From Gammaproteobacteria bacterium (GTDB taxonomy: Bacteria > Pseudomonadota > Gammaproteobacteria > JABHGC01): a stretch of DNA of 64,000 nucleotides. The DNA lies in assembly GCA_027077805.1 (NCBI GenBank), contig JALWTS010000030.1, positions 1-64,000 of the forward strand, read 5' to 3'. The notes under the pieces were generated by a model. The model did no database searches, had not been told where the DNA came from, and worked only from the letters and a program-made list of their open reading frames with translations. Position numbers and translations under genes: made by a program. Positions 1 through 64,000 of the stretch are shown here, in pieces. Numbering within the stretch: the stretch's first letter is position 1; each line of letters starts with the position of its first letter.

Positions 1-1
1 A

Positions 2-2722
2 TCCGGCTCTGATTTTTCTAAATTTTTGTTAATGCGGTTATTTTCAGAAGCAGGGAGTTCTATGCGACCGACGGATATGAAAATGTATTGTGAACAATTA
101 AAAGATCGTTTGTTAGCGTATCCTAATATTTCTAATATTAAATTAGAGGGTTTTTCGGATCATCAAATTCGGATAGAAATTCCTGCCCAAACCTTACGTC
201 AGTACGATATGAGTATGACCGATATTGCCAATATTATTAGCCAACAAAGTGTTAGCTTACCCATCGGTTCGGTTATTAATTCAGAGCAAGAATTATTATT
301 TCGCTTTTCCGATGAACGTCAATCACCGAGAGAATTTGCCAATGTCGTTGTCGCTTCGAGTGACAATGGGGCTGAAGTTTATTTAGGCGATATTGCCACT
401 ATTACCGATAGATTTGAAAAAGATGAAGACAAAATTTTGTTTAATGGTCAACGTGCTTGTTCACTGAAAGTAATGAAAACCAAAGAAGAAGATGCACTGA
501 CCATTATGTCAACCTTAAATCAAGCTTTAGCAGTCGAAGAACAAACGCAACCCCCAAAGGTCAGTTTCACCTTAACCAAAGATACCTCTTCCATTGTGAA
601 AGATCGCTTAAACATGCTCATTATCAATGGGATTGAAGGTTTAATTTTAGTCTTTTTTAGCTTGTGGTTGTTTTTTAACTACCGCTTTTCATTTTGGGTT
701 GCCATGGGTTTACCCGTTTCGTTTATGGCCAGCTTTTTTGTCATGGTATGGTTTGGTCATTCCATCAATATGATCAGTATGGTTGCCTTACTATTAGCCT
801 TAGGCTTATTAATGGATGATGCGATTGTCATTGCTGAAAATATTGCCAGTCATAGAGAACAAGGGAAATCGCCAGTCAATGCGACCATTGATGGGACGAT
901 CCAAGTCCTACCGGGGGTATTTTCCTCCTTTGTGACCAGTGTCTGTATTTTTGGCCCCTTATCATTTATTACGGGTGAAATTGGACAAGTGTTAAGAATT
1001 ATCCCAATTGTACTGATTATTACCTTAGCCGTGAGTTTAATTGAAGCATTTTTTATTTTGCCCAATCATTTAAATCATTCTTTAGATGGCAAAGATGAAA
1101 AACCTCATCCTTTCCGTCAAAAATTTGAAGCTCGTTTTGACGATGTCAAAGAAAATATCGTGGGTCGTTTAGTGGACTGGAGTATTATTAATCGCTATTT
1201 ATTTGCAGGAATGTTATTTGCTCTGTTTTTCGCATCCATCGGTATGCTGGCAGGTGGTCATCTGAAATTTGAGGCTTTTCCAGATATTGAAGGAAATGTG
1301 GTAGAAGCACGAGTATTGCTCGCCCAAGGAACGCCACTCAGCCGAACAGAAGACATTGTATTAAAAATCACCACCGCATTGGAAAAAGTCAGAAAAGACC
1401 GAGATCCCTTACAACCTGACGGTGAATCACTGATCAAAAATGTGACCATTCAATACGCTGAAAACAAAGATGCTTATGAACAAGGCCCACACCTTGCCAC
1501 TGTCACGGTGGATTTATTATCCACCGAAAAACGGAATACCAATATCGATGAATTAGTGAATCTCTGGCGTGCCGAAGTCGGTGATATTCCAGATATTATC
1601 AATATCAGCTATAAAGAACTCGAAATGAGTCCAGGAGGATTACCTATTGATATTCGACTCCAAGGCAATGACTTAGTCGCCTTAAAACAAGCGTCTATTG
1701 ATCTGCAAAATTGGCTGAGTGCTTATGAAGGAGTTTATGATATTAATGATGATTTACGTCCGGGGAAACCTGAAATTCACCTGCATTTAAAAGAAGGCGC
1801 AAAAATTTTAGGTTTGGATGCCAATGCCATTGCGACCCAATTACGTTCCGCATTTTTTGGTGATACGGCCGATGAAATTCAAGTCAATGCCGAAGCCTAT
1901 GAAATTGATGTCCGTTTAGACCCGAGGGATAGACGTAATCTTGCCGATTTAGAAGAATTTTATATTCGCTCACCTGAAGGGACATTTATTCCATTAAGAG
2001 TCGTCGCCGATATGGAATGGGGTCGTGGTTATGCTCGTTTACATCGGGTTAATGGTATGCGTACGGTAACCATTCAAGGTTATGTTGATACGAGTGTTGC
2101 CAACGCCAATGCCATTTTAAAACATACGGATAAACACTTTTTCTATGATTTTGAACAACGCCATCCCGGGGTAACCCGCTCGGTGCAAGGTCAAGCCAAA
2201 GAAAGTGAAAAAACCTCAAAATCAATGCGAATTGGTTTTGCCATTGGTTTATTAGGCATATTATCATTACTATCCTTTCAATTCCGTAACTATCGTGAAC
2301 CATTTATAGTGGCGGTGACCATTCCACTTGCCTTAATTGGCGTCGTCTGGGGTCATGTCTTAATGGGACTGGAATTATCCATGCCTAGTGTGGTTGGCTT
2401 TATTTCATTAGCGGGCATTGTGGTGAATGACTCAATCTTGCTGGTTGAGTTTATTAAAATTAAAATGAATGAAGGTTTATCTGCGGTAGAAGCGGCACAA
2501 CAAGCCAGTCGTGCCAGATTCCGAGCAGTATTACTCACCTCATTAACCACAATTGCGGGCTTATTACCCTTACTCTCGGAAACGAGCGTTCAAGCTCAAG
2601 TATTAATTCCATTGGTGACCAGTATTGTATTTGGTATGATGACTTCAACCATATTAGTCCTGTTTATGATTCCTTGTTTATACAGTATTTTACAAGATTT
2701 CCAACCTAAGCAAGGTCGGTGA
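2..2722 (+). CDS. RND-family efflux transporter permease subunit (5'-partial)
   Basis: Inner-membrane proton-driven pump subunit of the AcrB/MexB superfamily. The reading frame is open from base 2, so the gene begins before the window. A normal family member has about 1,030 residues; roughly the first 130, including TM1, are missing here. Visible are the first porter domain, the TM2-TM6 block with the paired acidic residues of TM4 (LLMDDAIVIAE), the second periplasmic porter/docking half, and the C-terminal TM block (GIVVNDSILLVEF). The TM4 Asp-Asp pair is the known proton relay. The substrate cannot be told from sequence. No membrane-fusion partner or outer-membrane channel is in the window; in this family they usually precede the pump gene, so they may lie to the left. 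A link to the peptide synthetase 20 kb away is possible but not supported. Confidence 0.9.
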   Translation, partial: SGSDFSKFLLMRLFSEAGSSMRPTDMKMYCEQLKDRLLAYPNISNIKLEGFSDHQIRIEIPAQTLRQYDMSMTDIANIISQQSVSLPIGSVINSEQELLFRFSDERQSPREFANVVVASSDNGAEVYLGDIATITDRFEKDEDKILFNGQRACSLKVMKTKEEDALTIMSTLNQALAVEEQTQPPKVSFTLTKDTSSIVKDRLNMLIINGIEGLILVFFSLWLFFNYRFSFWVAMGLPVSFMASFFVMVWFGHSINMISMVALLLALGLLMDDAIVIAENIASHREQGKSPVNATIDGTIQVLPGVFSSFVTSVCIFGPLSFITGEIGQVLRIIPIVLIITLAVSLIEAFFILPNHLNHSLDGKDEKPHPFRQKFEARFDDVKENIVGRLVDWSIINRYLFAGMLFALFFASIGMLAGGHLKFEAFPDIEGNVVEARVLLAQGTPLSRTEDIVLKITTALEKVRKDRDPLQPDGESLIKNVTIQYAENKDAYEQGPHLATVTVDLLSTEKRNTNIDELVNLWRAEVGDIPDIINISYKELEMSPGGLPIDIRLQGNDLVALKQASIDLQNWLSAYEGVYDINDDLRPGKPEIHLHLKEGAKILGLDANAIATQLRSAFFGDTADEIQVNAEAYEIDVRLDPRDRRNLADLEEFYIRSPEGTFIPLRVVADMEWGRGYARLHRVNGMRTVTIQGYVDTSVANANAILKHTDKHFFYDFEQRHPGVTRSVQGQAKESEKTSKSMRIGFAIGLLGILSLLSFQFRNYREPFIVAVTIPLALIGVVWGHVLMGLELSMPSVVGFISLAGIVVNDSILLVEFIKIKMNEGLSAVEAAQQASRARFRAVLLTSLTTIAGLLPLLSETSVQAQVLIPLVTSIVFGMMTSTILVLFMIPCLYSILQDFQPKQGR

Positions 2723-2832
2723 AGGTCGAGTGATTTTATGTCAACCGCCTAAGCCTAGTGCTTAAAGTATTTAAAATCAAAAAAATTTTATCTATGCTTA
2801 TAGTTACTAACGAAACCACCTGACAAAAAATA

Positions 2833-4014
2833 ATGAACACCGAAATTCTTTTATCCATTATCAAACACGCCAAAATTAATCATGAGCCTGAAATTGATTT
2901 GAGTTGGCAAGGTATTAAAGAATTACCCCCTGACATTGCGGAACTCACAGAAATTACAGACTTAGACCTCACGGGTAATCAACTGACGACACTCCCCCCT
3001 GAAATCGGTGAATTACGTCAATTAGAAAATTTGAATGTCAGTGACAATCAAATCACCAAACTTCCCAATAAAATTCGTTGTTTAGAACGATTACAGAAAA
3101 TTGACTTAAGTAAAAACCAACTGACGACCTTGCCACCAGGGGTTGGCCAACTGGAGAAGTTAACCGAATTCGATGTCAATCATAATCAAATTACCCAACT
3201 ACCCGCTGAAATTGGCCATTTAAAGAATGTATTGTGGATGGATTTAAGCCATAATTTGTTAAGAACGATTCCGCCTGAAATCGGGCAAATGTCTCGATTA
3301 GGTGAATTAAATTTAAGCCATAATAAACTGAGTAAGTTAATTGTTGGCTTGTCGCAACTCTCTCAACTGCAATGGTTAGATTTGAGTGATAACCAATTAG
3401 TGAATACCCCACCTAGACTAGAACAGTTATCTCGTCTGGGTTATTTAGATTTACGCAATAATTTATTAACGCAACCACCGCCAAAAATAGAACAACTGAC
3501 TCAATTACGTTGGTTAGACTTACGAGGCAACCGTCTCACCACATTACCCGCTAATATTGCTAATTTATCACAACTTCGCTGGTTGGATATTAGTCGCAAC
3601 CAAGTTAGACATTTACCTGATGAGATTACCCAATTAGTGCAACTGAATGAGCTTTATATCAGTGATAACTTACTCACCCATTTGCCCGCTAAAATTGCCC
3701 AACTTGCTCAATTAAAAAAATTGGACGTAAGTCGTAATCAAATTGGTCAATTACCCCCTGAAATTGTCAAATTACAACAATTAAGTGAGTTGTACTTAAG
3801 TCGTAATAAAATTAAGCATTTACCACCAAGAATTGTGCATTTATCCGAACTAAAAAAATTACATCTCAATTGGAATCCCTTAAGAAAATTACCTAGCAAA
3901 GTATATGACTTGCCTCATTTGGAAGAACATGATCTCTATCGGCCGTTGTTCCAAACCTTGCTGAATATTTCACAAATGCTTTTGGATAAAATACAAGGTC
4001 AAAATAAAAAATAA
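2833..4014 (+). CDS. Leucine-rich repeat protein
   Basis: A 393-residue protein made almost entirely of about 15 tandem leucine-rich repeats of 23 residues, with a consensus like LxxLPPEIxxLxxLxxLDLSxN. These form a curved solenoid used for protein-protein contacts. Only about 20 residues at the N-terminus and 50 at the C-terminus (after LRKLPSKVYDLPHLEEHDL) lie outside the repeats. I see no signal peptide, membrane segment, GTPase (Roc) or kinase domain, so it is probably cytoplasmic and its partner is unknown. The ATG at 2833 has no obvious Shine-Dalgarno sequence. It lies between the RND pump and ampG on the same strand, with gaps of 110 and about 45 bases. An effector or scaffold role is possible but there is no evidence for either. 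Confidence 0.9.
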   Translation: MNTEILLSIIKHAKINHEPEIDLSWQGIKELPPDIAELTEITDLDLTGNQLTTLPPEIGELRQLENLNVSDNQITKLPNKIRCLERLQKIDLSKNQLTTLPPGVGQLEKLTEFDVNHNQITQLPAEIGHLKNVLWMDLSHNLLRTIPPEIGQMSRLGELNLSHNKLSKLIVGLSQLSQLQWLDLSDNQLVNTPPRLEQLSRLGYLDLRNNLLTQPPPKIEQLTQLRWLDLRGNRLTTLPANIANLSQLRWLDISRNQVRHLPDEITQLVQLNELYISDNLLTHLPAKIAQLAQLKKLDVSRNQIGQLPPEIVKLQQLSELYLSRNKIKHLPPRIVHLSELKKLHLNWNPLRKLPSKVYDLPHLEEHDLYRPLFQTLLNISQMLLDKIQGQNKK

Positions 4015-4060
4015 TCACAATCACCCTATGACTATCATTTAATTGGTTATTTTATCCTTT

Positions 4061-5593
4061 ATGCCAGAACCCGATAATCCCATGTCACCTTACCTACAAC
4101 CTAATGTCATCGTTTTATTATTTCTAGGCTTTTCTGCGGGTATTCCGATTTTATTAATATTTTCCAGCTTATCATTATGGTTGCGTGAAGCTGGGGTTGA
4201 TCGAGCCTCGGTAACTTTTTTTAGTTGGGCAGCCCTTGGCTATTCTTTTAAATTTGTTTGGGCCCCTTTAGTTGATAAATTACCGTTACCATTTTTAACG
4301 AATTATTTCGGCAGACGTCGAGCTTGGTTATTCCTCTCACAACTCAGTATTATTACTGCCATTGTATGTATGGCAATCACCGATCCCAGCCTAGGTGAAC
4401 ATAATCTAACCCTAATGGCGTTAGCAGCAGTGTTATTAGGCTTTTCCTCTGCGACTCAAGATATTGTCATCGATGCCTACAGAATCGAATCTGCCTCATC
4501 CGAACAACAAGCCATGTTATCGGCGAGTTATATTGCAGGTTATCGTATTGCCATGATCGTCGCAGGTGCTGGCGCCTTATATTTAGCGGAATATTTTGGC
4601 AGTTCAGCTACTCACTATTCTTATACGGCATGGCAACTGACCTATTTAGGCATGGCAATGGTCATGCTAATTGGCATTATGACGACTTTGATGATTAAAG
4701 AACCCCAAAACCAACGTAATCACTATGATTACCACACGTTAGATTATTTAAGATTTTTGGGCTTATTTGTGATGATTGTCTTAGGTTTTATTAGTGTATT
4801 TTATGTGAGTCGTGATCCTACCACTCTACTAAAAACGGCGTTAATCAATGATTTTCGTTTGAATAAAGCCTTTGCGGGATTTTTGGTGGAAAGTTTACGT
4901 TTGCTTACGGCATTTGCGTGTGCTGGCTTAGTAGCGAGATTATTCGTACAGCTAAAATTTGCGAATCAAACAATGGTACAAACCACTTATATCCAACCCA
5001 TGACGGATTTTTTTCAACGCTATGGTTTAAAAACTGCCTTATTATTACTCACATTAGTTGGATTTTATCGCATGTCTGATATTGTCTTAGGTGTCATTTC
5101 TAATGTCTTTTATCAAGATATAGGCTTTAACAAACAAGAAATTGCCTCAATTACGAAAACCTTTGGCTTAGTTATGACCATTTTTGGCGGGTTTGTTGGG
5201 GGTATTTTATCGATACGTTATGGTGTGATGCGAATTTTACTTTTGGGTGCGGTATTATCGGCTGCCACTAATTTATTATTTATGCGACTCGCCTCGATTG
5301 GTCATGATCTTACCGTATTCACTATAGTTATTGCCGTAGATAATCTAAGTGCCGGTTTAGCCAGTGCTGCTTTTATTGCCTTTTTATCCAGCTTAACCAA
5401 TATTTCCTTTACGGCAGTGCAATATGCCATTTTTAGTTCACTAATGACCTTATTTCCTAAATTATTAGGCGGTTATTCAGGAACAATTGTAGAAAGTGTT
5501 GGTTATGGTCAATTTTTTCTATTGACCACCTTACTCGGCTTACCTGTCTTAGTATTAGTGAAATTAACTGAGAAATTATTAGTAAAAAATTAG
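4061..5593 (+). CDS. ampG: AmpG-type muropeptide permease (MFS, PAT family)
   Basis: Major-facilitator transporter of the AmpG type, which imports GlcNAc-anhydro-muramyl peptides from the periplasm for cell-wall recycling and, where ampC/ampR exist, beta-lactamase induction. Family signatures seen: LxGFSAGIPxLLIFSSLSLWLREAG at the first membrane span, SFKFVWAPLVDKL, the RRRAW loop, and ATQDIVIDAYRIE. About 510 residues with 12-14 hydrophobic segments, close to the usual 490. The frame is open to a TTG at 4043; I chose the ATG at 4061, and the ATG at 4082 is also possible since neither has a clear ribosome binding site. The last 15 bases overlap the 3' end of the convergent small gene on the other strand. 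Confidence 0.85.
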   Translation: MPEPDNPMSPYLQPNVIVLLFLGFSAGIPILLIFSSLSLWLREAGVDRASVTFFSWAALGYSFKFVWAPLVDKLPLPFLTNYFGRRRAWLFLSQLSIITAIVCMAITDPSLGEHNLTLMALAAVLLGFSSATQDIVIDAYRIESASSEQQAMLSASYIAGYRIAMIVAGAGALYLAEYFGSSATHYSYTAWQLTYLGMAMVMLIGIMTTLMIKEPQNQRNHYDYHTLDYLRFLGLFVMIVLGFISVFYVSRDPTTLLKTALINDFRLNKAFAGFLVESLRLLTAFACAGLVARLFVQLKFANQTMVQTTYIQPMTDFFQRYGLKTALLLLTLVGFYRMSDIVLGVISNVFYQDIGFNKQEIASITKTFGLVMTIFGGFVGGILSIRYGVMRILLLGAVLSAATNLLFMRLASIGHDLTVFTIVIAVDNLSAGLASAAFIAFLSSLTNISFTAVQYAIFSSLMTLFPKLLGGYSGTIVESVGYGQFFLLTTLLGLPVLVLVKLTEKLLVKN

Positions 5594-5809
5594 ATTTGAA
5601 CAGAAAAAGTGATCAAGCAAGGAGGCATCGCCTCCTTGCCCTAAATGTTGCCCTAAGTCTTTTAAGGCTTGCTGAATGTTTTGTTTGGCTCTAAAGCGTT
5701 GGGTTTGACGACTTTCTTGATGAGCACCCCCTTTACGCAACAAAGGGGAACGTGCCACCGAATTTCGTGGTTTATTGAGTTTTACTTTAATTTTTACTTT
5801 GGTTTTCAT
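5579..5809 (-). CDS. Small basic protein, function unknown
   Basis: A 76-residue, strongly basic N-terminal protein (Lys/Arg-rich first 45 residues, with the stretch NSVARSPLLRKGGAHQ) ending in a hydrophobic tail. I do not recognise a named family, but the SPLLRKGG-type motif looks like a conserved small-protein signature rather than random translation. A good ribosome binding site (AAAGGAAAG, about 6 bases before the ATG at 5809) supports expression. It converges on ampG and the two coding regions overlap by 15 bases. A 10-bp perfect hairpin falls inside its C-terminal codons. Nucleic-acid binding would fit the charge but is only a guess. Confidence 0.6.
   Translation of the reverse strand: MKTKVKIKVKLNKPRNSVARSPLLRKGGAHQESRQTQRFRAKQNIQQALKDLGQHLGQGGDASLLDHFFCSNLIFY
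5617..5639. other. Perfect hairpin in the ampG/small-gene convergent overlap
   Basis: Inverted repeat GCAAGGAGGC-ATC-GCCTCCTTGC: 10-bp perfect stem, 3-base loop. It begins 24 bases after the ampG stop, inside the 3' end of the convergent small gene. It could end ampG transcripts, but no T-run follows directly on the plus strand; on the minus strand TTTTT occurs about 10 bases later. One arm contains AGGAGG, so the stem would hide a Shine-Dalgarno-like sequence. Confidence 0.5.
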
Positions 5810-5891
5810 AATGACTTTCCTTTTGATTATTAATTTATTTTCATTTCAACCTTTCATACATACGACTTGTTTTAAACTTATCAAGATTCTA

Positions 5892-7115
5892 CTATATCTC
5901 ATCATCCCGATAAAAATCCCACCAAACTTGAAATACCTCCACCAAATAATGTCGTGCTTGTAATACTCTCGTATAACCCACTCGCTCTTCTTCCATACCA
6001 CGAATGACTACCGCTAAACGACGATTAAACTGTTTTAATTCTCGCATGGCAGGTGAAAAACTTTTCACACTTTTGGTATCATTAGAACTAATGACATCAA
6101 TAATATCAATAAAGCCTGATCCAGCCTGCCATTCCCGTTTAATTTCCGCGGCAGAAAACCAAGGTTTCATATTGTCCACATCAAAGAAAAACACTCGAAC
6201 CCACTCTTTTTCTTCGGCCGGCATGCTTTTGAGCATGCCGGCCGCTTCATGTAATTCATTTATCACAGGATCATTCCGATCCGCTTTGGATTTCTTGGAC
6301 GTTTCTGCTTGTGCTTGCGTTTGACTTTGTTGTTTTTCTCGTTCTATGGCCAATTTTTCCTGAAAATTACGCATGGCTTGGTTAATCGTGTCTATTTTGT
6401 TCTCAGAACTTTCTTTTGCTTGCAATAAATCGCTCTCAATAAGAGGTGTCCGTTGTAAGGGCGTCATTTTAACGGTGCCTTCGGTTTCAATGTCAGGTCC
6501 AGGCGTTGGGGTTGCGACTTGATTTTCAGTTTTGCTTTGAGTGTCTTCCCGAGTACGAAACAATCGGTCTTCTAAACTACTTGGCGATGCTTTCGGTTTG
6601 CTTGGTCGTCTTACTTTAGAAGGAGATAGCTGCCCTAAATCACTGGCATCCGTTGTCGCATCCATTACCGATAAATCGGGTTGACTCATCGACCGATCAA
6701 TCACAGGGACATGATGATTATCACTCGCAGTATCCATGACCGTTTCAGCATTATCATCAACTTCATCAGTCACATCGATTTTCGCATTAGTCTTTCTATC
6801 CACTCGAACTTTACGACCATCCCCTTGAAAAAAGGTAAATGGTGTGGTTGATTCTGACTCAACATCACCATAATGAGAATCTAAAATATCATGCTCACTA
6901 CTATTTTGTACTTCTGCGACAGATAAAGGGAATTTAATTTCGGTTTTTATCTCAATATAAGGCTCATCGGCATCATGATGTTTCGTCACTTCAACAGCTT
7001 GACCTTGCATTTTCACTTCTTTTAAAAACTCACTGAGAGTATTTAACATTTGACTGACACTCTCTGATCCTGAAGAAGGAGAGCCTTGAGTTTTCGTATC
7101 GTCCACACTCATCAT
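5892..7115 (-). CDS. Unrecognised acidic protein with coiled coil and conserved-looking C-terminus
   Basis: A 407-residue protein I cannot assign. Residues 1-45 look helical (SESVSQMLNTLSEFLKEV), followed by an acidic, Ser/Thr/Pro-rich low-complexity region to about 230. A Gln/Glu/Lys-rich segment at about 240-285 should form a coiled coil. A folded, tryptophan-containing C-terminal part (about 295-407, with VRVFFFDVDNMKPWFSAAE and VEVFQVWWDFYRDDE) completes it. No signal peptide or membrane span. The start is ATG-ATG at 7115/7112 after CAGGTG. A 40-aa membrane microprotein gene lies 47 bases upstream on the same strand and may be co-transcribed. A GC-rich perfect hairpin sits within the coding region. 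Large parts look disordered, as in scaffold or adaptor proteins, but no role can be stated. Confidence 0.8.
   Translation of the reverse strand: MMSVDDTKTQGSPSSGSESVSQMLNTLSEFLKEVKMQGQAVEVTKHHDADEPYIEIKTEIKFPLSVAEVQNSSEHDILDSHYGDVESESTTPFTFFQGDGRKVRVDRKTNAKIDVTDEVDDNAETVMDTASDNHHVPVIDRSMSQPDLSVMDATTDASDLGQLSPSKVRRPSKPKASPSSLEDRLFRTREDTQSKTENQVATPTPGPDIETEGTVKMTPLQRTPLIESDLLQAKESSENKIDTINQAMRNFQEKLAIEREKQQSQTQAQAETSKKSKADRNDPVINELHEAAGMLKSMPAEEKEWVRVFFFDVDNMKPWFSAAEIKREWQAGSGFIDIIDVISSNDTKSVKSFSPAMRELKQFNRRLAVVIRGMEEERVGYTRVLQARHYLVEVFQVWWDFYRDDEI
6215..6244. repeat. GC-rich 13-bp perfect inverted repeat inside a CDS
   Basis: Arms CGGCCGGCATGCT and AGCATGCCGGCCG separated by TTTG, in otherwise A+T-rich DNA. 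It lies in frame within the 407-aa gene, covering codons near residues 291-300 (AAGMLKSMPAE). No T-run follows, so it is not a standard terminator. Confidence 0.8.
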
Positions 7116-7162
7116 TACACCTGTTTATAGTTTATCCGCGGAATTTGGCAATCGACTTGACA

Positions 7163-7285
7163 TCATACTAACATTAATGTTGCGATCACTGAACCAAATG
7201 CTAATATAGCAACACCAAGAAAAATAACCACTAAAATTCGTTCAGTGGTTGATAAAAAAGAAAAACTTTGAAATAGTTTTTTCAT
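7163..7285 (-). CDS. 40-aa single-span membrane microprotein
   Basis: A short open frame of 40 codons, ATG at 7285 and TGA at 7163-7165. It has a good ribosome binding site (AAGGAT, 5 bases before the ATG). The product starts MKKLFQSFSF, then STTER, and continues as one unbroken hydrophobic segment of about 24 residues (IFLGVAILAFGSVIATLMLV at the end), so a single membrane helix with a short positively charged cytoplasmic N-terminus is expected. It precedes the 407-aa gene by 47 bases on the same strand, suggesting a two-gene unit. No family recognised. Confidence 0.6.
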   Translation of the reverse strand: MKKLFQSFSFLSTTERILVVIFLGVAILAFGSVIATLMLV

Positions 7286-7371
7286 AAAAGATCCTTAATC
7301 CTTTCTCTTTATAAATTACAATAGACCAAAATAATACAAAAATGTTTTAAATTCATTAAAATCTAGCCATT

Positions 7372-8250
7372 ATGCGTGCTTTTATTATTAAATCTTTACT
7401 TTATTTTTTTTCATGGTGGCCATTATCTTGGAATCATCGCTTTGGCACTCTGATTGGCTGGTTATATTGGATCATTCCAAATAAAATTAAACACACTATC
7501 CGTCAGAATATCAAGCATTGTTTTCCTCAATTAAGCTCAGAACAACAACAGCGATTAATTGACCAAAGTTTAATTGAAATGGGCAAAAACGTCACGGAAA
7601 TGGGGGTATTTTGGTTATGGCCTACTGAAAAAACTTTGGCATTAATTACCAAAATTTCAGGAAAAGATATTTTAGATCAAGCCATACAACAAAATAAAGG
7701 GGTCATTTTAGCCGCACCACATTTCGGTGCTTGGGAATTATTAGGCTTATATTGTGGGCAACATTATCCCTTAACGGCACTATATCGCCCACCGAGAATT
7801 ACCGCACTTGACCAACTGATCCGCTCAGCGAGACAACGCTCAGGGGCAAAATTAGTGCCAACCGATGCCCAAGGGATGAAACAATTAATCAGAGATTTAA
7901 AACAAAATGGTTTGATTGGCATTTTACCCGATCAAGAACCTAAAAAAGGCAAAGGCATCTTTGCCCCATTTTTTAATCAGCCTGCTTATACTATGATTTT
8001 ATTATCGAAATTAGCTCAAAAAAATCAAAGTCCTGTCGTTTTTGCCTTGACGGAACGCTTGCCTAAGGCACAAGGTTATCATTTACATTTTATTGCCGCT
8101 GACCCTAAAATTTATGACCATGAGATGGAAATATCTGCCACTGCCTTAAATCAAGGTGTAGAGCAATGTGTCATGCGATGTCCCGCACAATATCAATGGA
8201 GTTACAAACGATTTCGCCATCAACCCGATCCAAACAAAAAAATATATTAA
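7372..8250 (+). CDS. LpxL/HtrB-family lipid A biosynthesis acyltransferase
   Basis: A 292-residue inner-membrane acyltransferase of the lysophospholipid/lauroyl acyltransferase family, which adds secondary acyl chains to lipid A on the cytoplasmic face. Evidence: N-terminal hydrophobic anchor (SLLYFFSWWPLSW), the early motif in which RxNIKHCFPQL resembles the usual RxNLxxCFP, the catalytic HxxxxE motif as PHFGAWE at about residue 122, and the later segment GLIGILPDQEPKKGKGIFAPFF with the family's DQ and PFF elements. Length fits the family (290-310). I cannot separate LpxL from LpxM or LpxP activity. The gene converges on ffh and is preceded by no strong ribosome binding site. Confidence 0.85.
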   Translation: MRAFIIKSLLYFFSWWPLSWNHRFGTLIGWLYWIIPNKIKHTIRQNIKHCFPQLSSEQQQRLIDQSLIEMGKNVTEMGVFWLWPTEKTLALITKISGKDILDQAIQQNKGVILAAPHFGAWELLGLYCGQHYPLTALYRPPRITALDQLIRSARQRSGAKLVPTDAQGMKQLIRDLKQNGLIGILPDQEPKKGKGIFAPFFNQPAYTMILLSKLAQKNQSPVVFALTERLPKAQGYHLHFIAADPKIYDHEMEISATALNQGVEQCVMRCPAQYQWSYKRFRHQPDPNKKIY

Positions 8251-8302
8251 CTTTTTTGACTCCGGTTGGCATCAACATTACGGTTGTTTACTGCCAATTC
8301 AA

Positions 8303-9661
8303 TCAAAACGGCATCCCCTGAGACATACGCCCTTTCATCCCTCGTAACATATTCCCCATACCTTTTTTTGATACTTGTTTTACCATTTTTTGCATTTGTT
8401 TAAATTGTTTTAATAATTTATTGACATCTTGAATTTGCGTGCCAGACCCTAAGGCAATGCGTTTTTTTCGAGAGCCTTTAATGATGGCAGGGAAAATGCG
8501 TTCTTGTGGCGTCATGGCGTTGATCATGGCAATTAATTTTCCGACTTCTTTATCATTCGCTTGGTTTTTTACGGCATCAGGAATCTCTGACATTCCAGGC
8601 ATTTTGTCCATTAAACCAGCCATACCGCCCATTTTAGAAATTTGTAGTAGTTGTTCCCGAAAATCGTTTAAATCAAAACCTTTCCCTTTTTGAATTTTAC
8701 GGGCAATTTTTTCGGCTTTTTCTTTGTCAACTTTACGTTGCACTTCTTCAACTAAACCGACAATATCCCCCATGCCTAAGATTCTGGAGGCGAAACGATC
8801 AGGGTGAAAGGCTTCAATGGCATCAATTTTTTCACCTATCCCTAAAAATTTAATCGGTTGACCTGTCACTTGTCTGACAGATAATGCTGCCCCGCCTCTG
8901 GCATCCCCATCGGTTTTGGTTAACACCACCCCAGTGAAGGCTAGGCTATCGTGAAAGGCTTTCGCCGCATGTACCGCATCTTGCCCAGTCATACTATCGA
9001 CGACAAATAAGGTTTCGATGGGTGCAACCGCTTTATGAATATTTTTGATTTCGCTCATCATTTCTTGATCAATATGTAAACGACCTGCGGTATCAATCAT
9101 CACGACATCAATAAACTGTTTTTTCGCAAAATCAACGGCATTTTTGGCAATATCAACGGGTTTATCTGTGGTTTGACTGGAAAAAAAGGAGGCTTGAATT
9201 TGTTCGGCAAGGGTTTGTAGCTGTTCAATCGCCGCAGGACGATAAATATCACAACTCACTAACAAAACCTTCTTTTTTTCTCTCTCTTGTAACCAATGGG
9301 CTAATTTCGCCGTCGTCGTCGTTTTACCAGAGCCTTGCAATCCTGACATTAAAATTACCGCAGGCGGGCTTGTGGCTAGATTTAAGCCTTGATTTTCATC
9401 CCCCATGACATGGACTAATTCCTCTTGTACCACTTTAATCAATACTTGCCCTGGTGTCAGGCTTTCCATGACTTCTCGACCAACGGCACGTTTTCTCACT
9501 TGTTCTAAAAACTTTTTCACGACAGGCAAAGCGACATCCGCCTCTAATAATGCTTTTTTTACTTCTTTTAAAGTCTCTTTAATATTTGCTTCGCTTAATC
9601 GGGCCTGACCACGAACCTGTTTTAATACTTTTCCTAAACGCTGCGACAATTGATCGAACAT
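8303..9661 (-). CDS. ffh: Signal recognition particle GTPase Ffh
   Basis: The protein part of the bacterial signal recognition particle; with 4.5S RNA and FtsY it delivers nascent inner-membrane proteins to the translocon. Domains in order: N helical bundle (1-90), G domain with the P-loop GLQGSGKTTT (about 107-116), DTAGR (about 190) and TKTDGDARGG (about 248-257), then the methionine-rich M domain (about 300-452) ending KGMGNMLRGMKGRM. 452 residues is normal. The start has GAGG 6 bases upstream. It is divergent from the ypjD-like gene, an arrangement common in gammaproteobacteria. Confidence 0.97.
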   Translation of the reverse strand: MFDQLSQRLGKVLKQVRGQARLSEANIKETLKEVKKALLEADVALPVVKKFLEQVRKRAVGREVMESLTPGQVLIKVVQEELVHVMGDENQGLNLATSPPAVILMSGLQGSGKTTTTAKLAHWLQEREKKKVLLVSCDIYRPAAIEQLQTLAEQIQASFFSSQTTDKPVDIAKNAVDFAKKQFIDVVMIDTAGRLHIDQEMMSEIKNIHKAVAPIETLFVVDSMTGQDAVHAAKAFHDSLAFTGVVLTKTDGDARGGAALSVRQVTGQPIKFLGIGEKIDAIEAFHPDRFASRILGMGDIVGLVEEVQRKVDKEKAEKIARKIQKGKGFDLNDFREQLLQISKMGGMAGLMDKMPGMSEIPDAVKNQANDKEVGKLIAMINAMTPQERIFPAIIKGSRKKRIALGSGTQIQDVNKLLKQFKQMQKMVKQVSKKGMGNMLRGMKGRMSQGMPF

Positions 9662-9694
9662 AACACCCTCGTTAAAAATTCAAAAATTTAAAAA

Positions 9695-9726
9695 TTGACT
9701 AAACTATACCTATGTCTATATATAAT
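9695..9726 (+). promoter_or_regulatory. Candidate sigma-70 promoter for the ypjD-SDR-glcEF unit
   Basis: TTGACT at 9695-9700, then TATATATAAT at 9717-9726, giving 16-18 bases between hexamers depending on the -10 register. It lies in the ffh/ypjD divergent gap, about 100 bases before the ypjD-like start codon. Inferred from consensus only. Confidence 0.4.
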
Positions 9727-9824
9727 ATCATAACTCAAATCTGGTCTCACTTGATTTGTTTTCGTTATAACGATACTATCACAGACTTAAATATATTCAC
9801 TCACTTGATTGATTTTGTTGATTT

Positions 9825-10628
9825 ATGACTATTTTACTTAGCTTAATAGTAATCTTATCGTATTTACTCACCAGCCTATTATTAGTAGGGCGTTTGTTTT
9901 ATCAAAAATCACTGATAGTTGAGCAAAAAACCCTAAGCCTAGCCATTTCTATTCCGGCGGTTTTCATTCATTTATGGTTACTTTCCAAAGACCTATTGAT
10001 TAACCAAGGCTTTAATTTTAGTTTTTTTACCATTGCCTCTTTAGTGGCTTGGTTAATTATTGTCATGTATTTATTACTCAGCTTACACCAGCCTACGGAA
10101 AACCTCGGCATCGTATTACTACCACTGGCAGCCATTGCGGTTGCAATGGATATAGCCTTTCCGCATATCAAACCATTAAGTTTATCGTCATGGCCGTTGC
10201 AGTTACATATTTTATTATCATTTACGGCTTATAGCCTATTAGCCCTAGCCGCAGGGCAAGCGATATTAGTTGCGATTCAAGAAGCACATTTGCATAATCA
10301 CCATCCGGGGGGCTTTATTCGAGCATTGCCCCCCTTACAACTCATGGAAACGATCTTATTTCAATTAATTACCCTTGGGTTTTTATTGCTAAGTTTTGGT
10401 TTATTTAGCGGATTTTTGTTTTTGGAAGATTTATTGGCCCAACATGTCGCACATAAAACCATATTATCATTAATGGCTTGGTTAATTTTTGCCGTATTAT
10501 TATTGGGACGTTGGCAATATGGTTGGCGAGGTCAAACCGCTACTCGCTGGACATTAAGTGGCTTTTTTGTCTTAATGATTGCCTATTTTGGGTCTAAAAT
10601 GGTTTTAGAACTGATTTTACAATATTAA
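9825..10628 (+). CDS. ypjD: YpjD-like cytochrome c assembly family membrane protein
   Basis: A 267-residue integral membrane protein with about eight hydrophobic segments, matching the CcsA/CcmC-like "cytochrome c assembly" family. The diagnostic block is LQLHILLSFTAYSLLALAAGQA (about 125-146), followed by a hydrophilic helix (QEAHLHNHH) and MxtILFQLITLGFLLLSFGLFSGF. In E. coli and relatives YpjD lies beside ffh, as here (divergent), which supports the assignment. A haem-handling role is inferred from CcsA similarity; the exact function of YpjD is not firmly established. The next gene starts 28 bases downstream. Confidence 0.85.
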   Translation: MTILLSLIVILSYLLTSLLLVGRLFYQKSLIVEQKTLSLAISIPAVFIHLWLLSKDLLINQGFNFSFFTIASLVAWLIIVMYLLLSLHQPTENLGIVLLPLAAIAVAMDIAFPHIKPLSLSSWPLQLHILLSFTAYSLLALAAGQAILVAIQEAHLHNHHPGGFIRALPPLQLMETILFQLITLGFLLLSFGLFSGFLFLEDLLAQHVAHKTILSLMAWLIFAVLLLGRWQYGWRGQTATRWTLSGFFVLMIAYFGSKMVLELILQY

Positions 10629-10656
10629 TGATATTTTTCGATGGATTCTGGATTCT

Positions 10657-11502
10657 ATGAACACATCACGGAACAAAACTATTTTAATTACAGGCTGTGC
10701 CACAGGGATTGGTTATTGTGTGGCTAAAAATTTACAACAACGAGGTTATCAAGTATTCGCGACAGTACGCCAAGCTAAAGATGTGAAAAAACTGCAACAA
10801 CAAGGTCTAAACAGCTTAGTATTAGATTTAGCGGATTCCAGTTCCATTCAAACCGCACTGAAAACGGTTTTAGAACAAACCCAAGGGCAACTGTATGCGG
10901 TATTTAATAATGGGGCTTATGGTCAACCGGGTGCGATTGAAGATTTAAGTCGTGAGGTCTTAACGGCTCAATTTGAAGCCAATGTATTTGGTACCCATGA
11001 GCTGACTAACTCAGTGATTCCTATTATGCGTCAACAAGGCTATGGTCGTATTATTCAACATAGCTCCGTTTTAGGTTTGGTCTCATTGCCTTACCGTGGG
11101 GCTTATAATGCGAGTAAACATGCTTTAGAAGGCTTATCTGACACTTTAAGACTTGAATTAATGGGGAGTGGCATTTTTGTCTCTTTAATTGAACCAGGAC
11201 CCATTTTAACACAATTTCGAGCAAATTCGTTTCGTTATTATCAACAAAATATTGACGCAAAAAATAGCTATCATCGCCACACTTATGAAAAAATGGAAGC
11301 TCGTTTAACTAAAACGGGAGCCGCTGTGCCTTTTACCTTACCACCGGAAGCCGTATTAAAAAAAGTGATTCATGCGTTGGAAAGCCGTCATCCTAAGGTT
11401 CGTTATTATGTTACTTTTCCTACTTATTTCCTCACATTTTTAGACGATATTCTGCCGGATAAACTAATGGACAAAGTATTACTAAAAATTTCTTCCGCCT
11501 AA
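10657..11502 (+). CDS. Short-chain dehydrogenase/reductase (YbbO-like)
   Basis: A 281-residue classical SDR oxidoreductase. Seen: the nucleotide-binding GCATGIG in the first turn (about residues 13-19), NNGAYG in place of the usual NNAG, a Ser in the HSSVLG strand, and the catalytic YNASK (Tyr about 148, Lys about 152), followed by SLIEPGPILTQF. The overall pattern, including the long C-terminal tail MDKVL, resembles E. coli YbbO, an NADP-dependent aldehyde reductase. The substrate here is unknown. Its stop codon is one base before the glcE start, so it is almost certainly co-transcribed with glcE and glcF. Confidence 0.85.
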   Translation: MNTSRNKTILITGCATGIGYCVAKNLQQRGYQVFATVRQAKDVKKLQQQGLNSLVLDLADSSSIQTALKTVLEQTQGQLYAVFNNGAYGQPGAIEDLSREVLTAQFEANVFGTHELTNSVIPIMRQQGYGRIIQHSSVLGLVSLPYRGAYNASKHALEGLSDTLRLELMGSGIFVSLIEPGPILTQFRANSFRYYQQNIDAKNSYHRHTYEKMEARLTKTGAAVPFTLPPEAVLKKVIHALESRHPKVRYYVTFPTYFLTFLDDILPDKLMDKVLLKISSA

Positions 11503-11503
11503 T

Positions 11504-12565
11504 ATGACTGATCAATCGTCTGAACTACAAACAGCCATTCAATCCGCTTATCAAAGTAAACAAGCGGTTTTTATTCAGGGGAATCAAAGCAAACGATTTT
11601 ATGCCTATCCTACCATCGATCCACCACTGAGAGTGAATCAACATCACGGTGTGATCCGTTATGAACCCAGTGAATTAGTGGTGAAAGTTCGTGGAGGGAC
11701 ATCCTTAGCCACTTTAGAAGCATTATTAAACCAACAACAACAAATGTTAGCATTTGAACCACCTTCATTTAATGCGGATGCCACCATTGGTGGCACTATT
11801 GCTTGCGGTTTTTCAGGCCCCGCACGTCCCTATTATGGGTCGGTTAGGGATTATGTTTTAGGTATGACCGTATTAACAGGCAAAGCCGAAATATTAAATT
11901 TCGGTGGGCAAGTGATGAAAAATGTGGCAGGTTATGATGTATCACGTTTAATGACTGGTGCTATGGGGACATTAGGCATTATTTTGGATGTCAGTTGTAA
12001 AGTGTTACCCAAACCGGAAGCGGAAATGAATCGACATTATCAACTGCCACTAAAAAAAGCGATGGACAAAATGCATCAACTTGCCGCTCAAGATTTGCCG
12101 ATTTCAGGTATGTGTTATATTGAAGCAGAGAATTGTTTAAAAGTGAGATTGTCCAGTTATCAATCTGTCTTAGATCAATTAAGTTCACAACTTGGTGGTG
12201 ATAAAACGGATGAATTAGACTTTTGGCAACAACTGAAACAACATCAATTGCCGTTTTTTCAAACACAACAACCATTATGGCGTATTTCCATTGCCTCAAA
12301 TACCCCCCCCTTAAAGCTATCGGGCAACAGTTTAATCGATTGGGGGGGCGCACAACGTTGGTTAGTCAGTGAGCAAGCAGACACGGATATCCGACAACAC
12401 GTCGAACAATACGGTGGTCATGCCACTTTATTTCGCCATGCCCCTAAAGAGAGTATTATTTTTCATCCCTTACCTAAGGCATTACAAAAATATCACCAAC
12501 GTTTAAAACAGACCTTTGACCCCCATCATATTCTGAATCGTTTTATTTATTCAAAGGATTGGTAA
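11504..12565 (+). CDS. glcE: Glycolate oxidase FAD-binding subunit GlcE
   Basis: A 353-residue FAD-binding subunit of the glycolate oxidase complex (glycolate to glyoxylate, electrons to quinone). The PCMH-type FAD domain shows VKVRGGTSLATLEALL, the PPSFNADATIGGTIACGFSGP flavin loop, GSVRDYVLGMTVLTG and the MKNVAGYDVSRLMTGAMGTLGI segment. The C-terminal substrate domain is short, as usual for GlcE. The start is one base after the SDR stop, and the stop TAA shares one base with the glcF ATG (TAATG), indicating translational coupling. The catalytic subunit gene glcD is not in this window. Confidence 0.93.
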   Translation: MTDQSSELQTAIQSAYQSKQAVFIQGNQSKRFYAYPTIDPPLRVNQHHGVIRYEPSELVVKVRGGTSLATLEALLNQQQQMLAFEPPSFNADATIGGTIACGFSGPARPYYGSVRDYVLGMTVLTGKAEILNFGGQVMKNVAGYDVSRLMTGAMGTLGIILDVSCKVLPKPEAEMNRHYQLPLKKAMDKMHQLAAQDLPISGMCYIEAENCLKVRLSSYQSVLDQLSSQLGGDKTDELDFWQQLKQHQLPFFQTQQPLWRISIASNTPPLKLSGNSLIDWGGAQRWLVSEQADTDIRQHVEQYGGHATLFRHAPKESIIFHPLPKALQKYHQRLKQTFDPHHILNRFIYSKDW

Positions 12566-13770
12566 TGCAAACCTCACTGGCTGAGTGGATTAAAGCAAGC
12601 GACCAAGGTCAACAAGCGGATAATATTTTACGGCGTTGTGTGCATTGTGGTTTTTGTTTGGCGACTTGTCCGACTTATCAACTGACAGGTGATGAACTTG
12701 ATAGTCCCAGAGGACGGATTTATTTAATTAAACAGCTGGTAGAACATAATGATAACAAGCAAATCAATCCAGAAATTACCTGTCAACATCTCGATCGTTG
12801 TTTAACTTGTTTATCTTGTCAAACCACCTGTCCTTCAGGGGTAGAATATGGCAAATTATTAGAAATTGGACGTGAACTGAATCAACAACAAGTAAAACGC
12901 CGTTATAGCCAACAATTAAAACGAGATAGCATCGCTTGGTTTTTAAACCAAAAAACCTTATTTGCTACCAGTGTTAAATTAGGACAATTCCTTAAACCAT
13001 TCTTGCCCAAAGTATTAAAAATCATCCCAAAATCTTACCCAAGCCAAACATTACCCCAAACGACACATAATAAAAAAGTCTTATTATTTTCAGGCTGTGT
13101 GCAACCCAGCTTAAATGCGAATATTGATCAACATACCATACGAGTTTTAGATCGCTGTCAAATTCAAGCGGTTCTGACTAAAACTAATCAATGTTGTGGG
13201 GCGATTTATCTACATTTAGGTTATATAGAAAAGGCTAAACAACAAATGCGACATAATATTGATATGTTTTTTAAACTTAAACAGGACATAGCATTTGATA
13301 CCTTAATTACTACCGCGAGTGCTTGCAGTTTAATGTTAAAACACTATCACTATTATTTGGCAAATGATGCGGGTTATCAACAAAAAGCACAACAATTTTC
13401 CAATAGCATTCAAGATATTAGTGAATATTTATCGCAAAAAGATTTCCCGAAACAATCCAAAAAGAAAAGCTGTGCCTTTCATGCGTCCTGTACCTTACAA
13501 CATGGCTTAAAACAGCAAGCAACGGTTGAAAGTTTATTAAGCAATGCGGGTTATCAATTACAAGCGATTACTGATAATCATTTATGCTGTGGTTCGGCTG
13601 GCACCTATTCTTTATTGCAACCAGAATTATCCCAGCAATTAAGAGCCAATAAAATTCAACAGTTAACTAAAAACCAACCAGACGTCATTGCTACGGCTAA
13701 TATTGGTTGTTTACAGCATTTACAGGCAAAAATGGAACAAAGGGTTTATCATTGGATTGAATTGCTTTAA
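12565..13770 (+). CDS. glcF: Glycolate oxidase iron-sulfur subunit GlcF
   Basis: Electron-transfer subunit of glycolate oxidase, about 401 residues. Two 4Fe-4S motifs are clear: CVHCGFCLATCP (about residues 25-36) and CLTCLSCQTTCP (about 76-87). They are followed by two CCG domains with CCGAIYLHLG and CCGSAGTYS, characteristic of GlcF and heterodisulfide-reductase-like proteins. I used the ATG at 12565, which overlaps the glcE stop by one base and has AAAGGA 7 bases upstream, rather than the TTG at 12559. Last gene of the ypjD-SDR-glcEF run. Confidence 0.95.
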   Translation: MQTSLAEWIKASDQGQQADNILRRCVHCGFCLATCPTYQLTGDELDSPRGRIYLIKQLVEHNDNKQINPEITCQHLDRCLTCLSCQTTCPSGVEYGKLLEIGRELNQQQVKRRYSQQLKRDSIAWFLNQKTLFATSVKLGQFLKPFLPKVLKIIPKSYPSQTLPQTTHNKKVLLFSGCVQPSLNANIDQHTIRVLDRCQIQAVLTKTNQCCGAIYLHLGYIEKAKQQMRHNIDMFFKLKQDIAFDTLITTASACSLMLKHYHYYLANDAGYQQKAQQFSNSIQDISEYLSQKDFPKQSKKKSCAFHASCTLQHGLKQQATVESLLSNAGYQLQAITDNHLCCGSAGTYSLLQPELSQQLRANKIQQLTKNQPDVIATANIGCLQHLQAKMEQRVYHWIELL

Positions 13771-13908
13771 GTTAGAATTGCTCTAAACACTGCTTAATCG
13801 GCTTAAAACTACGCCGATGAATGGGACACACCTATTATTATTTTATTCATATCATTGCATGGATAAGTTTTTTCTATTCCCATATCAGTAAAAAAAACTA
13901 GAAATGAC

Positions 13909-13936
13909 TTGCCAGATTGTTTTTTTTTCCCATAAT
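13909..13936 (+). promoter_or_regulatory. Candidate infA promoter
   Basis: TTGCCA at 13909-13914 and CATAAT at 13931-13936, separated by 16 bases that include a run of nine T. It ends 32 bases before the infA ATG. Consensus match only. Confidence 0.4.
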
Positions 13937-13968
13937 AGCAAAGATTCAATGACAAAAGGAAATCACTT

Positions 13969-14187
13969 ATGGCAAAAGAAGATCAAATTGAAATGCAAGG
14001 TACTGTTGTTGAAACTTTACCTAATACTATGTTTCGAGTGGAATTAGAAAATGGACATACAGTGACTGCCCATATTTCAGGACGGATGCGTAAACACTAT
14101 ATTCGGATTTTAACAGGTGATACTGTGACAGTTGAACTTACTCCTTATGATCTTAGCAAAGGTCGTATTACTTATAGAGCGAAATAG
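13969..14187 (+). CDS. infA: Translation initiation factor IF-1
   Basis: A 72-residue OB-fold protein that binds the ribosomal A site during initiation. It has the full family length and the sequence [19 protein letters not shown]..., [23 protein letters not shown] and SKGRITYR. Ribosome binding site AAAAGGAAA lies 6 bases before the ATG. It converges with clpA, as in many gammaproteobacteria. Confidence 0.98.
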
Positions 14188-14197
14188 CCGTACGAGT

Positions 14198-14220
14198 GAA
14201 TAGGTTTTCGATACCTATTC
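14198..14220 (+). terminator. Probable infA terminator
   Basis: Inverted repeat GAATAGGT / ACCTATTC with a 7-base loop, 11 bases after the infA stop, followed by CTTAATCTTTAAT. The T-tract is interrupted, so strength is uncertain. Confidence 0.5.
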
Positions 14221-14228
14221 CTTAATCT

Positions 14229-16511
14229 TTAATCTAACCAATCCTTTTCTAGCAATAATTGCTTTTCTTCATGAGGATGACAATCTAACGTTAATTTATC
14301 CTCTTCTGCTCGAACAATGACAACGCCACCCTGAACTAAACGTCCAAATAATAAATCTTCTGCTAAAGGTTTCTTAATGGATTCTTGTATGACTCTTGCC
14401 ATTGGTCTTGCACCCATTTTTGGATCATAACCTTTTTCAGCTAACCATGCTCTGGCGGAAGGTTCTACCTCTAATTCCACCTCTTTTTCCATTAATTGGT
14501 CTTGCAGTTGTTGTAAAAACTTATCGACAACATGAGTAATGGTTGATTTTTCCAAACGATTAAATTGAATGATGGCATCTAAACGATTGCGAAATTCAGG
14601 TGTCAATAAACGTTTAATTGCTTCAGCCCCATCGCTTGAATGATCTTGCATGGTAAAACCAATCGAATGACGACCCATTTCTTGTGCACCCGCATTGGAA
14701 GTCATGACTAACACCACATGACGAAAATCAGTTTTACGACCATTATTATCAGTCAAAGTGGCATGATCCATGACTTGTAATAATAAATTAAACATATCAG
14801 GATGAGCTTTTTCAATTTCATCTAATAGTAATACCGCATGAGGATGTTTATTAATCACTTCGGTTAATAAACCACCTTCATCATAACCCACATAACCAGG
14901 AGGCGCACCAATTAAACGGGACATATTATGACGCTCCATATATTCTGACATATCAAATCTTACTAATTCAATATTCATGATTGTCGCTAATTGGCGACAA
15001 ACTTCGGTTTTACCTACGCCAGTGGGTCCTGCCAATAAAAATGACGCAATAGGTTTCTGCGAGTCCCCTAAACCTGAACGAGACATTTTAATGGCGGCGG
15101 CTAAGGTAGAAATCGCTTCTTGTTGCCCAAATACCACTTGATTAAGTTTCAACTCTAAATGACGCAAGACATCTTTATCTGAGGCTGAGACACTTTTGGG
15201 CGGAATTCTGGCGATTTTGGAGACAATATGTTCGATTTCGGGGACATCAATAAGCAATTTTTTCTCCTCAACTGGCACTAATCGCATATTTGCCCCAGAT
15301 TCATCAATCACATCAATGGCTTTATCAGGTAAATGTCGGTCATTAATATAACGATCAGATAACTCTGCCGCAGAACGTAAGGCATCATCGCTATATCTGA
15401 TATGGTGATGTTCTTCAAATCGAGATTTTAAACCCTTTAGAATTTCAACCGTTTCTGCCACACTGGGTTCAGGAATATCGACTTTTTGAAAGCGACGAGT
15501 TAATGCACGATCTTTTTCAAAAATGCCCCGATATTCTTGATAGGTAGTTGAACCAATACAACGCAACTCACCTGACGCTAAAACAGGTTTAATTAAATTT
15601 GAGGCATCCATCACACCACCTGAGGCCGCACCTGCTCCAATAATGGTATGGATTTCGTCAATAAACAAAATCGCTCCTGAAATTTCTTTTAGTTGTGATA
15701 ACAAGGATTTTAAGCGTTTTTCAAAATCACCTCGATATTTGGTGCCTGCCACTAATGCCCCCATATCTAGCGAATAAACCACATTATCTTTTAAGACATC
15801 CGCCACTTGCTTATCCACAATCATTTTGGCTAAGCCTTCGGCTATTGCCGTTTTACCCACCCCTGCTTCACCGACTAATAATGGATTATTTTTACGTCGC
15901 CGACATAAAATTTGTAATAAGCGTTCAATTTCCAAAGAGCGACCAATAAGCGGATCGATTTTACCTTGTTCTGCCAATTTGTTTAGATTAATCGCATATT
16001 TTTCTAACGCTCCTTGTTTTTCGGTAAGATCAGTATCCTCATCACTGCTATCTAAGGATTGATCATTTTGACCTTCAGGCAATTTGGAAATCCCATGAGA
16101 AATATAATTCACCACATCCAAACGAGAAATATCTTGTTTATGTAATAAATACACTGCTTGCGACTCTTTTTCACTAAAAATTGCCACCAAAATATTTTCA
16201 CCGGTGACTTGCGATTTTCCCGAGGACTGCACATGAAACACCGCTCGTTGAATCACACGTTGAAAACCTAAAGTGGGCTGTATGTCTCTGGTATCACTAT
16301 GGGCCATTAATGGCGTTGTCTCTTCTAAAAAACTAATAATATCTTTACGCAGTGCGTCTATATTTGCCGCACACGCTCTCAATACCGTCAACGCCTTAGA
16401 ATTATCCAGTAAAGCGAGTAGTAAATGCTCTACGGTAATATACTCATGGCGACTTTCTTTCGCCTGTTGAAAGGCAAAGTTAATACTTGCTTCTAATTCC
16501 TTACTTAACAT
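14229..16511 (-). CDS. clpA: ATP-dependent Clp protease ATP-binding subunit ClpA
   Basis: Double-AAA+ unfoldase that feeds substrates to ClpP, with ClpS as adaptor. Seen: N-terminal repeat domain (EYITVEHLLLALLDN), first Walker A GEAGVGKTA, Walker B ILFIDEIHT, second Walker A GPTGVGKTE, Walker B LLLDEIEKA. The ClpP-docking loop reads IGF (E. coli: IGL). The open frame extends to a GTG at 16538, but E. coli ClpA begins MLNQELELSL and the matching MLSKELEASI starts at the ATG at 16511. An ATG directly before it (16514) is equally well placed for the GGGAG ribosome binding site. About 760 residues, the family length. It follows clpS by 37 bases; no clpP is nearby. Confidence 0.95.
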   Translation of the reverse strand: MLSKELEASINFAFQQAKESRHEYITVEHLLLALLDNSKALTVLRACAANIDALRKDIISFLEETTPLMAHSDTRDIQPTLGFQRVIQRAVFHVQSSGKSQVTGENILVAIFSEKESQAVYLLHKQDISRLDVVNYISHGISKLPEGQNDQSLDSSDEDTDLTEKQGALEKYAINLNKLAEQGKIDPLIGRSLEIERLLQILCRRRKNNPLLVGEAGVGKTAIAEGLAKMIVDKQVADVLKDNVVYSLDMGALVAGTKYRGDFEKRLKSLLSQLKEISGAILFIDEIHTIIGAGAASGGVMDASNLIKPVLASGELRCIGSTTYQEYRGIFEKDRALTRRFQKVDIPEPSVAETVEILKGLKSRFEEHHHIRYSDDALRSAAELSDRYINDRHLPDKAIDVIDESGANMRLVPVEEKKLLIDVPEIEHIVSKIARIPPKSVSASDKDVLRHLELKLNQVVFGQQEAISTLAAAIKMSRSGLGDSQKPIASFLLAGPTGVGKTEVCRQLATIMNIELVRFDMSEYMERHNMSRLIGAPPGYVGYDEGGLLTEVINKHPHAVLLLDEIEKAHPDMFNLLLQVMDHATLTDNNGRKTDFRHVVLVMTSNAGAQEMGRHSIGFTMQDHSSDGAEAIKRLLTPEFRNRLDAIIQFNRLEKSTITHVVDKFLQQLQDQLMEKEVELEVEPSARAWLAEKGYDPKMGARPMARVIQESIKKPLAEDLLFGRLVQGGVVIVRAEEDKLTLDCHPHEEKQLLLEKDWLD

Positions 16512-16548
16512 CATCGCTATCTCCCGTTTGGATAACACCTCTCACAAA

Positions 16549-16872
16549 TTAGGCTTGTTCCATTGTACAAACTAAAGGGTGTTGGTGACGTTGCGAATAT
16601 TCATTGACTAACCCCACTTTAGTTTCCGCAATTTCATGGGTATAAATCCCACAAAGGCCACTGCCTTTCGTATGAACATTTAGCATAATTTGAGTTGCTT
16701 TTTCCTGATTCATACCAAAAAAATGTTGCAATACCTCTACCACAAAATCCATTGGGGTATAATCATCATTTAATAAAATCACCTTATACATGGGTGGTTT
16801 TTTTAATTCAGGACGAGATTCTTGTAAAGCTAACCCATCTTCATCATCCCACTGTCTTTCTGTATCACTCAT
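16549..16872 (-). CDS. clpS: ATP-dependent Clp protease adaptor ClpS
   Basis: N-end-rule adaptor that binds destabilising N-terminal residues and hands them to ClpA. Conserved core seen: [23 protein letters not shown] (acidic residues of the substrate pocket), the Met-Leu-xVH segment (IMLNVHTKG) and [12 protein letters not shown]. The frame is open to 16902, but the ATG at 16872 gives 107 residues, matching the usual about 106, and places the flexible acidic N-terminus normally. A weak GAGAG lies upstream. clpS and clpA are in the standard order and orientation. Confidence 0.93.
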
Positions 16873-16938
16873 GACGACTACTCTCATCACTCTCAATATC
16901 ATTGTAGAAAACTTTTTGATCTTTTTCTCAAAATTCTC

Positions 16939-18204
16939 CTAAGACCATGACATCTGGTCAATAATGACTTGTCCAAATTCAGAACAGCTTACCTTAGTCG
17001 CGCCTTCCATTAAACGTTCTAAATCATAAGTCACTTTTTTACTAGAAATGGCATGAGACAAGCCTCGAATAATATGGTCAGCCGCTTCATGCCAACCTAA
17101 ATGACGTAATAACATTTCTGCGGATAAAATCAATGAACTAGGATTGACCTGATCTTTCCCGGCATATTTCGGTGCCGTACCATGAGTGGCTTCAAATAAG
17201 GCAACCGTATCTGATAAATTGGCACCGGGTGCCATGCCAATCCCACCAACCTGAGCCGCTAAAGCATCGGAAATATAATCCCCATTTAGATTTAAGGTGG
17301 CAATCACACTATATTCCGCAGGACGCAGTAAAATTTGTTGTAAAAACGCATCGGCAATCACATCTTTGACAATAATTTGCTGACCCGTTTTAGGGTGATT
17401 GAACGCACACCAAGGGCCACCCTCTATTTCCACGGCACCAAATTCTTGTTTCGCAAGTTCATAGCCCCAAGTTTTAAACGCACCTTCGGTGAATTTCATA
17501 ATATTACCTTTATGCACCAAAGTAACGGAATCCTTCTCGTGATCAATGGCATATTGAATCGCTTTTCTGACCAAACGTGCGGTACCTTCTTGAGAAACAG
17601 GCTTTACCCCAACCCCCGAAGTATTCGGAAAACGAATGTTACTCACCCCCATTTTGGTTTGTAAAAATTCAATCACTTGCTTAACGTCATCCGTCCCTTC
17701 TGCCCATTCAATGCCCGCATAAATATCTTCAGAGTTTTCTCTAAAAATGACCATATTGGTTTTTTCAGGTTCTTTTAAAGGACTTGGGGTACCCTCAAAA
17801 TAACGCACAGGTCGTAAACAGACATAAAGGTCTAACGCCTGTCTTAATGCCACATTTAAGGAACGAATGCCACCACCGACAGGTGTCGTTAAAGGGCCTT
17901 TAATTGCCACTAAAAATTCTTTCATGGCAACCAACGTTTCTTGGGGTAACCATTCTCGATACAAGTGATTGGCTTTTTCTCCTGCATAAATTTCCATCCA
18001 AGCAATAGAACGCTGCTCACCATAAGCTTTAGCAACGGCCGCATCAACGACTTGATGCATCACAGGAGTAATATCCACACCAATGCCATCCCCTTCAATA
18101 AAAGGTACAATAGGTTGCTTAGGGATAAGCAACTCACCCTTCGCATTAACCGTAATTTTTTCGCCCTGCTCAGGCACTTGGATGTGATTGTAGTTATGTG
18201 GCAT
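16939..18204 (-). CDS. icd: NADP-dependent isocitrate dehydrogenase
   Basis: TCA-cycle enzyme, isocitrate to 2-oxoglutarate with NADP. 421 residues, close to the 416 of E. coli Icd and aligned with it along the whole length. Seen: [11 protein letters not shown] near the N-terminus, [12 protein letters not shown] (the Ser corresponds to the AceK-phosphorylated Ser113), [28 protein letters not shown], and [22 protein letters not shown] near the C-terminus. Ribosome binding site AGGAGA 7 bases before the ATG. Divergent from mnmA with only 52 bases between the starts. Confidence 0.97.
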
Positions 18205-18256
18205 AATAAATTCTCCTGTTACCTTATTTAAATTTAGGGCATTATATCAAAAATCC

Positions 18257-19375
18257 ATGATGAGCATAGTAAATAAACAAACTCAAAAAATTATTATTGG
18301 TCTATCAGGTGGCGTTGACTCTGCTGTTTCCGCTCTACTACTAAAACAGCAAGGTTATCAAGTAGAAGCACTTTTTATGAAAAACTGGGAAGAAGATGAC
18401 AGCACGGAACAAAATTATTGCAGTGCCGAAACCGATCTCAATGATGCCCAAGCCATTTGCGATCAACTCGCCATTCCCTTACATACGGTTAATTTTTCTC
18501 ATGAATATTGGGAAAATGTCTTTACTTATTTTTTAGCGGAATATCAGGCAGGGCGAACCCCAAATCCTGATGTATTATGCAATAAAGAAATCAAATTCAA
18601 AGTATTTTTAGAACATGCCCTAAATTTAGGTGCCAATCAAATTGCGACAGGTCATTATGCCCAAATCACTAAAATTGACGACAGTTACCAATTACAACAA
18701 GCCGTAGATAGCAAGAAAGACCAAAGCTATTTTCTACACGCCATTAAAGCAACGGCACTGGCGAAAACCTTATTTCCCATCGGTCATTTAACAAAAAACC
18801 AAGTAAGAAACCTAGCCAAACAACATCACTTAATCAATGCCAATAAAAAAGATAGTACAGGGATTTGTTTTATTGGTGAACGCCCTTTTCGCCAATTTTT
18901 AAAGCAATACCTTCCTGCTCAACCAGGTGACATTCAAACGACGGCGGGTGATATTATTGGCAAACACCAAGGCTTAATGTTTTATACCTTAGGTCAACGT
19001 CAAGGATTAGGCATTGGCGGACTAAAACATTATTCGGAGGCCCCTTGGTATGTACTTGCGAAACAATTAAAAACCAATACCTTAATCGTTACTCAAGATA
19101 AACATCACCCTGACCTTAATCGCCAACAATTATTCACCCAAGATATTGATTGGATTAATACCCCACCCTCAAAATTTCCTTACCATTGTACCGCAAAAGT
19201 ACGCTACCGCCAGTCTCAGAGTCCTTGTACCATTCAACTGACTAAAGACAATCATTACCTCGTCAACTTTGAGCAACCTCAATGGGCCATCACACCAGGG
19301 CAATCCGTGGTATTTTATCAACAACAACAATGCTTAGGTGGGGGTATGATTACTGACTTTGAAGAGGCTGGGTAG
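18257..19375 (+). CDS. mnmA: tRNA-specific 2-thiouridylase MnmA
   Basis: Adds sulfur to U34 of tRNA-Lys, -Glu and -Gln in the cytoplasm. Seen: PP-loop [13 protein letters not shown] (about residues 17-29), FMKNWEED, catalytic Cys in [11 protein letters not shown] and the second catalytic Cys in [10 protein letters not shown], then the conserved [13 protein letters not shown]. 372 residues, normal. The start is ATG-ATG (18257/18260). Directly upstream of hflD and purB, the conserved gammaproteobacterial order. Confidence 0.96.
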
Positions 19376-19446
19376 TTGAGCATAGTGAAGTTGCACTCAA
19401 GCATTAATATCATATAATAGCTTGATTGTTTTAGGAGAAATTTTTA

Positions 19447-20061
19447 ATGGCATATAGCGATATTGATAGAGTTTTAGCCTTAGCAGGTTTGTTACAAGCA
19501 ACGGAGTTAGTAGAACACATTGCCCATCATGGTCAAATCGATCAGGCGTCTTTAGAAACTTGTATTCAAAGTATTTTTACCATTGATTCCGAGAGTGTTG
19601 AACAAATTTATGGTCATGTTGCGAAATTGGAACTCGGGCTTAAAATTTTGGTGCAACAGTTATCAGGAGGGTCTCAACGTAATTCTAATATCACTCGTTA
19701 TACCTTACAATTACTACTGTTGGAACGTCGTCTAGTAAAACAGCCAAAAATTTTGACCAAACTTCGACATGGCATTGAAGACATTTCTCAAGAAAAGGAA
19801 CACCTTCGCTCACTCAACCCAACTATCTTATCAGCACTGGCTGATTTATATACCGAAACCATTAGCAAACTTGGCCCAAAAATTTTGGTACATGGTGATC
19901 AAAGCTATTTAACTCGCCCTGATAATGTGATCAAAATTCGAGCCTTGTTTCTAGCCGCCATTCGTTCAGCGGTTTTATGGCAACAATGCGGGGGGAGTCG
20001 TTTTAAATTGCTGTTATTTAATCGCTCTATTTTAGAGACAGCAAAACAATTAATAATTTAA
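19447..20061 (+). CDS. hflD: High-frequency lysogenization protein HflD homologue
   Basis: A 204-residue mostly helical peripheral membrane protein of the HflD (YcfC) family, found between mnmA and purB in gammaproteobacteria. Matching features: AGLLQATELVEHIAHHG, the SIFTIDSESVEQIYG segment and RYTLQLLLLERRL. In E. coli it binds phage lambda CII; its cellular role is poorly defined. Ribosome binding site TTAGGAGAAA 7-8 bases before the ATG. Assignment rests on both sequence and position. Confidence 0.93.
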   Translation: MAYSDIDRVLALAGLLQATELVEHIAHHGQIDQASLETCIQSIFTIDSESVEQIYGHVAKLELGLKILVQQLSGGSQRNSNITRYTLQLLLLERRLVKQPKILTKLRHGIEDISQEKEHLRSLNPTILSALADLYTETISKLGPKILVHGDQSYLTRPDNVIKIRALFLAAIRSAVLWQQCGGSRFKLLLFNRSILETAKQLII

Positions 20062-21459
<1,398 letters not shown>

Positions 21460-21489
21460 TATAAATTTCCAAAGTTTTAAAATACTGGC

Positions 21490-21565
21490 AAAAGTGTGAA
21501 CTACCTCACAAAGTTTCTCAAACTTTGCCTTAATAAATAGAAAATGTGAAGCAGTTCACACTTTT
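21490..21565 (+). terminator. Long nested hairpin terminator after purB
   Basis: Outer arms 21490-21509 (AAAAGTGTGAACTACCTCAC) and 21546-21565 pair at 18 of 20 positions. An inner perfect hairpin CAAAGTTT-CTC-AAACTTTG lies at 21509-21527. TTTT ends the right arm and ATTTTTTA follows, the expected U-tract for purB transcripts. Starts 30 bases after the purB stop. Confidence 0.75.
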
Positions 21566-21608
21566 ATTTTTTAGTCTCTGCCATACTGTATTCAAGTCAA
21601 CGGATGTC

Positions 21609-21652
21609 GGTAGTTCTTTCCCTCCCATCTGCTTCCCCATTTAAGAACTACC
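21609..21652. other. Hairpin with pyrimidine-rich, C-run loop
   Basis: GGTAGTTCTT (21609-21618) pairs perfectly with AAGAACTACC (21643-21652). The 24-base loop contains CCCTCCC and CTTCCCC. On the plus strand the loop could pair with purine-rich ribosome binding sites; on the minus strand it reads GGGGA and GGGAGGGA. Part of the 366-base purB-thioesterase gap, which holds no credible gene. Confidence 0.6.
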
Positions 21653-21663
21653 AACAATTATTA

Positions 21664-21697
21664 GTCGGACTGCCTATCCCCAGCCAAGCAGTCCGAC
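21664..21697. other. Second hairpin in the purB downstream gap
   Basis: GTCGGACTGC (21664-21673) pairs perfectly with GCAGTCCGAC (21688-21697), with a 14-base loop containing TATCCCCAG. Eleven bases separate it from the preceding hairpin. No T-run of terminator quality follows. Confidence 0.6.
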
Positions 21698-21752
21698 CAT
21701 TCTTTTGACACAAGTTTCTTTTTTGTTTTTCTCCTTTTTTTGTTAAGATGAT

Positions 21753-21784
21753 AAAGAGCGGACACTTTAAAGTGTCCGCTCTTT
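21753..21784. terminator. Perfect 32-bp palindrome, bidirectional terminator
   Basis: AAAGAGCGGACACTTT followed immediately by its exact reverse complement. Both flanks end in A/T runs (AAA on the left, TTTT on the right), so it can work for plus-strand transcripts and for the minus-strand thioesterase transcript, whose stop codon is 42 bases away. Confidence 0.75.
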
Positions 21785-21825
21785 TATGGATTAATCATTT
21801 CTTGCAATGATTGATTGAATCATTT

Positions 21826-22584
21826 TTATTGCTCAATAATTCTTTGCAATTGTTGATTTAATAATTTCAATAATTCCGATTGCGAGGCATGCAGAAAAAA
21901 ATGATCCCCTGCAAAACTCACATGCGTAAATTCCGCCGTCGTTTGTTGTTGCCATGCTAAAATTTCTGCATCACTCGCATTCTCATCATTAATCCCTCCA
22001 ATGGCAGTCATTGGACAAGGTAAGGCGGATTCTTGTTGATATTGATAGGTTTCACAGGCCTGAAAATCCGCTCTTAAAGTTGGCATTAATAAGGCCATTA
22101 ATTCTTGATGCTCCAAGACTTCTTTTGGCGTGCCATTTAGGCGTTTCAGTTCTTGAATAAATTCTGCTTCAGGCAAATGATAAGTCGGCGGATCAGGATC
22201 CGGCACTTGAGGTGCTCGTCGCCCTGCCATAAACAAATGTTTTGGCAAAGGTTTTTGCCAACGCCGTAATTGACGAGCAATCTCAAAAGCTAAAATCGCC
22301 CCCATACTATGCCCAAAAAATACATAAGGTTTATTTAAATGCGGTAATAAGCCTTGTGCTAAACCTTGCACGGAATGGGATAAGGAAGTAAGTGCCGGCT
22401 CCATCATGCGAGTGCCGCGACCAGGTAATTGTGCAACCACTAACTCAACCGAATCTAACAAATGCTTTTTCCAAGGAATATAAACATGCCCACCGCCCCC
22501 GGCATAAGGAAAGCAAAATAAACGTAATTTAGCATGAGGTTTGGTTTCAGGATAAGAAAACCAAGTTTGTTTCACGGTCGGCAT
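21826..22584 (-). CDS. Type II thioesterase of the NRPS locus
   Basis: A 252-residue stand-alone alpha/beta hydrolase of the GrsT/SrfAD type. Such enzymes clear wrongly primed or stalled carrier domains of nonribosomal peptide synthetases. Seen: LFCFPYAGGGGHVY (oxyanion region, about 22-35), QLPGRGTR, the nucleophile Ser93 in FFGHSMGAILAF, a likely acid near GGINDENASD (about 197-205), and His228 in FAGDHFFLH. Length is typical. It starts 178 bases after the synthetase gene on the same strand, so it is probably the second gene of the same unit. That gap shows no gene or strong hairpin. It ends before the 32-bp palindromic terminator. Confidence 0.93.
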   Translation of the reverse strand: MPTVKQTWFSYPETKPHAKLRLFCFPYAGGGGHVYIPWKKHLLDSVELVVAQLPGRGTRMMEPALTSLSHSVQGLAQGLLPHLNKPYVFFGHSMGAILAFEIARQLRRWQKPLPKHLFMAGRRAPQVPDPDPPTYHLPEAEFIQELKRLNGTPKEVLEHQELMALLMPTLRADFQACETYQYQQESALPCPMTAIGGINDENASDAEILAWQQQTTAEFTHVSFAGDHFFLHASQSELLKLLNQQLQRIIEQ

Positions 22585-22762
22585 GATTTTTTCTTTTTGT
22601 TGGTTTATTTAATTATAAACTGAATAGTATCGTTTTCACATATGAATTCTAGTAGAAACCAATTAAAATTTTTTATTCAAGCAATTGATAGAATCTCTCA
22701 CTGGTGGTCTTCATAATTCGTGATATACGATTCAGGTTATTGACTAACATTTTTTTACTAAT

Positions 22763-25700
22763 TTATTTGACCAAAATATACTGAGCCAAAATCGAAGCAT
22801 GTTTCGTATCTAACATCGTTTCATGATCCCCGGCAACATCATATTGCACCACCTCATCGCTAACATAAATTTGCCAACCAGATGTATGATCCACTTTCCG
22901 TTGTTTTTCCGCTTCATCTTCCGCTCGACATAAGGTAATAGACCCTTGGAAATGGGCACTTGGAATATAATTCCCTATGGCATAAATATTCGTTAAATAA
23001 ACTTTTAAAGTACGTTTCACTCGATCAAGATGTTGGGACTGTTGATTATCATCTAAAGATTTTGAAATGTGTTGCCATTGTTGTTCAATGCTTAAATTCC
23101 TCAAATCCTCATCTGTAATTAATAGATTTAATCCTGTTTGAGATTGAATATATTGCATTAATTCTCGACTCCATAATGAAGCCCCTTCCCAAACTTGCCC
23201 TTCGATATTTTCTCTTGCTCGTTGCGTAAAAATTGGGGAAGGACTATCTAATAAGATCAATCGAACCTCTTTCCCTTTCTGTTGCAGTTGCAAACCGATT
23301 TCAAACGCAATTAATCCCCCCATAGAATGCCCTGCGAGTTCATAAGCACCTTCGGGTTGTTGTTTGAGGATGGCTTCTAAATAATAACTTGCCATTGCTT
23401 CAATAGTGGTTAATGGCTGTTCCCCGGCACTTAAACCTAAGGCTTGCAAACCATAAAATACTCGATCTTTGCTTAAGGCTTTTGCCAATGGCAAAAATTG
23501 ATGAACATTCCCACCGACACCATGGACACAGAAAAAGTTTTGCTCACCGACGGAAGGCATTAACACTAATGGCAACTGTTTTTGTTCAGGCAAGGTTTCT
23601 GTGAGCAAATGAGCAAATGTTTCAATTGTAGGATATTGGAATAAATGTGTTAAGGGAAGTTCTCGTTCAAATTTTTGTTGAATTTGGCTTAAAAGCTGTA
23701 CGGCTAATAAAGAATGCCCCCCTATCGCAAAAAAATCATCATCAATGCTGATCTCAGTGACACCCAATAACGGTTGCCAAAGTGACAATAATTGTGCTTG
23801 TACCTCATTTTGAGGGGCAATAATCGTTTTATGGTACTGCTCTACTTTAGGCAATGCCATTTTATCCATTTTACCATTCGGGGTTAATGGCCATTCCCGT
23901 AATGGAATATAGTCATTAGGTAACATATAATTTGGCAAAAACTGCTGTAATTGCTGTTTAATTTGATGAATATCCCGTTCCAGTTCTACGTCTTTATCGA
24001 CAAGCAAATAGGCAACAAGTTTTTGTTGTTCGACACTGACTAAGGCATCTTTAATCATAGTCAGCCCCCGTAATCTTGCTTCAATTTCGCCTAATTCAAT
24101 TCTTAAGCCTCTTAATTTCACCTGATTATCCAAACGCCCCAGATATTCTAAGTGATCATTGGGTAAATAACGCACGAAATCCCCACTGAGATATAATCGC
24201 CCTTCCCCGAAAGGATTCTTAATAAAATATTGTTGTTGCAATTCAGGTTGACGAATATAACCATCACTGACACCCAAGCCCGCAATGGCTAATTCACCTA
24301 CCACACCTTTGGGTAATAAACGTTGCTGTTGATCTAAAACATACAAACGCACATTAGGGCAGGCTTGTCCAATCGGCACACGATGAGAATCGATAGTCGG
24401 ATCCATACGATAAAAACTAGCAACATCCGTACATTCCGTTGGACCATAAGTATTAATGACTTCGGCGTGTGATTGCTTTAACCAAGCCGTGATTTTCTCA
24501 GCAATAATCGCCTCCCCCCCTAAAAACAGGGTTTTTAAACTGGCTAATGCCTGAGGATAATCTAATAATGGATAAAACATGCTTGGCACACAATTTAAGC
24601 GTGTAATACCATAGTCTTTGATTTCATTGGCAATGACATCGGGTTGATACAGCTCAGTTGCCGATAAGACTAAGCTACCACCTGATAATAATGGTGCAAA
24701 TAAATTTTTCTGAGTCAGATCAAATCCAAAGGCGGATATTAACAAGGTCTTATCGTCCGCACCAAAATCAAAGTGGTTGATATACCAATGTAATAAATTA
24801 AGCACCCCTTGTTGTTTAACGGCAACGGCTTTCGGTTGACCCGTCGAACCCGAGGTATAGATTTGATAAACCCAATCCTCTAATTCGGCATGATGTTCTA
24901 AATTGGTTTCTTCCAATACAGCGACTTCCTCCCAATCCTGATCCAAACAAAATACATGACCTTGATAATGTGAAAACTGCGGTAAATACATTTGCTGGGT
25001 TAATAAAATCGGGGCCTTAGCATCTTCTAACATATAATCTAAACGCGATTGCGGATAATGAGTTTCTAAAGGCATATAGGCATGACCTAATTTGACCACC
25101 GCTAATACGGCAATCACCATTTCAATGCAACGATTTAAACAAATCGCAATGGCATCGGTTTTTTCAATATCAAAGGATTGTAAATAATGGGCTAATTGGT
25201 TGGCTTTATGATTTAAGTCTTGATAATCCATAGAAGTTTGCCCAAAAATCACCGCCGTTGCCATAGGGCTTGCTTCAACTTGATGCTCAAACCATTCTTG
25301 AATGGAATAAATATCAGGCAACACTTGATGATTTTGCTGTTGTTGTTGCAACATTTGTTGATGTTCAATTTCAGTCAACCATTGTAGTTCTTTGAGTTGA
25401 TGAACCCCATTGATCAATTGCTGACTTAAGGCTAATAATCGATCTAAAAAGCCACCCTCACTGAAATAAGCACTGTGATAATGTAATTGTAGATTGACAT
25501 CGGCACGCCCTGCCTGCACTAAAAAGTGGATTTGATCGGGTAATGGTCGAATCGAATATAAATCAATGTTTTCTTCTTGTTGTAAAAACAAAAGTTTGGA
25601 AGGAAAGCTATAAAAATTATAGAAAAAGCCTAATCGAGCTTTTTTAATTAACTGAGTTTGTAATGAGACTGAAATATGTCTATATTCGCCTAAGTCTCTA

Positions 25701-28069
25701 ATAAAAGAACGCACCGCCATCAAATAGTCATTAATATCCGTCTCTGCTTGCATTTTGTCCGCCGAAAAGATAACGGGAATTTGTTGATAATAACAACCAA
25801 TCGCAGAACGATGTTCTTTAAAACGACTGCTAACAATTTCATAAATCACAAAATCCGCCTCTGCTCGACAATAACATTGCAATAATAAACCATATAAGGC
25901 TTTAAAATAAATGGCAGGTGTTAAGCGATTTTTACGGCAATATTGACGAATGGCTTGCCAATGACTGCCTTCGATTGGCATCTCAACTTGTTTCTCATGG
26001 CCCTGCTCTGAAGAAGTGAATGCGGGTGTTGGAAAATCCAGTGATTCTACCGATTGCAAACCTTTTTGCCAAAATTGGTAACTGGCGGAGGTATCAAAAT
26101 GAATTCGATTATAATCAATATAATCCGCAAAATTTGCGTTTGGCAAGGTATAAACTTGTTGCTGTTTTAATGCCTCATAAATATTGCCCAGTTGTTCTAA
26201 AAATAACGTCCCTGATAAACCATCGGTAATAATATGATGCCCCCCTGAAATGGCCAAATAATATTGCTTAGACAATTTTACGAGTAAATGATGGAATAAG
26301 GGTTCTTGTGCTAATTGATAAGTCCGATAAACCCGTTGCTCAATTAATTGCTGAATTTCATCTTGAGTCGGTTGCCAATCGGTCCAATCCAAGATTTCTA
26401 ACTCAACGGGCATGGGTTTAAGTATGGCTTGATAGGCAATGTTTTCATAAGTATTATCGCCGGATACAATCCTAGAACGTAACACGGCTTGCTTATCAAC
26501 CAAGTATTGCAACGCTTGTTGCCATCGCTCTAAATCAATCGCTTGATGGATTTCAATCACATTGCCAATACAATGATGCCAATGTTCAGGATAAGCCATA
26601 CTACTGAGATAAATATCTTGTTGAGTATAAGTTAAAGGATAAACTGCTTGATATTGTTGTTCTGACAAACCTAAACGATAATATAATTCGTCTTGGCTAA
26701 GAAAACATAAACTGGAAAGATGGACATCGGCATTGACTAATGCTTGTTCTAATAAATTACGCCAGTGCTTTGCCATACGTTCAATGCTTGACATATAAAA
26801 CAAATCCGTATTATATTCAAAATTCACCACTAATTGATGCCCCACTTCCCATACGACTAAGCTAATATCATATTTAGCGGTACGGGTTTTATTTTCAAGA
26901 TATTCCATTTGCAAATCTATCCATTCTTGATTTTGCACAGGAATGTTTTGCAAAGCAAAGGCAACTTGTGCTAAGGGGGCATAGCTTAAGTGACGTTTTT
27001 TTACCACGGATTCTATGACTAATTCGGCGGCAATATCTTGATGAGCATAAGCCCCTAAGGCAACTTTTTTCACTTTTTGCAGTAACTCGGATAACAATGG
27101 ATTCCCTGCTAAATTCGTTCGCATCACTAAAGCATTAATAAAAAAGCCAATTAATGATTCGGTATAAGGATGATGACGTCCCGCAATAGGGGTACCCACG
27201 CAAATATCCGTTTGCCCTGAATAACGGGACAATAATAATTGCCATAAGGCCAACAACAACATATATAAGGTAATCCCCTGTTCATAGGCGAGCTGATTCA
27301 GTGCGTTGCTCTGTGCTACGGATAACTTTATTTGATAATTTGCCCCATGAAAGGTTTGCACCTCAGGTCTTGGTCTATCCGTCGGCAAAGCCAATAAATC
27401 CGGGGCATTGGCTAATTGTTGTTTCCAATAATTTAACTGTGTTTCCATACGTTCGCCTTGCAACCATTGTCGTTGCCAATACGCAAAATCAGTATATTGT
27501 ATGGGTAATTCCGCTAAATTCGCCTCACGTTCCGAAACGTGTGCTTGATAAAGTGCCCCTAATTCATTGACCAAAATATTCATTGACCAACCATCGGCAA
27601 TTAAGTGATGCATATTGATTAATAATACGCGATGGTCATTGGCTAAACGTAATAAACTGACCCGAATCAATAAATCTCGTTCCAGATTAAATGGACATAA
27701 GGCATCGGCTTTCATCAAGGCTTTCACTCGATTTTCTTGCTGTAAGGCTTCTAACCAATCGCTTAAATCCACAATAGGCAAATCCAAATTAAATTTTCTT
27801 AACAATTGTAATTTCGGCTGACCATTGTCTAATACGATTTTCGTTGCCAACACTTGATGACGTTTCACCAAACTATTCAGTGCGGATTTTAATGCCTCTT
27901 CATTTAAATCGCCTCTCAGCCGTAATGCTAATGGAATATTATAAACCGCATTATCAGGGGATAATTGCGTTAAAAACCATAACCGTTCTTGGGCATAAGA
28001 TAATACTAGGGGTTGTTCTTTTGATAAGGGAGTGATTAGCAATGGCGTTTGTTTGCCTTGGTAAGATTC
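22763..28069 (-). other. NRPS module 10 (C-C*-A-T-TE), substrate unassigned, release module
   Basis: C domain HHLIADG at 10520-10526, C* HHIITDG at 10977-10983, A core near 11439, carrier Ser11819, then a type I thioesterase from about 11870. The thioesterase has FFCVHGVGGNVHQF, Ser11948 in AGHSMGG, Asp in LILLDSPSP and His12115 in AGDHE. Specificity residues D-L-K-N-F-G-T-D-V-K are the same as in module 2, so positions 2 and 10 should carry the same residue. Confidence 0.8.
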
Positions 28070-31000
28070 CATTGCTTTGGCAAAATCTTTTAACCTTGGA
28101 AATTCAAATAATAACTGTAAGGGCAATGCGGTTTGCCACTGTTGTTGCAATCTTGAGATTAATTGTGTGGCTAATAAAGAATGACCACCGAGTTCAAAAA
28201 ATTGATCCTCACGACCAATGCGTTCTAGGCCTAATAATTGTTGCCATAGTTGCACCATTTGTAATTCTAATGGCGTTTGCGGTGCTTGATACTCATGTTC
28301 CGCATGATAATAATCAGGTTTCGGTAAGGCTTTACGATCAATTTTACCCTGATGCGTCAACGGCATCACATCCAACTGAATAAAATAGGAAGGCACCATA
28401 TATTCAGGCAAATGCTCGCGTGTATAGCGTCGTAATAAATTCACATCCATTACTTGTTGGGCATTAAACACCATATAAGCGACCAAGCGTTGATCCCCAA
28501 AACTATCTTCTCTCACTAAAACCACCGCCGTATTCACGCCAACACAACTGGATAACACCGATTCAATTTCACCTAATTCAATTCTAAAACCACGAATTTT
28601 GACTTGATGATCAATACGACCTAAATATTCTAAATCCCCCTTAGGTAAATAACGAGCTAAATCCCCGGAACGATAAAGTCGTTGGTTTTTTCTAAAAGGA
28701 TGGGCAATAAAACGTTGTTTTGTTAATTCGGGACGGTTGAGATAAGCTCTCGCTAAACCGGCACCACCAATACAAATTTCGCCCGCAACGCCAATAGGCA
28801 CTGGATTTTGGTAACGATCTAAAACATACATTTGCACATCAGGCAAGGCTTCCCCAATGAGACTCCCTTGATGTTCCATTAAATCTTTATAGCGAATAGT
28901 GCGATAGGTGACATGCACGGTCGTTTCAGTAATCCCATACATATTCACAAGTTGGGGTGATTCCTCCCCATATTTTTCAAGCCAAGGCGATAAACTGGCG
29001 AAATCTAAGGCTTCCCCACCAAAAATAATAAAACGCAAATTTAATTTTGCGATGATTTCATTATTATTTTGTTTATCTTGTTTGTTTTGTTTAGTCATGT
29101 CTGCTTGTTTATCCGCTCGAATCAGTTGATAAAAAGCGGAGGGCGTTTGATTTAAAATACTTACCTGCTGTTGTAATAATAATTGATAAAAATCATCGGG
29201 TGATCGTGTCATCATATAAGGGACAATGACTAAACGACCGCCATATAACAAAGCACCCCAAATTTCCCATACCGAAAAATCAAAGGCATAAGAATGAAAT
29301 AAGCTCCAAACATCGGTATGGTCAAACGCATATAATCCTTGCACACTTTCAAATAAACGCATGACATTATAATGACTGACTTCAACACCTTTAGGTTTCC
29401 CTGTCGAACCAGAGGTATAAATGACATAGGCCAAATGATTAGGAGTGACTTCCGTGCGTAAAGAACCCGTGTTATTTAAGGCAATCAACTCCCAATCCAT
29501 GTCAATACATAAGACACTTGCGTGAAAACTAGGCAAATGCTCTAATAATTTTTCTTGCGTTAATACCAAATCAACCTTGGCATCTTCTAACATAAAGGCT
29601 AAACGCTCTTGAGGATAACTTGGGTCTAAAGGTAAATAAGCCCCCCCTGCTTTTAATATCCCTAAAATGGCAATAATTAATTCAATGGAACGCTCCATAC
29701 ATAAACCAACCAAACTATCTGGCTTAATCCCAAATTTTTGTAACTGATTGGCTAATAATTCCGCTCGCAGATTTAATTCCATATAATTAATGCGTTGCTG
29801 ACCATACACTACCGCAGTTTTTGCACTATACTTATCCACTTGTTGCTCAAATACTTGATGCAAACAGTAGCGTCTTTGATAGCTTCTCACCTGATTCCAT
29901 TCCTCCACTAATTGCACCCATTCCGTTCTCAACAGCAAGGGTAATTGTGCCATCGCTTGTTGAGGTTGACTCACCATAGCTTCAAACAAGCGCAGCAAAT
30001 GTTTGATGAGATTTTCAATAAACCCTCGATCAAATAAATCGGTATGATATTCCACCCCCCCAACAATACCTTGCTCGGTTTCTCTTAACGCTAATAACAA
30101 ATCGAATTTTGCCGTATCACTCGGAATATCCATTGGATTGAAACTGAGTTCTGGCAATTTCATTGGGTCTATTGGTAAATTTTGTAAGCTCAACATGACC
30201 TGAAATAATGGATGATGATTCGTACTACGTTCGATTTCCAGATATTCTACCAATTTTTCAAATGGCAAATCTTGATGTTGATAGGCCTGTAATGTTGTGG
30301 TTTTTACTTGTTGCAAATAATCTAAGACATTTGGATTATGGCTAAGATCGCCTCGTAACACGAGGGTATTCACAAATAAACCCACTAATCCTTGCACTTC
30401 CTGACGAGAACGCCCCGCAATGGGAGAACCGACCGCAATATGGTCTAAGCCACTATAACGATGTAATAATATTTGAAAACCTGCCAGCAACAGCATATAA
30501 AGTGTCACTTCTTGTTCAAGTGCAAACTTTTGCAATTTTTGGCTTAAACTCAACGGAAATTGTACTGCCACAATATCACCACAATGACTCCACACAGCCG
30601 GACGTTTTTTAATCGCCAAATCCAATATCGGCAAATCCATCAATTGTTGTCGCCAATAAGATAATTGCTGATCCAAAATCTCACCTTGTAACCATTCACG
30701 TTGCCATACGGCATAATCCACATATTGAATGGCTAAGGGTGTTAATGGTGAAGGTTGTTGCTGACAAAATGCCTGATACAACACGGACATTTCTTTGACC
30801 AAAATCCCCATTGACCAACCATCGGCAATAATATGATGTAAATTACAATATAATACCGATTTTGTTTCGGATAATTGTATCAGTTGATAACGAAACAAAG
30901 GCAATTGGGTTAAATCAAAAATATGATTGGCTTCTTGTTCGAAACATTGTGCCATATCTAAATTTTGTTGTGCGGTGCTTTTATCACGCCAATCGAGTAC

Positions 31001-34000
31001 CGCTAAACTCGGCATTTGCTCTGGCGTATGGATTTTAATAATAGGCACCCCATTGACGACATCAATGGTAGAACGCAAACTTTCATGACGACGAATTAAT
31101 GCGTCGATTGCTTGCACCAATGCTTTTAATTGCAACTTGCCATTTAACTCTAGGGCAAACGGAATATTATAGCCTGCACTGTCGGGTTCTAACTGATTTA
31201 AAAACCACATCCGTTCTTGGGCATAAGATAATAATAAAATACGTTGCCGTTTGGTCCTCCCCATTTGCTGTTCTAATTGCCACTGTTGCTGTTGTTGTTG
31301 CTCAATAGTTTGGGCTAAATCCGCTAATACAGGTGTTGCAAAAACATCCATTAACGACAGTTGGGTTTCAAATTCGTCCACAATTCTTGCTATCAGTTGT
31401 GTGGCTAATAAGGAATGCCCCCCTAAACTGAAAAAATTATCATTAACCGCAATGCTATCTTGATCGAAAAGTTCACGCCAAATCCCTGCCAAACGTTTTT
31501 CTGTCAAAGAAACAGGGAATAAATTGGCCGCAACTTCCTCATCAGGCTCTGGCAAAGCTCGCCAATCGACTTTGCCATTCGGATTCAGCGGTAAGGATGC
31601 CACACGGATAATATGACTAGGCATCATATAATCAGGTAACTGCTGTTGTAATTGCGTTTTCAATACGTCAAGCTCAATGCCTCGCGATGAGTCAACGACA
31701 ATATAAGCCATTAATTTATTCTTATGAAATCGAACATAGCTATCATTGATTGCATCAAACTGAGTTAATACGGCGGAAATTTCATCTAATTCAATGCGAT
31801 AACCACGCCATTTTATTTGTCTATCCAAACGCCCTGCTAATTCAATTTCGCCATGCGTTAAATAACGACAGCGATCCCCCGTTTTATATAAGCGTTGTTT
31901 CATATCGGCGAGTTGCACTTCCACAAAACATTGCTGACTTAATTGTGGCTGATTTAAATACCCCGTGGCTAACCCCTCCCCTGCCAAATAAAGCTCGCCA
32001 TAAACCCCCATAGGGACTGGATTTTGATAAGAATCCAAAATATAACAATAGGTATTAGCAATAGGATAACCAATGGGAATATTAGTCGCCGTCGTATCGA
32101 CTTCGGTGATGGGATAGTAAGTAGAAAATGTCGTATTTTCTGTGGGTCCATAAGCATTTAACAAATGTTCCGGCGCTCCTTGGGCTAATAATTGCCTTAC
32201 CGCTTCAGGATCGCAGGCTTCCCCCCCAATTAAAAGATAACGTAAACTGGCAAATAAATCTGGTTTTTGTTGAATTAATTGATTAAATAGTGCCACGGTT
32301 ACAAACATGACCGTCATATTAGACTGTTGAATTACCTGAGCTAATAAATCGGCTTGCAATACCGTCTGTTTATCAATCGTAATAATCTGCCCACCATTTA
32401 ATAAAGCCCCCCAAATCTCAAATGTGACGGCATCAAACGCAGGGTTAGAAATATGCCCTATTTTATCTTGGGCATTCAGTTCAATATAATTCGTATTTAA
32501 TACCAAGCGACTCACGGCTTTATGAGGAATACAAACCCCTTTCGCTTGTCCCGTAGAGCCAGAGGTATAAATAACATAAGCCAAACTCTCCGATGTCGTA
32601 TAACAAGGTAAATTATCGCTTAACTCTTGCCAAATCGCATATTCTTTATCTAAACATAAGACACTGCTTTGCTCAAGTTTTGGCAAAGTTTTACTATGAC
32701 TCTCTAAAGTTAATACTGTGCTGACCTTCGCGTCTTGCAATATCAATTGCAAACGTTTGGGGGGGAAACTGGCTTCTAAAGGGAGATAAGCCCCCCCTGC
32801 TTTTAATACCGCCATCACTGCCACTAAAAACTCAGTGCAACGTTCCATGTGAATCGCAACAATGGCATTTGCTCCCCACCCCCCTTTATGTAAATACCGA
32901 GCCAGTTGATTCGCTTTATGATTTAATGCCGCATACGTTAAACGTTCATCGCCAAACTCAATGGCGATGGCATCGGGTTGCCAAGCGACTTGTTCTTCAA
33001 AAAGCTCATGAATGCCACGATCACAAGGATAATCCGATTGTGTCGGATTTAAGTCAATTAATAAGTGTTGTAAGGTCAGTTGATTAAATAAGGGTAATGT
33101 CGCCACCGTTAAATTTGGCTGTTGAGTCATGGCTTGTAATAAATAAATAAAATGCTCAATCACTTGCTCAATGGTCGTTCTCGTAAATAGATCGGTATTA
33201 TATTCCCATACCCCTTCAATATGAGAATCGACTTCTTGCAAAATCAATGACCAATCGAATTTAGCGGTTTGATAAGGCAAAGGCAATGATGAAAACTCTA
33301 ACCCTTCGAAACAAATTTTATCCATAGGCAAATTTTGCAAGGTAAATAACACTTGAAATAATGGCGTATGGCTGGGATCACGTTCTGGTTGTAAAACTTC
33401 GACTAATTTTTCAAACGGAATATCTTGATGAGCATAGGCATCTAAGGTGATTTGCCTCACTTGTTGAATGAGCTCAACAACCGTAGGATTATCTTTGAAA
33501 TTCGTTCGTAATACTAAGGTATTCACAAACAAGCCAATTAATTTTTCCCATTCCACATGATGCCGTCCAGCCACAGGTGAACCAACACTAATATCTAATT
33601 GCCCTGTATAACGATGCAATAGTATTTGAAATCCTGCTAATAATAGCATATACAATGTGACATCATATTGTCTTGCTAAGGCTTTCAACTCACTGACTAA
33701 CTCGGGTGCGAATGTTATCGCAATTCTGTCGCCACGATCCGTTTTTTGCGGGGGACGTGGATAATCCAAAGGCAAGGCTAATAACTCACATCCGTTTAAT
33801 TGTTGTTGCCAATAATCTAATTGGCGTTGCAAGGTTTTCCCCTGTAACCATTGTCGTTGCCAATACGCATAATCCACATATTGATAGGATAAATCGGCTA
33901 AAGGGGATAGCTTATTTTGTAAGAATCCTGCATATAATTGTGAAAGCTCTTGGGCAATAATTGCCATTGACCAACCGTCCGCAATTAAATGATGCAAAAT

Positions 34001-37000
34001 CACTAATAAAGCATACTCTTGTTCGGCAAATTGCAATAATTGAATGCGATACAAAGGCCCTTGCTGTAGATCAAAAGGCTGTTTTAATACCGCACTGACA
34101 AAAACATCTAATTGTTGTGCCTCAATATCTAAAATTGATAACTCAAAGCCCTTAAATGCTTGAATGGTTTGAAATGGCAAACCATCGATGGATTCAAAGG
34201 TCGTTCTTAAACTTTGGTGGCGACGAATTAATGCCACTAACGCTTGTTGCAATAGCCGAGTATTTAAGTTCCCTTTTATCCCTAATAAAATTGGAATATG
34301 ATAACTCACTTGATTCGGCTGATATTGCTCTAAAAACCACAACCGTTCTTGAGCAAAGGATAATACTAAGGCTTGATCCTTAGGGGCATGGGATAATACC
34401 ACCTCTTGACGTGGTTGCGGTTGTTGTAAAATCTGTTCTAATTGTAAGGCCAATCCTGCCACAGTCGGTGTCATAAAAAAGTAACGCAAGGGGAGTTCCA
34501 CCCCAAATTTTTGTTGAACTCGACTTATCACTTGACTGGCAAGTAAGGAATGCCCACCTAATTCAAAAAAGTCTTGGTTAATCCCAACAGCGGGCTGATC
34601 TAATACTTGTTGCCAAATCATACATAACACTTGTTCCATTGGGTTTCTTGCCACCTCAACCACGGCTTGAGAGACGATTTCCGGTTTTGGTAAGGCCTTA
34701 TAATCTAATTTGCCATTGATGGTGAGTGGAAATTGCTCCAACCACACAAATGCCGTAGGTAACATATAGTAAGGCAAATAAAGTTGTAATTGCTGACGTA
34801 ATTGCTGGGATGACAAACGTTGACCATGACCTTGCCCTCGTAAATACGCAATTAAATGCGATTGTTCCGCCACGACCACGGATTCCAATACGGGTTCTAA
34901 CTGATTAAGCCTTGCCGTAATTTCACCTATTTCGACCCGAAAGCCTCGGACTTGGATTTGATTATCAATACGTCCTAAATATTCCAAATCACCATTCGTT
35001 AAAAATCTTGCGACATCACCCGAACGATAAACCCTCCCTTTCCCTTTAAACGGGTGTTGAATAAAACGCTGTTTTGTCAATTCAGGTCGATTTAAATACC
35101 CTTTACTTACGCCAGCACCTGCGACATAAATTTCACCTGGAACCCCAATTGGCACGACTTGTTGATACGCATCTAAAAGATAAATTTGCAAATCAGGAAT
35201 GGCAACACCAATCACACTACCGACCTTATGTTCAATATCTTTTTGATAAATAGGACGATAACTGACATGTACCGTCGTTTCAGTAATACCATACATATTG
35301 ACTAGTTGTGGATATTGATCGCCATGACGTTGAATCCAAGGTTGTAATCGGGCAATATCCAACGCTTCCCCCCCTAAAATAACACAACGTAAGGCTAAAG
35401 TTTGACGATAATTTGCTCGTTGTTCGGCATGGATCAAACTATAAAATGCCGAAGGGGTTTGATTTAAAATAGTGACTTGATGTTTCACTAAAAGTTGATA
35501 AAACTCATCCGTTAATCTGGCGGTATCATGAGAAACAAGCACTAATTTGCCCCCATATAACAAAGCACCCCAAATTTCCCATACCGAAAAATCAAAGGCA
35601 TAAGAATGAAATAAGGTCCACACATCCGAATCACTAAATTCAAACCAATGTTGACAAGCACGGAATAATCGAATCACATTATAATGACTCACCTCTACCC
35701 CTTTCGGCTGTCCCGTCGAACCTGACGTATAAATAATATACGCCGATTGTTGGGGTAACATAGAGAGTGATAAATTATCCTCAGAACAGGCTTGCAATTC
35801 TGTTTGTAATTGATCTAAAAACCAATAACGCCCCCCTTCAGGCAAGGGCGGATTGAAACTTGAATCCGTGAGTAAACCATCAATGGCGGCATCTTGTTGA
35901 ATAAAGCTTAATCGTTCTTTCGGCGTATTTGGATCCAAAGGCAAATAACAAGCACCCGTTTTCAAAATCGCTAAAATCGCCACGATAAGGTCTAATCGAC
36001 GGGGCAAACATAAACCAACAATGCTATTAAACCCAATGCCTTGTTGTTGTAAATAATGGGCTAGGCGATTCGCTTGTTTATCAAGCTCATCATAACTAAG
36101 GGCATTATAATCATCCACAACCGCAATCGCTTGCGGGTTAAATAACGCCTGTTGTTCAAATAATTGAGGCAGGCATTGTTTGACAGGATACGCACTAAAT
36201 TGACTGGGCTGAGTTAATAATTTATATTCCACTGAATCCAGCAATGAGAGTTGCAACACAGCTTGTTCAGGTGATTGCATGAAACTTTCAATCAATTGCT
36301 TCCAGTGTTTTTGCATTAAATCAATGGTAGTCGGCTTAAATAAATTGGTATTATATTCAATACTATAAAACAATTGCTGTTCATATTCCACAAACGTTAT
36401 GCTCAAATCAAATTTAGCAGTCGTTGCCTCATAATCTAAAGGATTAATGGTAAGATTCACACTATGCAATACGGCGTCAGGGTTGTTTTGCAACACCAAC
36501 ATCACTTGAAATAAAGGGGTCATATTTTGTTGCCGTTGCGGTTGCAATAGCTCTACCAATTTTTCAAATGGCAAATCCTGATGCGCATAGGCATCTAATG
36601 CGATTTGTCTGACATTCGCCAAAAACTCTATGCCACTAGGATTATGCGCTAAATGACTGCGTAACACCAAGGTATTCACAAAACAACCGAATACGGATTC
36701 TAATTCCGTACGATTACGACCAGCAATCGGTGAACCAACGGTAATATCTGCTTGCCCAGAATAACGAGCCAATAGAATTTGCCAACTGGCTAATAACAAC
36801 ATATATAAAGTAATATCTTGTTTTTGACAAAAGAGTTGTAAGTTTTTCGTTTGAACCTCGGTGAAACGAAACCGCCTTCTTGCTCCTGTAAACGTTTGAA
36901 CTTTAGGACGCACAAAATCCGTTGGTAAAGATAACGGGCTTAAATCCGATAATTGTTCTAACCAGTAATCTAATTGTTGTTGTAATACCTCACCTTGCAA

Positions 37001-40000
37001 CCATTGACGTTGCCATAAGGCATAATCCACATATTGAAGTTTCACCTCAGGCAAAGCCGATACACGTTCGGTTAAAAACGTTTCATAGAGTTCGGCTAAT
37101 TCTTTCAGTAATAACTGAATCGACCAACCATCCGCAATACTATGATGGCAATTTAAAATCAAAACATGGCGTTGTTTGGATAAACGTAATAACTTCACCC
37201 GAAATAAACTCACTTTGCTCAAATCAAAACGCCAATTTGCTTCTTGTTGAATGTGTTGTTTGGCTTGCTGTTGTTTTTGTGCAAGTGTTTGTCCATTTAA
37301 CGCAAGAATGGGTAAACTTAAGCCTGAAAACGGCAGAATTTTTTGTACGACTTGTGGCTGATCGCTTGAGCTTTCTGAGCTTGACGGTTTAACAAAACAG
37401 GTTCTTAATATTTCATGACGACAAATAATTTCACCCAAACTACGTTCTAATACTCGACTATTTAACTCACCGAGCAATTCAACCGCCCCAACAATATTAT
37501 AAGCAGGGTTGCCAGGATCCAATTGATCTAAAAACCATAAACGCTCTTGGGCAAAGGATAATAATAATGCCTGACGGCGATCGGCTAATTGAATGGGTTG
37601 TTGTTCTAAACTGCCAAGTTGTTGCTGTAATTTCTGAATTTGTTCGGCAAGTTCAACAATAGTGCTATGGTTGAATAAAGTCTGTAACGACAGTTCTACT
37701 TTAAACTTTTGTTTAATCCTTGACACGAATTGCGTTGCTAATAAAGAATGCCCACCTAAACCAAAAAAACTATCATAAATACTAATAGAGGCTTTATTAA
37801 GCAAGTTTTTCCAAATAGTTGCCAAATCTTCCTCTAAACGATTTCTAGGTGCGACAAACGGCGGAACATCTAATTGTGGTTGGGGTAATGCTTGCCGATC
37901 GATTTTACCATTTGGAGTCAGTGGCATCACATCCAATGCCACCCATAAGGTAGGTATCATATAATCTGGCAATTGTTGTTTTAAGGTTTGTTGTAGTTCG
38001 ACCTTATCAATCTCCTTTGATGCCACAAAATAAGCGACCAACACTTTATCATGAGCAAGCACAGCAACACTATCAATGGCAGGATGACTGGCTAAAACAG
38101 ATTCGATTTCCCCTAATTCAATGCGATATCCTCTCACTTTCACTTGAGAATCCACTCTCGCCACAAAATCCAACACACCTTGACGTAAATAACGGACGAA
38201 ATCCCCTGTTTTATAAAATTTTTGCGACGTATGCGTCTGCCCTAAGCCTAAGCTCAAGTTCAAAAAACGCTGTTCCGTTAATTCAGGACGTTGCCAATAA
38301 CCATGTGCGACTTGAACCCCTGCAATCAGTAATTCCCCAATGACCCCAATGGGGACAGGTTGATAATGACTATCCACAACATATAACTGCATATTTTGAA
38401 TAGGACGACCAATAGGCGTATTCCCTTGACCATAGTGATTGGCATCGACTTGATACAAACTCGCACAAACGGTGGTTTCAGTAGGGCCATAGCCATTAAT
38501 TAATGTCAACTGGGGTAAATTGCTGACAATATTCGCTAATAATGGTTCGGCAATGGGTTCTACCCCAACTAATAATCGTTTTAAGTGGCATTGTTTGGCA
38601 GATGTCATCACATATTCCGCAAAATCGGCTAAAAAGGAAGGAGGCAAATAGGCACTCTCAATCTGCTGTTGGGCTAACCATGCCACGACGGCTTTAGAAT
38701 CTCGACGAATAGACTTTGGCACTATCCATAATCCTGCCCCTTGCGTTAATACCGAAAATAACTCATAAACTGAAACATCAAAACTAATACTGGTCCACCA
38801 ACTCCCCCGTTGTCCTGACGATAACGCTCGTTGTCGTTGAAATTCCGCCAGTAAATTCACCACCCCAAGATGATGACAGCAAACCCCTTTCGGTTGACCG
38901 CTTGATCCTGAGGTATAAATAACATAAGCGTTTGCCTCAGCATCGACTTGTGGTAATATCACGGAACGCTCACTCATATTATGGCCAGTATGGCGAGGAT
39001 GAATCGCTTTGTCCAAATAAACGAGTTCAATATCCGATGTGAGATTTTGTAATAACGAAGTGTAACATTGTTTGCTACAAACAATGTTCGCCTGACTATC
39101 CTTGAGCATAAAATCAATTCGTTGTTTAGGATAGTCGGGATCAATCGGAACATAAGCCGCCCCTACTTTCAAAATAGCCACGATAGCAATCACTAATTCA
39201 AAACTCGCTTCTAAACAAACTGCCACTAAATCACCCGATAGCACCCCAATACGCAACAATTGCACCGCCCGTTGCTGTGATTGAAATTCTAACTCCGCAT
39301 AACTTAAGGAACGCCCCTGATCATAAACCGCAATATTGTCAGGATGTTGTTGTGCTTGGCTTGTAATCAGTTGATGTAAGGTTGTCGCAGGTAAGGCTTG
39401 ATTGGTTTGGTTCCATCGCCACCAAATTTGATAATATTCCGCCTCTGATAATAATCGATAATCACATAAACATTTTTGTGGGGCATCGCTGACTTGTTGT
39501 AATAAATATTGGTAATGATTCGCGAATTGCTCAACCGTTGCCAAATCAAATAAATCGGTATTATATTCGAGTTCCGCTTGCAAGCCTTCACTATTTTCAA
39601 GCAATGCTAATGTTAAATCAAACTTAGCACTATGCGTTTCTTCTCTTAATACCGATACTTGTAATTGTGGCAAGGAAAATTGTTCTTGAGGCTGATTTTG
39701 TAATGAAAACATGACTTGAAATAAGGGCGTATATTGGCTATTACGCTCAACTTGCAATGCCTCAACGACTTGTTCAAATGGGACATCTTGATGACGATAC
39801 GCTAATAAAGCGGTTTGTTTAATTTGTTGTAAAAATTGGTAAAAATCTAAATCGTGTTCCAATTGACCTCGAATCACTAAGGTATTGACAAACAAGCCTA
39901 CCATATGTTCAGTTTGTGGGTAATTACGCCCCGCAATTGGGATACCCACACAAATATCTTGTTGATTACTATAACGACCTAACAACAACTGCCATACCGC

Positions 40001-43000
40001 TAACAAAGTCATAAACAAGGTTACCCCTTGAGACTGACTTAACTGTTGTATAGCATGTGTCAAACTTTGACCAATATCAAAATAATAATGGGCACCATTG
40101 GTCGTTTGCACCCTAGGTCTGGGTCTATCCGTTGCTAAAGTCAACACTGACGTGTGTTGTAACTGTTTATGCCAATAGCTGAGTTGTTTTTGTAATCGCC
40201 CTTGTTGTAACCACTGTTTTTGCCAAACGGCAAAATCATTATATTGAAAGGCTAAAGGTGGCAAATTCGGACTATCATTCGTTGCAAAATGACGATAACA
40301 ATGACTCAATTCACGAATTAAGATACTTAAGGACCAGCCATCGGCAATAAGATGATGCAGTACTAAAGCGAATATAAAACCATTGTCTTCAAGTTTGTAT
40401 AAATAAACCCGAAACAAAGGTTGCGTGCTTAAATTAAAGGCTTTGGTACTCATATGTTGTAATTGTTGAGACACTTGTTGCCATGGATCAGGATAAGCCT
40501 GACAATCCACCCAATGAATCTTGGCAACGAAATCCTGCTCTAACTCAAGTTGTGGCCGACCTTGTTCTGTTCTGATTTGAGTTTTTAACACTTCATGCCT
40601 ATCGACTAAATATTGCAAACTTTGTTCTAATGCTTGTCTATCCAGTACCCCCTGTAATTTTAATGCCACAGGCATATGATAAGAAGATTGTCCCGCATGA
40701 AACTGCTCTAAAAACCATAAACGCTCTTGGGCAAAGGATAACTGCTTTGTGGATGCCTTGAGTGTCGGAATATTGCCCATATCACTCCGACCTAATTGCA
40801 ACACCTGTTTCACCGCCTCAGCCAGCTCACTCACGGTTGGCATTTCAAATAATACGGCGACAGCTAACTCGATCTGAAAACTTTCACGAATCTTAGCCAT
40901 CACCTGAGTTGCCAGTAAGGAATGCCCCCCCAATTCAAAAAAATTATCACTGGGATCCATGGTTTCTAATGACAAAATTTGTTGCCAAATCGACATAATC
41001 ACTTGTTCAATCGGATCCGACCCTGCCGATACGGCAACGGATTCACTGCTGCTCAAACGAGCACACAAGGCATTCCTATCCAATTTGCCATTTGCCGTAA
41101 TCGGTAGGCTTAACAAGGTTTGAATATGTTGTGGTAACATATAGTCAGGGAAATGTTGACGGAGTTCCGAACGTAACCACATACTGTCAAAATGATTATC
41201 CGCCAATACCACGAATACGGCAATTTGCTGCTGATAAAATAAGACGGCACTGTCTTTAATGGGCGTCAAACCTTGTAAAATCCCTTGGATTTCATTCAGT
41301 TCAATCCGATAACCACGAATTTTAATTTGCTCATCTAAGCGTCCTAAAAATTCAATCTGCCCGTCTGCCATATAACGAGCTAAGTCGCCAGTCCGATAAA
41401 CTCGTTGTTCACCAAAATCGGTACTCACAAACACTTGATTCGTTAATTCAGGCTGATTCAGATACCCCCTAGCCAAACCCGCACCCGCCAAATAAATCTC
41501 AGCTGGCACGCCAATAGGCACGGGTTGTTTCTTTCCATCTAATAAATAAACCCGATTATTTGCTAAAGGTTGTCCTATGGGTAAACTGCTGGATTGAAAA
41601 TCAGCGTTTGCGTCACACGTTAAAATCCCTACCGTGGCTTCAGTCGGACCATAATGGTTCAAAATTCGGCAATTGACTTTCGCTAAGAGTTCCCTGACCC
41701 AAGTCATCGGACTGGCTTCCCCTCCTAAAATCAATAATTGGCTGGGCATAAATTTTTCAACGGCATGGTTTGCTTGTTGTAAGGCCATTAAATGGGATGG
41801 CACTATCTTCAAACAGTCAATCGTATAATGTTGATAATAATCAGCGAGTCGCCAAGGATCCGTCACGATGGATTTTTCTAATAAATGCAAACACCCAGCT
41901 GACAACCACGGTAAAAACAGCATGGTATGACCTAAATCGGCAGCAATCGTTGAAACTAACGCATAATGACAATGCCAAGGCAACATAGTTTTTGCTTGCA
42001 TGGCCAGGACATAATTAATAATTTGTCGATGTTCTATGGCAACCCCTTTTGCCGTCCCCGTCGAACCCGAGGTATAAATAATATAGGCTAACTGTTCCGC
42101 ATTAATCCTTATGTTGGGATTATGCTTGGGAAATGATTTTAATTCGGTACTCTGATCCAAAATCAAGCTATGAATGGTGGATAGACTATCTAACCATGAT
42201 AATCGATCTCGGTAACGAGTGATTACCCATGACACGTTTGCTTGCTCAAATATTGTTTGTAAACGTTTTTTAGGAAAATTTGGATCACACGGTAAATAAG
42301 CCCCCCCTGCTTTTAATATGGCTAAAATAGCGACCAACAAATAAGCACAGGGGGATAAACACACGGCGACGGCTTGTTCCGCTTGCAAGCCTTGCTTTAA
42401 TAAATAATGGGCTAATTGATTGGCTTGCTGATTAATAGCCGCATAAGTGAAGGTTTGATCCGCCGAAATAACAGCGAATTGTTCTGGAAAATTTCCCGCC
42501 TGTTGTTCAAAATAATAATGCAATCCCGTTAACGGTTTCAAATCTTGTTTGCTTTGATTCCACTGACAAATTTGTTCCCATTCCCACAAAGGCATCCACG
42601 CATAATCACTCAGGGCTTGATTAGGATTATTGACAATGGCATATAATAAATTCGTCCAATGTTCCCCCATTCTGGCAATGCTCATATTATCAAATAAATC
42701 ACTGCGATAACGAATTTGCCCTTTAATTCCTTGTTCGGTTTCAAATAAACTAAAATTCAAATCAAATTTCGTGACACTAATATCAATATCAATCGGCAAC
42801 ATTTCCAAGCCATGATACTGCATGGTCGGTAAGGTCATATTTTGCAAAGTCAGCATGACTTGAAATAAAGGCGTATAGGCTAAATGACGCTCAGGTTGTA
42901 ATATCTCTACTAATTTTTCAAACGGCACATCTTGATGCTCATACGCTGATAAACAAGCACGTCGCATTTGAGCCAAGAAGGAGATGAAATCGGGATTATC

Positions 43001-46000
43001 ATTCAGTTGACAACGTAAGGCCAAAGTATTCGCAAAAAATCCAATAATTTGTTCCGTCTCAATCGTATGCCGACCGGCTATCGGTGAGCCAATACAAAAA
43101 TCAGTTTGACCACTATATCGAGAGAGTAAGATGGCAAAGGCAGAGAGTAACACCATAAATAAAGTCGCATCCTGCTGTTTTGCTAATTGTTTTAAAGCAA
43201 GGGTCAAATCCAAGGGCAAACTTAAGGGGGAATGTGAGCCAAGATCACTGGGTTGTTTCGGACGTGGATAATCCGTCGCTAAACGTAAAATGGGAACATC
43301 TTTTAACTGAGTACGCCAATAACTCACTTGTTGTTCTAATACCTCACCTTGCAACCATTGACGTTGCCAATACGCATAATCGGCATATTGAATCGCTAAT
43401 TCCGCTAAAGGGGAAGGTAGGCTTTGATGATAAGCATGATATAACGTAAAGAGTTCTTGAATTAATAACTGAACGGACCAACCATCGGAAATAATATGAT
43501 GCATATTAAGCAATAAAATATGCTCTTGAACTTTAATTTTTAATAATCTCGCCCGAAACAAAGGCCCATGTTCTAAATCAAAAATCCAATGGGCTTCTTT
43601 TTCTAAGACCTGCTGAATTTTACTGCCCCCCCAATTCGCCGCATCTTCAACCGCTAGTTGCAATACTTCTGCTTGTTGAATGTGTTGAATGGGTTGATAA
43701 TTCACGGTAGGGAAATGGGTACGCAATGATTCATGGCGTTTGACCACTTCTGAAAAACTTTGCTGTAAAGCGGATTCATCTAAGGGGCCAATAAACCTAA
43801 CAGCAGAACATATATTATAAGCCGCACTATAAGGTTGTAATTGATCCAGAAACCACAAGCGTTCTTGCGCAAAGGATAGGGGTAATAATTTTTGGCGTCG
43901 CACAGGGACGAGTGGCACAGGGCAATTCACGCCTTTTTGTTCTGACTCAATTTGTGCCGCTAAATCAAGCAATTTTGGCGTTTCAAATAATCGACGTAAT
44001 GGCAATTCAATATCAAATTGTTGTTGAATTCGAGTCATTAGCTGGGTTGCTAATAAAGAATGCCCTCCTAAATCAAAGAAATTGTCGTCCCGCCCTACCT
44101 GAGGAATGGCTAAGACCCCTTGCCATAAATCAGCCAGTTGTTTTTCAACCTCTGTTTGAGGTTGAATAATTGGTTGTTGTTCTTGTTGTTGCGGTTTCGG
44201 TAAGGCATTGCGATCTAATTTACCGTTGGCAGTTAAGGGCATGGCATTTAATAGTACAATGGCCGAAGGCAACATATAATCAGGCAAATGTTGTTGGCAT
44301 AACTGTCGTAACTCATGAATTTCAACTCGCCCAACCACATAAGCAACTAAACGCTGATCACCGGGTGTATCTTCTCTAACAATGACAACGGTTTCCTTTA
44401 CCGCGGGATTTTGTTGTAATACCTGAGCGATTTCCCCTAATTCAATCCGAAACCCTCGGATTTTTACTTGCGGATCAGAACGCCCTAAATATTCAATTTC
44501 GCCTTGTTCTAAATAGCGTGCTAAATCACCGGAACGGTACAAGCGTTGCCCCTCAACAAATGGATGAGGAATAAAACTTTGCTCAGTTAATTCGGGTTGA
44601 TTTAAATAGCCCCTCGCTAAACCTTGCCCTGCCACACAAATTTCGCCAATCACCCCAGGGGGGAGTAAACCTTGTTCGGCATCTAAGATATATAATTGCA
44701 AATCAGGCAACGGTTCACCAATCACACTACCTACCCCCAAACGTAAATCTGAAGATTGAATGGGACGATAAGTGACATGAACAGTGGTTTCAGTAATACC
44801 ATACATATTCACCAACTGTGGATGATCACTGGCATAATGCTGATACCAAGGTTTTAAGGTTTGAAAATCTAAGGCTTCCCCTCCCAAAATAACTAAACGC
44901 AACTGCGCTAAGGTTTGAGCTTGTTGAGGAAGTTGCTCAATCAACGGATAAAAAGCCGAAGGGGTTTGGTTTAATACCGTGATTTGCTGTTGTAATAACA
45001 ACTGATAAAAGTCCTGCGGTGAACGTGATACCGTATAAGGGACAATCACCAATTCGCCCCCATATAATAAGGCTCCCCAGAGTTCCCATACTGAAAAATC
45101 AAAACCATAGGAATGAAATAAGGTCCATTTATCGGTATGATCAAAGGCAAACCAACCCTCACTACCCGCAAACAATCGTAAGACATTATGATGCGCTACC
45201 ATGACCCCTTTCGGTTGCCCCGTTGAACCAGAGGTATAAATGACATAACATAAATTATCAGGAATGACCTCACTGTCAATGGTAACAGAATTATTCACCC
45301 GAATGCTGAACCAATCCGTATCTAAACAAACCAGTTGATAGTCGTTACTCTCGGGTAAATTTTGTAATAAACTTTGTTGGCTAATCACAACTTTTGCCTT
45401 AGAATCCTCTAACATAAAAGCGAAACGTTGCTCAGGGTATTTTGGATCCAAAGGTAAATAGGCCGCACCTGATTTTAATACGGCAAATAATGCCATCACT
45501 AACTCGGGAGAACGTGGCAAGCAAACGGCGACTAAATCATCGGGTTTCACCCCTAATTTTTGCAAATGATTGCCTAATAAAGAGGCGTTTTGTTCTAACT
45601 CTGAATAAGACCAAGTTTCATCCTCATAACGTAATGCCACCGCATCAGGCGTGCGATCTGCCCAAGTTTCAACAATATGGTGAATACAATAATCCGAAGG
45701 ATAACTACGAACCGTATTCCAATCCGATAACAAACATTCTTGCTCGGCTGGCATAATAATCGTCAGATCGGAAAAGATTTCAGCCCCATCAATGACTTGT
45801 TTGGCTACCTGCTGTAAACGCTGTAGAAACTTAAAATCGGTAAAATACGCCAAATGGTAATGCAAATTCAAACGGAGTTTATTATCAATTTGTTCGACAA
45901 TAAATTGAATTTGATGCTCAGGAAATGGAACACTAATTTGTAATTCGGCGACCTTATCTAAAATTGGAATGGAATCGGCAAAATTGTAAAAATTATAATA

Positions 46001-49000
46001 AAAATACTGTTTTGCCGAGGGCAATAACTGCCGTTGTAAAAAAACCGAAATAAATTGTTGCTGACCAATGGTTTTGATATAGGCTTTGACTTGTTCAAAA
46101 TAGTATTTTAAGGAACAATGTGATTGCATAGTCTCAATATCAAAAATTATCGGTAATTGCTGATAATAACAACCTAATGCCTGTAAATGTTGTTTTTTCC
46201 TCCCGCCTAAAATTTCTAATATCACAAAATCCGCTTGATGTTGGCAATAGACTTTTAACACTAAGGCATATAAGGCTTTAAAAAATAACGATGGGGTTAA
46301 TTTATTACGGCGACAATAATGTTTGATGCCATGCCATAACTCATTGTCTAAGGTCAGTTGTTTATGCACAAATTGATTTTTTCTTGGCAATGCGGGCCTA
46401 AAATCTAACATCTCAATACTAGACAACTTTTGTTGCCAATACTGTTTAATCTCAAGGGTATCAAACCGAAAACGGGTGCTTTGTACATAATCGTCAAATA
46501 CCATTGGTAATGGCGTATAATCACGTTGTTCGATTAATGCCGAATACACATCACATACCTTATTTAAATAAACAGCGGCACCAATACCATCTAATAGCAT
46601 ATGATGGAAACTAGAAATCATTAAAAACTTTTCAGAATGAATTTTTATTAATTGATTATATAATAAAGCATCATGAGCAAGATTAAATTTCCAATGAATT
46701 TGTTGTTGTACTTTCTGTTGTATTTGCTCATAACGATAGGATTGATGCGACCAATCATGATATTCAAATTCCAAACAGGCAATTTTATCAATCACTTGAT
46801 ACACAGGGTCTAAATACGCTTGCTCACAACTCACCATCCGTGTTCTCAATACGGCTTGCTCTTCATAGACCAAACGCAGTGCTTCTTGCCAAATATCTGG
46901 CTGAATTTCCAAAGGAATATCTAAAATATACGCAAAGGTATTAAATCGAGTATCGGGATTCATTTGCGAATCAATATAAAGATCACGTTGTGCCGTCGTT
47001 AAAGGTAAGACTTGTTCCACCGCTTCTCGATGCAAACCCAAAATTTGGTAAAATTCATTGGCTTTTAACAAATCAAGTTGAATGACTGCTTTATCTGAAT
47101 ACTCAATGGCTTGTTGTAATAAGGTTTGATACTGTCTCGCCATGCCTTCAATCGTTGCAGGTAAAAATAAATCCGTGTTATATTCGATCAACGCAAGCAG
47201 CTGTTCCCCTTCTTCCCATAAAAACAAGCTCAAGTCATATTTCGCAATGCCAAAGTCATTATCAAACGGTTGCCAACTTAACTCGGCTAATTTTTGCTGA
47301 CGAAAGTTTTGTAAATTTTGTAAGGCAAAGCCAACCTGAAATAAAGGGGAATAACTGGCATTACGCTGGGGTGATAATTTATCGACTAACTGTTCAAATG
47401 GAATATCTTGATGTTGATAAGCCTGTAACACCGTTTGTTTGAGTTGACTTAGAATTTGTTTAAAACGGTGTTGTGGCGAATAATGATGACGTAACACTAA
47501 AATATTAACAAACAAACCGATCATAGACTCAACATCAACATGATGCCGACCCGCAATAGGACTCCCCGTGACAATATCTTGCTGTCCAGAATAACGAGAT
47601 AATAACAACTGCCAAACCGATAATAATAACATAAACAACGTGACATCTTGTTGATACGCAAATCGGTGAGCGGATTTTGATAATGGCGTGGATAAGGCAA
47701 AGTGATAGTGTTTACCATGATGGCTTTGAACAGGCGGACGTGGAAAATCCAGCGGTAAATTTAATAATTCAGGGGCATTTTTCAACTGTTGTTGCCAGTA
47801 ATCAAGTTGTGCTTGTAATTGCTCAGATTTCAACCAATGACGTTGCCATACGGCATAGTCATAATATTGTAATTTTAGTGCGTCTAACGTCAAAACTTCT
47901 TTATAATACAAAGCATTATAAATTTTAGCTAATTCTTTAACAAATAAGCCAATTGACCAACCATCGGCAATACTATGATGAAAATTCACCAGTAAAATAA
48001 AACATTGATTCGATAATTGTAATACCATCGTTCGATATAAGGTTTCGTCTGCTAAGGAAAAACCACGTTGAGAAAATTGTTGGCTGATTTCTCTGGCTTG
48101 TGCTAATGATTCTACGGTTAAGACAGGCAAAGATGGCCATTCAAATGGCATAATTTTCGCTCTGGCTTCTCCCTGAAACGTAATAAAACGAGTTCTTAGA
48201 ACCTGATGACGTTTCACAATTTCAGCCAAGGCTTGCTGTAATAAGGCAATATCCAAACTGCCTTCCACCTTAATAGCACTAGGAAGATTATATAAAGGAT
48301 TTTCAGGGGATAACTGATCTAAAAACCATAAACGCTCTTGTGCAAATGATAATGGCCAATCCTCGCTATCACTTGCAAATGCCGATGGAATGGGCGGATA
48401 ACGTTTATGATTCTCTTGAACTTGCTCTGATTCGATAATTTCGGCTAACTCAGCAATACATCGATGTTGAAATAATAAGGTAATGGGCAATTCCAAACAA
48501 AACCGTTGTTGTAATTTTGCCCTTAACTGCATTAATAATAGCGAATGCCCTCCCAATGCAAAAAAATCATCATAAATTCCAATTTTATCAACCGCAAGTA
48601 ACTGCCCCCAAAGTTCCACCAATAATTCCTCAGTTGGCGTGCGAGCGGCAACAAATTGTTGATCGGATTGAAATAAATTACTCTCTGGCAATGGTAATGC
48701 CGATTTATCTATTTTTCCATTGGGTAATTGTGGCAATTCGCTTAATACTTGAAAAATATTAGGCAACATATACTCCGGCAATGACTGTTGCAACCAAGTT
48801 CTCACCGCTTTAATATCAAGGAATGCTTGGTTTTCCGTGCTTAAATAGGCCACTAAACGAGGTTGTTGATCCTGATCTTGTCGCAATATGACAACGGCCT
48901 GCTGAATATCAGGATAGCTTAATAAATTCGCTTCAATTTCACCCAACTCAATACGATACCCCCTCAGTTTGACTTGATTATCCACTCGTCCCAAATATTC

Positions 49001-52000
49001 TAATTGCCCATTGCTCAAATAACGAACCCTATCGCCCGTTCGGTATAATTTATCAACATTTAAATGCTCAGACTTTACTTGGATAAAGGCTTGTTCCGTT
49101 TGTTTTGGCTGATGCCAATACCCCTCAGCCAAGCCAAAACCCGCAAGATATAACTCCCCCACCACCCCTATGGGTAAGAATTGTTGCCAAGGGTCTAACA
49201 CATAGCTTTGCATATTATCAATCGCCGTTCCAATGGCAACGCTTTGTCCTTCTGAGATAATCTGATGACAAATGGCATATGTTGCATCAATGGTCGCTTC
49301 TGTCGGCCCATAAAGATTGACCAAGGTTAAATTCGATTGGCGTGTCGAATGGGATTTTAAAGTGAATACCTGCTCAGCTAAGGCTTTGCTCAATACTTCC
49401 CCACCCACAAATAAATAACGCAATAAACTTAAGTTTTGAGACTTGGAATGCCTTAGCAATAACTGTAACAAGGTAGGAACAACTTGTAATACCGTAATCT
49501 TCTGTGCGTTAATAGTGGTTAATAAATAGTCTAAGTCTTGATGAGCATTAGCTTTGGCTAAAACCAAACTGGCCCCTTGTAATAAAGGGGCATAAAACTC
49601 CCATACCGAGGCATCAAAACTTATGGGGGTTTTTTGTAAGACTTTGTCATTTGAGTCCAAACGAAACGTTTGACTCATCCATTGCATATGATTCACAAGG
49701 GCTTGATGGTTAATCATAACACCTTTAGGCCGACCCGTCGAACCCGAGGTATAAATCATATATGCCATACTCTCTTTGCAAGCAACACTAATTAAGTTAT
49801 CTTGATTTTGATGAGCAATTTTTTCTTCAACCCTATCCAAACAAATCGGATACTCAATGCTTATATCCAATTTTTGGTCTAATTCGCTTGTCGTAATCAG
49901 AATTTTAGATAAACTATCTTGTATCATTAATTGCAAACGTTCTTTAGGATAGCTAGGGTCTAAGGGCAAATAAGCCCCACCCGCTTTTAAAATTGCGAAT
50001 AAAGTGATGATCATATCGAAACAAGGGAATAAACAAACCCCTACCACAATATTCGCACTTACCCCTAAAATTCGTAAATAACTGGCTAATTGATTGGCTT
50101 TAATATTAAGCTGTTGATAACTTAATTGTTGCTGTTGGTATTCGACCGCAATGGCATCGGGTGTTTGTGTTACCTGACATTCAAACCATTCCGACAAGGT
50201 ATGAAATCGTAATTTGCTCGTAGTTGATTGCCCCCAAGTTAACAGCGTTTGAATGTCTTGTGAAGATAACATGGGTAATTGAATGGCTTTATGTTTTAAA
50301 TGCCTTGGTAAGGCTTGTAACAAATTTTGGTAATGGCTTGCCAAACGCTGTATGGTCACCAAACTAAAACAATCCACATTATATTCAAAACAAGCCACTA
50401 TCCCTTGCGCTTGTTCCCATAGACTTAAACTCAGATCAAATTTGGCAGTGCTTGAACGGGGCTGCCACGGTGTTACCGTGAAATCGGGCGTATGTAAATC
50501 CAAAGATTGTAAATTTTGCCAAGCAAAAAATACTTGAAATAAAGGGGAATAGTCCAAATGACGTTCAGGCTTTAATAATGCCACTAATTTCTCAAAAGGC
50601 AAATCCTGATGTTGATAAGCTTGTAAAGCCATTGACTTGGTGGCTTGTAAAAATGCTTCCGTTGTTACCTCTGTATTAAGCTGAGAACGCATCACCAAGG
50701 TATTCACAAATAAACCTAACAATGGTTCCAGTTCCGTATGTTGTCGTCCTGCAATGGGACTACCGACAGCAAAGTCATGTTGCCCACTATAACGGGCTAA
50801 TAACAAATGAAAACCGGCTAATAACACCATATATAATGTCATGTCTTGCTGCTGACAAAATGTTTTTAAACTTGCGGTAAAATCACTGGAAAAGTGGATC
50901 ATATAACTATCGCCGACGCCTCGCCATTGTTTCGGTCTAATATAATCTAAAGGCAAATTTAAATCGGGTAAGTTTTGTAGTTGTTTTTGCCAATAATCGA
51001 CTTGTGGTGATAATTTATCTTGTGGCAACCATTGACGTTGCCATAAGACATAATCTTTGTATTGTAGGCTTAACGCTGGGACGGGCTGTGCTTGATATAA
51101 GGCAAGTAATTCTTGTGCCAATTTTTGAATAGACCAACCATCGGCAATAATATGATGGAAATTAAATAATACCACCCAAGATTTTGCCGTTAATTGATAA
51201 CTGCTTATTCGGAATAAAGGGGGTTGCCATAAATGAAATGCTTGTTGTTGCTGTTGTTCAATATATTGATCTAAGGCTTCCTCACTATCCGTTTCATGAG
51301 TGAGATCCATTTGTTCAATGCTTACTTCTAATTGTTCCCAAATATCTAAGTACGCACGCCCCTGAACTTCAACAATAGCCGTTCTTAAAATTTGATGTCG
51401 CTGTATCACTTGATTGACACAAGATTGCAATTTCATGACATCGAAATTACCCTGAATTTTCACCCCACCGATAATATGATAAGCGGTATTTGCCTGATTT
51501 AATTGTTGTAAAAACCAAATTCGCTCTTGTGCATAAGATAAAGGTAATTGTTCGGATTGTTGACTGGCTTGCAAAGGAGGTAAAACGAGAAAACGATTGC
51601 CTTGCTGTGTCATTAATTTTGACGCAAATTGCTCTAATATGGGATACTCAAATATGACAGATAAGGAAATTTCTAAACCTAACTGTTGCCGAATCTTTGC
51701 CACTAATTGTGTGGCTAATAAAGAATGTCCCCCCAAGGCAAAAAAATCAGAATTTGCCCCACATTCTACGCCTAATAAATCGGACCATTGTTGGGCTAAA
51801 ATATGCTCCATCTCATTACGAGGTGAAATTAACCCCTCCGGTTCGGTTGGCATTGGCAAGGCTTTTTTATCCAGCTTACCATTAGGCATTAATGGCCATT
51901 GCTGTAAATGAATAAATAGTTGGGGTAGCATAAATTCCGGTAATTGACGTTTGGCAATGGCTCGTAGCTCCTCGACATCTACCGCTTGTTCGGCCAAATA

Positions 52001-55000
52001 ATAAGCGACTAATTGCTGATTTTGAATTAATACAACAACATCGAATACCGCAGGTAATTGTTGCAATGCGGTAATAATTTCGCCTGCTTCAATACGCAAG
52101 CCCCTGAGTTTCAGTTGTTGATCAAAACGACCACAATATTCGAGTTGACCATTGGCAAGATACCGAGCCAAATCCCCTGTTTTATACCAAATTCCCTCAC
52201 CAAATCCTGCTTCAATAAAACGTTGTTTCGTCAACGCCGTTTGATTCCAATAACCCGCACTGACTGCCATTCCCGAAACCACTAACTCACCAATCACACC
52301 AACAGGCGATAAACCTAATTCCTTGTTGACAACATATAAATTAACATTAGGAATGGCGTTTCCAATAGGTATTGCTTGTGCGAGGAATTGCTCCGGCTGT
52401 TCTACTCGATAAAAGCTCACGACATCAGTGGTTTCAGTCGGTCCATAGGTATTGACTAACTGACATTGACACAACGATGATTGCAACCAATCGAATAATT
52501 GATTAATATTTATCGCCTCACCGCCTAAGAATAAATAACGTAAACTTTGTAAAGAGGCGAAATCCTGACCTTGAGAGACCAATGGATAAAAGGCAGTAGG
52601 CGCACAATTCAGTAAAGTAATTTTAGATTGTTGTAAACAACTTAAGATTTTTTGCACCTCATAATGAGGACTATCCGGGAATACAAGGCAACCGCCTTGC
52701 AACAAAGTAGCAAATAAATTTTTCTGAGTTAAATCAAAACTTAATGAACTGATAATTAAGCAATTATCCTTGGCGTTAATCTCAAATTCATTGATATACC
52801 ATGTTAATAAATTGACAAATGAGTGATAATAAACCACTACTGCTTTCGGCTGTCCTGTTGAACCTGAGGTATAAATCATAGAGATTTTATCTTGGCTCTC
52901 TAAATCAAGTTCCACCGCATTATCGGGATTATCACTGGATTGCTCTGAGGCTTGATCGCCATCCATTAATACCAATGGAATTGATTTATCAATTTTTTCT
53001 AATAATTCCAACCATACAAACTGAGTACAGATCACCGCTAAATCGGCATCATTTAACATTAATTGTAAGCGTGCCACTGGATAACTGGGATCGAAAGGCA
53101 CATAAACGCCACCCACTTTCACTACGGCTAACACCGCTATTACCCATTCAATACTAGGCGATAAACATAATCCAACTCTTTGATTTTTAACCACGCCTAA
53201 TTGCTTAAAATAATGGGCAAATTGATTCACTTTCTGATTAAGCTCGGCATAAGTATAGCGACGCTTGCCATCCACTACCGCAAGATGATGTGGTAATTGT
53301 TTCACTTGTTGTTCAAATCGTTGTTGAATATTTAAGTTTAAGGCTTGGCTTTTTAATACGGGCTGTAATATTTGTGTTTCATTGGCAAGTAAATAATCCA
53401 GTTCCGCTAACCATTGCACTTCATTTAAAATTTGATCCGAAATGGAAACCAGCCTTGTGAGTAAATCAAGTTCCGTAAAATAATCACTATGATAATGCAG
53501 ATTTAACTGCAACTGCCCTTGTTGCTGCTTAATAATAAAGTGGACTTGAGATTCTGGAAAGTGCAAATAATAATCAATCGTCAGCACTTGTTGATCAACC
53601 ACCACGTCATCAAAATGATAATAATTATAAAAAAACACAGGTTGCCCTAATTGAATTAACTGGTATTGCTTAAATACTGACAACATTTGCATGGCTTTCA
53701 CATGTTTTTGTTGGTCTTTCACACTGAGAAAATAATCCGCAATACTACGGGTATAACTCATTTGTTGTTGACGAAAAATCATGGGGACTTGCTGATAATA
53801 ACAACCTAAGGCTTTTAAATGTTGTTTCACTCTCCCCGACACAATGTCAAATACGATAAAATCTTGTTGTGATTGTGCTTGGGTATATAAATTAATTAAC
53901 CAGGCATATAAGGCTTTAAAATAAATAGCAGGCGTAATTTTTAATTGACGACAGTATTGACGTATTTGACGGAATTGATGATTATCAAGCCGTAATTGGG
54001 CATGTTGAAATTGCGAAGTCCCCGCTTTCACGGGCATAAAATTGAGTGCTTCAATTTCAGCCAAATCTTTTTTCCAAAAATCAATGACATCCTCACTATC
54101 AAATTGATGTCGGCTTTTTGCCACAAAATCAAAAAACAAGGGGGCCGGTGTTTGAATGATGTCCCCTGTTTCTAGGGCATGATAAATATTCAATAATTGT
54201 TGAAAATACTGATGCCCCCCCATGCCATCTAATAAAATATGATGGCTTGCTAATATCACCGTATAATGCTGTTCATTATGTTTAATTAAAATATTGTGGT
54301 AAAGCTCACCATAAATATCATAGGGGGCATCAATAAAGGCCTGCAATTCAGAGGGTGATAATGTCGCTTGTTCTAAATAAGTCAACTTAGGTTGATATTG
54401 AGCACGAATTGCCTGATAAGCCATTTCTAAATAAGGCTGAGTTCTGGCAATAATTTTCGCTCTTAATAAGGGTTGCTGTTCGACTAAAATACTTAATGCT
54501 TTGTGCCAACGTTGTTTATCAATGGCTTTGTTTATCTCGAAGACAAAACTTAAATGATTATTTAAACTCTCTGGAGATAATAACTGATCTAAATATAAAT
54601 CTCGTTGCGTCGCGGATAATGGATAAATCGCCTCATAATCCTTCGCATCTAAACCCAAGGCGGAATACAATTTTGGCGTGGAGAGTAAACTTAATTCATT
54701 AATCACCGCATTCGGTGATTGAATTAATTGTTGCAATAACGCTTGATATTGTTCAATCATTGCCCACATGGTTTGGGCTTGAAATAAATGAGTATTATAT
54801 TGCAACACTCCTTTTAAGCCTTGATTTTGTTGAATAAAACTTAAAGTTACCTCATATTTAGCCGTTTGATTATCAACACGAAACGATTCTAACTTAAGCT
54901 CAGCTAATTTCATTGCGACGGTTGGATCGTCTTGCAAGCTAAAACCAACCTGTACTAAGGGTGCGATTGCTAAATTTTGATGGTCATCGACCAGATGTTC

Positions 55001-58000
55001 CACCAGCTTTTCAAATGGAAGCTCTTGATATTGTAGGGCTTCTAATACAACTTGTTTAAATTGTTTTAAATAATCACTGACCTTAGGATTTGAGCCTAAA
55101 TCAAAACGAATCACTAATACATTGACAAAAAAACCAATTAATAACGCTAATTCATAATGTTGTCGTCCTGCAACAGGAATCCCTACGCAAAGGTCTGATT
55201 GTTCGGTATAACGAGATAATAGAATAAACCAAGTTGATAATAATAACATAAACAAGGTAATATTATGTTGTAAGGCAAACGATTGTGCTTGATTCAGTAA
55301 ATCATGTGCTAGCTCAAAGATTAATTGCTCACCGTCAAAGGTTTGTCGCTTTGGTCGTGGAAAATCTGTTGGCAATACCAATGGTTTTGCCCCTTTGAGT
55401 TGTTTGCGCCAATAATGTAACTGCTGACCTAGTAATTCTGATTGCAACCATTGACGTTGCCAATAGGCATAATCAACATATTGCACCTTAAGTTCTGGCA
55501 AGGTTTGCTGTTGATATAACTGAGACAATTCCGTCATGATGACTTGCCCTGACCAAGCATCCGCAATAATATGATGCAGAACCGTCAGCATCACCCATTG
55601 TTGTTCCGATAACTGCCATAAATTAATCCGAAACAACGGTGCTTTGCTTAAATCAAAGCCCTGTTTGGCTTGCTGTAATAATTGTTGTTCTAAGGTTTTC
55701 GTTTGTTGTTCTGGTTCAAACAAACGCAAATCGGTCATTTGAATGGGTAAATCAATGCTGGCAACAATTTGCTGTTCTGCTACGCCCAGTTCTGATTGAA
55801 ACTGAGTGCGTAAACTTTCATGACGTTGAACCATGACTTGTATTGACTGTGTGAAACGCTCAACATCGAAATCCCCCTCAATCCGAAAACCCACAGGAAT
55901 ATTGTAAATAGGACGGAATGGTTCCAATTGATCCAAAAACCATAAACGTTCTTGAGCAAACGATAATGGCAAGCGTTGATCTCTGGCTACCGCTTGTAAT
56001 TCCACACTTGGCTGTTGTTGTCTTGCCTTTTCTACGGCTAAGGCAAGTTCTGATAAAATCGGTGTTTCAAATAATTGACGTAAGGGTAACTCAATTTGTA
56101 ATTTTCGTTTTAATTGGGTAATTAATTGCGTGGCTAATAACGAATGTCCTCCTAACTCAAAAAAATTATCATTCGCAGAAACCTGTTCGACATGCAAAAT
56201 CGATTGCCATAATCCTACCATCAATTGTTCGGTTTCAGTCGTTACCTGAACAAATGGGTTGATTTGTTCAGGTTTCGGTAAAGCCTGACGATTAATCTTA
56301 CCATTCGGGAGTAATGGTAATGCCTTTAAGAATACAAATACATTAGGAATCATGTAATCGGGCAATGATATTCTTAAAATAGAACGTAGTTTGGTTTGTT
56401 CAACCGTCGCACCTGATTTCAACACAACATAAGCGACTAATCTCGGATCATCCGCAATATCATCCCGTACGATGACGGCTACTTGTGATATTTCCGTCTG
56501 TTGTTCTAATACGGTTTCAATTTCACCTAATTCAATTCGAAAGCCTCGCAATGTCACTTGCTGATCCAAACGCCCTAAACATTCCATATCGCCTGTTGGC
56601 AAATACCGTGCTAAATCGCCTGTTTTATACATAACCGCATCCTCAATAAACGGGTTAGCGATAAAACGTTGATCGGTTAATGTTGACTGCTGATAATAAG
56701 CAATCGCAACCCCATCACCACTAATATAGAGTTCCCCTAATACGCCAATTGGAACAGGATTTAAGTGTTTATCTAGGATATAACATTGGGTATTGGCAAT
56801 GGGTTGACCAATTGGCACGGGATCGACAACGTGAGTCACATGATACACACTTGACCAAACCGTGGTTTCCGTCGGCCCATACATATTCCATAATTCAATA
56901 TTAGGATTTCTCAATAACTGTTTCGCAAGATTGACAGGCATCGCCTCGCCACCACATAACACTTTAAAATGTTGTTGTGGCTGACATCCCTGTTCTAGTA
57001 ACATTTTCCAAGTAGCAGGCGTGGCTTGCATCACGGTAATATGGGAACGATGAAATAATTGTTGTAATTGTTCGGCATCAATGGCAACATCACGACTGGC
57101 TAAAACAATATCCGCACCACATATCAATGGCAAAAATAATTCCAAAGTGGCAATGTCAAACGATAAGGAGGTAACGGCTAATAAACTATCCTCGGCCGTC
57201 ATACCCGGCCGTTGTTGCATTGCCAATAAAAAATTTAATAAATTATGATGACTGATCGCAACCCCTTTAGGTTTGCCCGTTGAGCCTGAGGTATAGATCA
57301 GATACACCAAGGCCTGCCGATCAACCATAATATTGGGATTTTCTATGGCTTGGTTCGCAAGCTCTGTTTTAATCTCCTCCAGAATAATGCTTGGAATGTC
57401 AGTAATATCCTCCGCTAATAACTGTTGAGTAATCACACAAGCACAAGCAGAATCTGCTAACATATAACTCAGACGTTGTTTAGGATAAGCGGGGTCTAGT
57501 GGCAAATAAGCATAAGCCGATTTAACAATGGCAAGTACCGCAATCAACATATCTAACCCACGTTGTAAATACACGGCAATAATGGGCTTATCACCCAAAT
57601 TCTGCTGTCGAAGATAATGGGCAAGTTGGTTGATTTGATGGTTTAACTGCTGATAAGTCATCGTCTTATCATGAAAACGTATGGCGATTTTATTGGGATA
57701 GTTGTCAACCTGTTGTTCAAATAAATGATAAAAACGAACCTCTGTTGCAATATTGTTTTCAGTTTGATTCCATTCGACTAAAACTTGTTGTAACTCTCCT
57801 AAAGTAATCAACCTAAGCTCACTAATCGGCTGTTTTGGATTAGCCGCAATGGATTCCAGTAAAGTGATAAAATGGCTTGCCATTCGCTGAATGGTTGATG
57901 GCATAAATAAATCAGTATTGTATTCAAAATTTGCCAGCAGACCTTGATCCGTTTCAGTTAAATCTAACGTTAAATCATAACGAGTGGTATTGGTTTCTAA

Positions 58001-59167
58001 TTCAAGAAACGTAATACTCAAACCTTCAATCTCCGTTTTATCCTGTTGATTTTGCAAATTAATCATTACTTGAACCAGCGGTGAAAACGCCGTACTACGT
58101 TGTGGTGCTAAATTTTCCACCAAAATCGCAAAAGGAACATTTTGATGTTGATACGCATCCAGTGCCATTTTTTTGCTACGCTTAAGTAATTGTTCAACAC
58201 TAGGATCACCTGACAAATCTAGCCGCATCACCAAAACATTCACAAATAAACCAATCACATCATCCAGAGTTAAACTATCAATATTACGATTAGAAACGGG
58301 CGTTCCGACACAAATATCATCTTGATTCACATAACGGGATAATAGAATTTGAAAACTTGTGAGTAATAAAATAAACAAGGTAACGCCTTGTTGATACGCC
58401 AATTGATGCAAAGAAACGGTTAAGGTTTCATTAATCATAGCATGATAATGTGCACCTTGATTCGTTTGTGTCGTAGGTCTAGGGAAATCGGTTGGTAATG
58501 ATAATACAGGCGGTGCGGTTGCTAATTGTTGCAACCAATAATCCAAACTTTGTTGATATTCTTGGGTTTTTAAATAAGACTGTTGCCAATAAATGTAATC
58601 AATATATTGGTATTTAAGATCAGAGAGACCGTGATTAACTTTTTTTAATAATGCCTGATAAATTAATGAAAATTCTTCAATTAAACGCCCAATCGACCAA
58701 CCATCGGCAATAATATGATGCAATACCACCACTAAAATATAATGCTGTTCATTCTGCTGGATCAATGCGAGGCGTAACAATAATTCCTTTTCTAAATCAA
58801 AAGGTTGCTTAATAATCGTATTAATTTCAGTCGCCACTTGCGCCGCATCCGCCGAAATCAGCTTAAACTTGATGTCATAATCATTAACAAATTGCCTAGG
58901 TTTCCCCTCAATGCTGATAAAATTACTGACTAAATTATCATGACGGTCTAAAATAGTTTGCCAAGCTCGCTGAAATATATCCCGATCAAGCTGACCTTTA
59001 ATTTCAATACTTGCGGGCATATGATACGCAACATTGTCGGGTTCGAATTGATGTATGAACCAAAACTGTTCTTGCCCTAAACTTAGAGGATGATAATCCT
59101 CCTCATCCATTAATAATTGCTCAATTACCTTCTGTCTCGATAATTCTTCTTTACTATTAGAAGCCAT
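22763..59167 (-). CDS. Ten-module nonribosomal peptide synthetase, 12,134 aa
   Basis: A single uninterrupted gene for a giant assembly line. Module order: C-A-T, C-C*-A-T, C-A-T, C-C*-A-T, five C-A-T, then C-C*-A-T-TE. Phosphopantetheine serines (GGHSLL) are at residues 1009, 2482, 3542, 5037, 6083, 7141, 8207, 9252, 10330 and 11819. The terminal thioesterase has Ser11948 (AGHSMGG) and His12115 (AGDHE). Every A domain has a TSGSTG-type core (TSGSSG in A6) and a final GK lysine. C domains are LCL-like (LSFAQERLWFLDQL). No epimerisation, methylation, oxidation or ketosynthase domain is seen, so an all-L peptide released by TE, probably cyclised, is inferred. The N-terminal C domain lacks an upstream carrier. 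Codon and Gln-rich usage match the neighbours, so recent import is not evident. The ATG at 59167 has only a weak ribosome binding site. Confidence 0.97.
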   Translation of the reverse strand: MASNSKEELSRQKVIEQLLMDEEDYHPLSLGQEQFWFIHQFEPDNVAYHMPASIEIKGQLDRDIFQRAWQTILDRHDNLVSNFISIEGKPRQFVNDYDIKFKLISADAAQVATEINTIIKQPFDLEKELLLRLALIQQNEQHYILVVVLHHIIADGWSIGRLIEEFSLIYQALLKKVNHGLSDLKYQYIDYIYWQQSYLKTQEYQQSLDYWLQQLATAPPVLSLPTDFPRPTTQTNQGAHYHAMINETLTVSLHQLAYQQGVTLFILLLTSFQILLSRYVNQDDICVGTPVSNRNIDSLTLDDVIGLFVNVLVMRLDLSGDPSVEQLLKRSKKMALDAYQHQNVPFAILVENLAPQRSTAFSPLVQVMINLQNQQDKTEIEGLSITFLELETNTTRYDLTLDLTETDQGLLANFEYNTDLFMPSTIQRMASHFITLLESIAANPKQPISELRLITLGELQQVLVEWNQTENNIATEVRFYHLFEQQVDNYPNKIAIRFHDKTMTYQQLNHQINQLAHYLRQQNLGDKPIIAVYLQRGLDMLIAVLAIVKSAYAYLPLDPAYPKQRLSYMLADSACACVITQQLLAEDITDIPSIILEEIKTELANQAIENPNIMVDRQALVYLIYTSGSTGKPKGVAISHHNLLNFLLAMQQRPGMTAEDSLLAVTSLSFDIATLELFLPLICGADIVLASRDVAIDAEQLQQLFHRSHITVMQATPATWKMLLEQGCQPQQHFKVLCGGEAMPVNLAKQLLRNPNIELWNMYGPTETTVWSSVYHVTHVVDPVPIGQPIANTQCYILDKHLNPVPIGVLGELYISGDGVAIAYYQQSTLTDQRFIANPFIEDAVMYKTGDLARYLPTGDMECLGRLDQQVTLRGFRIELGEIETVLEQQTEISQVAVIVRDDIADDPRLVAYVVLKSGATVEQTKLRSILRISLPDYMIPNVFVFLKALPLLPNGKINRQALPKPEQINPFVQVTTETEQLMVGLWQSILHVEQVSANDNFFELGGHSLLATQLITQLKRKLQIELPLRQLFETPILSELALAVEKARQQQPSVELQAVARDQRLPLSFAQERLWFLDQLEPFRPIYNIPVGFRIEGDFDVERFTQSIQVMVQRHESLRTQFQSELGVAEQQIVASIDLPIQMTDLRLFEPEQQTKTLEQQLLQQAKQGFDLSKAPLFRINLWQLSEQQWVMLTVLHHIIADAWSGQVIMTELSQLYQQQTLPELKVQYVDYAYWQRQWLQSELLGQQLHYWRKQLKGAKPLVLPTDFPRPKRQTFDGEQLIFELAHDLLNQAQSFALQHNITLFMLLLSTWFILLSRYTEQSDLCVGIPVAGRQHYELALLIGFFVNVLVIRFDLGSNPKVSDYLKQFKQVVLEALQYQELPFEKLVEHLVDDHQNLAIAPLVQVGFSLQDDPTVAMKLAELKLESFRVDNQTAKYEVTLSFIQQNQGLKGVLQYNTHLFQAQTMWAMIEQYQALLQQLIQSPNAVINELSLLSTPKLYSALGLDAKDYEAIYPLSATQRDLYLDQLLSPESLNNHLSFVFEINKAIDKQRWHKALSILVEQQPLLRAKIIARTQPYLEMAYQAIRAQYQPKLTYLEQATLSPSELQAFIDAPYDIYGELYHNILIKHNEQHYTVILASHHILLDGMGGHQYFQQLLNIYHALETGDIIQTPAPLFFDFVAKSRHQFDSEDVIDFWKKDLAEIEALNFMPVKAGTSQFQHAQLRLDNHQFRQIRQYCRQLKITPAIYFKALYAWLINLYTQAQSQQDFIVFDIVSGRVKQHLKALGCYYQQVPMIFRQQQMSYTRSIADYFLSVKDQQKHVKAMQMLSVFKQYQLIQLGQPVFFYNYYHFDDVVVDQQVLTIDYYLHFPESQVHFIIKQQQGQLQLNLHYHSDYFTELDLLTRLVSISDQILNEVQWLAELDYLLANETQILQPVLKSQALNLNIQQRFEQQVKQLPHHLAVVDGKRRYTYAELNQKVNQFAHYFKQLGVVKNQRVGLCLSPSIEWVIAVLAVVKVGGVYVPFDPSYPVARLQLMLNDADLAVICTQFVWLELLEKIDKSIPLVLMDGDQASEQSSDNPDNAVELDLESQDKISMIYTSGSTGQPKAVVVYYHSFVNLLTWYINEFEINAKDNCLIISSLSFDLTQKNLFATLLQGGCLVFPDSPHYEVQKILSCLQQSKITLLNCAPTAFYPLVSQGQDFASLQSLRYLFLGGEAININQLFDWLQSSLCQCQLVNTYGPTETTDVVSFYRVEQPEQFLAQAIPIGNAIPNVNLYVVNKELGLSPVGVIGELVVSGMAVSAGYWNQTALTKQRFIEAGFGEGIWYKTGDLARYLANGQLEYCGRFDQQLKLRGLRIEAGEIITALQQLPAVFDVVVLIQNQQLVAYYLAEQAVDVEELRAIAKRQLPEFMLPQLFIHLQQWPLMPNGKLDKKALPMPTEPEGLISPRNEMEHILAQQWSDLLGVECGANSDFFALGGHSLLATQLVAKIRQQLGLEISLSVIFEYPILEQFASKLMTQQGNRFLVLPPLQASQQSEQLPLSYAQERIWFLQQLNQANTAYHIIGGVKIQGNFDVMKLQSCVNQVIQRHQILRTAIVEVQGRAYLDIWEQLEVSIEQMDLTHETDSEEALDQYIEQQQQQAFHLWQPPLFRISSYQLTAKSWVVLFNFHHIIADGWSIQKLAQELLALYQAQPVPALSLQYKDYVLWQRQWLPQDKLSPQVDYWQKQLQNLPDLNLPLDYIRPKQWRGVGDSYMIHFSSDFTASLKTFCQQQDMTLYMVLLAGFHLLLARYSGQHDFAVGSPIAGRQHTELEPLLGLFVNTLVMRSQLNTEVTTEAFLQATKSMALQAYQHQDLPFEKLVALLKPERHLDYSPLFQVFFAWQNLQSLDLHTPDFTVTPWQPRSSTAKFDLSLSLWEQAQGIVACFEYNVDCFSLVTIQRLASHYQNLLQALPRHLKHKAIQLPMLSSQDIQTLLTWGQSTTSKLRFHTLSEWFECQVTQTPDAIAVEYQQQQLSYQQLNIKANQLASYLRILGVSANIVVGVCLFPCFDMIITLFAILKAGGAYLPLDPSYPKERLQLMIQDSLSKILITTSELDQKLDISIEYPICLDRVEEKIAHQNQDNLISVACKESMAYMIYTSGSTGRPKGVMINHQALVNHMQWMSQTFRLDSNDKVLQKTPISFDASVWEFYAPLLQGASLVLAKANAHQDLDYLLTTINAQKITVLQVVPTLLQLLLRHSKSQNLSLLRYLFVGGEVLSKALAEQVFTLKSHSTRQSNLTLVNLYGPTEATIDATYAICHQIISEGQSVAIGTAIDNMQSYVLDPWQQFLPIGVVGELYLAGFGLAEGYWHQPKQTEQAFIQVKSEHLNVDKLYRTGDRVRYLSNGQLEYLGRVDNQVKLRGYRIELGEIEANLLSYPDIQQAVVILRQDQDQQPRLVAYLSTENQAFLDIKAVRTWLQQSLPEYMLPNIFQVLSELPQLPNGKIDKSALPLPESNLFQSDQQFVAARTPTEELLVELWGQLLAVDKIGIYDDFFALGGHSLLLMQLRAKLQQRFCLELPITLLFQHRCIAELAEIIESEQVQENHKRYPPIPSAFASDSEDWPLSFAQERLWFLDQLSPENPLYNLPSAIKVEGSLDIALLQQALAEIVKRHQVLRTRFITFQGEARAKIMPFEWPSLPVLTVESLAQAREISQQFSQRGFSLADETLYRTMVLQLSNQCFILLVNFHHSIADGWSIGLFVKELAKIYNALYYKEVLTLDALKLQYYDYAVWQRHWLKSEQLQAQLDYWQQQLKNAPELLNLPLDFPRPPVQSHHGKHYHFALSTPLSKSAHRFAYQQDVTLFMLLLSVWQLLLSRYSGQQDIVTGSPIAGRHHVDVESMIGLFVNILVLRHHYSPQHRFKQILSQLKQTVLQAYQHQDIPFEQLVDKLSPQRNASYSPLFQVGFALQNLQNFRQQKLAELSWQPFDNDFGIAKYDLSLFLWEEGEQLLALIEYNTDLFLPATIEGMARQYQTLLQQAIEYSDKAVIQLDLLKANEFYQILGLHREAVEQVLPLTTAQRDLYIDSQMNPDTRFNTFAYILDIPLEIQPDIWQEALRLVYEEQAVLRTRMVSCEQAYLDPVYQVIDKIACLEFEYHDWSHQSYRYEQIQQKVQQQIHWKFNLAHDALLYNQLIKIHSEKFLMISSFHHMLLDGIGAAVYLNKVCDVYSALIEQRDYTPLPMVFDDYVQSTRFRFDTLEIKQYWQQKLSSIEMLDFRPALPRKNQFVHKQLTLDNELWHGIKHYCRRNKLTPSLFFKALYALVLKVYCQHQADFVILEILGGRKKQHLQALGCYYQQLPIIFDIETMQSHCSLKYYFEQVKAYIKTIGQQQFISVFLQRQLLPSAKQYFYYNFYNFADSIPILDKVAELQISVPFPEHQIQFIVEQIDNKLRLNLHYHLAYFTDFKFLQRLQQVAKQVIDGAEIFSDLTIIMPAEQECLLSDWNTVRSYPSDYCIHHIVETWADRTPDAVALRYEDETWSYSELEQNASLLGNHLQKLGVKPDDLVAVCLPRSPELVMALFAVLKSGAAYLPLDPKYPEQRFAFMLEDSKAKVVISQQSLLQNLPESNDYQLVCLDTDWFSIRVNNSVTIDSEVIPDNLCYVIYTSGSTGQPKGVMVAHHNVLRLFAGSEGWFAFDHTDKWTLFHSYGFDFSVWELWGALLYGGELVIVPYTVSRSPQDFYQLLLQQQITVLNQTPSAFYPLIEQLPQQAQTLAQLRLVILGGEALDFQTLKPWYQHYASDHPQLVNMYGITETTVHVTYRPIQSSDLRLGVGSVIGEPLPDLQLYILDAEQGLLPPGVIGEICVAGQGLARGYLNQPELTEQSFIPHPFVEGQRLYRSGDLARYLEQGEIEYLGRSDPQVKIRGFRIELGEIAQVLQQNPAVKETVVIVREDTPGDQRLVAYVVGRVEIHELRQLCQQHLPDYMLPSAIVLLNAMPLTANGKLDRNALPKPQQQEQQPIIQPQTEVEKQLADLWQGVLAIPQVGRDDNFFDLGGHSLLATQLMTRIQQQFDIELPLRRLFETPKLLDLAAQIESEQKGVNCPVPLVPVRRQKLLPLSFAQERLWFLDQLQPYSAAYNICSAVRFIGPLDESALQQSFSEVVKRHESLRTHFPTVNYQPIQHIQQAEVLQLAVEDAANWGGSKIQQVLEKEAHWIFDLEHGPLFRARLLKIKVQEHILLLNMHHIISDGWSVQLLIQELFTLYHAYHQSLPSPLAELAIQYADYAYWQRQWLQGEVLEQQVSYWRTQLKDVPILRLATDYPRPKQPSDLGSHSPLSLPLDLTLALKQLAKQQDATLFMVLLSAFAILLSRYSGQTDFCIGSPIAGRHTIETEQIIGFFANTLALRCQLNDNPDFISFLAQMRRACLSAYEHQDVPFEKLVEILQPERHLAYTPLFQVMLTLQNMTLPTMQYHGLEMLPIDIDISVTKFDLNFSLFETEQGIKGQIRYRSDLFDNMSIARMGEHWTNLLYAIVNNPNQALSDYAWMPLWEWEQICQWNQSKQDLKPLTGLHYYFEQQAGNFPEQFAVISADQTFTYAAINQQANQLAHYLLKQGLQAEQAVAVCLSPCAYLLVAILAILKAGGAYLPCDPNFPKKRLQTIFEQANVSWVITRYRDRLSWLDSLSTIHSLILDQSTELKSFPKHNPNIRINAEQLAYIIYTSGSTGTAKGVAIEHRQIINYVLAMQAKTMLPWHCHYALVSTIAADLGHTMLFLPWLSAGCLHLLEKSIVTDPWRLADYYQHYTIDCLKIVPSHLMALQQANHAVEKFMPSQLLILGGEASPMTWVRELLAKVNCRILNHYGPTEATVGILTCDANADFQSSSLPIGQPLANNRVYLLDGKKQPVPIGVPAEIYLAGAGLARGYLNQPELTNQVFVSTDFGEQRVYRTGDLARYMADGQIEFLGRLDEQIKIRGYRIELNEIQGILQGLTPIKDSAVLFYQQQIAVFVVLADNHFDSMWLRSELRQHFPDYMLPQHIQTLLSLPITANGKLDRNALCARLSSSESVAVSAGSDPIEQVIMSIWQQILSLETMDPSDNFFELGGHSLLATQVMAKIRESFQIELAVAVLFEMPTVSELAEAVKQVLQLGRSDMGNIPTLKASTKQLSFAQERLWFLEQFHAGQSSYHMPVALKLQGVLDRQALEQSLQYLVDRHEVLKTQIRTEQGRPQLELEQDFVAKIHWVDCQAYPDPWQQVSQQLQHMSTKAFNLSTQPLFRVYLYKLEDNGFIFALVLHHLIADGWSLSILIRELSHCYRHFATNDSPNLPPLAFQYNDFAVWQKQWLQQGRLQKQLSYWHKQLQHTSVLTLATDRPRPRVQTTNGAHYYFDIGQSLTHAIQQLSQSQGVTLFMTLLAVWQLLLGRYSNQQDICVGIPIAGRNYPQTEHMVGLFVNTLVIRGQLEHDLDFYQFLQQIKQTALLAYRHQDVPFEQVVEALQVERNSQYTPLFQVMFSLQNQPQEQFSLPQLQVSVLREETHSAKFDLTLALLENSEGLQAELEYNTDLFDLATVEQFANHYQYLLQQVSDAPQKCLCDYRLLSEAEYYQIWWRWNQTNQALPATTLHQLITSQAQQHPDNIAVYDQGRSLSYAELEFQSQQRAVQLLRIGVLSGDLVAVCLEASFELVIAIVAILKVGAAYVPIDPDYPKQRIDFMLKDSQANIVCSKQCYTSLLQNLTSDIELVYLDKAIHPRHTGHNMSERSVILPQVDAEANAYVIYTSGSSGQPKGVCCHHLGVVNLLAEFQRQRALSSGQRGSWWTSISFDVSVYELFSVLTQGAGLWIVPKSIRRDSKAVVAWLAQQQIESAYLPPSFLADFAEYVMTSAKQCHLKRLLVGVEPIAEPLLANIVSNLPQLTLINGYGPTETTVCASLYQVDANHYGQGNTPIGRPIQNMQLYVVDSHYQPVPIGVIGELLIAGVQVAHGYWQRPELTEQRFLNLSLGLGQTHTSQKFYKTGDFVRYLRQGVLDFVARVDSQVKVRGYRIELGEIESVLASHPAIDSVAVLAHDKVLVAYFVASKEIDKVELQQTLKQQLPDYMIPTLWVALDVMPLTPNGKIDRQALPQPQLDVPPFVAPRNRLEEDLATIWKNLLNKASISIYDSFFGLGGHSLLATQFVSRIKQKFKVELSLQTLFNHSTIVELAEQIQKLQQQLGSLEQQPIQLADRRQALLLSFAQERLWFLDQLDPGNPAYNIVGAVELLGELNSRVLERSLGEIICRHEILRTCFVKPSSSESSSDQPQVVQKILPFSGLSLPILALNGQTLAQKQQQAKQHIQQEANWRFDLSKVSLFRVKLLRLSKQRHVLILNCHHSIADGWSIQLLLKELAELYETFLTERVSALPEVKLQYVDYALWQRQWLQGEVLQQQLDYWLEQLSDLSPLSLPTDFVRPKVQTFTGARRRFRFTEVQTKNLQLFCQKQDITLYMLLLASWQILLARYSGQADITVGSPIAGRNRTELESVFGCFVNTLVLRSHLAHNPSGIEFLANVRQIALDAYAHQDLPFEKLVELLQPQRQQNMTPLFQVMLVLQNNPDAVLHSVNLTINPLDYEATTAKFDLSITFVEYEQQLFYSIEYNTNLFKPTTIDLMQKHWKQLIESFMQSPEQAVLQLSLLDSVEYKLLTQPSQFSAYPVKQCLPQLFEQQALFNPQAIAVVDDYNALSYDELDKQANRLAHYLQQQGIGFNSIVGLCLPRRLDLIVAILAILKTGACYLPLDPNTPKERLSFIQQDAAIDGLLTDSSFNPPLPEGGRYWFLDQLQTELQACSEDNLSLSMLPQQSAYIIYTSGSTGQPKGVEVSHYNVIRLFRACQHWFEFSDSDVWTLFHSYAFDFSVWEIWGALLYGGKLVLVSHDTARLTDEFYQLLVKHQVTILNQTPSAFYSLIHAEQRANYRQTLALRCVILGGEALDIARLQPWIQRHGDQYPQLVNMYGITETTVHVSYRPIYQKDIEHKVGSVIGVAIPDLQIYLLDAYQQVVPIGVPGEIYVAGAGVSKGYLNRPELTKQRFIQHPFKGKGRVYRSGDVARFLTNGDLEYLGRIDNQIQVRGFRVEIGEITARLNQLEPVLESVVVAEQSHLIAYLRGQGHGQRLSSQQLRQQLQLYLPYYMLPTAFVWLEQFPLTINGKLDYKALPKPEIVSQAVVEVARNPMEQVLCMIWQQVLDQPAVGINQDFFELGGHSLLASQVISRVQQKFGVELPLRYFFMTPTVAGLALQLEQILQQPQPRQEVVLSHAPKDQALVLSFAQERLWFLEQYQPNQVSYHIPILLGIKGNLNTRLLQQALVALIRRHQSLRTTFESIDGLPFQTIQAFKGFELSILDIEAQQLDVFVSAVLKQPFDLQQGPLYRIQLLQFAEQEYALLVILHHLIADGWSMAIIAQELSQLYAGFLQNKLSPLADLSYQYVDYAYWQRQWLQGKTLQRQLDYWQQQLNGCELLALPLDYPRPPQKTDRGDRIAITFAPELVSELKALARQYDVTLYMLLLAGFQILLHRYTGQLDISVGSPVAGRHHVEWEKLIGLFVNTLVLRTNFKDNPTVVELIQQVRQITLDAYAHQDIPFEKLVEVLQPERDPSHTPLFQVLFTLQNLPMDKICFEGLEFSSLPLPYQTAKFDWSLILQEVDSHIEGVWEYNTDLFTRTTIEQVIEHFIYLLQAMTQQPNLTVATLPLFNQLTLQHLLIDLNPTQSDYPCDRGIHELFEEQVAWQPDAIAIEFGDERLTYAALNHKANQLARYLHKGGWGANAIVAIHMERCTEFLVAVMAVLKAGGAYLPLEASFPPKRLQLILQDAKVSTVLTLESHSKTLPKLEQSSVLCLDKEYAIWQELSDNLPCYTTSESLAYVIYTSGSTGQAKGVCIPHKAVSRLVLNTNYIELNAQDKIGHISNPAFDAVTFEIWGALLNGGQIITIDKQTVLQADLLAQVIQQSNMTVMFVTVALFNQLIQQKPDLFASLRYLLIGGEACDPEAVRQLLAQGAPEHLLNAYGPTENTTFSTYYPITEVDTTATNIPIGYPIANTYCYILDSYQNPVPMGVYGELYLAGEGLATGYLNQPQLSQQCFVEVQLADMKQRLYKTGDRCRYLTHGEIELAGRLDRQIKWRGYRIELDEISAVLTQFDAINDSYVRFHKNKLMAYIVVDSSRGIELDVLKTQLQQQLPDYMMPSHIIRVASLPLNPNGKVDWRALPEPDEEVAANLFPVSLTEKRLAGIWRELFDQDSIAVNDNFFSLGGHSLLATQLIARIVDEFETQLSLMDVFATPVLADLAQTIEQQQQQQWQLEQQMGRTKRQRILLLSYAQERMWFLNQLEPDSAGYNIPFALELNGKLQLKALVQAIDALIRRHESLRSTIDVVNGVPIIKIHTPEQMPSLAVLDWRDKSTAQQNLDMAQCFEQEANHIFDLTQLPLFRYQLIQLSETKSVLYCNLHHIIADGWSMGILVKEMSVLYQAFCQQQPSPLTPLAIQYVDYAVWQREWLQGEILDQQLSYWRQQLMDLPILDLAIKKRPAVWSHCGDIVAVQFPLSLSQKLQKFALEQEVTLYMLLLAGFQILLHRYSGLDHIAVGSPIAGRSRQEVQGLVGLFVNTLVLRGDLSHNPNVLDYLQQVKTTTLQAYQHQDLPFEKLVEYLEIERSTNHHPLFQVMLSLQNLPIDPMKLPELSFNPMDIPSDTAKFDLLLALRETEQGIVGGVEYHTDLFDRGFIENLIKHLLRLFEAMVSQPQQAMAQLPLLLRTEWVQLVEEWNQVRSYQRRYCLHQVFEQQVDKYSAKTAVVYGQQRINYMELNLRAELLANQLQKFGIKPDSLVGLCMERSIELIIAILGILKAGGAYLPLDPSYPQERLAFMLEDAKVDLVLTQEKLLEHLPSFHASVLCIDMDWELIALNNTGSLRTEVTPNHLAYVIYTSGSTGKPKGVEVSHYNVMRLFESVQGLYAFDHTDVWSLFHSYAFDFSVWEIWGALLYGGRLVIVPYMMTRSPDDFYQLLLQQQVSILNQTPSAFYQLIRADKQADMTKQNKQDKQNNNEIIAKLNLRFIIFGGEALDFASLSPWLEKYGEESPQLVNMYGITETTVHVTYRTIRYKDLMEHQGSLIGEALPDVQMYVLDRYQNPVPIGVAGEICIGGAGLARAYLNRPELTKQRFIAHPFRKNQRLYRSGDLARYLPKGDLEYLGRIDHQVKIRGFRIELGEIESVLSSCVGVNTAVVLVREDSFGDQRLVAYMVFNAQQVMDVNLLRRYTREHLPEYMVPSYFIQLDVMPLTHQGKIDRKALPKPDYYHAEHEYQAPQTPLELQMVQLWQQLLGLERIGREDQFFELGGHSLLATQLISRLQQQWQTALPLQLLFEFPRLKDFAKAMESYQGKQTPLLITPLSKEQPLVLSYAQERLWFLTQLSPDNAVYNIPLALRLRGDLNEEALKSALNSLVKRHQVLATKIVLDNGQPKLQLLRKFNLDLPIVDLSDWLEALQQENRVKALMKADALCPFNLERDLLIRVSLLRLANDHRVLLINMHHLIADGWSMNILVNELGALYQAHVSEREANLAELPIQYTDFAYWQRQWLQGERMETQLNYWKQQLANAPDLLALPTDRPRPEVQTFHGANYQIKLSVAQSNALNQLAYEQGITLYMLLLALWQLLLSRYSGQTDICVGTPIAGRHHPYTESLIGFFINALVMRTNLAGNPLLSELLQKVKKVALGAYAHQDIAAELVIESVVKKRHLSYAPLAQVAFALQNIPVQNQEWIDLQMEYLENKTRTAKYDISLVVWEVGHQLVVNFEYNTDLFYMSSIERMAKHWRNLLEQALVNADVHLSSLCFLSQDELYYRLGLSEQQYQAVYPLTYTQQDIYLSSMAYPEHWHHCIGNVIEIHQAIDLERWQQALQYLVDKQAVLRSRIVSGDNTYENIAYQAILKPMPVELEILDWTDWQPTQDEIQQLIEQRVYRTYQLAQEPLFHHLLVKLSKQYYLAISGGHHIITDGLSGTLFLEQLGNIYEALKQQQVYTLPNANFADYIDYNRIHFDTSASYQFWQKGLQSVESLDFPTPAFTSSEQGHEKQVEMPIEGSHWQAIRQYCRKNRLTPAIYFKALYGLLLQCYCRAEADFVIYEIVSSRFKEHRSAIGCYYQQIPVIFSADKMQAETDINDYLMAVRSFIRDLGEYRHISVSLQTQLIKKARLGFFYNFYSFPSKLLFLQQEENIDLYSIRPLPDQIHFLVQAGRADVNLQLHYHSAYFSEGGFLDRLLALSQQLINGVHQLKELQWLTEIEHQQMLQQQQQNHQVLPDIYSIQEWFEHQVEASPMATAVIFGQTSMDYQDLNHKANQLAHYLQSFDIEKTDAIAICLNRCIEMVIAVLAVVKLGHAYMPLETHYPQSRLDYMLEDAKAPILLTQQMYLPQFSHYQGHVFCLDQDWEEVAVLEETNLEHHAELEDWVYQIYTSGSTGQPKAVAVKQQGVLNLLHWYINHFDFGADDKTLLISAFGFDLTQKNLFAPLLSGGSLVLSATELYQPDVIANEIKDYGITRLNCVPSMFYPLLDYPQALASLKTLFLGGEAIIAEKITAWLKQSHAEVINTYGPTECTDVASFYRMDPTIDSHRVPIGQACPNVRLYVLDQQQRLLPKGVVGELAIAGLGVSDGYIRQPELQQQYFIKNPFGEGRLYLSGDFVRYLPNDHLEYLGRLDNQVKLRGLRIELGEIEARLRGLTMIKDALVSVEQQKLVAYLLVDKDVELERDIHQIKQQLQQFLPNYMLPNDYIPLREWPLTPNGKMDKMALPKVEQYHKTIIAPQNEVQAQLLSLWQPLLGVTEISIDDDFFAIGGHSLLAVQLLSQIQQKFERELPLTHLFQYPTIETFAHLLTETLPEQKQLPLVLMPSVGEQNFFCVHGVGGNVHQFLPLAKALSKDRVFYGLQALGLSAGEQPLTTIEAMASYYLEAILKQQPEGAYELAGHSMGGLIAFEIGLQLQQKGKEVRLILLDSPSPIFTQRARENIEGQVWEGASLWSRELMQYIQSQTGLNLLITDEDLRNLSIEQQWQHISKSLDDNQQSQHLDRVKRTLKVYLTNIYAIGNYIPSAHFQGSITLCRAEDEAEKQRKVDHTSGWQIYVSDEVVQYDVAGDHETMLDTKHASILAQYILVK
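25390..26650 (-). other. Extra condensation-like domain C* of module 10
   Basis: About residues 10840-11260. It begins YPLTYTQQDIYLSS after the linker YYRLGLSEQQYQAV. It has HHIITDGLSG, NRLTPAIYFKALYGLL, SRFKEHRSAIGCYYQQIPVIF and YNFYSFPS. Same domain type and position as in modules 2 and 4. Confidence 0.75.
28070..31303 (-). other. NRPS module 9 (C-A-T), predicted Thr
   Basis: C domain HHIIADG at 9444-9450, A core near 9919, carrier Ser10330. Specificity residues D-F-W-N-I-G-M-V-H-K, the threonine code. Compared with A4 and A7, it carries a lysine/glutamine/asparagine-rich insertion of about 14 residues before the LRFIIFGGEA strand. The final lysine motif is HQGKID rather than xNGKxD. Confidence 0.85.
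31304..34438 (-). other. NRPS module 8 (C-A-T), predicted aliphatic (Val/Ile-like)
   Basis: C domain HHLIADG at 8392-8398, A core near 8869, carrier Ser9252. Specificity residues D-A-F-F-L-G-A-T-F-K resemble isoleucine/valine codes (DAFFYGITFK, DAFWIGGTFK). The motif YGPTENTT is the form usual in such A domains. Confidence 0.65.
34439..37636 (-). other. NRPS module 7 (C-A-T), predicted Thr
   Basis: C domain HHSIADG at 7341-7347, A core near 7817, carrier Ser8207. Specificity residues D-F-W-N-I-G-M-V-H-K, the threonine code. Part of the A-domain DNA is identical to module 9. Confidence 0.85.
37637..40810 (-). other. NRPS module 6 (C-A-T), substrate unassigned
   Basis: C domain HHLIADG at 6271-6277, A core (TSGSSG) near 6754, carrier Ser7141. 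Specificity residues D-V-Y-Y-L-G-G-V-C-K. I do not recognise this code with confidence; it lacks the charged residues that would suggest an acidic or basic amino acid. The A domain has the AYLPPSFL and LLVGVEPI variants. Confidence 0.7.
40811..43948 (-). other. NRPS module 5 (C-A-T), predicted Asp
   Basis: C domain HHIISDG at 5223-5229, A core near 5701, carrier Ser6083. The A4 motif is the STIAADLGHTMLF variant. Specificity residues D-L-T-K-I-G-H-V-G-K agree with aspartate codes (DLTKVGHIGK) apart from conservative changes. Confidence 0.8.
43949..48433 (-). other. NRPS module 4 (C-C*-A-T), predicted Thr
   Basis: C domain HHSIADG at 3730-3736, then C* with HHMLLDG at 4188-4194, A core near 4647, carrier Ser5037. 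Specificity residues D-F-W-N-I-G-M-V-H-K match the published threonine code exactly. The A domain uses YGITETT in place of YGPTETT, as in modules 7 and 9. Confidence 0.85.
45760..47020 (-). other. Extra condensation-like domain C* of module 4
   Basis: About residues 4050-4470. It begins LPLTTAQRDLYIDS after the linker YQILGLHREAVEQV. It has HHMLLDGIG, NKLTPSLFFKALYAL, GRKKQHLQALGCYYQQLPIIF and YNFYNFAD, the same motif series as the C* domains of modules 2 and 10. Here it precedes a threonine A domain rather than the DLKNFGTDVK type. Confidence 0.75.
48434..51613 (-). other. NRPS module 3 (C-A-T), predicted Gln
   Basis: C domain HHIIADG at 2671-2677, A core near 3142, carrier Ser3542. Specificity residues D-A-W-Q-F-G-L-I-D-K match the published glutamine code exactly. 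Confidence 0.85.
51614..56032 (-). other. NRPS module 2 (C-C*-A-T), substrate unassigned
   Basis: The first C domain carries HHIIADA instead of HHxxxDG (Ala1204, codon GCT). It is followed directly by a second condensation-superfamily domain, C*, with HHILLDG at 1642-1648. A domain core near residue 2102, carrier Ser2482. Specificity residues D-L-K-N-F-G-T-D-V-K, identical to module 10; I do not recognise the amino acid. The A domain has the SFDLTQKNLF variant of motif A4. Confidence 0.75.
53360..54660 (-). other. Extra condensation-like domain C* of module 2
   Basis: About residues 1503-1936, between the ordinary C domain and the A domain. It begins YPLSATQRDLYL after a linker containing YSALGLDAKDYEAI, has HHILLDGMGG, a middle block LKITPAIYFKALYAWL, then GRVKQHLKALGCYYQQVPMIF and YNYYHFDD. 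It resembles EntF-type C domains (PLxxAQxxIW, HHLLVDGFSF) more than the LCL domains around it. Catalytic residues look intact. Confidence 0.75.
56033..59167 (-). other. NRPS module 1 (C-A-T), predicted Gly
   Basis: C domain with HHIIADG (His150-Gly156), A domain core near residue 626, carrier Ser1009. Specificity residues read D-I-L-Q-L-G-M-V-W-K, close to published glycine codes (DILQLGLIWN/K). The C domain is the first domain of the protein and begins about 26 residues in. It must take its donor from a fatty-acyl thioester (starter-type lipoinitiation) or from another protein. It does not diverge strongly from the internal C domains in its core motif, so the donor cannot be decided here. 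Confidence 0.7.
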
Positions 59168-59198
59168 ACTACACTCATTATTGTTACGTTAGAATTTA

Positions 59199-59239
59199 AT
59201 TATAGCCTTTGGATTAAAGGCTGATAGAAAGTATAGCAC
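59199..59239 (-). promoter_or_regulatory. Candidate promoter region of the NRPS gene
   Basis: Read on the minus strand, GTGCTATACT (59230-59239) is an extended -10 element, about 62 bases before the start codon, with only a weak -35. A perfect TATAAT lies closer at 59199-59204. Between them AGCCTTT and AAAGGCT can form a 7-bp stem. I saw no convincing Fur or other operator in the 230-base gap to htpG. Confidence 0.4.
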
Positions 59240-59355
59240 GCTGAGACTCGTTAATAAGACGAATCAAACAGAATATTTAATATCACAGGGGGAGTCATCG
59301 CAATAATAATAGATTTTAACGACATTTGATGAGTGATTTTCATTATGACACAAAA

Positions 59356-59378
59356 AAGGGCAGGGATTTCCTGCCCTT
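59356..59378 (-). terminator. Rho-independent terminator of htpG
   Basis: Perfect 9-bp stem AAGGGCAGG / CCTGCCCTT with a 5-base loop, followed on the minus strand by a run of six T (two within the stem). It begins 20 bases after the htpG stop and insulates the NRPS promoter from htpG read-through. Confidence 0.85.
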
Positions 59379-59397
59379 AAAAAAAAAACCTCTCATT

Positions 59398-61428
59398 TCA
59401 AGCTGATTTGGCTTCAGACATGGCCAAAATCAAGCCATTAAACCGCTGCACAAAACTCGCAGGATCCTCTAATTGCCCCCCTTCACTTAATAAGGCTTGA
59501 TCCAATAAAATTTGTGCCCAATCTTTAAACCGTTGCTCATCGGATTCTTCCCGAATACGATTCACTAACGCATGGCTTGGATTAATTTCTAAAGTAGGTT
59601 TACTCATAGGCATGCCTTGACCCGATGCTTGTAAAATTCGCTCAAGATTACCACTCATATCATACTCACCTTTGACTAAACATGCCGGTGATGAGGTTAA
59701 ACGATGACTGACTTTCACGTCTTTAACTTGTTCACCCAAAGCGGTTTTGATTTTTTCCACAAAATCTTTTTGCTCTTCTTCCACTTTTTCTTGATCTTTT
59801 TTGCTTTCCTCATCTTCCATTTTACCGAGGTCCAAATCACCTTTGGTCACAGATTGCAAGGGTTTACCATCAAATTCATGTAAATGAGAAGTCAACCATT
59901 CATCTACTCGTTCATGCAGTAATAAAACCTCAATGCCTTTGCTACGGAATACCTCTAAATGAGGGCTATGTTTTGCTGCCGCAAAACTATCGGCGGTAAC
60001 ATAATAGATTTTTTCTTGCCCTTCTTTCATACGAGCGACATAGTCTTCTAAAGATACGGTTTGTTCTTCGGTATCGTTATGCGTGCTGGCAAAACGGAAT
60101 AACTTGGCAATGCGTTCTTTATGGCTAAAATCTTCCGCAGGGCCTTCTTTCATCACTTTACCAAATTCCTTCCAGAAGGTTTGGTATTTTTCTGGTTCAT
60201 CTTTGGCTAATTTTTCTAATAAGCCTAAGATTTTCTTCACTGAGGCACTTTTAATGCTTTCAATAATTTTATTATGTTGTAAGATTTCTCTGGAAATATT
60301 TAAGGGTAAATCATTAGAATCAATCACCCCTTTCACAAAACGTAAATATTGTGGCATGAGATGCTCAGCATCATCCATAATAAATACACGTCTCACATAT
60401 AATTTAATTCCTTGACGTTTTTCTCTGTCCCATAAATCATAAGGGGCATGGGATGGAATATAGAATAATGACGTGTATTCATGTTTCCCCTCTACTTTGC
60501 TATGCACATACTGCATGGGTTCTTGGAAATCATGAGAAATATGTTTATAAAATTCATGATATTCTTCTTTAGAAATATCTGTCTTAGAACGCATCCACAA
60601 AGCCGATGCTTGATTGACTCTTTCATATTCAACGGCAGTGGCTTCTTCAGCGGTATCGTCTTTCTTCTCATCATCTTTCGTTTCGGCTTCTGCCTTAGTG
60701 TCATCCTCACCCTCGGATTCAACTTCACCTTCAATCACATCATCCGCTTCTACATTATCGCTTGCGACAGGGACATCTTTTTCCATTTCAATAGGAATGG
60801 GAATATGATCCGAGAATTTACGAATAATCGAACGAAGTTTAAAACCATCTAAAAATTCGTCATATTCCTCACCTTCACGAAGATGCAATACAATGTCAGT
60901 ACCACGTTCGGCTTTTTCAATGGTTTCAATACTAAAATCGCCTTCGCCACCTGACTCCCAAAGCACGCCATGAGAAGGTTCTAAGCCCGCACGACGAGTT
61001 TTTAACACCACTTTATCCGCTACAATAAATACCGAATAAAAGCCCACGCCAAATTGACCGATTAACTGATTATCTTTACTTTGCTCACCCGTTAATGATT
61101 CAAAAAAGGCTTTCGTCCCTGATTTCGCAATAGTACCAATATTTTCCAGTACTTCCGCCCGATTCATACCAATACCATTATCGGTAACCGTAATCGTACG
61201 TTGTTCTTTATCAAAAGTGACTCTGACTTTAAGATCGCCATCCCCTTCAAATAAGGCATCATCCGTTAACGCTTCAAAGCGTAGCTTATCCACGGCATCT
61301 GAGGCATTGGAAATTAATTCTCTTAAAAAAATTTCCTTATTACTATACAAGGAATGAATCATTAAATTTAATAATTGCTTCACTTCCGTTTGAAAATTTA
61401 AAGTTTCTTTATGTGCTTCCACACTCAT
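59398..61428 (-). CDS. htpG: Molecular chaperone HtpG (bacterial Hsp90)
   Basis: ATP-dependent dimeric cytoplasmic chaperone. N-terminal GHKL ATPase domain: [33 protein letters not shown] and [11 protein letters not shown]. Middle domain: [16 protein letters not shown] and [12 protein letters not shown]-terminal dimerisation domain from about 560. At 676 residues it is about 50 longer than E. coli HtpG (624). The extra length is an acidic Glu/Asp/Lys linker at about residues 213-265 between the ATPase and middle domains, like the charged linker of eukaryotic Hsp90. Ribosome binding site AGGAG 7 bases before the ATG, and a sigma-32-type promoter upstream. Confidence 0.97.
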
Positions 61429-61505
61429 TGATCGCTCCTACATGGTTATATCATCAGATTAGATTTTTAGTTTTTTACGTCACTAACACTAGAATTTTCA
61501 AATCA

Positions 61506-61534
61506 AGATGGGGGTAATAAGCGTAAAAATCAAG
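61506..61534 (-). promoter_or_regulatory. Heat-shock (sigma-32) promoter of htpG
   Basis: On the minus strand CTTGATT (61528-61534), a 14-base spacer, then CCCCATCT (61506-61513). The E. coli sigma-32 consensus is CTTGAAA-N13-15-CCCCATNT: the -10 is perfect and the -35 matches five of seven. It lies about 78 bases before the htpG ATG. Confidence 0.75.
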
Positions 61535-61585
61535 TGGTGATAATAAATTTAGTTACAAACTTATCATGGCATTTAATTATAAATT

Positions 61586-62209
61586 CTAAGAAACCTGCCA
61601 TTGCTTATCAACTTCCCCCTTATGCAAAAACAACCACTGCAATGCAATAATGGCACTGGCAGAATTAATCCGCCCTTGATAAAGCTCTTGTTTCGCTTGA
61701 GCTAAAGATAAAACATGCCCCCGAATATCTTCCCCCTCATGCTCCAAGCCATAAATTCCTCCGGCTTGGCTGGCATCGACTCGACCACAAAACAAACTCA
61801 TTTTCTCACTTGCCCCACCTGGACTGACATAATAGTCACAGATTGGAATCAGTGATTGAATTTCACAACCTGATTCTTCTAAAGTTTCACGCATTGCCAC
61901 GGATTCTTTCGATTCCCCTTCTTCAATCACCCCTGCCACTAATTCTAATAACCATGCTTGTTGACAGGCTTGTGGATTAGATTGGCCTTTGACAAACGCC
62001 CCAATCCGAAATTGTTCGACCATCACTACCGATTGCAATACAGGATCATATAATAATACTGCCACAGCATGACCACGCTCTAATAATTCTCGAACAATCG
62101 TTCGACTCCAACCTCCTTGAAATAGCTGGTGTTGTAGTTGATAAGACTCTAATCGAAAAAAACCTTGATAAACAATTGAATGTTTTTGAATTTTAACTTG
62201 ATAATCCAT
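61586..62209 (-). CDS. nudF: ADP-ribose pyrophosphatase-like Nudix hydrolase
   Basis: A 207-residue Nudix enzyme that probably cleaves ADP-ribose to AMP and ribose-5-phosphate. The Nudix box reads GVIEEGESKESVAMRETLEESG, matching Gx5Ex7REUxEExGU. Upstream, VVMVEQFRIGAF and the ELVAG strand are typical of the NudF subfamily, as is YYVSPGGASEKMSLFCG after the box. No ribosome binding site is evident before the ATG. The gene for the 194-aa membrane-anchored protein lies 93 bases upstream on the same strand. Substrate is inferred from the family. Confidence 0.88.
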   Translation of the reverse strand: MDYQVKIQKHSIVYQGFFRLESYQLQHQLFQGGWSRTIVRELLERGHAVAVLLYDPVLQSVVMVEQFRIGAFVKGQSNPQACQQAWLLELVAGVIEEGESKESVAMRETLEESGCEIQSLIPICDYYVSPGGASEKMSLFCGRVDASQAGGIYGLEHEGEDIRGHVLSLAQAKQELYQGRINSASAIIALQWLFLHKGEVDKQWQVS

Positions 62210-62302
62210 TATTTTGCGTTCACTTTAGAGAAAAAATATTCAATATTGATCCTAATAGATTACCATAAACGTTATGAAAGATTAAAAAGCGTGATATATC
62301 AA

Positions 62303-62887
62303 TTACAAAATCATAAAATCTTCGACCCAAATCACTTCACAAGCCCCATTTCCAGTATCCTTACGAGTTAAGGAACTTTTCCAACGCCAACCATCATCCG
62401 CTTCTACTTTGACTAAATGTCCTTTTAACTCAATTATATCGCCTTTTTTGACTTTTTTTAGCAGATATTCAATCCGCTCATTCGCTGGCAACATATGCAT
62501 ATTCGCACTATGGGTTTCTATTTCTCGTCTTGGAATGGGAAATTGTTTGACTTGCCAACGATACCAACGTCCTGATTGCCAAATTTTGATTTGATCTAAA
62601 ATGGTCTCATCGGACATATTCCCCCAACCTAAAGCGAAATCCAAAGGGGATAATTCGGCTTCTCGTCCGAAACTATAATCTTTGCGTGATAAAACTCTGG
62701 CCTTGATTTCAAAACTCGCTAAAGGCTTAATCGTATAACCTTTAAAATCAAATGACTTAGCACTGATCGGTCTCGTTTGAATGGGATCGTCTGCTGCCAC
62801 AACCCCCGGACCATGTCGTACTTCCTCTTCAGTAAAAAACCAAAAACCTAAACCAAGGAATACAATGATTATCAGGATTTGTTTCAT
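62303..62887 (-). CDS. Conserved membrane-anchored protein, function unknown
   Basis: A 194-residue protein with one N-terminal membrane segment (ILIIIVFLGLGFWFF, about residues 4-18) and the rest probably periplasmic. Distinct blocks: the stretch LDFALGWGNMSD, the Trp-rich WQSGRWYRWQV, the segment ETHSANMHMLPAN and KGDIIELKGHLVKVE. I recall similar unnamed proteins in other gammaproteobacteria but know no function. The GDIIELKGHLV segment looks like a small beta-barrel turn. No clear ribosome binding site. Divergent from the PLD-like gene, about 100 bases apart, and possibly co-transcribed with nudF. Confidence 0.8.
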   Translation of the reverse strand: MKQILIIIVFLGLGFWFFTEEEVRHGPGVVAADDPIQTRPISAKSFDFKGYTIKPLASFEIKARVLSRKDYSFGREAELSPLDFALGWGNMSDETILDQIKIWQSGRWYRWQVKQFPIPRREIETHSANMHMLPANERIEYLLKKVKKGDIIELKGHLVKVEADDGWRWKSSLTRKDTGNGACEVIWVEDFMIL

Positions 62888-62986
62888 TTATTTTTAATTT
62901 TTTAATAAGGGACTTCACTAAAATATAGCCTAAAAAATATTATCAAAATAAGCTATAATTTTGAACAGTATTATGATATTTATGAC

Positions 62987-63520
62987 ATGATGACTAAACT
63001 TACTTTGACTATTGATCCCAATGATTTTGTTTTAGGTGAAACCAAAGAGTTGATTCGTCTTAAAACCGCAACGGATCATCTTGCGATTAGCTTGGCAATG
63101 ATTGCTCAAGCAAAATATAATCTTTATATTTTTAACCCCCATTTAGACCCAGACATTTATGACCAAGCAAAATTAGTGGAAACCATTTCCAAATTTGCCA
63201 GACGTAGTGATAAAACTAAGGTTTATATTATAATAGAGCATGGTCTGGAAATAGTACAACGTAGCCATCAACTGTTAGCAATGGCACATCGTCTCAGCAG
63301 TTTTATTCAAATTAAAAAAGTTCATAAAGATTATGAAGGCTATGATGAAGCGTTTTTAATTGCAGATGATAGTGCTTATATCCATCGTAGAATAAGTGAA
63401 TTTTACCAAGGTCATGCTAATTTCTATGACTCTCACCAAACCAAAGAACTCACCCATTTATTTCAACGAATTTGGGATTGCAGTCAAGTTGACGTAGAAT
63501 TACGGCAACTCTCACTGTGA
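62987..63520 (+). CDS. Phospholipase D-like conserved protein of unknown function
   Basis: A 177-residue protein resembling a small conserved gammaproteobacterial family related to the PLD superfamily. Features: YNLYIFNPHLDPDIYD, KVYIIIEHGLEIVQRSHQLL, then DEAFLIADDSAYIHRRISEFYQGHANF near the place where active PLD enzymes have HKD. The HxKxxxxD motif itself is not present, so catalysis is doubtful. The start is ATG-ATG at 62987/62990; a TATAAT lies at 62954-62959. Followed after 16 bases by a 62-codon ORF. Confidence 0.75.
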   Translation: MMTKLTLTIDPNDFVLGETKELIRLKTATDHLAISLAMIAQAKYNLYIFNPHLDPDIYDQAKLVETISKFARRSDKTKVYIIIEHGLEIVQRSHQLLAMAHRLSSFIQIKKVHKDYEGYDEAFLIADDSAYIHRRISEFYQGHANFYDSHQTKELTHLFQRIWDCSQVDVELRQLSL

Positions 63521-63536
63521 ATCACATTAAATAGGT

Positions 63537-63725
63537 ATGGCAATGGATCCAGCAACCTTAGATCATTATCTTGAACAAATCTCGCAACAAGGTTGTAGTT
63601 ATACTTTGAAAGTCATTGATGATCTTGAAAATAATAATAACCAACTCCTAACGCATCTATCCACGGCTGACCAAAAACAATTACTGACTGAATTAAAACA
63701 AATTATGGCAATATATGAAAGATAA
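63537..63725 (+). CDS. Small helical ORF, function unknown
   Basis: A 62-codon frame starting 16 bases after the PLD-like gene, with AGG close before the ATG and a possible second start at codon 3. The product is acidic and probably all-helical (DPATLDHYLEQISQQG, then TADQKQLLTELKQIMAIYE). No family recognised. Its spacing suggests co-transcription with the gene before it. It stops 3 bases before the convergent thioredoxin-fold gene ends. Confidence 0.5.
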   Translation: MAMDPATLDHYLEQISQQGCSYTLKVIDDLENNNNQLLTHLSTADQKQLLTELKQIMAIYER

Positions 63726-63728
63726 ATT

Positions 63729-64000
63729 TTAAGGCTCTACTTGCTTTAATCTGGCACGTAATCCAATTTCAGTGGTCAAACCAAGCTCAACAAAGGCAAT
63801 CTTTCCTGTTGTATCGATGATTAAACTTGTGGGCGTCCCTTTAATACCATAGAAACCTGCCAGCAATCCTTTTTCATCAACTAAGGAAGGCAAATTGAGT
63901 TCGTTTTTTTGTAAAAATTGGCGTACTTGAGTATAAGTGCCTGACTGCATTGCCACAGGAATGACTTGATAATCTTGTTGAATCGCAATAATAGAATCAT
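63729..64000 (-). CDS. Thioredoxin-fold protein disulfide oxidoreductase (ScsD/TlpA-like), 5'-partial
   Basis: The frame is open to the window edge, so the N-terminal part, including any signal anchor and the CxxC active site, lies outside. About 90 C-terminal residues are visible: QQDYQVIPVAMQSG, the LPSLVDEKGLLAGFYGIKG segment, the cis-proline motif GTPTSLIIDTTGKI, and FVELGLTTEIGLRARL. This order matches the end of membrane-tethered periplasmic thioredoxins of the TlpA/DsbE/ScsD group. It converges on the 62-codon ORF. Redox activity cannot be confirmed without the CxxC. Confidence 0.8.
   Translation of the reverse strand, partial: DSIIAIQQDYQVIPVAMQSGTYTQVRQFLQKNELNLPSLVDEKGLLAGFYGIKGTPTSLIIDTTGKIAFVELGLTTEIGLRARLKQVEP

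Follow-up and report, generated by a model that had tools for sequence, protein, structure and literature searches.

A distinct class of inserted condensation-superfamily domains, lying between C and A in gammaproteobacterial NRPS modules, may acylate side chains

Why would an NRPS module carry two condensation-type domains ahead of a single A domain? The question is raised by a minus-strand gene in the window (the whole stretch of 64,000 nucleotides analyzed here) that encodes a 12,134-residue synthetase, three modules of which contain an extra domain, C*, between the standard C and the A domain. A scan with profiles built from the C and A domains of this NRPS and from the C* domains revealed ten standard C, ten A, and three C* domains, confirming the insertions originally predicted in modules 2, 4, and 10, with coordinates that agree to within ~100 nt. 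In all three copies, C* starts 5-6 residues past the end of the ordinary C domain and its end abuts the A domain. The features are:

22763..59167, minus strand: NRPS of 12,134 aa; ten C-A-T modules and a terminal TE (GHSMGG), with modules 2, 4, and 10 arranged as C-C*-A-T
57812..59077, minus strand: module 1 C domain, which groups with FAAL-linked starter C domains (tree)
54689..55957, minus strand: module 2 ordinary C (HHIIADA), immediately ahead of C* (domain scan, tree)
53300..54673, minus strand: module 2 C* (HHILLDG), aa 1499-1956 (Pfam, domain scan, tree)
51848..53299, minus strand: module 2 A, code DLKNFGTDV, homoserine type (code family: PMC12283262, PMC7524897)
47072..48343, minus strand: module 4 ordinary C (HHSIADG) (domain scan, tree)
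45701..47056, minus strand: module 4 C* (HHMLLDG), aa 4038-4489 (Pfam, domain scan, tree, AlphaFold2 model with pLDDT 91.4)
44192..45679, minus strand: module 4 A, code DFWNIGMVH, threonine predicted from the code
26705..27994, minus strand: module 10 ordinary C (HHLIADG) (domain scan, tree)
25322..26689, minus strand: module 10 C* (HHIITDG), aa 10827-11282 (Pfam, domain scan, tree)
23843..25297, minus strand: module 10 A, code DLKNFGTDV, homoserine type (code family: PMC12283262, PMC7524897)
22766..23590, minus strand: terminal thioesterase region (GHSMGG), boundary approximate (sequence)
21826..22584, minus strand: stand-alone type II thioesterase (PF00975), the sole accessory NRPS gene within the window

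The neighborhood of the NRPS otherwise consists of housekeeping genes. The module 1 C domain is probably lipo-initiating, as suggested by its grouping with FAAL-linked starter C domains (support 95/86 in the maximum-likelihood tree, less clear in a quick tree).

C* is apparently a catalytically active enzyme domain. All three copies match PF00668 (Condensation; E values from 2.6e-21 to 6.7e-36), placing them in the condensation superfamily, and each contains the motifs described in the original prediction: PL(S/T)xxQxD, HHxxxDG, TPxxxFKALY, GCYYQQxPxIF, and YNYY or YNFY. The three are 35-39% identical to one another, while their identity to standard C domains averages ~17%. We gathered 56 non-redundant C* from this genome and from relatives among Methylococcales, Pseudomonadales, Ketobacter, and the gamma proteobacterium HdN1. 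At ~30% pairwise identity, the second (catalytic) His and the Asp of HHxxxDG are present in 56/56 and the Gly in 53/56. The first His is replaced by Asn or Ser in nine of the 56. Q23, D199, S337, and N355 are also invariant. LCL, DCL, and starter domains have Trp-Ser directly after HHxxxDG; C* has lost this pair and has conserved blocks of its own, TPxxYFKaLY, GCYYQQ, ISxxxQxQLL, and FxYNyy. AlphaFold2 on 22 C* yielded a complete two-lobed C fold (pLDDT 91.4) with TM scores of ~0.8 against the C domains of TycB, SrfA-C, and PvdL, and modeling of the C-C* didomain yielded two C folds (pLDDT 87, pTM 0.79).

To which class does C* belong? In a maximum-likelihood tree of 75 rows (LG+C20), all 28 C* included formed a single clade (100/100) whose stem equals in length those leading to the E, Cy, and interface domains; this tree does not settle its sister group. 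The clade is apart from LCL, DCL, E, Cy, FAAL-linked starter, EntF, and interface domains. Specifically, C* is never the sole C of a module, as LCL and DCL domains are; it is neither in the E clade nor placed after T; and it carries HHxxxDG, with the six Cy domains of this genome forming another clade. FAAL-linked starter C domains fall with LCL in both trees, while interface domains and C* occupy separate 100/100 clades in the maximum-likelihood tree, in agreement with the quick tree. The X domain of glycopeptide synthetases, which we compared by description, lies between T and TE, has a degenerate active site, and has P450 partners, whereas C* lies between C and A with its motif intact. When tblastn was used to search 72,556 plasmid records, the six that we checked among the best non-C* matches fell with LCL, starter, or DCL domains, and adding them to the quick tree left the C* clade unchanged.

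Profile comparison placed the C domains of E-C units in PvdL (5e-37) and bacitracin synthetase 3 (3e-36) nearest to C* among solved structures; a McyB fragment (PDB 8hlk) matched at 6e-31. By their position, the PvdL and bacitracin synthetase 3 domains are DCL-type. They share the fold of C*, but each follows E and is the only C of its module, whereas C* has DG without WS and its own motifs. The closeness to EntF-type domains that had been proposed did not hold up, since mean identity to EntF is 17%, EntF sits on a long branch outside the C* clade, and the nearest profile matches are DCL-type. An NCBIfam search assigned no subtype to C*. Searching the open-licence literature for tandem C, C-C-A-T, and homoserine with tandem C retrieved nothing relevant; publication elsewhere is possible. 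Judged by sequence, C* is thus a separate class within the known condensation superfamily, lying outside the interface, Cy, E, LCL, DCL, and FAAL-linked starter groups that the tree covers.

C* is rare but recurrent. This 2.55-Mb genome encodes eight copies in four NRPS genes, which together with the 56 non-redundant copies in the gathered loci places the recurrence far above chance. Carriers include metagenome-assembled genomes of Methylococcales and other Gammaproteobacteria, several Pseudomonadales, a Ketobacter bin, and the complete HdN1 genome. In every line gathered, a complete C* stands directly between a C and an A domain, and single lines contain up to six. C* was present in at least 3 of 369 sampled gammaproteobacterial genomes and, among 399 genomes from the phylum, was detected in this genome alone; these are lower bounds, since the 399-genome sample is skewed to very complete genomes and large scans score few candidates per genome.

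We determined which residues are predicted for the A domains next to C*. We aligned all A domains to the PheA core to extract their nine specificity residues, and the resulting codes are predictions. Most codes after C* are DLKN-type; the others are DFWNIGMVH, DVWH(L/F)SL(I/V)D, DIWEMTADD, and one DVFSLALIH. DIWEMTADD, which we take to be the diaminobutyrate (Dab) code, occurs in four clusters, and the three with neighbors listed contain a class-III aminotransferase whose N-terminus resembles diaminobutyrate aminotransferases. DLKN(V/L/F)G(S/T)D codes are reported for homoserine (Hse) (PMC12283262, PMC7524897), and DFWNIGMVH and DVWH codes for Thr and Ser, respectively (PMC12283262). Counting modules from whole clusters, we found a Hse, Thr, Ser, or Dab code in 44 of 45 C* modules, compared to 25 of 89 modules without C* (Fisher p = 2.7e-16). 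With orthologous clusters collapsed, the nucleophilic codes were found in 30/31 modules with C* and 16/66 without (p = 2.4e-12). Hse was the commonest predicted substrate. At least seven switches of A code must be assumed on the tree with the 28 C*, so the association is not explained by shared descent, and every state has a side-chain nucleophile, save one code without an assignment (DVFSLALIH).

A model that accommodates these data, to which we assign a probability of about 0.48, is that C* represents a catalytically active condensation-superfamily class of its own, which acylates side chains while the peptide is on the assembly line. The A domain of a C-C*-A-T module would load Hse, Thr, Ser, or Dab onto T, after which the first, ordinary C would couple the upstream peptide to the α-amine. 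The His of the C* HHxxxDG would then let the side-chain hydroxyl (for Dab, the γ-NH2) of that T-bound residue act as the nucleophile toward an acyl thioester, leaving an O-acyl ester or a γ-amide branch. As no dedicated donor gene is adjacent, the acyl donor would probably be supplied in trans, as acyl-CoA or acyl-ACP. Somewhat less probable than the model itself is its wider form, in which C* founds a new functional class and the products of lines with three to six C* bear multiple acyl branches or tails.

The architecture, clade, catalytic residues, fold, and association with nucleophilic side chains are observed, and the reaction, the order of steps, and the donor are inferred. The catalytic His and Asp are invariant despite low overall identity, the C fold is complete and close to solved C domains, and almost all C* modules are predicted to load a residue with a side-chain nucleophile. 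Since the C domain before each C* is an ordinary LCL in the trees, formation of the α-amide needs no C*. Acylation is also favored because no hydroxylase, P450, or glycosyltransferase gene lies beside the C*-rich loci among the genes looked at, and because the cluster type with the Dab-like code carries the Dab-like aminotransferase. Several observations count against it. Neither a dedicated acyl donor gene nor an extra carrier domain was found at C* loci; C* is absent from several Hse, Thr, and Ser modules and hence is not required by the side chain by itself; C* is nearer in sequence to DCL-type domains than to starters that use acyl-CoA; and five or six side-chain acylations per product would be unusual. 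A second acylation of a side chain, offered as an example in the original prediction, fits best, since almost every C* module has a Hse, Thr, Ser, or Dab code. Acylation of a side chain in an NRPS product is described for FR900359 (PMC7794379, as cited in PMC8949500), where it occurs via a thioesterase rather than the condensation domain proposed here.

An unlikely alternative, though the best placed of those we considered, is that C* performs cyclodehydration, a ring closure between the side chain and the carbonyl of the amide that C has just made. This would give an oxazoline from Ser or Thr, a dihydro-1,3-oxazine from Hse, and a tetrahydropyrimidine from Dab, and would account for the restriction to side-chain nucleophiles, for the position before A, and for the missing donor or tailoring gene. 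The tandem Cy1-Cy2 of the vibriobactin synthetase VibF is an analogue for such a division of labor, in that two condensation-superfamily domains precede A in a Thr module. However, the VibF domains have the DxxxxD of Cy, while C* has HHxxxDG with its catalytic His and Asp always present, is partnered by an ordinary LCL, and is distant from the six genuine Cy domains that this genome encodes. Moreover, no C* accompanies Cys, which would be the easiest substrate (Cy serves each of the six Cys modules), and Hse, the commonest, would have to form a six-membered ring.

Slightly less likely again is that C* is an internal initiator of the icosalide type, which would N-acylate the residue with a hydroxy-fatty acid to whose hydroxyl the upstream C would join the peptide. 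Module 3 of the icosalide synthetase (C-Cstart-A-T) likewise has an extra active condensation-superfamily domain between C and A, in a Ser module of a lipopeptide line, and is the only C-C-A(Ser)-T with an experimentally supported function that we found in the open-licence literature (PMC8949500). The C* lines also look lipopeptide-like, with a FAAL start and a starter-type first C. However, the icosalide domain is a starter C, whereas C* falls outside the clade with the FAAL-linked starter C domains in both trees, occurs mainly in Hse modules, and is preceded by an ordinary LCL. N-acylation also gives no reason for the near-exclusive use of residues bearing OH or NH2, and as many as six such insertions in one line would be an extreme case.

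We consider it improbable, and a little more so than internal initiation, that C* serves as a docking site for a trans-acting enzyme, as interface and glycopeptide X domains do. The interface domain of siderophore β-hydroxylation (Reitz et al., 2019, as cited in PMC12230676) is likewise a non-canonical condensation-superfamily domain directly before A, and this genome does have one TauD-family gene. We recovered reference interface domains by gene context from G370 and from plasmids of Variovorax, Eleftheria, Janthinobacterium, and Azospirillum. At these loci, the upstream NRPS ends in TauD and the next protein opens with a C-like domain and then an Asp A domain; the C-like domains lack HHxxxDG and form a clade distinct from C*. 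We therefore rejected C* as an interface domain: it belongs to a different clade, keeps HHxxxDG with invariant catalytic residues, has no TauD beside the loci examined, and is paired with Hse, Thr, Ser, or Dab rather than Asp. The genome's lone TauD-family gene is carried by a different contig and is not near any NRPS gene, and the genome contains no P450 or Cupin_8. Given the intact motif, the position of C* in the tree, and the lack of partner enzymes, both docking options raised originally are disfavored. Least probable is that C* dehydrates the loaded residue, turning Thr into Dhb and Ser into Dha, a reaction proposed for modified-AA C domains (cited in PMC7524897); C* substrates include Thr and Ser, but Hse, the main one, and Dab do not β-eliminate, and in the microcystin/nodularin proposal it is the C of the next module that acts, while C* stands beside an ordinary C in the same module.

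Side-chain acylation by C* would affect how these synthetases are read. Genome-mining tools take each condensation-superfamily domain as one peptide bond, or as E, Cy, X, or interface. If the model is correct, C* adds to the NRPS code a tailoring reaction that tracks one chemical property of the A substrate, the predicted structures of a set of gammaproteobacterial lipopeptides change, and multiply acyl-branched peptides escape current genome-mining rules.

The flanks examined at the other NRPS genes of this genome contain housekeeping or polysaccharide genes. Judged by eye, the TauD-family gene apparently adjoins a sulfur-relay-type gene. Besides an aminotransferase, the Ketobacter-type clusters encode MFS and RND pumps, a type II thioesterase and a GGDEF protein, as well as a C-like protein that stands alone and falls outside the C* clade in the tree.

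The genome that holds the window (G000; 2.55 Mb) encodes six giant NRPSs, located on contigs C30, C34, C42, C15 and C4, whose combined size is about 51,800 aa, or roughly 6% of the genome. Each is a single ORF set amid housekeeping genes, with accessory genes almost absent. Two loci of this genome are of note:

C15:123571-156219 (loci L029-L030), 10,882-aa NRPS
L021:1294-2169 (contig C31), sole TauD-family gene in the genome

In the C15 NRPS, six consecutive modules contain both a Cys code and a DxxxxD cyclisation domain, which suggests that its product would carry a row of six thiazolines/thiazoles. The TauD-family gene is probably unrelated to the NRPSs. Small genes of sulfur-relay-like appearance come after it.

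Among the comparison genomes, two loci with the following modules are of note:

G097:C5, ORF 50531-79999, C* module with the unassigned A code DVFSLALIH after C* at aa 628
G370:C1 987192-997748, two near-identical modules with code DVWNMGLIH (aa 1116-1448 and 2193-2527)

The DVFSLALIH module, the single C* module whose A code is unassigned, is the only one that might break the rule that C* goes with a nucleophilic side chain. The C domains of the two DVWNMGLIH modules form a long branch next to DCL domains; these modules belong to a siderophore-like cluster.

Relatives also share a FAAL-initiated lipopeptide line and a neighboring protein:

G093:C13 32561-93135, FAAL-initiated lipopeptide line; orthologues in G094, G095 and G096 (HdN1)
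L088:10069-11262, 397-aa stand-alone condensation-superfamily protein; equivalents in G094 and G096

The G093 line, which has about 14 modules, with homoserine codes in about seven and about five C* domains, is conserved and common to Ketobacter, HdN1 and Pseudomonadales MAGs. The 397-aa protein, conserved beside the lipopeptide cluster, is possibly an acyltransferase.
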